Part shown: positions 1 to 20,466 of the stretch, piece by piece
How the letters are laid out: each line of letters opens with the position of its first letter
Position numbering within the stretch: the stretch's first letter is position 1
Source of the DNA: a virus
Strand: one strand, 5' to 3'
Virus record (IMG/VR): IMGVR_UViG_3300035701_000361
Coordinates: 1-20,466 of that record
Length of the DNA stretch: 20,466 nt
The notes under the pieces: model-generated
Database searches by the model: none
What the model saw: the letters and a program-made list of their open reading frames with translations, nothing else
What the model was told of the DNA's origin: nothing
Translations under genes and position numbers: made by a program

Positions 1-160
1 CAACATTTTTAATCCCATCAACTTCTTTGACAGTAAACTTGTCACCGTTAAAGATTTGGTAAGAAAGGATTTTTTCACGGGCAACAACTTTAAGACCAAC
101 CTTGATAGATGGATCTTCGTTGATCGGATACTTTTTGAGAAGTTCTGTTGCTCTAGACAT
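1..160 (-). CDS. Partial small protein with MSRATELL leader
   Basis: Only the first 53 residues lie in the window; the frame stays open off the low-coordinate edge. The start ATG (158-160) overlaps the TAA of the preceding gene by one base, so the two are probably translationally coupled. The first 13 residues, MSRATELLKKYPI, are the same as those of the upstream neighbour, but the bodies differ: this one continues NEDPSIKVGLKVVAREKI and looks like a short beta-rich, possibly SH3-like domain (GLKVVAREKI, FNGDKFTVKEVDG). I do not recognise the family. The shared leader ends I-N-E at residue 15, which fits a T4-type prohead protease site, so it may be a head-internal protein; that is inference. 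Confidence 0.75.
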   Translation of the reverse strand, partial: MSRATELLKKYPINEDPSIKVGLKVVAREKILSYQIFNGDKFTVKEVDGIKNV

Positions 161-384
161 TAGTTCACCCTATATTTGGCAATGGCGGCAATGATAGCAT
201 CCTCAACAGAGGTACCGGCAGCTGCAGCGTCTTTTCCAGCTTTAAAAATCTTCGACAAGTCCATCACTCCGACTTGAACGCCATTACCATGTTTTTTGTA
301 AAGAGTACTGATTTCGTCATCCAACTTGCTTTTTGGAGCTTCTTCAATTGGATATTTTTTGAGAAGTTCTGTTGCTCGGCTCAT
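160..384 (-). CDS. Small 74-aa protein with MSRATELL leader
   Basis: A 74-residue protein of unknown function. The ATG at 382-384 follows a GGAGG ribosome binding site lying in the last codons of the upstream gene, whose stop is one base away. The N-terminal MSRATELLKKYPIEE matches the next gene almost exactly; it is a predicted amphipathic helix ending I-E-E before Ala16. The rest is mostly helical (TLYKKHGNG, LSKIFKAGKDAAAAG, EDAIIAAIAKYRVN). No catalytic motif is visible. The two neighbours sharing only their leader suggests the leader is a module, possibly a capsid-targeting peptide removed by the prohead protease. The function of the body is unknown. Confidence 0.8.
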   Translation of the reverse strand: MSRATELLKKYPIEEAPKSKLDDEISTLYKKHGNGVQVGVMDLSKIFKAGKDAAAAGTSVEDAIIAAIAKYRVN

Positions 385-385
385 A

Positions 386-1084
386 TTACCTCCACGCCAG
401 ATAGAATTTTGAATCAGCAGCCATATCTTCGGAGGTTTTATCTTCTAGAGTTTGACCTTCAGATACTAACTCAGCACCATCACTAAGAATTGGTAGATCA
501 TTCATGGTGAAAGCACGACGACTCCGACCAATACCTTTGAGAAACTTCGCCGCACAGAGCTTGAAGAAATTATCGTCAAGATCGTTGATCGAAGAAATTT
601 CATAGGTAACAGTAGAGTCATTGAGAATTTTTTCTGTCAATCTATGAAAATAGACGGCAGAAATATCAAATTCACCGACAATGGGGACAGTTAATGTTGG
701 ATTTCGATATTCCCATGGGAAATCGGTTTTTACTTCAACATTAGATTTTGGCCGATCATATTCACGAAGAAAATATGGATAAACCCCGCTAATTCGGACC
801 GGTATCAGATCAAGAATCCAATCTGGTGGTCCACCATTAACGAGAGTCAACCCATCTTTACTCCTTAATGGTCCAGGAGTATTTTCTTCAGTAAATGTGT
901 ATTGCCTAAGATAAGCAATATTTTTGTAAAGAGCAACATTTAAAGGATTATAGCGATTGTAAAGTCCTAACACTATTTGCACTAGAGTCTTGAACCGATC
1001 TACATTCAACTCAAGCTTGTCAGGTGGCAGTTGAAACTGTCCTGACTCAAGAAGTGTCCGTTCAAAAATCTCTTGCAATAGCAT
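386..1084 (-). CDS. Hypothetical 232-aa protein of the head cluster
   Basis: I start this gene at ATG 1084; the frame is open further upstream, but that extension overlaps the 103-aa gene in another frame and reads as low-complexity Leu/Lys, so it is a shadow. An AGGGTGGGA sequence lies about 14 bases before the ATG, so ribosome binding is not ideal. The protein begins MLLQEIFERTLLESGQFQ, then a helical part (DRFKTLVQIVLGLYNRYNP) and a beta-rich body (residues about 60-170, with NPTLTVPIVGEFDI), ending in an acidic tail. Location after the capsid gene suggests a neck, head-completion or other virion part, but I recognise no family. L-L-E-S at residues 11-14 fits the possible prohead protease site seen in other genes here. 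Confidence 0.8.
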   Translation of the reverse strand: MLLQEIFERTLLESGQFQLPPDKLELNVDRFKTLVQIVLGLYNRYNPLNVALYKNIAYLRQYTFTEENTPGPLRSKDGLTLVNGGPPDWILDLIPVRISGVYPYFLREYDRPKSNVEVKTDFPWEYRNPTLTVPIVGEFDISAVYFHRLTEKILNDSTVTYEISSINDLDDNFFKLCAAKFLKGIGRSRRAFTMNDLPILSDGAELVSEGQTLEDKTSEDMAADSKFYLAWR

Positions 1085-1115
1085 TTTTAGACAATCCCAC
1101 CCTAAAATCCTTTTG

Positions 1116-1427
1116 TTACTTCTTACCGGACTTGGCTTTCTTATCTTCTTTTTCAGCTGCAGCTTCTTTTTCAGCTGCAGCAGCAGCCTCAGGAGAAACA
1201 GCAGAAGGATCAATTTGGACTTTGACCTTTTCCGTTTCAACTTTCTTGTCACCAACTTCAGTGAGCTTAGCCCATCCCTCATTGATAGCTGATGCAACGG
1301 CGGCAGAATAAGGTGCATATGCTGCTTCCGAGGCAAACACATGTTTCTCACCTTTTCCTAAGGTGAGAGGTTCAACACCAAGAGCGTTTAAAGTGACTGG
1401 CACTAGAGCTTCGACTTCATACTTCAT
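1116..1427 (-). CDS. Hypothetical 103-aa protein after the capsid gene
   Basis: A 103-residue protein starting at ATG 1425-1427. About 70 residues look folded (MKYEVEALVPVTLNALG..., INEGWAKLTEVGDKKVETEKV), followed by an Ala/Glu/Lys-rich tail (residues about 78-103) ending KKAKSGKK. The DNA of the tail contains short near-repeats around gctgcag and ctttttcagc. It sits just after the capsid terminator, with TGGGGCAT 4 bases before its start in place of a standard ribosome site. The position might suit a decoration or minor head protein, but there is no recognised domain and I do not claim that role. Confidence 0.75.
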   Translation of the reverse strand: MKYEVEALVPVTLNALGVEPLTLGKGEKHVFASEAAYAPYSAAVASAINEGWAKLTEVGDKKVETEKVKVQIDPSAVSPEAAAAAEKEAAAEKEDKKAKSGKK

Positions 1428-1455
1428 TTTGATGCCCCAGGATAGTATTTAGTTT

Positions 1456-1493
1456 CAAGAGAAAAGGGAGAAGCCCGATTAAGAGCTTCTCCC
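1456..1493 (-). terminator. Intrinsic terminator after the major capsid gene
   Basis: On the minus strand a perfect 9-bp stem (GGGAGAAGC paired with GCTTCTCCC, + strand 1466-1474 and 1485-1493) with a 10-base loop is followed directly by TTTTCTCTT. It lies 27 bases past the capsid stop codon and before the 103-aa gene, so it would end or thin out transcripts leaving the capsid gene. Confidence 0.85.
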
Positions 1494-1519
1494 GCTTGAT
1501 GCTATGCCAACACTATTCC

Positions 1520-2914
1520 TTAAGGAACAACGTTGAAGTTGGTCACGAACTGAGGAACAACCGTATCAACACCTGCCCACACTGCAGCGGCTTTCATCGA
1601 CTGCAATGGGTTTGGCGCTTGCGGCAAGGTAGCCGTTACGGTGAGAGGCATGAACGGTGAGTAGACCGCTGCAGCCTCCCACGGCGTCAAGCCCTTCCAC
1701 AGTGCAATACCAGCGTCCGTCGCCATGATTGCCGTTTCCACAACCCGAATAACAGTTACGCCATCCAAGGTTCCGAAGACGTGCGAACCAAGCGTCGTGC
1801 CATCCGACAACTTCTGGAAACCAGGAAGTGTTTGGATGACCGATGCATGCTTCTTGCCGACGATGAGAACCGAGACCGCGCCACGACCAGCATTGGTAAC
1901 GATTTCAGCTTCAGCCTTAGCAAGCTCATCTTTGTACGTCTGCTTGTGCTCGAAGAACGAGACACCAGCGGGGGCAGTACGAGAGAAGCTGTTAGTGCCA
2001 ATGGCTACCGCTTGCAACTTGCGGATAATGTCGCCGCCGATCTCACGGTTGATCTCTTGAACGAGATCTTTCGCAAGTTCATCTTCCAAGACCATACCAA
2101 AGCGCTTCGACATACCGAAGGCTTGGAACATACCCATCGTGCCTTTCAGAGCGTAGATGCGAGCCAAGATGCCTTTGCTATCGAAAAACGTGTCGATTTG
2201 TGGCAAGTCAGTTGCCAATTCGTAATTCTGCTGCCATGTTGCCTTGAGAAGGACGCCGTTACCAGGATCGGCAGCCAAGGTCACGGAGACCGCGCCAGTG
2301 GTGTAATTGATAGTACCAGCGATACCATTACCCCAAATCTTGCCGCCGCCAACGTCGCGACCTTCCACAGCAGTAGAGCCGAGAAGAATATAAAGGCTTT
2401 CCGACTTGACAGGTCCACCAGTTAAGGTGAAAGAGTAGACGAACTGAGCAGCGACCGACGTAGCAACAGTAACGCTTTCGAAAAGGTTCGAGGCGTAGCT
2501 GGCCGGAGTCACAACACCAGTACGGGGATCGACCACAACGTTACCAGCCGTTTGAGTACCTTTAGTGGTACCAGAACGAACTTGCTTGAAGTAAATCGTG
2601 CCACGCTCTTCTTCGATTGGCTGGACAGAAGCAATGACTGGGAGAATCGAAGCACCATGAACGGCAGTGATGACATCGTAAGCAATGTCTGGGATTTTGC
2701 CAAGCAAGTTGACGTTACCTTGCTCCTCGCAAATCCTCTTGTAATAATTGAATTGCTCGAACTGTTTGCCGAGAGCATAAACGTCGTAACTGTCGATCTT
2801 CTTGACCTTTGACAGCAACGAAGCATTCAGTGCGTCCATCTGATCACGATATTTATCGTAATACTGCTCTGCAACGCGGCTCATGTTTTCTTCACGAAGT
2901 TGAATCGGGTCCAT
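1520..2914 (-). CDS. Major capsid protein, T4 gp23-like
   Basis: This 464-aa protein is the likely main shell subunit of the head. The N-terminal ~63 residues are helical and charged (MDPIQLREENMSRVAEQYYD), like the removable N-terminus of gp23-type capsid proteins; a candidate cut site is I-C-E at residues 61-63. The body follows (NLLGKIPDIAYDVITAVHGA), with a beta-rich insertion at about residues 113-240 containing GTINYTTGAVSVTLAADPG, then the HK97-like remainder (MGMFQAFGMSKRFGMVLEDE, and the C-terminal TDAGIALWKGLTPWEAAAVY). It follows the protease-scaffold gene, as in T4. AGGAG sits 8 bases before the ATG. The gene looks richer in G+C and in C-ending codons than its neighbours, as expected for a very highly expressed gene. 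The family call rests on organisation and overall pattern, not on a search. Confidence 0.9.
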   Translation of the reverse strand: MDPIQLREENMSRVAEQYYDKYRDQMDALNASLLSKVKKIDSYDVYALGKQFEQFNYYKRICEEQGNVNLLGKIPDIAYDVITAVHGASILPVIASVQPIEEERGTIYFKQVRSGTTKGTQTAGNVVVDPRTGVVTPASYASNLFESVTVATSVAAQFVYSFTLTGGPVKSESLYILLGSTAVEGRDVGGGKIWGNGIAGTINYTTGAVSVTLAADPGNGVLLKATWQQNYELATDLPQIDTFFDSKGILARIYALKGTMGMFQAFGMSKRFGMVLEDELAKDLVQEINREIGGDIIRKLQAVAIGTNSFSRTAPAGVSFFEHKQTYKDELAKAEAEIVTNAGRGAVSVLIVGKKHASVIQTLPGFQKLSDGTTLGSHVFGTLDGVTVIRVVETAIMATDAGIALWKGLTPWEAAAVYSPFMPLTVTATLPQAPNPLQSMKAAAVWAGVDTVVPQFVTNFNVVP

Positions 2915-3013
2915 ATGAAAAGCTCCTAAAAATTTTGATGGTGTTTTTATTCTTTATCCTGCATCGTCCAGCATTAAGTGAGCTTTTCAATGCCAACACT
3001 AATAACGGAAACT

Positions 3014-3045
3014 GTTCTATTAAAGTGTAATAGAACCTAAGTCAA
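3014..3045 (-). promoter_or_regulatory. Candidate capsid promoter overlapping a hairpin
   Basis: In the 141-base spacer before the capsid gene, the minus strand has TTGACT, a 15-base spacer, then TTTAAT, a sigma70-like pair with one mismatch in each box but a short spacer. A perfect 9-bp inverted repeat (GTTCTATTA / TAATAGAAC, 5-base loop, 3014-3036) covers the -10 box. There is no U-run after it, so it is not a standard terminator. It could be a promoter-operator or an RNA processing site. Confidence 0.4.
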
Positions 3046-3055
3046 AACGGTCATT

Positions 3056-4432
3056 TCACTTGAAATGTTCCATGAGACGAACCGAACGAGGACGATCTAG
3101 ATCCAGTCCAGGACGCTCTTCTTTTTTGTTGCCTTTATTCTCATTGAGAGGACGCTTGTAAGTTGAGGAGACTCGGCTTACAGTCTTAGTAGGTGCACCT
3201 TCTTTAAGTCCAGAGAAAAATTCCTTAAGATCTTTGTCAGGCATTTTGCCGTAGACCTTGCGAATCTTTTCTTCAGAAACGCCAAGCTCTTTAGAGAGTG
3301 AAGCGATTTTCTTAAAATTGCTGGACTCCGTAAAGGATTCCATGACTTTCTCCGACCGCTCGCACAATGCAGCGAATTCTGCCGGAGTTCCTGACTTTTT
3401 ATAGGCTTCAACAAGTCCAGTCAGACGATCAATAAGCTTGTTGATTTCGTTCGGCTCTCCAATCCTCTTAAACTCAAGCAGTCGTTTTTTCGCCGAAGCA
3501 AAAGCCTTGACCACTTGGCTTTGAGTCCCATGCTGCTCGAAAAAGCTGGAATATTTCTCCAATCTTTTGACAGAATCAGTGAACTCTTCGTGAGTACCAA
3601 TAGCCTTGTACTTCTCGATGAGACGCACCGACACTTCAGCCTTGCTGAGTTGTGTCTTTAGGTTTTGGCTTTCCGACATAAGAACCGTTTTCTCGGCTCT
3701 AAGATCGTTGACTTCTTTCATCGCCTTCTCTAGGTCATTCTTAATCAAACCGTTCTCTTTAGAAAGGCTCTCCAGTAGCGCTTGCGGCATGCTCTTCTCC
3801 ATTGTATTGTCTAATGAGTTTACCTTACTAAGGCTCTCTACTAATTGTTCAAGAGACTCTACTAACTGTGGATTCGCCTGAGTAAAACCAGGATCAATAA
3901 CAAAATCGAAAGTTTCCAGAACAAACCTAGATGGATCGACTCTTGGTACACCGTTTTGTTCTCCAGCATACCGCCCATCAGCCCTAGAAGAAACAAATAA
4001 TTTAGAACCGGCTCTAAGGAAAGTATTAAGAATGCGACCAGCTGGAGTATCAAGGACCAAAGCTTCCCCGATTCCCTTTTCACCAGCTACGCTAAGATTA
4101 ACAATAACATGACTGATTTTTCCATCACGAATAGCATCATCATCAATCTTTTGATTGTGACCAATGGTGCCATACATGCGGCGATCCATAAATTGCTGCT
4201 TGATTCTTGGATCAGTACAAACTTTTTCCCAGAGTTCTTTTGGATAAAAGCGATTGTTACGGGAAATACCATTAGGGACGAAGAAGTTACCTTTGACTCT
4301 AGCTAAAACATTAGTTCCATCAACTTCACCATTAGCTTCTTCAACGGAAAAGGTAAGCTCTGGGTCCCATAAATCACGCTTGAAGCTTTCTTCTTGCAAT
4401 TGATTTGGCAGATTAGTTATGGCTTCACCCAT
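3056..4432 (-). CDS. Prohead protease fused to scaffold protein
   Basis: The 458-aa product appears to join two head-assembly roles. Residues ~30-180 match the S80 prohead core protease (T4 gp21 type): NNRFYPKELWEK, the likely catalytic histidine in GTIGHN (His92), ISHVIVN, a glycine-rich TPAGRILNTFLRAGSKL and the serine in FVSSRADGR (Ser148/149). Residues ~210-415 are a long, charged, mostly helical and partly coiled-coil segment as in scaffolding proteins, ending in a Lys/Arg-rich tail (QKRP-like, residues ~425-458). In the linker, L-V-E-S, L-V-E-S and L-L-E-S (after Glu192, 199 and 221) are candidate self-cleavage sites. GAGG lies 7 bases before the ATG. An internal ATG at Met215 has its own ribosome site. 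T4 splits protease (21) and core (22) into separate genes; here they are one reading frame. Confidence 0.88.
   Translation of the reverse strand: MGEAITNLPNQLQEESFKRDLWDPELTFSVEEANGEVDGTNVLARVKGNFFVPNGISRNNRFYPKELWEKVCTDPRIKQQFMDRRMYGTIGHNQKIDDDAIRDGKISHVIVNLSVAGEKGIGEALVLDTPAGRILNTFLRAGSKLFVSSRADGRYAGEQNGVPRVDPSRFVLETFDFVIDPGFTQANPQLVESLEQLVESLSKVNSLDNTMEKSMPQALLESLSKENGLIKNDLEKAMKEVNDLRAEKTVLMSESQNLKTQLSKAEVSVRLIEKYKAIGTHEEFTDSVKRLEKYSSFFEQHGTQSQVVKAFASAKKRLLEFKRIGEPNEINKLIDRLTGLVEAYKKSGTPAEFAALCERSEKVMESFTESSNFKKIASLSKELGVSEEKIRKVYGKMPDKDLKEFFSGLKEGAPTKTVSRVSSTYKRPLNENKGNKKEERPGLDLDRPRSVRLMEHFK
3788..3800 (-). promoter_or_regulatory. Internal ribosome site and start for scaffold alone
   Basis: Inside the protease-scaffold gene, GGAG (3797-3800) lies 6 bases before an in-frame ATG (3788-3790, Met215), exactly at the junction between the protease domain and the coiled-coil scaffold. 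Translation from here would make a separate 244-residue scaffold, as with lambda C/Nu3. The next upstream ATG (Met211) has no ribosome site. Seen in sequence; use is inferred. Confidence 0.45.
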
Positions 4433-4490
4433 TACAAAACCTCTTACAATACCCTAATTCGATATCTTCAACTTAGGAAAACGTAATTCG

Positions 4491-4928
4491 TTAAAGGGAA
4501 TTATTGCATGCTCTATGAAAAGTGTACTCAGCAGAATTTGGAAGAAATACCATTAGGGAGTGAGCAGACATTGACAATGCCCAAAGATTACCGTTTGTCG
4601 TTTCTTCATCTGGTTTCTTCATAACCATTTTATATTTAACTAAGTCTCTCTTTACTGAAACAACCGATGACCAAAAAGACTCAACAATTTCTGAACGTTT
4701 AGATGATGAGACTAGAACATTGATACGTCCTTCGAATAATGTTTCCACAATTTTATGTGGAATTCTAATATCTTCAAAAGAAAAATCAATAAGGATAGCC
4801 ACTTGATCTCTAAAAATCAAGTTCATTTCTCCAACTTTTACTTCCCCGACAAACGCCTCCAACTTCGAGTCCCCACATTCAGATCTCGTAATTTTCGTCG
4901 TAAAGTTAACTGGTTGGATCAAGAGCAC
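4491..4928 (-). CDS. Hypothetical 145-aa head-operon protein
   Basis: A 145-residue protein of unknown function. The best start is GTG at 4926-4928, preceded by AAGGAAGG 2-5 bases away, and it overlaps the end of the upstream gene by 10 bases. Beta-strand-like segments dominate (AFVGEVKVGEMNLIF, QVAILIDFSFEDIRIP, INVLVSSSKRSEIV). There is no signal peptide or membrane span and no motif I recognise. Its tight coupling between the 237-aa gene and the protease-scaffold gene suggests a role in head assembly or structure, by location only. Confidence 0.7.
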   Translation of the reverse strand: MLLIQPVNFTTKITRSECGDSKLEAFVGEVKVGEMNLIFRDQVAILIDFSFEDIRIPHKIVETLFEGRINVLVSSSKRSEIVESFWSSVVSVKRDLVKYKMVMKKPDEETTNGNLWALSMSAHSLMVFLPNSAEYTFHRACNNSL

Positions 4929-5632
4929 AACCTTCCTTTAACTGTGTTAAGAGATGTCAAATAAACATTATCATGGGTTTCTTCGTTGAGAGATCCTAAG
5001 GCTTGTTCAAAGGCCGCACGAATCTCTTGTTCAGAGACTTTATTATTTGAGGCTAATTCAAGAACCATTGAATCAAAATCACAAAGACGAGTCAAGAACT
5101 CCAAATCGTCGGCAGTTATAACACCATCAGAGCGAACAAGAGCACTTTCAATTCTGGAAACAGAAGGAAGGAGTTCTTCAATAAAAACGCAAAGATCAAT
5201 CTCATCTTCAAGTTGGTGGTAATAATCAAACTCGATGAGAGCATGAGTCTTAAGAGATGATAGAGCTTTCAATACTTCACAAACATCTTGAATCACCATA
5301 ACCTCGCTAGCCTCGCGCTTGTATTCACCAGACTTAAAATCCCTGGTGGCTAAGAAGCGACCAAGGGAGCGGTGAAATTTTTTACCAGCTGTTGAGGTAT
5401 GAAACTTCTTGATGCCTTTCATGTGCTTATAGCGATTTCTACGCCAAGAGTCTTTACTATCTTGAGATTTCCTAAAATCTTTAAGCTTGCCAATGAGAGG
5501 TTTCCGCTTCTTAATATACTGATCCAAGATAGACAGATCTGGTTTGTATTCGACAGTGGCTTTCGCAACTAGGTCGATACGTCCCACCTCAACCAAGAAC
5601 ATTTGAACATCATTTTGAGTCTTAAACTTCAC
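4919..5632 (-). CDS. Hypothetical 237-aa basic head-operon protein
   Basis: Starts at GTG 5630-5632, sharing GTGA with the stop of the membrane coiled-coil gene, with AGGG upstream. Residues ~40-95 are strongly basic (IKKRKPLIGKLKDFRKS, WRRNRYKHMKGIKKFH, KKFHRSLGRF), suggesting contact with nucleic acid or an acidic partner. Residues ~105-237 are acidic and helical (DYYHQLEDEIDLCVFIEELL, EQEIRAAFEQALGSLNEE). A basic half followed by an acidic half, placed directly before scaffold and protease, would suit a prohead core component, but I recognise no family and that remains a guess. Confidence 0.75.
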   Translation of the reverse strand: MKFKTQNDVQMFLVEVGRIDLVAKATVEYKPDLSILDQYIKKRKPLIGKLKDFRKSQDSKDSWRRNRYKHMKGIKKFHTSTAGKKFHRSLGRFLATRDFKSGEYKREASEVMVIQDVCEVLKALSSLKTHALIEFDYYHQLEDEIDLCVFIEELLPSVSRIESALVRSDGVITADDLEFLTRLCDFDSMVLELASNNKVSEQEIRAAFEQALGSLNEETHDNVYLTSLNTVKGRLCS

Positions 5633-6045
5633 GATTTCGCCCTGCCTAGCTCACGAATTGAATTTTGAATATCCTTAACATCAGCTTGAATATGATTCAT
5701 TGTGGCTTGTGAAGCATGATGTTGTTTCTCAACCCCAAGAAGTCGATCATCAAGATTATCTACTCTGCGGAGTGGAGCAGTAAGGCTTTTTTTAATATCT
5801 TCCAAATCATCACCAATTTGCCGAACCGAAGAATGATAAGCTGCTTCAAAAATGCCAAGTTTTTTATCGACCTCTTGCATCTTGTCTGATGGAGCTACCC
5901 TCTCCATACGGAGTTCGATAATGTTGATCTTAGAATTCAACCCCCGGATCTCCTTATAAAGGAGAATCACTAGGGGTAAAAGAATGAACTGAAAAATTTT
6001 AACAAGGATTTCTGTCCAGTCGTGCATCGTCCCCCCTTGTATCAT
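5629..6045 (-). CDS. Membrane-anchored coiled-coil protein
   Basis: A 138-aa protein with one hydrophobic span at residues ~12-30 (VKIFQFILLPLVILLY) followed by a long charged heptad-like coiled coil to the end (DKMQEVDKKLGIFE, RRVDNLDDRLLGVEKQHH, NHIQADVKDIQNSIREL). The ATG at 6043-6045 shares ATGA with the stop of the AAA+ gene; a second ATG at 6027 gives MHDWTEILVK and has an AAGGGGGG run before it, so the true start may be that one. Topology is probably a short N-terminus outside the coil with the coiled coil on one face of the membrane. It could anchor prohead assembly at the membrane, as T4 proheads start there, or act as a holin or spanin-like protein; neither is proven. Confidence 0.75.
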   Translation of the reverse strand: MIQGGTMHDWTEILVKIFQFILLPLVILLYKEIRGLNSKINIIELRMERVAPSDKMQEVDKKLGIFEAAYHSSVRQIGDDLEDIKKSLTAPLRRVDNLDDRLLGVEKQHHASQATMNHIQADVKDIQNSIRELGRAKS

Positions 6046-7784
6046 TTTTTCTTCTTAAGCACTGCTTTAAGGGAGCGTAGGTGTTTACCTTTAGCTTCTC
6101 TTTGTGGCTTACTTAAAGCCATCCTTTGCTTATAAGACAAACTACTGTAATTCTTTTCTTTCAGAATTGGTAGCTTAGAACGTTTGCTACCACGGATGAC
6201 AGATGACTCTAATAATTTTGATTCAGCCTTTTGGCCGAGCTTGTTACCAAAAGCATCTTGGCTAGTTGACACCGGAGTACCAGCTGCAGTTTGGAAGTCA
6301 CCAGCATTAAGAATCGTTAGAAGAGTAGTTTTGTTGAGCCATTCCAACTCTTGCAAGTTGATGTAGGTCCCATAAGCAGTCTCGGTCCGCGATGCTCCCA
6401 AAGAATCAAGATCAATGACCAGGTTGGTTTCTTGATCTCCATCCATAATCATGGCGGAGCATCCATCATCATCGTCATGAGAGAATGCTACCGACAATAA
6501 ATTTCCTTGGAGATCGACGAAATCAACGTAGATGTTACCATAAAGATCAGTGGAAACATCATCCACAGTAACATCAGCGATACCAAGCCTATCTAGCCGA
6601 AGCGACATAGCCTTATTAATAGCATCAAGAGAATCTTGGCTTAGAACGTCCATATCTTCGATGAGAGCAGCAGCACGAGACTTGGATTCAGCTTCGTTTA
6701 TTTTGATTAAATCTTGACGATTAACAACCTCGAACATTTCGTCAAGCTTCTTTTGAAACTTGGCTTCACCCCAACTACGCATACCTTTGTTGCTACCAGA
6801 TCCCATACCATTGGTGGCTTTAAGCCGCTTAATAGTTTCCGCCATCGAATATTTAAGGCAGTAGACGGAGACTAGAAGTTCACGGAGATCACCAAAAGAT
6901 AAACCATCGGTCTCGTTGGCAATGTCTTTAATCTCAACCTCGGTCAATTTCTTTTTCTTCAGTTTCATCTCAAGATAAGCTTTGCGGCCTTCTAATGGCG
7001 GGAACGGAACCTCAACCTTACGGTCGAAACGACCAGAACGGAGCATACGCTCCGGCAATCGATCGATATGGTTGGTAGTGGCAAGATAAAGAACATTATC
7101 AACTTGAGTTTCGCCGTCAAACAATTCTAGGAGGGAATGCTCGTCGTACTGCACCATTTTATCAATATCTTCCAGGATGACTACACATCTACGATCAGAT
7201 TCGATTTCTCGGAAACTTTTGAGACCTTCAAGCAGGGAACCAACACTCTTAACGAGAAAAACAATATTTCCCTGCTTGACCATCTCTTCCATGACTAACT
7301 TGAGTACACATGTCTTTCCGGAGCCCGGAGGTCCATAGAGCATCATCCCACGCTTGTGCACGAAACCCATATCGTCGAAATCGCCCTTGAGTTCCCAAAA
7401 TTGGCCGATCTCGTTGATTACAGTATCTTGACGCTCATCCTTGAACCGAAGGATTTCGTCGGAGCGGATGTCGGCTTGTTCGAAAAAAGTACCCATCTCA
7501 AATGATGAACGAACATTATAAACACCAGGAGACAATTTGCCTTCAAGCTTGATTTTGCCAACTGGAGAAGAAACGTTGCCATTTTTGGTGTACTGAACCA
7601 CCGACTTGACACGCTTTTGCCCATTAATTGGTGACTCTTGCCCCATCGGGTGTTGCATGTCGAAGTCTTCTGTCAAAGACTCACCAACAAAACCAAGATC
7701 GATCACTGCTTGATTGTCTGGATTAGTAATAGCTTCAACAAGCATTTTATTGAGATTGGCTAGGGCTGCGCTTGCTCTGGACAT
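6042..7784 (-). CDS. AAA+ ATPase in the head operon
   Basis: A 580-aa protein with a classic AAA module at residues ~105-330: Walker A GPPGSGKT (151-158), Walker B VVILEDID (201-208), sensor-1 ATTN (235-238) and the second region of homology LPERMLRSGRFDRKVE with likely arginine fingers at 249 and 252. This resembles FtsH, proteasomal and BCS1-type AAA ATPases, but no peptidase (no HExxH) is attached. Residues ~385-500 form a separate acidic beta-rich domain (NIYVDFVDLQGNLLSVAF, SHDDDDG), and the C-terminus is very basic, ending LKKKK. The N-terminus MSRASAALANLNKMLVE resembles a capsid-targeting leader ending L-V-E. GGAG sits 6 bases before the ATG, immediately after the ATP-grasp stop. Role unknown: a remodelling or packaging chaperone, or a virion protein. 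Confidence 0.9.
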   Translation of the reverse strand: MSRASAALANLNKMLVEAITNPDNQAVIDLGFVGESLTEDFDMQHPMGQESPINGQKRVKSVVQYTKNGNVSSPVGKIKLEGKLSPGVYNVRSSFEMGTFFEQADIRSDEILRFKDERQDTVINEIGQFWELKGDFDDMGFVHKRGMMLYGPPGSGKTCVLKLVMEEMVKQGNIVFLVKSVGSLLEGLKSFREIESDRRCVVILEDIDKMVQYDEHSLLELFDGETQVDNVLYLATTNHIDRLPERMLRSGRFDRKVEVPFPPLEGRKAYLEMKLKKKKLTEVEIKDIANETDGLSFGDLRELLVSVYCLKYSMAETIKRLKATNGMGSGSNKGMRSWGEAKFQKKLDEMFEVVNRQDLIKINEAESKSRAAALIEDMDVLSQDSLDAINKAMSLRLDRLGIADVTVDDVSTDLYGNIYVDFVDLQGNLLSVAFSHDDDDGCSAMIMDGDQETNLVIDLDSLGASRTETAYGTYINLQELEWLNKTTLLTILNAGDFQTAAGTPVSTSQDAFGNKLGQKAESKLLESSVIRGSKRSKLPILKEKNYSSLSYKQRMALSKPQREAKGKHLRSLKAVLKKKK

Positions 7785-9137
7785 TTAATACTCCTTCATT
7801 ACAGAAATCATTTGTTGCAAAATTTGACCAGCCCTACTTTGGGACGGCTTGATTACAATTTTTCTAGCACTTTCTACCATTGCACCATCACCGAAGTTGA
7901 CACCCATCTTTTTGATAGGCTCAACATATTTTTCAATAGTATCATGAATAAAGTTGGTGTTACACATACCGTAGTATACATCCAACTTCTCTTCTTCTTC
8001 AATTATAGCATCATGAAGTTGTTGCAAATTGTCACCAGAAGCACAAACAGCACCAACGAAAGTAGTAACACCTGGAACGGAGTAAGCTGTATCGCCATTC
8101 ATCATGTACCGAATAAACCTTGTATTGTCACCACCATGAAGAGGCAGATACTTCTTAATTGCCTCATCGCTGTAAATCTCAAGACACCCTAGATACTTAT
8201 TATCTGGGAAAGGCGTTTCTTTTGCCTCTCCAGTAGCAACACCATAAATGAATTCTCCGAGTTTTCCATTGGAAAACGAGGAGTAAAGTAGTCCAAGTGG
8301 CATTGGGAACCTGCAGGTCCAGTCGATCCAATAAGAATCTTTCCCATCAAAAATGCATTCGAAACTGAATGCACCACGGTAATTGACCGACTTTAAGTAG
8401 GTAGCTGCTTTGTCGAGATCTTCTTTGAAAATGGTCATGTCGGAAGTCATAAGACCGGTGTAATTACCGCCGTACTCAAACCCCCACATAGCAGGGTAAA
8501 GGAATGTTTCACCATTAAAGAAAAGGTCAGCACCGGTTTCAATTCCTTCGATGGCTTCCTGAATAATAACTGGGATTTGTTCGACGTATGGTCCCATACT
8601 GGAACGGAGCGAGTCAAACATAAAATTGACTTGCTCCATTGATTTAGCAGGGAAAGATTCGAGGGAACCGCGCCAGATGTTGAACTTGATGAAGTAGGAA
8701 CCACCAGACTTTTGGTTAGTCTCCTGCACCCCAAACAACTTCTTCATAGTGTTGAGAGCTTCAGTAAGACCAGTCGCCACTACAGTTTTTGGACACTTGA
8801 TGCCGAGTTTATTCATCACCTCGACCGACTTCATTCGGTCGTTTTCCATCTCTTCGCCAAGACCAGCACCGAAGACGTTGTGACCATTGCCTCTCAACCA
8901 ATGTGCCAATTTTCCCATTCCAATATCTGGGAAAACAATAACATCGGCGTCATCAATATAAGGTCCATAATCGAGCACTTTATTAATCTCTTTAATGCCA
9001 AGACCAGGAGCGAACATCTCGAACTTAGGGTAAGCACTAACCCATGGCATATGGTAGTTGACTTCATGGCCTTCTTTTCCAAGCTGCCTAGCAGTATCAA
9101 CGTGGAGTCCGCCGCAATCTATAAAAAGAAATTTCAT
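7785..9137 (-). CDS. PurD-like ATP-grasp enzyme
   Basis: A 450-aa protein with the layout of phosphoribosylamine-glycine ligase (PurD): an N-terminal Rossmann-like part MKFLFIDCGGLHVDTARQLG, a mid region corresponding to MKSVEVMNKLGIKCPKT, then the ATP-grasp domain with YFIKFNIWRGS (likely ATP-contacting Lys151), IIQEAIEGIETGADLF and the metal-binding strand WIDWTCRFPMP (272-278). In PurD that strand is E-x-N-x-R-x-G-D-P-E; here it is D-x-T-x-R-x-P, so the chemistry may differ. It shares ATGA with the end of the portal gene and has AAGGTG before the start, so it is firmly within the head operon. ATP-grasp enzymes join a carboxylate to an amine or thiol; the substrate here is unknown, and it may modify a protein or small molecule rather than make purines. 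Confidence 0.85.
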   Translation of the reverse strand: MKFLFIDCGGLHVDTARQLGKEGHEVNYHMPWVSAYPKFEMFAPGLGIKEINKVLDYGPYIDDADVIVFPDIGMGKLAHWLRGNGHNVFGAGLGEEMENDRMKSVEVMNKLGIKCPKTVVATGLTEALNTMKKLFGVQETNQKSGGSYFIKFNIWRGSLESFPAKSMEQVNFMFDSLRSSMGPYVEQIPVIIQEAIEGIETGADLFFNGETFLYPAMWGFEYGGNYTGLMTSDMTIFKEDLDKAATYLKSVNYRGAFSFECIFDGKDSYWIDWTCRFPMPLGLLYSSFSNGKLGEFIYGVATGEAKETPFPDNKYLGCLEIYSDEAIKKYLPLHGGDNTRFIRYMMNGDTAYSVPGVTTFVGAVCASGDNLQQLHDAIIEEEEKLDVYYGMCNTNFIHDTIEKYVEPIKKMGVNFGDGAMVESARKIVIKPSQSRAGQILQQMISVMKEY

Positions 9138-10993
9138 GGTGACACCTTATTGCCATTATCAGATACAGTTACATCTGGCTTAGGTGGTGTTAATGTCTTT
9201 CTCCTTACCATTGACGATGGGGTTACAGTTCCACCTCTTTTATCAACCGGAGAATCACTATCTTTGCTGCCAGGAGTACCGCCAATTTTAATTGTTGGAT
9301 CATCCTCCTCTCTACCTTCAGCTTCCCCATCACCATCAACATCAATAATGTTAGGCAAACCAACTGTGTTGAGTTGAGAATTAAGGAATTCCAAGAAGCC
9401 TTCCAAATGGATTCGTTCAGCAAATTTTGGATTGACATTAACATCAGCCATTTCCATGACAAAACGCTTAATATTGTCGAGGAATCCAATAGTGGAGTCC
9501 ATGAACTCCAACCTGTCCAAGTTGTCCACTTCGATCAACTTGTTATAAAACTCAACCTTGATATCATTGGTAGTGTAGTCGATGCCTTTGTTGGAAAGAT
9601 GAATGTAAATAATTTGCCGAACACCCTCTTCGACAGCTTTTTGTACTGCTTTCAGCTTACGAAGATAGCGCGAATATTTACGTAGGACTGTTCCCTTCTT
9701 CTCTTCGTCGGAACCAAAAATAAGCTCGTAAGGGAGACCAACGGAGGAGCAGATGGTTTTGCGAACGTCAACTACTGATTCGAGGAGCTTTTCTGGCTCA
9801 TCAGATTGGTAGTCCATCTTCGACAGTTGACCTTTTTCACCAAAGATCGGAACGGCTTTGATACGACCAGCCGTTGACATAATATTTTCGACGGTGATCT
9901 CACCCATCTTTCCATCAATACCAATCTTCTTGTTAAGAAGCTGTTCCACTTGTTTAGCAGCTTCCATTCCCTTCTGCACATCGTAACCAGGTGGTACCTG
10001 AACACCAACCATGGAACCAGAAGAAAGTTTGGAAATTTTGGTAGCTGGAACGAGAGCTTCAAGAATCTCAAGCTCTTTTAGTTTTGAAATGATCGGGTAA
10101 ATAATAGAGCGACCAACTCGAACGTAACGTGGAATATCTTGACACTTCTTCTCTTTCATCTTGGCTGCCGACAGGTTGAACTCTTTGAAAAGGTCAATTC
10201 GAAGCCTGGACGAAGAAAGTGAAAACTTAATAAACTCGGAAGCGTGACGGCGTTCTACCTGGCCTTTCTCATTTTGAACAAGATAACACTTGATATCTCC
10301 CCATTTCGTGATGGCGACAATTGAAGCTTGATCAACTGAGTCTAGAACATCAACCAACCCAGTCTCATCGTCGTAACAATCATCAACATTGGTTTGGTTC
10401 TTCTGATCTTTTGGGTCTAACTCTTCAATATCTTTTTTTACAAGAGGATCTTTTTCATCATTAACTTTCTTATCTTGCACCACTACTGCTTCGAGAGTGT
10501 ACTCACCATAAGCCAGCATATCTGGAGTAATAGTAAGCGCCAACTGATCAAAGTCAATTTTTTCTTCTAGCAAGTCAATCTGTGTTTGAATATCTTCCCT
10601 AGCAGACGATGCACTAAGAACATTACCAGTACCAATTTCTGGGGCCAATGCATCTTCAGTCATTTGAGTTAGGATAACGTCCACTAAGTAGAATTGGCGC
10701 ATCCTATCGACTTCTCGAATAAGTTTTTTCCGAGAATCAGCGACTTTCATGTAAACGGAAGCTAATGCAGCTAATGTTTTAAAATCTAAACTCTGAACAC
10801 CTTGATTGCGCAGTGCCTCGGTGAGCAGCTGCGCTTGCATTCTAAGAAGTGGATCAACATTATTACTCTCGAACAATTTCTCCAAATCTTCCAACGTTGG
10901 AGCGTTCGGTATCTCCGCATGTTGTGGAGGTGGTGGAATAATTGGAGCGACAATTGTTTCTTGAATTGATGTTAGTGGTGGCTGTGTTTCCAT
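9134..10993 (-). CDS. Portal protein, T4 gp20-like
   Basis: The 619-aa protein likely forms the dodecameric ring through which DNA is packed and released. After a proline-rich start (residues ~15-27) come a helical region and the portal core, with EFIKFSLSSSRLRIDLFKEF, RVGRSIIYPIISKLKELEIL, and the DVRKTICSSVGLPYELIFGS / LRKYSRYLRKLKAVQKAVEE stem-and-wing helices that are typical of T4-like portals. The C-terminal 65 residues are low complexity (acid and Gly/Ser/Pro rich). It follows terminase after 3 bases with AAGGAT before the ATG, and overlaps the ATP-grasp gene by 4 bases. TerL then portal is the usual phage gene order. Length is slightly greater than T4 gp20 because of the extended ends. 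Confidence 0.9.
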   Translation of the reverse strand: METQPPLTSIQETIVAPIIPPPPQHAEIPNAPTLEDLEKLFESNNVDPLLRMQAQLLTEALRNQGVQSLDFKTLAALASVYMKVADSRKKLIREVDRMRQFYLVDVILTQMTEDALAPEIGTGNVLSASSAREDIQTQIDLLEEKIDFDQLALTITPDMLAYGEYTLEAVVVQDKKVNDEKDPLVKKDIEELDPKDQKNQTNVDDCYDDETGLVDVLDSVDQASIVAITKWGDIKCYLVQNEKGQVERRHASEFIKFSLSSSRLRIDLFKEFNLSAAKMKEKKCQDIPRYVRVGRSIIYPIISKLKELEILEALVPATKISKLSSGSMVGVQVPPGYDVQKGMEAAKQVEQLLNKKIGIDGKMGEITVENIMSTAGRIKAVPIFGEKGQLSKMDYQSDEPEKLLESVVDVRKTICSSVGLPYELIFGSDEEKKGTVLRKYSRYLRKLKAVQKAVEEGVRQIIYIHLSNKGIDYTTNDIKVEFYNKLIEVDNLDRLEFMDSTIGFLDNIKRFVMEMADVNVNPKFAERIHLEGFLEFLNSQLNTVGLPNIIDVDGDGEAEGREEDDPTIKIGGTPGSKDSDSPVDKRGGTVTPSSMVRRKTLTPPKPDVTVSDNGNKVSP

Positions 10994-10996
10994 TTA

Positions 10997-13900
10997 TTAT
11001 CCTTCATTCCAGAACATATTTTGCAAATTCTCAGTTCCAACCGATTGCTTCTTTTCAACATAGTGCATAAGTCTAATTTTACTGGCATCAATCATTGCTG
11101 TATAGATTGATCCACATGCGGCATCTGCTAAATCTTTTGAGCCGTCTGGTTGATGGTCTACCTTAGTTCCATCCGGCGTGACTTCAAGGTTCTCTAATTC
11201 TTCTTTTAATAACTTATTTTGAGGCACCATAACGCGGCCTTCGTAAAGAGCGTTTCGAACTTCAGTATAAGGTGTTGAGGTTTTGTCCATAGAAAGCAAT
11301 TCGGCGGTAAATCCCATCTTGGTAAGCAGTTGGATCATTTCGGCAGACTGGAATCCATCAGACGTAATTCTACCAACTGGATATCCGACAGAAGAAAGCC
11401 ACTGGATGAAAGCTCTGATTTTAAAAAGTGGAACCTGCTTGCCGTTTTTCGGCTCGATGCCAATGCACCATTCGCAAACAACCTCAGGCACCGACTCCGA
11501 CACTTCTTGGAAAGTAGAAATGTCGCGATAAATACGATCACGAAACTTGGTGACATAACTACCAGCAATGCCAAGACGGTCACCGGAAAGTCCAATATCT
11601 AAGTGGATGTTACGAGGATAACCTTTGTTGAGCGGATTAAGAAAATAGTTTTTAACTAAGCAGTAATTAGAAATCTGGTCGTTGTCATCATCAAAATCTA
11701 ATTGAAACTTGTCAGGGAAAAGTGGTGATACTGCAATTGCTTTAGTTAATCGATCTTTAAGACGGAACAGCCGATACTTAGAACCGGTAGCAATACCAGC
11801 CAAGTCGCGGAGTGCCTCTACAGTATCGGCTTCGAATGCATCTTTATGCTCTGTTGGAACTTGGATGCAATTTTCTGGCTCACTAATTAAAATTGGGCTG
11901 TCTAATTGAAGGAGTTCTGGTTGTTTAACGTCGGAACCTTTGAATACCCAAAATCTAGCAGTGCCGTAACGGTGAGGCTTTACATCCCAAACTGCTGCCT
12001 GGGATACTTTAACGCCTTGACTTCGGCGATAGCTATCTACAATCTTGTTGACGGCGGAGAACTTGTCGGTTTCAGAGGAATCAATCCAAATCTTACCTGG
12101 GATACCATCTGAACCAATAAATCGTGATTCCATTCGGCGAAGAACCGAGTTAAAAGTCTTATAAGTTTGTCCTTCAATAACCTCGAAGTTAGCCTCGGAA
12201 ATAATGGCTGAATTGTGCAAAAAAACACCCTGTTCAACAGCAAAATTGTGAAACTCGTCTACAGTAATGTCGTAGACAGGAACTTTTTCAGCTAGTTCTA
12301 CCATACGAACTGACACCACTTTATGGTTTAGACAATGGCGTTTATGATTGTTAGCAGAAACTTGTTTTTCAAACAATCGAGAACACTGTGGGCATGTCCA
12401 GTTCACAATTTTATTGGCAGATTTTGCACCGCCAGCTGCAGCACCTTCTTTAATAATCTTCACAGTATTTGGGTTAGACCAAACCACTTTCGCTGCAGCA
12501 CGACCACCAGCCCTAGACATCTCCAGCAAACTTTCACGCTGAGCCGGATCACTCCACCGGCGAGCGTTAACTATTTTGGCGGTCTTAGAGGAAGCTTTAC
12601 TAATTTTTTCTTTGTTGTCTGGGTTAGACCACGTAGCAGCAGCTGCCTTTTTCCCAAATTCTACCTGATGTGGCCTCAAATCGGCTCTGAACTTCGGGTC
12701 TTTCCACTTTTCCGTTAACGTTGCCGAAAACTCCCTACTCTTACGTTCAGCAAATTCTTCCGTCCATACTGATTTACCAGCTTTAGACAATTTAGCTTTC
12801 GTCACGGGGTTAGATCGTAAGATTTCTGCTGCTGCCTTACCACCTTTAGATTGAGACACCTTCATGCGACTTCTGTACTCTGGGTCTTGCCAACGATCAG
12901 AATGCAAATGCTTATGATCAACAGGCGACATCAGCATCAAATTCGACGGATCATTGTTGCGTGAATTATAATCGATATGGTGAGCCACCTGACTACCCTT
13001 GTAACCACCCAAACATTCACGAACCACTAACCGGTGAACAAGTTCAACCTTCCCAGTTGTGTTATCGACAACTGCTGAATACCTATCCCACTGTCCAGAC
13101 TTCTTTCCAAAATATAGCGGCATTAAACTGTTATTAGGCTTCAACTGGTCAGCCGTAACGTAAGACCCGTCCCTCATCATAAATGGGTGATTATTAGTAC
13201 AACGAATCGTCTTACCGTTGTCCAATTCAACTTCATAAAGGCGGTCAACATATCCAGTAATCCGAGCACTGTGACCACGGCCAGGGATGACATGGCCATT
13301 TTTATCTGATGAATACAGCCAAAAATGATCTCTGCCAACTAATTCTTGAATAGGAACCGACTCACCATTTAAAAGTTGAATTTTGGTATCACCGGTTAAA
13401 CAATGAATTGCCTGTCCCAAGGCGTGACCCATCCGAGAGCCCATGATGAAGTCTACGCGATTCGGAAAAAGAGTGTCGTCTGAACCGAAGGATCGTTTCT
13501 TTTTCGAGCCAAAAACACCGACAAATTGGTAGAAAAATGGACTCTGCACAAACATTTGAGAGAGCTTGTCCCAAACAACATCAGTGGTAAGGGAAAGAGT
13601 CCGGTTAAAAATCGCAAAGAGGATTTTTGTAGACCGAACAAGGCCGAATGACTCCTGAGGGGCATTCATTAGAATGAGCTTGTAAATATCGTAGGCGAGA
13701 CCAGCACAAGCAACCGACGTGTTGTGAGAAATAAATCCATCAAACACATAAGACGGATCATCAGCAACAGATAAATCGTAAACTTCACGATTGACTGTTT
13801 CGATAGAGCGGACTTCATCAGTATAACACTGAAAATCGTTCACAAAGTCAAAGTCACGAACCAAACCACCAGTCTTAAAGGTACTGGCAATACGTTGTAC

Positions 13901-15271
13901 ACTATCGAGTGTGGTAGTTTGATTACTAACCATTCCCCACACCGATCTAACATTTCGTGCTTGTGTTTTAACACCAGACTCACGAAGTCTCTGGTCTAGC
14001 TGGCGCAAAATCGGAGAAAATCCAACCAGTGGTAGCCTAACATTGCTCCCACTATCCTTGGAAGCCAAAAGCTCTGCGAAAGCTTGTTGTTTATAAACTA
14101 GGCGAGGACGAAAATTAAGTTCTGCTAAGCGCCGGAATGATCTATAATTGTGAATACTAAGTCGCCAATAGACATGCTCACGATTCACAAAATGCTTAGG
14201 CGTGACACGAACCAAAAGACCTAAAGCACTACAAATTGAAGCCAAACCTCTAATAAAACACTCAGATGAATTTGAAATTTCTATAGCTGCCATGTGTGTA
14301 GAGAGATGGCCGTCAGTATCAACCACACCAGCTATATATTCTACCTGATCTGCTGCTGATGCCTCGAAGATAAATTCCGGTACTAATTTTGGTAGTCTAC
14401 CGCCTTCATTTTGCTCCTTACCCAGAAACCCCTGACTAAGCAAATAACTGGCAAGTGAACGACTAACTTTTCTAGTAGCAAAACAATTTCTACTTAAATA
14501 CCAGTTATTAAAACCACCAGCAAATTCAGAGAAACCTTTCTCTATAGATTCACGATAATTATCATCTTTAATATCAACAGCATTCATAATAAAATGAATT
14601 ACAACTCTATCACCATTTTTAAGGACGGAGATACCACCATCTCCAGAAATAGCACCAACAAACCAAGCAAAATTCGGTAATAGGACTTTGTTGCCAACAG
14701 GTGATGGTCGGAGCGTCCGAAGAATTTTATCTCCTTGGCAAAGATCACTAGCCTTTTTCCACAGGATAGCACCAGTGGTCGGATGTAATACCCGAAAACG
14801 ATGGTTATCACCTACCGTAACTTTCGCACCTTTTATAGTAGAGATTGTGCGACATGGTTTGATCCCGTCACTAACCATAAAAGATACTTCTTTCGGGCCA
14901 CTTTCCGAAAGAACTTGAAATCGTGAACCACTAGACCATAACGCATAAAGATCTTTGATACATTTTATGCCTAAACTTGTAGGTACTCTAGTGTCACTAT
15001 CAAGGCATTTGCCTTGTCCTATAGATCCCCGCAGAGAAATCAACCAATAAGGACTAAAAAATGGCGAAGGATAAACCTCTTTTAAAAAATTTCTCCAATA
15101 ACCATAAAGATCTCCGTTCCAGTAAGCACCTAGGTACTTATCTGAATCCAAAAATTCCTCAATGCAAACTGGTTTCTCTTTGTAATTAGCAATTGATGCA
15201 TAAAGATCTTCCAATTGTCCTAAACTTAATTGGGAGAGATATGGATCAAGTTCTTCAGCTACCTCATGCAT
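10997..15271 (-). CDS. terL: Terminase large subunit precursor with two inteins
   Basis: The 1424-aa precursor contains 598 residues of terminase (88 + 106 + 404) interrupted by inteins of 429 and 397 residues. The packaging ATPase has Walker A G-S-I-G-Q-G-K (82-88), completed by Thr518 after intein 1 is removed, and a Walker B-like SAIISEANF after intein 2, with Glu as the likely catalytic residue and Ser where most families have Asp. The C-terminal RNase H-like nuclease is intact: HLDIGLSGDRLGIAGS, ITSDGFQSAEMIQLL and VDHQPDGSKDLADAACGS carry the three acidic motifs. Terminase pumps DNA into the prohead through the portal and cuts it. The ATG at 15269-15271 has only a weak ribosome site. 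Both insertions are in frame with all splicing residues, so I expect a functional spliced protein. Confidence 0.95.
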   Translation of the reverse strand: MHEVAEELDPYLSQLSLGQLEDLYASIANYKEKPVCIEEFLDSDKYLGAYWNGDLYGYWRNFLKEVYPSPFFSPYWLISLRGSIGQGKCLDSDTRVPTSLGIKCIKDLYALWSSGSRFQVLSESGPKEVSFMVSDGIKPCRTISTIKGAKVTVGDNHRFRVLHPTTGAILWKKASDLCQGDKILRTLRPSPVGNKVLLPNFAWFVGAISGDGGISVLKNGDRVVIHFIMNAVDIKDDNYRESIEKGFSEFAGGFNNWYLSRNCFATRKVSRSLASYLLSQGFLGKEQNEGGRLPKLVPEFIFEASAADQVEYIAGVVDTDGHLSTHMAAIEISNSSECFIRGLASICSALGLLVRVTPKHFVNREHVYWRLSIHNYRSFRRLAELNFRPRLVYKQQAFAELLASKDSGSNVRLPLVGFSPILRQLDQRLRESGVKTQARNVRSVWGMVSNQTTTLDSVQRIASTFKTGGLVRDFDFVNDFQCYTDEVRSIETVNREVYDLSVADDPSYVFDGFISHNTSVACAGLAYDIYKLILMNAPQESFGLVRSTKILFAIFNRTLSLTTDVVWDKLSQMFVQSPFFYQFVGVFGSKKKRSFGSDDTLFPNRVDFIMGSRMGHALGQAIHCLTGDTKIQLLNGESVPIQELVGRDHFWLYSSDKNGHVIPGRGHSARITGYVDRLYEVELDNGKTIRCTNNHPFMMRDGSYVTADQLKPNNSLMPLYFGKKSGQWDRYSAVVDNTTGKVELVHRLVVRECLGGYKGSQVAHHIDYNSRNNDPSNLMLMSPVDHKHLHSDRWQDPEYRSRMKVSQSKGGKAAAEILRSNPVTKAKLSKAGKSVWTEEFAERKSREFSATLTEKWKDPKFRADLRPHQVEFGKKAAAATWSNPDNKEKISKASSKTAKIVNARRWSDPAQRESLLEMSRAGGRAAAKVVWSNPNTVKIIKEGAAAGGAKSANKIVNWTCPQCSRLFEKQVSANNHKRHCLNHKVVSVRMVELAEKVPVYDITVDEFHNFAVEQGVFLHNSAIISEANFEVIEGQTYKTFNSVLRRMESRFIGSDGIPGKIWIDSSETDKFSAVNKIVDSYRRSQGVKVSQAAVWDVKPHRYGTARFWVFKGSDVKQPELLQLDSPILISEPENCIQVPTEHKDAFEADTVEALRDLAGIATGSKYRLFRLKDRLTKAIAVSPLFPDKFQLDFDDDNDQISNYCLVKNYFLNPLNKGYPRNIHLDIGLSGDRLGIAGSYVTKFRDRIYRDISTFQEVSESVPEVVCEWCIGIEPKNGKQVPLFKIRAFIQWLSSVGYPVGRITSDGFQSAEMIQLLTKMGFTAELLSMDKTSTPYTEVRNALYEGRVMVPQNKLLKEELENLEVTPDGTKVDHQPDGSKDLADAACGSIYTAMIDASKIRLMHYVEKKQSVGTENLQNMFWNEG
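12212..13402 (-). mobile_element. Intein 2 with HNH endonuclease, at Walker B
   Basis: A 397-residue intein from Cys1 (CLTGDTKIQLLNGE) to His396-Asn397 (VEQGVFLHN), followed by Ser. The block with CTNNHPF (His72) and VYDITVDEFHNF are the splicing motifs. The endonuclease is HNH: AHHIDYNSRNNDPSNLMLMS (His141/142, Asn154) then DHKHLH. Residues ~168-330 hold about six W-x-D/N-P repeat units (RWQDPEYRSR, KWKDPKFRAD, TWSNPDNKEK, RWSDPAQRES, VWSNPNTVKI) like NUMOD3 DNA-binding repeats, and C-P-Q-C ... H-x-x-H-C (337-357) is a zinc-finger-like site. The splice point is just before SAIISEANF, the Walker B region. DNA borders: TGT at 13400-13402 and AAT at 12212-12214. Confidence 0.94.
13721..15007 (-). 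mobile_element. Intein 1 with LAGLIDADG endonuclease, in Walker A
   Basis: A 429-residue intein from Cys1 (CLDSDTRVPT) to the terminal His428-Asn429 (DGFISHN), followed by Thr. The N-block TVGDNHRF (His69) and the C-terminal VYDLSVADDPSYVFDGF are the usual Hint splicing motifs. Two dodecapeptides, WFVGAISGDGGIS (about 115-127) and YIAGVVDTDGHLS (about 224-236), identify a DOD homing endonuclease with acidic residues in place. It splits the terminase P-loop between Lys88 and Thr518 (G-Q-G-K / T-S), so the host protein is dead until it is spliced. The borders are exact in the DNA: TGC at 15005-15007 and AAC at 13721-13723. Confidence 0.95.
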
Positions 15272-15286
15272 TAATTACCAGATCAA

Positions 15287-15535
15287 TTAAGAAGTTTTGT
15301 CGATGATCATATCATTCCAATCATCAGAATCAGTCAATTCTGGTGGCAATTTCGGATTAAATTCCCAAGAGAAGCCATCTCTGTCACTATAAAAAACTGT
15401 ACCTTTGTAATTTTTTCCATTATAAGATACAGTCATATCGCGAGAGGATTTATCATCCTCGGTTTCCAACTTACCTAAGTTAGAAACCTTAATAGTAGTC
15501 TCACAAAGCTGAAACAACTCTTGTGCTAAATTCAT
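15287..15535 (-). CDS. Hypothetical 82-aa protein
   Basis: An 82-residue acidic protein, 15 bases before terminase. ATG is at 15533-15535, with TGGGGCAT 5 bases upstream, as at the 103-aa gene. The N-terminal helix MNLAQELFQLCE ends L-C-E, which fits the candidate prohead protease site. The body has two or three beta strands (DMTVSYNGKNYKGTVFYSD, GFSWEFNPKLPPEL) and an acidic end. No family is recognised. Its neighbours 15677-16282 carry a similar kind of leader, so it may be one of a set of small head-internal proteins; this is inference. Confidence 0.7.
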   Translation of the reverse strand: MNLAQELFQLCETTIKVSNLGKLETEDDKSSRDMTVSYNGKNYKGTVFYSDRDGFSWEFNPKLPPELTDSDDWNDMIIDKTS

Positions 15536-15676
15536 ACATCATGCCCCAAAAGTATTAGGTAGCTCTGGCTGGAATTGTACCAAAAACAATTCTCAGAACC
15601 ACCCTCCAACCGAGATTCGTGATTAACTGGTATGCCCAGGCCAATATGTTGCCGAGCTATGATAATGAGATTTTTG
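15536..15676 (-). other. 141-base spacer with hairpin and stray frame
   Basis: A perfect 7-bp inverted repeat (GAATTGT / ACAATTC, 7-base loop, 15572-15592) lies here without a U-run, so it is not a terminator. A frame without stops crosses the spacer on the minus strand and ends in a TGA that overlaps the next ATG (15532-15535), reading for example ENCFWYNSSQSYLILLGHDV, but it has no start codon with a ribosome site. It may be relic coding sequence. Confidence 0.4.
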
Positions 15677-15937
15677 TTAGCTCTTACCGCTAATCCCAGC
15701 TTCATCCGACAACACCATAAGGTCAGCAATAGGAACATCCATACGAGTAGCTTTCCCAAACTTAACATCTACAGTGTTACGCTCTGGGTGAAGCTGGACA
15801 ACATAAGCCGTCATACCAGCTTCCGGAGTTCCTTCTTTAAAAACAACATTAGAACCTTCTTTAAGGTCTTTAAGGCTGCTGATATCTTTAGAGAAAGACT
15901 CATTGAGGGATTTATTAATACGATCTACCTTGCTCAT
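15677..15937 (-). CDS. Small 86-aa protein, MSKVDRIN paralogue A
   Basis: An 86-residue protein of unknown function. ATG at 15935-15937, GGAG 7 bases before. The leader MSKVDRINKSLNESFSKDIS is shared with the next upstream gene and ends L-N-E at residue 13 before Ser. The body (SNVVFKEGTPEAGMTAYVVQ, NTVDVKFGKATRMDVPIADL) looks like a small SH3 or KOW-type beta barrel. It carries the complete version of a segment found only as an out-of-frame fragment after paralogue B, so this copy is likely closest to the ancestor. The leader suggests a head-internal protein if the prohead protease cuts there. Confidence 0.8.
   Translation of the reverse strand: MSKVDRINKSLNESFSKDISSLKDLKEGSNVVFKEGTPEAGMTAYVVQLHPERNTVDVKFGKATRMDVPIADLMVLSDEAGISGKS
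15767..15823. repeat. 57-bp direct repeat, copy 1
   Basis: These 57 bases are identical to 15984-16040 (offset 217). Here they are in frame and encode EAGMTAYVVQLHPERNTVD of paralogue A. In the second copy the same bases lie out of frame at and beyond the stop of paralogue B. Confidence 0.9.
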
Positions 15938-15985
15938 CTCGTGACTCCTTATTTAAAGCTTTACGCCACTTCTCAAATTTAGTAT
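15837..15985. repeat. Leader plus N-terminus repeat, copy 1
   Basis: About 149 bases covering the ribosome site, start and first ~32 codons of paralogue A. Copy 2 is at 16190-16330. They differ by a 9-base gap (ggtctttaa type, giving DLK E versus E) and a few substitutions, including ATG here against GTG in copy 2. Confidence 0.9.
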
Positions 15986-16040
15986 CTACAGTGTTACGCT
16001 CTGGGTGAAGCTGGACAACATAAGCCGTCATACCAGCTTC
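15984..16040. repeat. 57-bp direct repeat, copy 2 (gene fragment)
   Basis: Identical to 15767-15823. It supplies the last codons (KLV) and TGA stop of paralogue B in a shifted frame, and then runs directly into the leader of paralogue A. It is best read as a left-over internal fragment of an ancestral paralogue A gene. Confidence 0.9.
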
Positions 16041-16282
16041 TTTTTCAGCTCATCCAATAGTCCATCCGAGAACTCACCAGACATTCCTTCATCTTCAATA
16101 GACATGACAAGATAATTAGCGAAATTCTTGCCATCCGCATAGGTTGGTTTGAACCTCTTGAGATCAAGGTACTCAAGAAGTACATCAGGTTTAAAAACAA
16201 CATTAGAACTTTCTTTAAGGCTGCTGATATCTTTAGAGAAAGACTCATTGAGGGATTTATTAATACGATCTACCTTGCTCAC
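16028..16282 (-). CDS. Small 84-aa chimeric protein, MSKVDRIN paralogue B
   Basis: An 84-residue protein starting at GTG 16280-16282, with GGAG 7 bases before it. Residues 1-30 are nearly identical to paralogue A (MSKVDRINKSLNESFSKDIS, then SNVVFK), but from residue 31 the body is unrelated: PDVLLEYLDLKRFKPTYADG and MSGEFSDGLLDELKKKLV, a helical segment. Its final codons lie in a frame-shifted piece of paralogue A. So about 150 bases of foreign sequence appear to replace the middle of a duplicated paralogue A. The function is unknown, and the start codon has drifted from ATG to GTG. Leader site L-N-E at residue 13. Confidence 0.78.
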   Translation of the reverse strand: MSKVDRINKSLNESFSKDISSLKESSNVVFKPDVLLEYLDLKRFKPTYADGKNFANYLVMSIEDEGMSGEFSDGLLDELKKKLV

Positions 16283-16330
16283 CTCGGGACTCCTTATTTA
16301 AAGCTTTACGCCACTTCTCAAATTTAGTAT
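16190..16330. repeat. Leader plus N-terminus repeat, copy 2
   Basis: The second copy of the sequence at 15837-15985 (offset 345 past the 9-base gap). It extends upstream of the start to the minus-strand sequence reading TKFEKWRKALNKES in an open frame, which is also present before paralogue A. Confidence 0.9.
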
Positions 16331-16407
16331 TGGGAAAACGCTTCCCCTTTAGGGGAAATCCAATCATTTATATCTAAGCTGAATCTCTTAGCAGCACATT
16401 CATCCAA
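16260..16407 (-). pseudogene. Small ORF broken by a one-base T insertion
   Basis: On the minus strand a frame from TTG 16407 reads DECAAKRFSLDINDWISPKG then EAFSQY-stop. Dropping one T of the run at 16335-16338 joins it to PNTKFEKWRKALNKES and a stop at 16260-16262, giving a natural-looking 48-residue protein. It overlaps the zinc-ribbon stop and the start of paralogue B, as the other genes do. A homopolymer indel, a sequencing error or +1 frameshifting are all possible. The start has no strong ribosome site. Confidence 0.45.
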
Positions 16408-16624
16408 CCCTGAAATGTTTAAGACCTTTTTTACCAGCTTCGGCAAACTTATCTGGAACTTGATCTTTTTCGAGTTGTTCCCGAACTTGTTTTGCTGTTA
16501 CCTCTTCAGGAGTCATCTCTGCCATATGAGCATATTGACATTGGTGATGATGCTTCCCTTTCATTTTGCAAAAAGGACAGAGAACATCATGATCTCTTGG
16601 ATTATGTGGGTGAACAATTGTCAT
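16400..16624 (-). CDS. Small zinc-ribbon-like protein
   Basis: A 74-residue protein. ATG at 16622-16624 overlaps the HNH stop by one base, with GAGG 5 bases before. Near the N-terminus VLCPFCKMKGKHHHQC (Cys16, Cys19, a His cluster, Cys29) looks like a one-zinc ribbon or knuckle. The rest is a charged helix (MTPEEVTAKQVREQLEKDQV) and a basic end. Such proteins often bind nucleic acid or a partner protein. There is no close family call, and its pairing with the HNH gene may be only positional. Confidence 0.75.
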   Translation of the reverse strand: MTIVHPHNPRDHDVLCPFCKMKGKHHHQCQYAHMAEMTPEEVTAKQVREQLEKDQVPDKFAEAGKKGLKHFRVG

Positions 16625-16953
16625 TAAGTCCTCTTAATTCTCCAGTGGTCGGCATCTTCTACCACATTTTGATTGCAAAGCCGATAATTACCAAGGTGTC
16701 CAAACCAAAGATGGCAGTTAACCCCACTTTTTTTAGACTCGCAAAGAGTCACTAAATTGGAAGGATCAAGCTCCAAGTCTGGTTTCACATGGAACGGCTG
16801 AATGTGGTGAACTTCAACACTCTTCCAACCAAGACAAACCCGGCAAAAGGGAGACTCAAGCAAATGCGCTCTTCTAATAGATGGCCAGTGTGAAGAACGT
16901 TTTGCCCCATTTGGAGATTTGCCTAGTAACTTGTCTTTGATTGCTCTAAACAA
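16624..16953 (-). CDS. Free-standing HNH endonuclease
   Basis: About 109 residues from TTG 16951-16953, chosen because GGAGGA lies 7 bases before it; an earlier in-frame TTG (16986) has no ribosome site. The HNH motif is FCRVCLGWKSVEVHHIQPFH, then DPSNLVTLC and VNCHLWFGH, giving the Cys-x2-Cys, His-His, Asn and His pattern with paired cysteines for zinc. It nicks or cuts double-stranded DNA. It overlaps the CHAP gene by 8 bases. Short HNH proteins of this kind lie near terminase in many phages and can help packaging; others are homing enzymes. The missing ATG does not suggest decay, as the ribosome site is strong. Confidence 0.85.
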   Translation of the reverse strand: MFRAIKDKLLGKSPNGAKRSSHWPSIRRAHLLESPFCRVCLGWKSVEVHHIQPFHVKPDLELDPSNLVTLCESKKSGVNCHLWFGHLGNYRLCNQNVVEDADHWRIKRT

Positions 16954-17665
16954 GACGACTTCCTCCAAATGGCTTAATAAAACCAAGAATCTTCAGATCT
17001 CCATCTCCATTGAGAGATCTAACTTTCTCGTAATAACCATCACCATTAGTAACAAAACCTGGACCAGCCGAAGTGTTACCCTCTAATGTCACGATTTTGT
17101 TATCAGTAGAAATAGCTTTAACAATACCTGCGTGACCATCAGAAGTGTTACCGTGACGCCAAATAACAACAGAGCCAACAGAAGGAGAATTAAACTTGTA
17201 GATCTCTTTGGTTTGCTGCCACACAGTTAGACAACGCTCGGACGGGTAAAGATTATGAATCAAGTTATAACGACGAGAAACGCGGAGGACAATCCACTGC
17301 ACCGCCGACATACACCAAGGTGCGCCATCTGCAGCGCCGATCACCCGTTGAAACATCTCGACTTCTGGGCCTTTGTTGGAAGGAGTCTCACGGACTCCAA
17401 CGAAGAAATCGGCGAAAAGAACAAGAAGCTGATGTATATCTTGAATTGGATCACGATTTTCAGTAAGTGGACCTTGTGGCTTCTCACCTTTTGCCCACCG
17501 CCTAAGTTCTTCTTTCAACCAATCCTGGTGAGCAAGGTCTCCATGTTTGAGTCTTTGGAAAAGTTCTTCTTCAAGTTCTACCAAAGGTTGAGGTTCGACA
17601 ACCTTTATAATTGGAACAACTGGAGCTAGTTCTTTTTTGTTCAAAAAGTTACTGAACCAAGTCAT
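16946..17665 (-). CDS. CHAP-domain endolysin
   Basis: The 239-aa protein is probably the peptidoglycan-cutting lysin or a virion-associated muralytic enzyme. Residues ~100-235 form a CHAP (NlpC/P60-type) amidohydrolase: APWCMSAVQWI contains the catalytic cysteine, SDGHAGIV the histidine and TLEGNTS the third polar residue. Residues ~1-75 are a charged, helical part (LEEELFQRLKHGDLAHQDWL) without a signal peptide, so release needs a holin or it acts from the virion. ATG at 17663-17665 shares ATGA with the upstream membrane protein, GAGG 7 bases before. No cell-wall binding domain is seen at the C-terminus. Confidence 0.88.
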   Translation of the reverse strand: MTWFSNFLNKKELAPVVPIIKVVEPQPLVELEEELFQRLKHGDLAHQDWLKEELRRWAKGEKPQGPLTENRDPIQDIHQLLVLFADFFVGVRETPSNKGPEVEMFQRVIGAADGAPWCMSAVQWIVLRVSRRYNLIHNLYPSERCLTVWQQTKEIYKFNSPSVGSVVIWRHGNTSDGHAGIVKAISTDNKIVTLEGNTSAGPGFVTNGDGYYEKVRSLNGDGDLKILGFIKPFGGSRLV

Positions 17666-18153
17666 GGTTTTTCCTCTTTAATATCTGTACCAATCGGAAC
17701 AAAAGTGATTCTATATCCTTCTGCCTCAAGCAATGATCTGATTTGAATGAACAACCTTTCTATTACATAATGACTATGCCTTTTAACAATAGGCTCCGAC
17801 TCAAGTTTAATTCCAGATGGCTTATGGATAAGACGGATTCGATATTGCTTGCCCCGGCAAATCGAGTCAGTAAAAAATTCAACAACAAACTCGTCCGGTC
17901 TTGCAAACATAACGGAAAACGGCTTAGATCTGGTCTGAGTGCGATAGTATTGCTCAAAATAATCAGCTATAATAATTTGCTTATATTCTAATATAACTGA
18001 TATAATCCCACCAATCATAATCAGGAACAAGAGTGGAATGAAAAGGCTAGTTAACTTCGACCTTAAACTGATCGATTGCACCTTTTTATATTCTCTCTCT
18101 AGTTCAATTAGATCGGTGACTGGAGATCGGCTACCACTGCTCTTTTTCTTCAC
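17662..18153 (-). CDS. Single-span membrane protein before the endolysin
   Basis: The best start is GTG 18151-18153, with GGAG 7 bases before (a TTG at 18174 has poor spacing), giving about 163 residues. A basic, Ser-rich N-terminus is followed by a charged helix (DLIELEREYKKVQS), one strong membrane span (FIPLLFLIMIGGIISVI) and a soluble ~100-residue domain (FSVMFARPDEFVVEFFTD, YRIRLIHKPSGIKLESEP). The basic N-terminus suggests N-in/C-out. It is coupled by a 4-base overlap to the CHAP gene, which suits a lysis-related role (holin or spanin-like), but a single long domain outside is unusual for a holin and no lipobox is seen. Confidence 0.75.
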   Translation of the reverse strand: MKKKSSGSRSPVTDLIELEREYKKVQSISLRSKLTSLFIPLLFLIMIGGIISVILEYKQIIIADYFEQYYRTQTRSKPFSVMFARPDEFVVEFFTDSICRGKQYRIRLIHKPSGIKLESEPIVKRHSHYVIERLFIQIRSLLEAEGYRITFVPIGTDIKEEKP

Positions 18154-18220
18154 ACCTATACTCCAACTTCTCAAACTCCAATGTCGTTGAGAATGGTAGC
18201 AGTGCTGGAATTATTGAGAG

Positions 18221-18436
18221 TCATTTATCTTCAGCCAAATTAGTAAGAGCTTCCGCTGTTGTCAACATTTTCCATCGGCCTTTCATCCTTCGTTTCCGAA
18301 GTCTACCACTTGGAATCGCACCTAGGCTGTTGACCGAACCTTGATCCTCAGGAACATCAGCAATCTTTGGTCGCTCATCTGGGCTGTACCAATACCTGAG
18401 CGGATTGTTGATCCCTGGTTGTGTGTCGTTCGCCAT
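18221..18436 (-). CDS. Hypothetical small 71-aa basic protein
   Basis: A 71-residue protein with a clear GGAGG ribosome site 4 bases before ATG 18434-18436. It is polar at the start (ANDTQPGINNPLRYWYSPDE) and has a basic patch (IPSGRLRKRRMKGRWKMLTT). No domain is recognised, and no transmembrane span is seen. Its place between tail-like and lysis-like genes gives no clear role. Confidence 0.7.
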   Translation of the reverse strand: MANDTQPGINNPLRYWYSPDERPKIADVPEDQGSVNSLGAIPSGRLRKRRMKGRWKMLTTAEALTNLAEDK

Positions 18437-18556
18437 TTCACCTCCAATATAACCATTCTCGTTGTGGCTTCTTTTGGCTTTCTTTGCATCTTAACTTTCG
18501 GCCATAGCTTAGGCCCAGTCAACTGCACTAAAGCCAACGGCGACCTATCTCCAAGA

Positions 18557-19123
18557 TCAAGTCGCCTGTTTTTGAACTGTAATGGCCCTAGAATAGTTAA
18601 CCTTGCGGCGTCCGCCGATACCGCCAACCAATTGGATGGTACCAACAGCAGGAACAGCTGTTGGGACTCCCGCAGTGATTTTAACTTGGAGATCGACGTG
18701 AGAAGCGTTCCAAGCGGCGACCACCACTGCTGCAGTCTTGATTCCGTCAAAAACGAGAACGATAGTGTTACCATCGGCTCCTGGGTGATCGGCGGAGTAG
18801 GTATGAGCACCATAAATGATTGAGGCTAGTGGCCCCTTATCAAAAATTACCGAAAAGTCTTGGCGTTCAGCGACGAGGAGAGTGTTGGAATCATCCTCAC
18901 TGAGAGTCACCGCGAGCCGACCGTTGATAGCATCAATAATTGTAATCTCGGCAAGAGTCAGTCGTTGTTCCAATGATGAACCATCGGCCTTCCTGAAACG
19001 AGCCCGAATCTCAGTTGTGGTAGATAGATTATAAGAGGTTCCGTCACTATTGGTGACTCTTAAAGGGAGAGTGCGGTCCTCACCTTTAACGATAGTAAAA
19101 AATTCCGGTTTGCAGATTGCCAC
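18557..19123 (-). CDS. BppU-like baseplate or tail-associated protein
   Basis: The 188-aa protein begins at GTG 19121-19123 after AGGAG. Residues ~5-95 look like the beta-sandwich N-terminus of phage upper baseplate proteins (BppU type): FFTIVKGEDRTLPLRVTNSD, SYNLSTTTEIRARFRKADG, ITIIDAINGRLAVTLSE. Residues ~105-170 carry ADHPGADGNTIVLVFDGIKT and VVAAWNASHVDLQV, a repeat form common in phage structural proteins. It is probably a virion part that links fibre to baseplate. The upstream spacer contains a frameshifted piece of a related sandwich, indicating past duplication. The family call is from motif pattern and not from a search. Confidence 0.65.
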   Translation of the reverse strand: MAICKPEFFTIVKGEDRTLPLRVTNSDGTSYNLSTTTEIRARFRKADGSSLEQRLTLAEITIIDAINGRLAVTLSEDDSNTLLVAERQDFSVIFDKGPLASIIYGAHTYSADHPGADGNTIVLVFDGIKTAAVVVAAWNASHVDLQVKITAGVPTAVPAVGTIQLVGGIGGRRKVNYSRAITVQKQAT

Positions 19124-19130
19124 TGTTTTC

Positions 19131-19193
19131 TCCTAGCAAGATTCAATTTGACCTTAATCTCAGTATTACCAGTCAGATTGTAAGAAATACTAT
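19131..19193 (-). pseudogene. Frameshifted relic of a BppU-like domain
   Basis: The spacer reads DSISYNLTGNTEIKVKLN on the minus strand in the -1 frame from the stop of the fibre-like gene. This lines up with SYNLSTTTEIRARFRK of the next gene. The last in-frame residues of the fibre-like protein, VDGDDMELSF, likewise match VKGEDRTLPLRV. A one-base shift at GAAGAGTAG would join them, so a truncated duplicate of the sandwich domain seems likely. Confidence 0.5.
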
Positions 19194-20466
19194 CTACTCT
19201 TCCGATGCAAAACTTAATTCCATATCATCACCATCAACTAAACCAACTAATTCTAAGGTATTCATTTGTTGAATACCTGTTAGAAGGTCATTAAGAGTAG
19301 CCCTAGTCTGGATGTCATCAGCAATAGTCACTACTGGAATACCAGTCTTAGCCACCAGGTCTAGGGTATCTGTCTTGACAGCAGCTATATCAGCTGCAAG
19401 AGTAGTTACTGGCACACCCACCTTAGTCCTAGTGTCTACAGTATCAGCCTTAATAGCAGCAATATCAGCAGACACAGTAACTACAGGAGTACCTAGCTTA
19501 TCATTAATCACATCTAACTTGGTTTCAGTGGCACCAATAGCGGTAGTTCTGATCTGTTGGAATGCTGATGCACCTTCTAGGTATTCGAAGAAGACGATGA
19601 GTGAACGTAGTGGATCAGTAGATAAGACTAAATATGTAGTCTTATACTGACCAACACCTAGCCTACTCATCAAGGTGGTGGCTACCACTACGTTACCGAT
19701 GGTGTCCTCGATTCGGTAGTACATTTGATTAGAATCAGGATCATTAGGAGATCCAACAGAGTCAAATAAGTTAGCAAAGATAGCGTAGCTAGTAGACCCA
19801 GATGCAGGTCGTTCCATTGGGTTAGGGACCACACCAACGAAGGATGTGTTATTCTGGATACTATTGACAGCAGAAAGGATGGCGCTATCGTTGTTATTGA
19901 GTGTATTGTACCTAGTAAGTGCAACAGACTCAGCCTGTCTAGATGTTATCGTAGCATCTAGGAAGTCTAGCTTAACTGCCCTAAGACCAGTGTAGTCAGT
20001 ACGTAGACCACTAGAGTCAGATTTGACTGAGGCTATATCAGCTGCAAGAGTAACGTTTGCGGGGTTACCTATCTTATCAGTCTGGATACGTACAGCAGTA
20101 ATATCAGCAGTAACAGAGCCGAATACTGGAACACCAATCTTGGTACTAATGGCTGCAATGGCTGTTTGAGTATTAGAGTGCTGAGTAAGTAGAGCAGATT
20201 GACGAGTTACACTATCCGTCTCGGCCAACCTACTAGAGACGAGTACATCTAGGTTATCTAGATTAGCTGCTCTGGTAGGAGTAAGACGAGCTAGTAGGGT
20301 ATCAAGATCAGCAGATTCAGATTGAACTCTTGCAATACGATACTGAGTGAACGCCACACTAGCTTCACTGTAGGTAAAGACGAAGATCAGATCAGCATCA
20401 AGAGCAGTGTTAGTTACAGAGTAAGTGCCTCTGTAGACACCAACTGAATCTCTAGTCATTGCTGTT
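19194..20466 (-). CDS. Partial repeat-rich fibre-like structural protein
   Basis: At least 424 residues, open at the high edge; the first ATG (20457-20459) has no ribosome site and lies inside a repeated segment, so the real start is outside the window. Two copies of one beta domain occur: SVGVYRGTYSVTNT...DLIFVFTYSE...FTQYRIA near the start, and GVGQYKTTYLVLS...SLIVFFEYLE...FQQIRTT (about residues 265-308 counted from that ATG). Between and after them are ~22-25-residue units, K-x-G-x-P-V-x-T-x-x-A-D-I-A-A-x-K-x-D-T, two before and three after. This looks like a fibre or tail-shaft protein of Ig-like domains joined by helical trimer segments. It ends in the start of a BppU-like motif cut short by TAG. 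Confidence 0.75.
   Translation of the reverse strand, partial: TAMTRDSVGVYRGTYSVTNTALDADLIFVFTYSEASVAFTQYRIARVQSESADLDTLLARLTPTRAANLDNLDVLVSSRLAETDSVTRQSALLTQHSNTQTAIAAISTKIGVPVFGSVTADITAVRIQTDKIGNPANVTLAADIASVKSDSSGLRTDYTGLRAVKLDFLDATITSRQAESVALTRYNTLNNNDSAILSAVNSIQNNTSFVGVVPNPMERPASGSTSYAIFANLFDSVGSPNDPDSNQMYYRIEDTIGNVVVATTLMSRLGVGQYKTTYLVLSTDPLRSLIVFFEYLEGASAFQQIRTTAIGATETKLDVINDKLGTPVVTVSADIAAIKADTVDTRTKVGVPVTTLAADIAAVKTDTLDLVAKTGIPVVTIADDIQTRATLNDLLTGIQQMNTLELVGLVDGDDMELSFASEE

Follow-up and report, generated by a model that had tools for sequence, protein, structure and literature searches.

The window, by which we mean the whole stretch of 20,466 nucleotides analysed here (IMG/VR record IMGVR_UViG_3300035701_000361), is a fragment of a T4-superfamily myovirus with a gp23-type capsid and an S77 protease. 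The features on which our analysis rests are the following:

2..160, minus strand: putative cargo gene 1, partial; leader MSRATELLKKYPINE, followed by D, encoded at 116-160
160..384, minus strand: putative cargo gene 2, 74 aa; leader MSRATELLKKYPIEE, followed by A, encoded at 340-384
1520..2914, minus strand: gp23-type major capsid protein (PF07068, E=1.6e-17)
2726-2734, minus strand: presumed capsid cut site I61-C62-E63, conserved in 67/70 homologues
3056..4432, minus strand: S77-type prohead protease fused to scaffold (PF03420, E=5.2e-9; phrog_207, E=1.1e-28)
4919..5632, minus strand: conserved gene between portal and protease, without a leader (tblastn matches in 30 related loci)
6042..7784, minus strand: AAA+ ATPase fused to a core-like domain (PF00004, E=2.6e-19; VCP/YjoB matches)
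6648..6686, minus strand: internal leader relic SKSRAAALIEDMD, residues 367-379, at the junction of the AAA+ and core-like domains
15287..15535, minus strand: putative cargo gene, 82 aa, just upstream of terL; leader MNLAQELFQLCE, followed by T, at 15500-15535
15677..15937, minus strand: putative cargo gene, 86 aa; leader MSKVDRINKSLNE, followed by S, encoded at 15899-15937
16028..16282, minus strand: putative cargo gene, 84 aa, GTG start; leader the same as in 15677..15937

A T4-superfamily head module is recognised by homologous proteins in the order portal, core proteins, protease/scaffold and capsid, and the window meets this description; the T4 gene order is 20-67-68-21-22-23, although in this phage protease and scaffold are fused. 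The portal is homologous to that of the cultured Rhizobium phage Y65, and 4919..5632 occupies the position of the T4 prohead core genes gp67/gp68, its role being inferred from position only. The protease residues H92, S148 and D176 are kept as H/S/D in 97-98% of 65 homologues. Beyond the protease domain, from residue 190, there are [LIV]-x-E-S sites, with the linker site present in 8 of the 11 recognisable cases; the linker in the window carries L-V-E-S twice and L-L-E-S once, as the initial annotation claimed. At the gp23-like site, [ILMFV]-x-E is found in 67 of 70 major capsid homologues, and the equation of this site with T4 gp23 E65 rests on position and motif, because gaps spoiled the residue-level alignment.

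The initial annotation listed seven genes whose otherwise unrelated products begin with a short helical leader ending in [L/I]-x-E, and we located the leaders that it quoted where it had placed them, on the minus strand. Equal frequency of this motif in unrelated genes would have refuted its proposal, but the rates are unequal: 10 of the 23 window genes have [LI]-x-E with the glutamate at residues 12-17, compared with 75 of 1034 genes (7.3%) from control viral contigs (binomial P ~2e-6 for this weak motif, the genes not all being independent). Six of the seven listed genes were kept. The seventh, 386-1084, was rejected as a leader gene because only 8 of 24 homologues have E at the end of the triplet that aligns with its L-L-E, and because homology of its body begins at residue 1; judged by position it is a conserved capsid-neighbouring protein of the neck type, and it is one of the chance matches to [L/I]-x-E against which the annotation had itself warned. 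The weak motif also matches the portal, the protease and 4919-5632, genes absent from that list, and a better-defined leader, M-[SN]-[KR]-A-x-x-L-[LI]...E, was derived from relatives.

Gene 2-160 is truncated by the end of the window; its first 15 residues are common to the neighbouring gene, mostly by way of synonymous codon changes, and the bodies of the two look unrelated. The leader of 160-384 fits the pattern built from relatives, and MNLAQELFQLCE before T has the same form as MNRAQELIKMCE before Q and MSKADRLLQLCE before V in relatives. A homologue of 15677-15937 in the relative L165 (39% over 74 aa, aligned from Met1) begins with the canonical MSKASKVIQVMQE. The two genes bearing MSKVDRINKSLNE, 15677-15937 and 16028-16282, were rejected as independent cases and are counted as one observation because of a tandem DNA duplication: a near-identical segment of ~140 nt, upstream region included, is common to both, and DNA alignment pairs 16190-16328 with 15836-15983, the downstream part having been replaced in 16028-16282.

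The leader family is real, and larger than could be seen by the initial annotation. In related contigs the pattern M-[SN]-[KR]-A-x-x-[LIVF]-[LI]-x-x-[hydrophobic]-x-E stands at the start of many unrelated genes, with ~17 leader genes in one relative and ~10 in Y65 (NC_070967), where leader proteins start at 75905, 76361, 130992, 134660, 137651 and 152346 on the plus strand and at 159031, 159498 and 159826 on the minus strand. Its strict core, M[SN][KR]A..[LIVF], was found at 49 gene starts and at none of 3647 internal methionines; together with [LIVMF]-x-E, the core occurs 58 times in 1.37 Mb of family DNA, against none in 0.70 Mb of control contigs and none in reversed DNA. When the columns of the pattern were permuted, the true order outperformed all others in a set of 360, with 88 genes against a median of 12. 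A test free of any pattern found 162 within-contig gene pairs alike at residues 2-13, compared with 6 at residues 32-43, and clustering by body divided 92 leader proteins into 85 clusters. Raw counts from a collection-wide DNA scan for the leader and a permuted pattern were not comparable, and only the protein-level follow-up was used, in which, among the matches listed, the full leader form was present in 9 against 1 for the permuted control.

Alignment across related phages, also suggested in the annotation, revealed conservation to residue 13 with hydrophobic spacing. Residues of the leader are kept while codons at its invariant positions are saturated with synonymous change, also within one genome, and hence selection acts on the leader peptide. 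E and K are frequent throughout the helix. Leader dialects differ by lineage, each being common within one phage (for example MKLIKELNQLLE, MKLVNEINSMLE and MSRISQLNKKFE), as expected if leaders are read by a phage-specific partner. In several contigs, leader genes are concentrated near those for terminase, portal, protease and capsid; among relatives, the core-like proteins encoded between portal and protease have leaders, and so does Y65 gp330, annotated as 'prohead core protein' (phrog_3503). Some Y65 leader genes sit in non-structural regions, among tRNA and non-structural genes. A regex match to the Y65 dUTPase was clearly due to chance and was discarded. Our literature search for such leaders in this clade found no paper, an absence that does not prove novelty.

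The distribution of [LIVMF]-x-E within leaders peaks at residues 9, 12 and 13 (24, 22 and 27 of 88, against a background of ~2). A clean hydrophobic-x-E at residues 12-14 is present in 46 of 92 leaders and lacking in the others; in these 46 the P2 residue is Cys five times and Asn nine times, against backgrounds of 0.8% and 4%, and the choices at P3 and P2 resemble those of the conserved capsid site. No peptide starting after the leader glutamate has been seen in any relative, and cleavage of leaders in this phage is an inference drawn from sequence alone.

The product of 6042..7784 begins with the leader MSRASAALANLNKMLVE, followed by A and encoded at 7734-7784, and combines a VCP/CDC48-like domain (residues ~136-305) with a core-like domain that has a basic tail (~380-580); a fold search with the core-like domain matched nothing. 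A direct search of viral contigs for AAA+ relatives found none, and homologues were obtained through the neighbours of capsid genes instead; all four of these start with a leader. The fusion of AAA+ and core-like domains is present in the window and in the relative G001, and the core-like domain's own leader survives at the junction: the internal SKSRAAALIEDMD lines up with the starts of stand-alone homologues, whose leaders read MSKAQKLLEQF and MSKANKIIEMI, as well as with SESRASKLLEEMD of G001. The best match to the AAA+ protein in a phage database is a 1338-aa protein of Xanthomonas phage phiXF1, which has its AAA+ domain at the C-terminal end.

Information on virions comes from a distant relative with published virion proteomics, Yersinia phage YerA41 (PMC7354516). 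Of six proteins with the YerA41 dialect, five carry the record label 'structural protein', one of them an ATP-grasp protein whose gene lies far from the head cluster; in YerA41_205, 206, 208, 209 and 066 the predicted cut follows KFE and precedes A or S. We take the label to mean detection by the published virion mass spectrometry, a reading that a figure legend supports. The proportion has P=0.001 against 40 labelled of 213, or 0.012 against 63 of 201 detected. Since most genes neighbouring the leader genes are labelled too (16 of 22), part of this association is positional.

We consider it highly probable that the leaders are T4-type capsid-targeting sequences in a strongly expanded form. 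Such sequences are expected to be short N-terminal peptides common to unrelated proteins of one phage, to place a hydrophobic-x-Glu at a fixed distance, and to occur in a genome that has an S77 protease and a gp23-type capsid with the same site. The leaders satisfy each of these expectations, the distance being exact, at 12-14, in half of them. The proposal that they are capsid-targeting peptides on head cargo, an AAA+ ATPase included, is supported by a specific leader conserved across relatives, a locked site that matches the one in the capsid, the four AAA+ homologues and the YerA41 labels; packaging and cleavage have not been demonstrated in this phage, for which no virion mass spectrometry data exist. 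The leader would form an amphipathic N-terminal helix of 12-17 residues, with small and hydrophobic residues at positions 4, 7, 8 and ~11. By docking on the prohead scaffold or core, this helix would bring unrelated cargo proteins, the AAA+ ATPase among them, into the core before the shell closes round it. The S77 prohead protease would then cut after the glutamate of hydrophobic-x-E, freeing mature cargo inside the head, from which it would exit together with the DNA when a host is infected. In the AAA+ fusions of the window and G001, an additional, internal leader or cut site survives between the two domains. Our analysis establishes the shared leader and its specificity, the locked position of the site, the matching capsid site, the conserved protease and, in YerA41, an association with labelled virion proteins; that leaders bind the scaffold and are actually cut, that this phage packages the cargo and that the cargo is ejected into the host are all inferred.

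Amphipathic N-terminal helices can target membranes, and the leader might accordingly address a site other than the head, be it a membrane, a replication compartment or a host/phage hub. The Y65 leader genes among tRNA and non-structural genes would suit such an address, but we judge it very unlikely given the clustering near terminase, portal, protease and capsid genes, the leaders of Y65 gp330, a prohead core protein by annotation, and of the core-like proteins encoded between portal and protease, and the particle-protein label of YerA41 leader proteins. Scarcely credible, and already disfavoured by the pattern of leader conservation and by synonymous saturation, is the suggestion that the common starts stem from a recent duplication at the DNA level or serve translation initiation on the mRNA, with no function as peptides, and that the [L/I]-x-E matches are chance. 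It accounts for the tandem pair 15677-15937 and 16028-16282, for 386-1084 and for the prevalence of the bare motif in control genes, but not for saturated codons at invariant residues (also within a single genome), conservation to residue 13 with hydrophobic spacing, unrelated bodies and controls near zero.

Cutting itself could be denied: the leader may be a helix that docks on the scaffold or on some other part of the head, the cargo keeping its N-terminus and the glutamate being merely part of the helix. Half of the leaders lack the clean site at 12-14, E and K are common all along the helix, and nothing beyond sequence speaks for cutting. We nevertheless think this improbable, given that hydrophobic-x-E is about ten times as frequent at residues 9 and 12-13, to which it is locked, as it is further in, that P3 and P2 resemble the capsid site, and that T4 leaders of this form undergo cleavage (PMC9026906, PMC5694885).

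A broader reading, to which we give somewhat less than even credence, is that these phages operate a modular head-delivery system. Each lineage's dialect would be read by its own scaffold, and the load would comprise some ten to seventeen unrelated proteins; a VCP-like AAA+ unfoldase would be among them, joined in relatives by an encapsulated-ferritin-like protein and an ATP-grasp enzyme. Leaders would double as internal cut sites, at which the fused AAA+/core polyprotein is split inside the prohead. With a leader that can be read from sequence, the likely contents of the head, and hence the first proteins to reach the host, could be listed across a large and mostly uncultured phage clade in which nearly all genes are of unknown function. 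Such predictions become testable in existing isolates, the leaders supply new tags for packaging proteins in phage heads, and the question arises of what a VCP-like ATPase does inside one.

The system is like T4 in that the gp21-cut propeptides of IPI-III, Alt and gp24 are also short N-terminal helices common to unrelated proteins with a hydrophobic-x-E end, and in that a gp21-type S77 protease and a gp23-type capsid with the same site are found in the same genome. The IPIII propeptide (MKTYQEFIAE, before A) has the form of the leaders here, and gp24 (MAKINELLRE, before S) has nearly the spacing of M-S-K-A-x-E-L-L; hydrophobic residues are spaced at positions 4, 7 and 8 as in IPIII and gp24, in peptides too short to prove common descent. 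Targeting in T4 maps to residues 4 and 7, and processing to 8 and 10 (PMC9026906). This phage and its relatives differ from T4 in the predicted cut (residue 12-17, against 6-10), the leader (M[SN][KR]A..L[LI], against MKTYQEF) and the number of leader genes per phage (about ten to seventeen, against a handful), as well as in their lineage dialects, a putative cargo that includes an AAA+ ATPase and an EncFtn-like protein, and the internal leader at a fusion junction. The inner-body propeptides of phiKZ/SPN3US, associated with an S80 protease, are similarly N-terminal, end in x-x-E and are borne by head cargo, and SPN3US gp53 and gp54 have an identical N-terminus (PMC5694885); several exceed 100 residues and their sites are A/S/G-x-E, whereas the leaders here are short with a bulky hydrophobic P3. 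In P1, the first 30 residues of DarB contain an N-terminal capsid-targeting signal and suffice to bring a reporter into the head, and no common consensus was found among the Dar proteins (PMC9024508), in contrast to the leader that many proteins have in common here.

The initial annotation proposed that several proteins of the window, an AAA+ ATPase among them, are head cargo marked by short leaders ending in [L/I]-x-E. The leaders it listed were found at their coordinates, and the weak [LI]-x-E motif is in excess, occurring in 10 of 23 window genes compared with 7.3% in control contigs. Since this motif is weak, a sharper pattern was sought in relatives. One proposed gene, 386-1084, was dropped and the following leader genes were kept; all window genes used in the leader analysis lie on the - strand.

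2-160, - strand: leader gene
160-384, - strand: leader gene
6042-7784, - strand: leader gene, AAA+ protein
15287-15535, - strand: leader gene
15677-15937, - strand: leader gene; homologue on the related contig L165 aligned from Met1, with canonical start MSKASKVIQVMQE
16028-16282, - strand: leader gene, sharing a tandem DNA duplication with 15677-15937

The window spans an entire viral metagenome record of 20,466 bases, itself a piece of a larger genome. It encodes a gp23-type capsid protein (PF07068, E=1.6e-17) and, fused to a scaffold part, an S77 prohead protease (PF03420, phrog_207) whose H92, S148 and D176 are retained in 97-98% of 65 homologues. The order portal, intervening genes, protease-scaffold, capsid matches T4 20-67-68-21-22-23. 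Of the annotated relatives, the RHph_Y65 group of Rhizobium phages (Kleczkowskaviridae) is nearest, with 47% capsid identity; E. coli IME392, Acinetobacter Ab1-TPeters, Vibrio phages and Yersinia YerA41 come next. The large terminase gene (10997-15271) contains two inteins, at approximately residues 89-517 (LAGLIDADG domain) and 624-1019 (HNH domain), and its extein parts match the Y65 terminase piecewise. An orphan gene at 18557-19123 has a weak BppU_N-like match (E=0.028) and is similar over part of its length to a large tail-region ORF of G001, an 81.6-kb relative. In another related contig (L075:8683-11659) the capsid gene is in pieces, two of them separated by a GIY-YIG-like ORF (9296-9994), which suggests an intron-borne homing endonuclease.

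In G001, successive small genes start with MSKAKQLTEKL, MSRAEKLLNEM, MSKAKNLLTLVSE, MSRAKSLLNTFNE and similar sequences. Across 72 relatives gathered by a capsid-alignment search, the pattern M[STNKQ][KRTQIL][AS]..[LIVMF] fits 88 starts (1248 distinct genes), and its column order is the best among all 360 orders (median 12). The strict form M[SN][KR]A..[LIVF] occurs at 49 gene starts and at none of 3647 internal methionines, while leader core plus cut motif occurs 58 times in 1.37 Mb of family DNA, but never in 0.70 Mb of control contigs or in reversed sequence. A pattern-free test agrees: 162 within-contig gene pairs are alike at residues 2-13, against 6 at residues 32-43. The bodies behind the leaders are unrelated (92 proteins form 85 clusters), and codons at fixed leader residues vary freely among synonyms, and therefore the peptide is what is kept. 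Gene starts were picked by a simple ribosome-site rule, with no trained gene finder, the counts rest on contigs that are mostly fragments, and L165, which the leader scan itself first detected, contributes 6 of the 92 core hits.

When residues 2-7 alone are used to define the leaders, hydrophobic-x-Glu shows peaks at positions 9, 12 and 13 (24, 22 and 27 of 88, respectively) over a background of about 2 per position. Capsid proteins have one conserved [ILMFV]-x-E near residue 63 (67 of 70 cases), close to residue 65, where T4 gp23 is cut; this comparison is by position, as gaps prevented residue-level alignment. Cys and Asn at the middle residue of the site are over-represented in leaders and also frequent at the capsid site.

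The window AAA+ protein is VCP/YjoB-like, with intact Walker A and B motifs, and its proposed leader was borne out, since it and its three phage relatives all start with one (MSRASAALANLNKMLVE, MSRAKSLLNTFNE, MTRAKDILNSLNE, MSRAQKICEGLNQ). The C-terminal third of the window protein forms a domain of its own. In L025, L075 and other contigs this domain is a stand-alone protein that has a basic tail and its own leader and is encoded upstream of the protease gene. A predicted model of the stand-alone protein places the leader, with moderate confidence, in a helix of its own (residues 3-12) preceding a folded body, and the fold of this core-like protein matched nothing known. The fusion junction retains SKSRAAALIEDMD and SESRASKLLEEMD in the window and G001 proteins. 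Because these align with the stand-alone leaders, and [SN][KR]A..[LI][LI] is otherwise rare within proteins (16 per 316,622 residues), a leader-bearing core gene was probably, judging from sequence, fused behind a leader-bearing AAA+ gene, its inner leader being retained in both. The G001 AAA+ gene has an intein within its Walker A motif (GPPGSGK/T; G001 43584-46430, L012:7584-10427), and a Hint/homing endonuclease domain was one of the Pfam matches in the scanned leader proteins.

The tandem duplication shared by 15677-15937 and 16028-16282, at 15836-16328, comprises a leader gene and its upstream region. In one copy the downstream part, the body, is replaced by a segment of unknown origin with a shift of frame, leaving a common leader before a different body, possibly a snapshot of a leader acquiring new cargo. 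Leader versions differ by lineage, each being shared by genes of a single phage: MKLIKELNQLLE and relatives in L029/L031/L051, MKLVNEINSMLE in L035, MKLCEELN in L047, MSKLSKLLDKINE in L048, MRAKDLLQLLNE in L017 and MSRISQLNKKFEA in YerA41. Such dialects are expected if the leader is read by a partner specific to each phage, which is presumably the scaffold but was not identified.

A link to virions comes from YerA41, for which proteomics detected 63 particle-associated proteins (PMC7354516). Close to their starts, six YerA41 genes have [NK]KFE[AS] in common. Five of them bear the GenBank product name 'structural protein', one being YerA41_066, an ATP-grasp protein encoded approximately 110 kb from the head cluster. 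We take this label to mean detection by mass spectrometry, because the Figure 2 legend of PMC7354516 reads 'phage particle associated (structural) proteins' and other notes in the GenBank record agree; this reading rests on the legend and those notes alone. On that basis leader and label are associated (P=0.001 against 40 of 213 genes labelled; P=0.012 against 63 of 201 detected), with the caveat that 16 of 22 head-cluster neighbours are also labelled. Y65 has a leader (MSKSADLITKIDAYYE/S, the slash marking the predicted cut) at the start of gp330, whose annotation is 'prohead core protein' (phrog_3503, E=3e-12).

Further observations concern two leader proteins of relatives and a neighbour of the AAA+ gene. 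The leader protein of L053:1611-1898 (MNKAQKILKEFAE/S) apparently accounts for a match to EncFtn-like/rubrerythrin families, an assignment that relies on its E-x-x-H motif with no separate scan; it is possible, from these motifs alone, that it is a ferritin-like iron enzyme packed in the phage head. L026:1543-1941 encodes an apparent HAD-type phosphatase (DLDGTL motif) immediately after a shortened leader, MNRARQFLEYN. Adjoining the window AAA+ gene, 7785-9137 (homologues in L017, L026 and L053) encodes a protein that is ATP-grasp-like by eye, without a Pfam match; a leader-bearing ATP-grasp protein is among the labelled YerA41 particle proteins.

T4 internal proteins are described as diverse anti-defence proteins whose only common part is the capsid-targeting sequence (PMC3012670). 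Its first 10 residues are sufficient, residues 4 and 7 for targeting while 8 and 10 govern cutting (PMC9026906). T4 leaders start MAKINELLRE/S (gp24) and MKTYQEFIAE/A (IPIII). Like these, the family leaders have hydrophobic or small residues at positions 4, 7 and 8, and their predicted cut is displaced by two to three residues or more towards the C-terminus; common descent is not settled because the peptide is so short. Judged from sequence, with no experiment on the window phage and with sufficiency and removal only inferred, the leader family would work like a capsid-targeting sequence.

Follow-up and report, generated by a model that had tools for sequence, protein, structure and literature searches.

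In mycobacteriophages the large terminase (TerL) gene is the commonest intein host, and seven insertion sites, all in the ATPase domain, are listed in the report on these elements (PMC5050341). Splicing was demonstrated there for five TerL inteins and cleavage of intein-free terL for two, and the tested inteins include a Walker A type. The name TerL1-a, introduced there in 2016 (Kelley et al.), denotes an intein that separates the invariant Lys of Walker A from the following Thr; the TerL1-e site is inside the Walker B motif. TerLs interrupted by two inteins were reported from Microcystis phage Mic1, in which the ATPase and nuclease domains hold one intein each and only one of these has an endonuclease (PMC7156551), and from the crAss-like phage OBYQ01000140, in which both inteins are of the Hint-Hop type and TAG is recoded (PMC7886860). 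The TerL of Campylobacter phage IBB_35 contains an intein and an intron (PMC3322345). The TerLs of Bacillus phage SP-15 (KT624200) and Listeria phage LIS04 (OQ999172) are homologous to the protein described here and carry an intein at one of its two insertion sites, just before Walker B. In these phages that intein is split and lacks an endonuclease, and the terL exons are broken by intron-like gaps containing an endonuclease gene. A further intein of SP-15 TerL, of the HNH type and located just before Walker A, is a homologue of intein 2 of this work. The genome papers of SP-15 and LIS04 do not discuss the terL inteins.

The terL gene analysed here has inteins at both ATPase motifs. It belongs to a TerL family different from that of the mycobacteriophages, for which the accessible part of PMC5050341 describes neither a double-intein TerL nor, compared at the level of motifs, a pre-Walker B HNH intein of the present type.

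Two inteins in the terminase gene

The window (the whole stretch of DNA analysed, 20,466 bases) is an entire IMG/VR virus record and probably a genome fragment. It derives from an uncultured, T4-related phage, as indicated by the Gp23 capsid and S77 prohead protease genes. The minus strand encodes the T4-type major capsid protein Gp23 (E 1.6e-17), Peptidase_S77, an AAA+ ATPase, the portal protein, TerL and a CHAP endolysin. The features of the terL region are the following.

10997..15271, minus strand: terL open reading frame, 1,424-aa precursor (160 kDa) with two inteins; predicted spliced product 598 aa (68 kDa)
15008..15271, minus strand: N-extein, aa 1-88, with the Walker A end GSIGQGK
13721..15007, minus strand: intein 1, aa 89-517 (429 aa), from Cys1 to SHN, +1 residue Thr518; Pfam Intein_splicing and LAGLIDADG_3
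14120..14344, minus strand: LAGLIDADG_3 domain, aa 310-384, with the second motif IAGVVDTDG
13403..13720, minus strand: middle extein, aa 518-623, TSVACAG...GHALGQAIH
12212..13402, minus strand: intein 2, aa 624-1020 (397 aa), from Cys1 to LHN, +1 residue Ser1021
12920..13042, minus strand: HNH_3 domain, aa 744-784, VAHHID..N..N..NL....H
12290..12900, minus strand: helical region with repeated RW(S/K/Q)xP-type units and a CPxC...HxxxC finger-like stretch
11000..12211, minus strand: C-extein, aa 1021-1424, with Walker B IISEANF (Glu1026)
9134..10993, minus strand: portal gene, adjoining terL

Two other genes of the window were also noted. A free-standing HNH endonuclease ORF (16624-16986, minus strand; PHROG 144, E 1.5e-11) shares about 40 bases with the terminal part of the CHAP endolysin ORF. 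The AAA+ ATPase gene (6042-7784, minus strand; Pfam AAA, E 2.6e-19) is in an unusual place, between the portal and prohead protease genes; the related phage contig L021 has a partial match downstream of its portal gene.

The TerL family of the window is not recognised by Pfam and PDB sequence profiles: PF03237 matched nowhere in the window record, and hhalign comparison of the family with T4 gp17 was non-significant (the same alignment places the pre-Walker B site in the Walker B region of gp17). Because these comparisons failed, identification was built on relatives, motifs and gene neighbourhood. Annotated TerLs were reached by tblastn with E-values down to 1e-44, and PHROG TerL matches were weak (E 0.002-0.03). 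Residues G85, G87, K88, E200, D399, D405, D479, D546 and D554 are invariant across 12 TerLs, a set that covers Walker A, the catalytic Glu after Walker B and the RNase H-like nuclease acids; the nuclease motifs of the C-extein read HLDIGLSGD, SDGFQSAEM and VDH..GSKDLADA. The portal gene adjoins terL also in RHph and SP-15, and the window portal is 51% identical to its L020 homologue and 32% identical to the annotated RHph portal. On these comparative grounds, assignment of the protein as a phage large terminase appears secure.

The reading frame runs without a stop from 15271 down to 10997. Pfam Intein_splicing matched the whole ORF twice (E 1.6e-27), and the NCBIfam profiles intein_Nterm and intein_Cterm gave two matches each. 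Both inserts have the residues of class 1 inteins: intein 1 has Cys1, the block-B His, a C-terminal His-Asn and Thr518 as the +1 residue, and intein 2 has Cys1, TxxH with the block-B His, a His-Asn end and Ser1021. When the inteins were scanned alone, Intein_splicing scored 38.3 bits for intein 1 and 66.4 bits for intein 2 (cut-off 35.8), LAGLIDADG_3 scored 30.1 for intein 1 (cut-off 22.5) and HNH_3 scored 26.9 for intein 2 (cut-off 24.8). The agreement of residues and profiles is far beyond chance, and the preliminary description was correct in recognizing two complete inteins with endonucleases of different classes.

The joins were examined by aligning the 598-aa extein with 15 family TerLs, 14 of them intein-free and one (L020) with its own intein removed. 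At both joins the flanking residues fell in adjacent columns, in frame and without gaps. In the following, a slash marks the insertion point. Site 1 reads GSIGQGK/TSVACAG in the window and GAIGLGK/TTLACTG in L021; site 2 reads GHALGQAIH/SAIISEANF and GHTLGKDVI/GAIIDEANF, respectively. The previously proposed locations, between the Lys and Thr of Walker A and ahead of Walker B, were thus borne out, and the proposed joins (88/518 and 623/1021) and spliced length were exact to the residue. In the numbering of the spliced protein the joins are K88/T89 and H194/S195. At site 1 every aligned TerL has Thr or Ser as the +1 residue, so the P-loop already offers what splicing requires. At site 2 the window has Ser, as needed for splicing, and Gly is found in most relatives. 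This Ser may have been present by chance in the ancestor or may have been brought by the intein; comparable residue conversion was reported at the haloarchaeal MCM-d site (PMC10643990).

Intein 1 is located at the TerL1-a position. Profile comparison of its family with PDB gave the MchDnaB1 intein (2.8e-20), PI-PfuI (8e-17) and PI-SceI (8e-14). The first LAGLIDADG motif, FVGAISGDG, lies upstream of the LAGLIDADG_3 domain, and the two catalytic acids are both kept. The block-B Thr is replaced by Gly, and the AlphaFold model was poor (pLDDT 50). No relative was recovered when intein 1 was used as a single-sequence query against IMG/VR. The inteins most like it are the P1201 TerL intein and the same-site intein of L072, which shows 61% identity in the last 33 aa. 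In the inteins that L042, L044, L062, L069 and L073 carry between the Lys and Thr of Walker A, Cys1 is replaced by Ala, Ser or Gly, and their splicing may accordingly follow a variant pathway.

For intein 2, the family profile matched the Npu DnaB intein (4.8e-18) and, in the HNH part, the HNH homing endonuclease 1u3e (1e-4). The two splicing halves were for the most part modelled by AlphaFold at pLDDT of about 84-97, the middle poorly; Foldseek matched the model to the Ssp DnaB and Npu DnaB/DnaE inteins (E about 1e-7). The HNH residues are all present, and H141, H142, H163 and H167 are invariant in a 13-member alignment. The helical region is probably the DNA-binding part of the endonuclease. 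Full-length homologues (24-27% identity) are the pre-Walker A HNH inteins of SP-15, L020, L029, L047 and L058. Search of GTDB genomes with the HNH-intein alignment gave one short archaeal match only.

Inteins in related terminase and portal genes

A single-sequence IMG/VR search with the C-extein alone found one relative only; relatives missed by such searches were recovered with alignment queries. Two alignment-based IMG/VR scans, of which the best 80 TerLs each were taken, yielded 110 different TerLs at 95% identity. At least one intein was present in 27 of the 110, in agreement with the earlier suggestion that terL is an intein hot spot. With manual labelling of sites from splice motifs and HMM breaks, eight inteins were before Walker A, eight between the Lys and Thr/Ser of Walker A, 12 before Walker B, two after Walker B and one between the motifs. 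Both window sites therefore recur in the family.

Four of the 110 TerLs have two inteins (SP-15, L067, L073 and L245). L245 (IMG/VR 3300021351_000053) resembles the window gene in having a LAGLIDADG intein at Walker A (K/S) and a second intein at Walker B, but the latter is inserted after the DE of Walker B and no HNH domain was seen in it. L073 combines a LAGLIDADG intein (K/T) with the C-terminal end of an HNH-like intein just before Walker A; the contig ends there, and this intein is presumably of the HNH type.

Further multiple insertions were found in an HNH-intein scan, whose sample is biased towards inteins. The L115 terL combines an HNH intein with the N-half of a pre-Walker B intein and with a group I intron; the intron is at 6589-6929 (plus strand; Rfam RF00028, E 5.7e-13). 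L150 (4611-9584, plus strand, of the 313,762-bp contig IMG/VR 3300013426_000013) encodes a 1,658-aa TerL with four inteins, marked by four Pfam Intein_splicing stretches, and an extein of 662 aa. One of them (HNH) is located before Walker A, one in Walker A (GSIG/SGKS), and two in nuclease motifs I (RF/CHVDL) and III (DMADS/CVGA). The view that double invasion of one ATPase is rare was thus too strong: six relatives are multi-intein, and double-intein TerLs have been published. The window gene clearly belongs to a known type, and the family as a whole offers a useful natural series.

T4-type portal genes with two or three HNH-type inteins each, identified by Pfam Portal_T4 and Intein_splicing, were also observed (L111, 1416-6929; L126, 1198-6738; L102, L112 and L167).

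Forms and origin of the pre-Walker B inteins

The pre-Walker B site is filled in at least 12 relatives, by mini-inteins, by split inteins or by split inteins with a GIY-YIG-like endonuclease. Plain split inteins are present in SP-15, LIS04, L185 and L186. In L225 (4549-6588) and L252 (2119-3789, both plus strand) the N-half ORF continues into a GIY-YIG-like domain, and the C-half has a new Met start ahead of the C-extein; in the L225 N-half, Pfam GIY-YIG was below its cut-off and NUMOD3 was also found. The SP-15 exons are interrupted between ITLD and QSYG, and those of LIS04 before RDIF. The interrupting stretches are intron-like and contain endonuclease genes, Rfam gave no group I intron match in either terL, and the exons are annotated as separate genes. 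Upstream of the L186 terL (3819-4085, plus strand) there is a sub-threshold match to HEARO RNA, the IscB guide RNA family (51 bits, E 1.6e-7).

Relationships were studied by a splicing-domain tree and AU tests based on about 149 columns, with long branches. In the best tree intein 2 stood beside HNH inteins of portal genes and of a TerL nuclease motif (support 87/86, not strong). Identity of insertion position would be explained if intein 2 were the ancestral pre-Walker B intein, sharing descent with the SP-15 group. Its place in the tree speaks against this, and the AU test rejected a single clade of all pre-Walker B inteins, and with it descent of intein 2 from the SP-15 intein (p 0.017); we regard common descent as improbable. 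A pre-Walker B clade excluding the window intein was not rejected (p 0.38). A tree deriving intein 2 from the clade of HNH inteins located ahead of Walker A in this gene was not the best one and was not rejected (p 0.069).

Since the window HNH intein falls outside the other pre-Walker B inteins, this codon position has probably been invaded on at least two occasions, for which the tree comparisons are good but not final evidence. We give even chances to a broader proposal: that at least two intein lineages have converged on the pre-Walker B position of this TerL lineage as a docking site, where most stages of intein life coexist (HNH, mini, split, and split with GIY-YIG-like endonuclease), in packaging genes that are heavily loaded with inteins (up to four in TerL, up to three in portal).

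Predicted splicing, mobility and alternative readings

In all probability the window terL hosts two complete class 1 inteins with predicted homing endonucleases, and splicing is predicted to yield an intact 598-aa motor. The 160-kDa precursor would be unable to form the ATP site: the P-loop residues Lys88 and Thr518 would be held 429 residues apart, and a 397-residue block would precede the Walker B strand with the catalytic Glu1026. Each intein would excise itself by an acyl shift at Cys1, transfer to Thr518 or Ser1021, and Asn cyclisation; proper ATP binding would be possible only after both had left. The LAGLIDADG and HNH domains may cut the intein-free terL of co-infecting phages, whose repair would copy the intein in. 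Imprecise loss of either intein would be lethal, the insertions being in essential motifs.

The terL intein sites turn over, as indicated by two empty-site pairs. The intein before Walker A in L040 (4999-5664) is absent from L043 and leaves a precise empty site, with 96.8% identity downstream; L044 has an intein between Lys and Thr that is missing from L031 at 85% identity. For the window phage, IMG/VR searches found no intein-free close sister. The two inteins were earlier described as independent invasions. That they represent two unrelated endonuclease lineages holds; they may have arrived separately, or one may have hitch-hiked on the conversion tract of the other. Only 318 bases separate the inserts, so one repair tract could carry both. 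Two neighbouring MCM inteins were reported to home poorly together (PMC10643990).

The lack of a close sister showing recent movement would suit inteins that are fixed relics, inherited vertically with dead endonucleases and still spliced because the motor is essential. Such decay happens, as shown by the endonuclease-free mini-inteins among the site 2 relatives. In the window, however, neither LAGLIDADG acid and no HNH residue has been lost, and the nearest TerLs (L020, L021 and L022) have no inteins at the two sites, so neither intein is old in the lineage; the relic explanation is therefore considered rather unlikely. Insertion at both ATPase motifs, which blocks the motor, would also fit a regulatory switch of the kind proposed for Mic1 TerL (PMC7156551), in which packaging would wait for a signal late in infection to set off splicing; other inteins are known to splice conditionally (PMC6195587). 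Against such a function, intein-free sisters are common, so a regulatory need is not evident, and the five mycobacteriophage TerL inteins spliced readily when tested (PMC5050341). A regulatory role seems distinctly improbable. That unrelated intein reads were joined into terL during assembly deserves almost no credence: although the gene is known from one metagenomic record only, its frame is open through all four joins with exact splice residues, G+C is similar throughout (0.36-0.46), and the same sites are filled in independent contigs and isolates. Mobile inteins that splice thus remain the preferred reading.

These results confirm that the status of terL as an intein hot spot extends beyond the actinophages. 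Intein-bearing terL and portal genes are easily overlooked or fragmented in annotation. The empty, HNH, mini, split and GIY-YIG forms at one codon position make up a tractable comparison set, suited to asking why homing elements are drawn to active-site codons, whether adjacent inteins favour or impede one another, and how split inteins originate.
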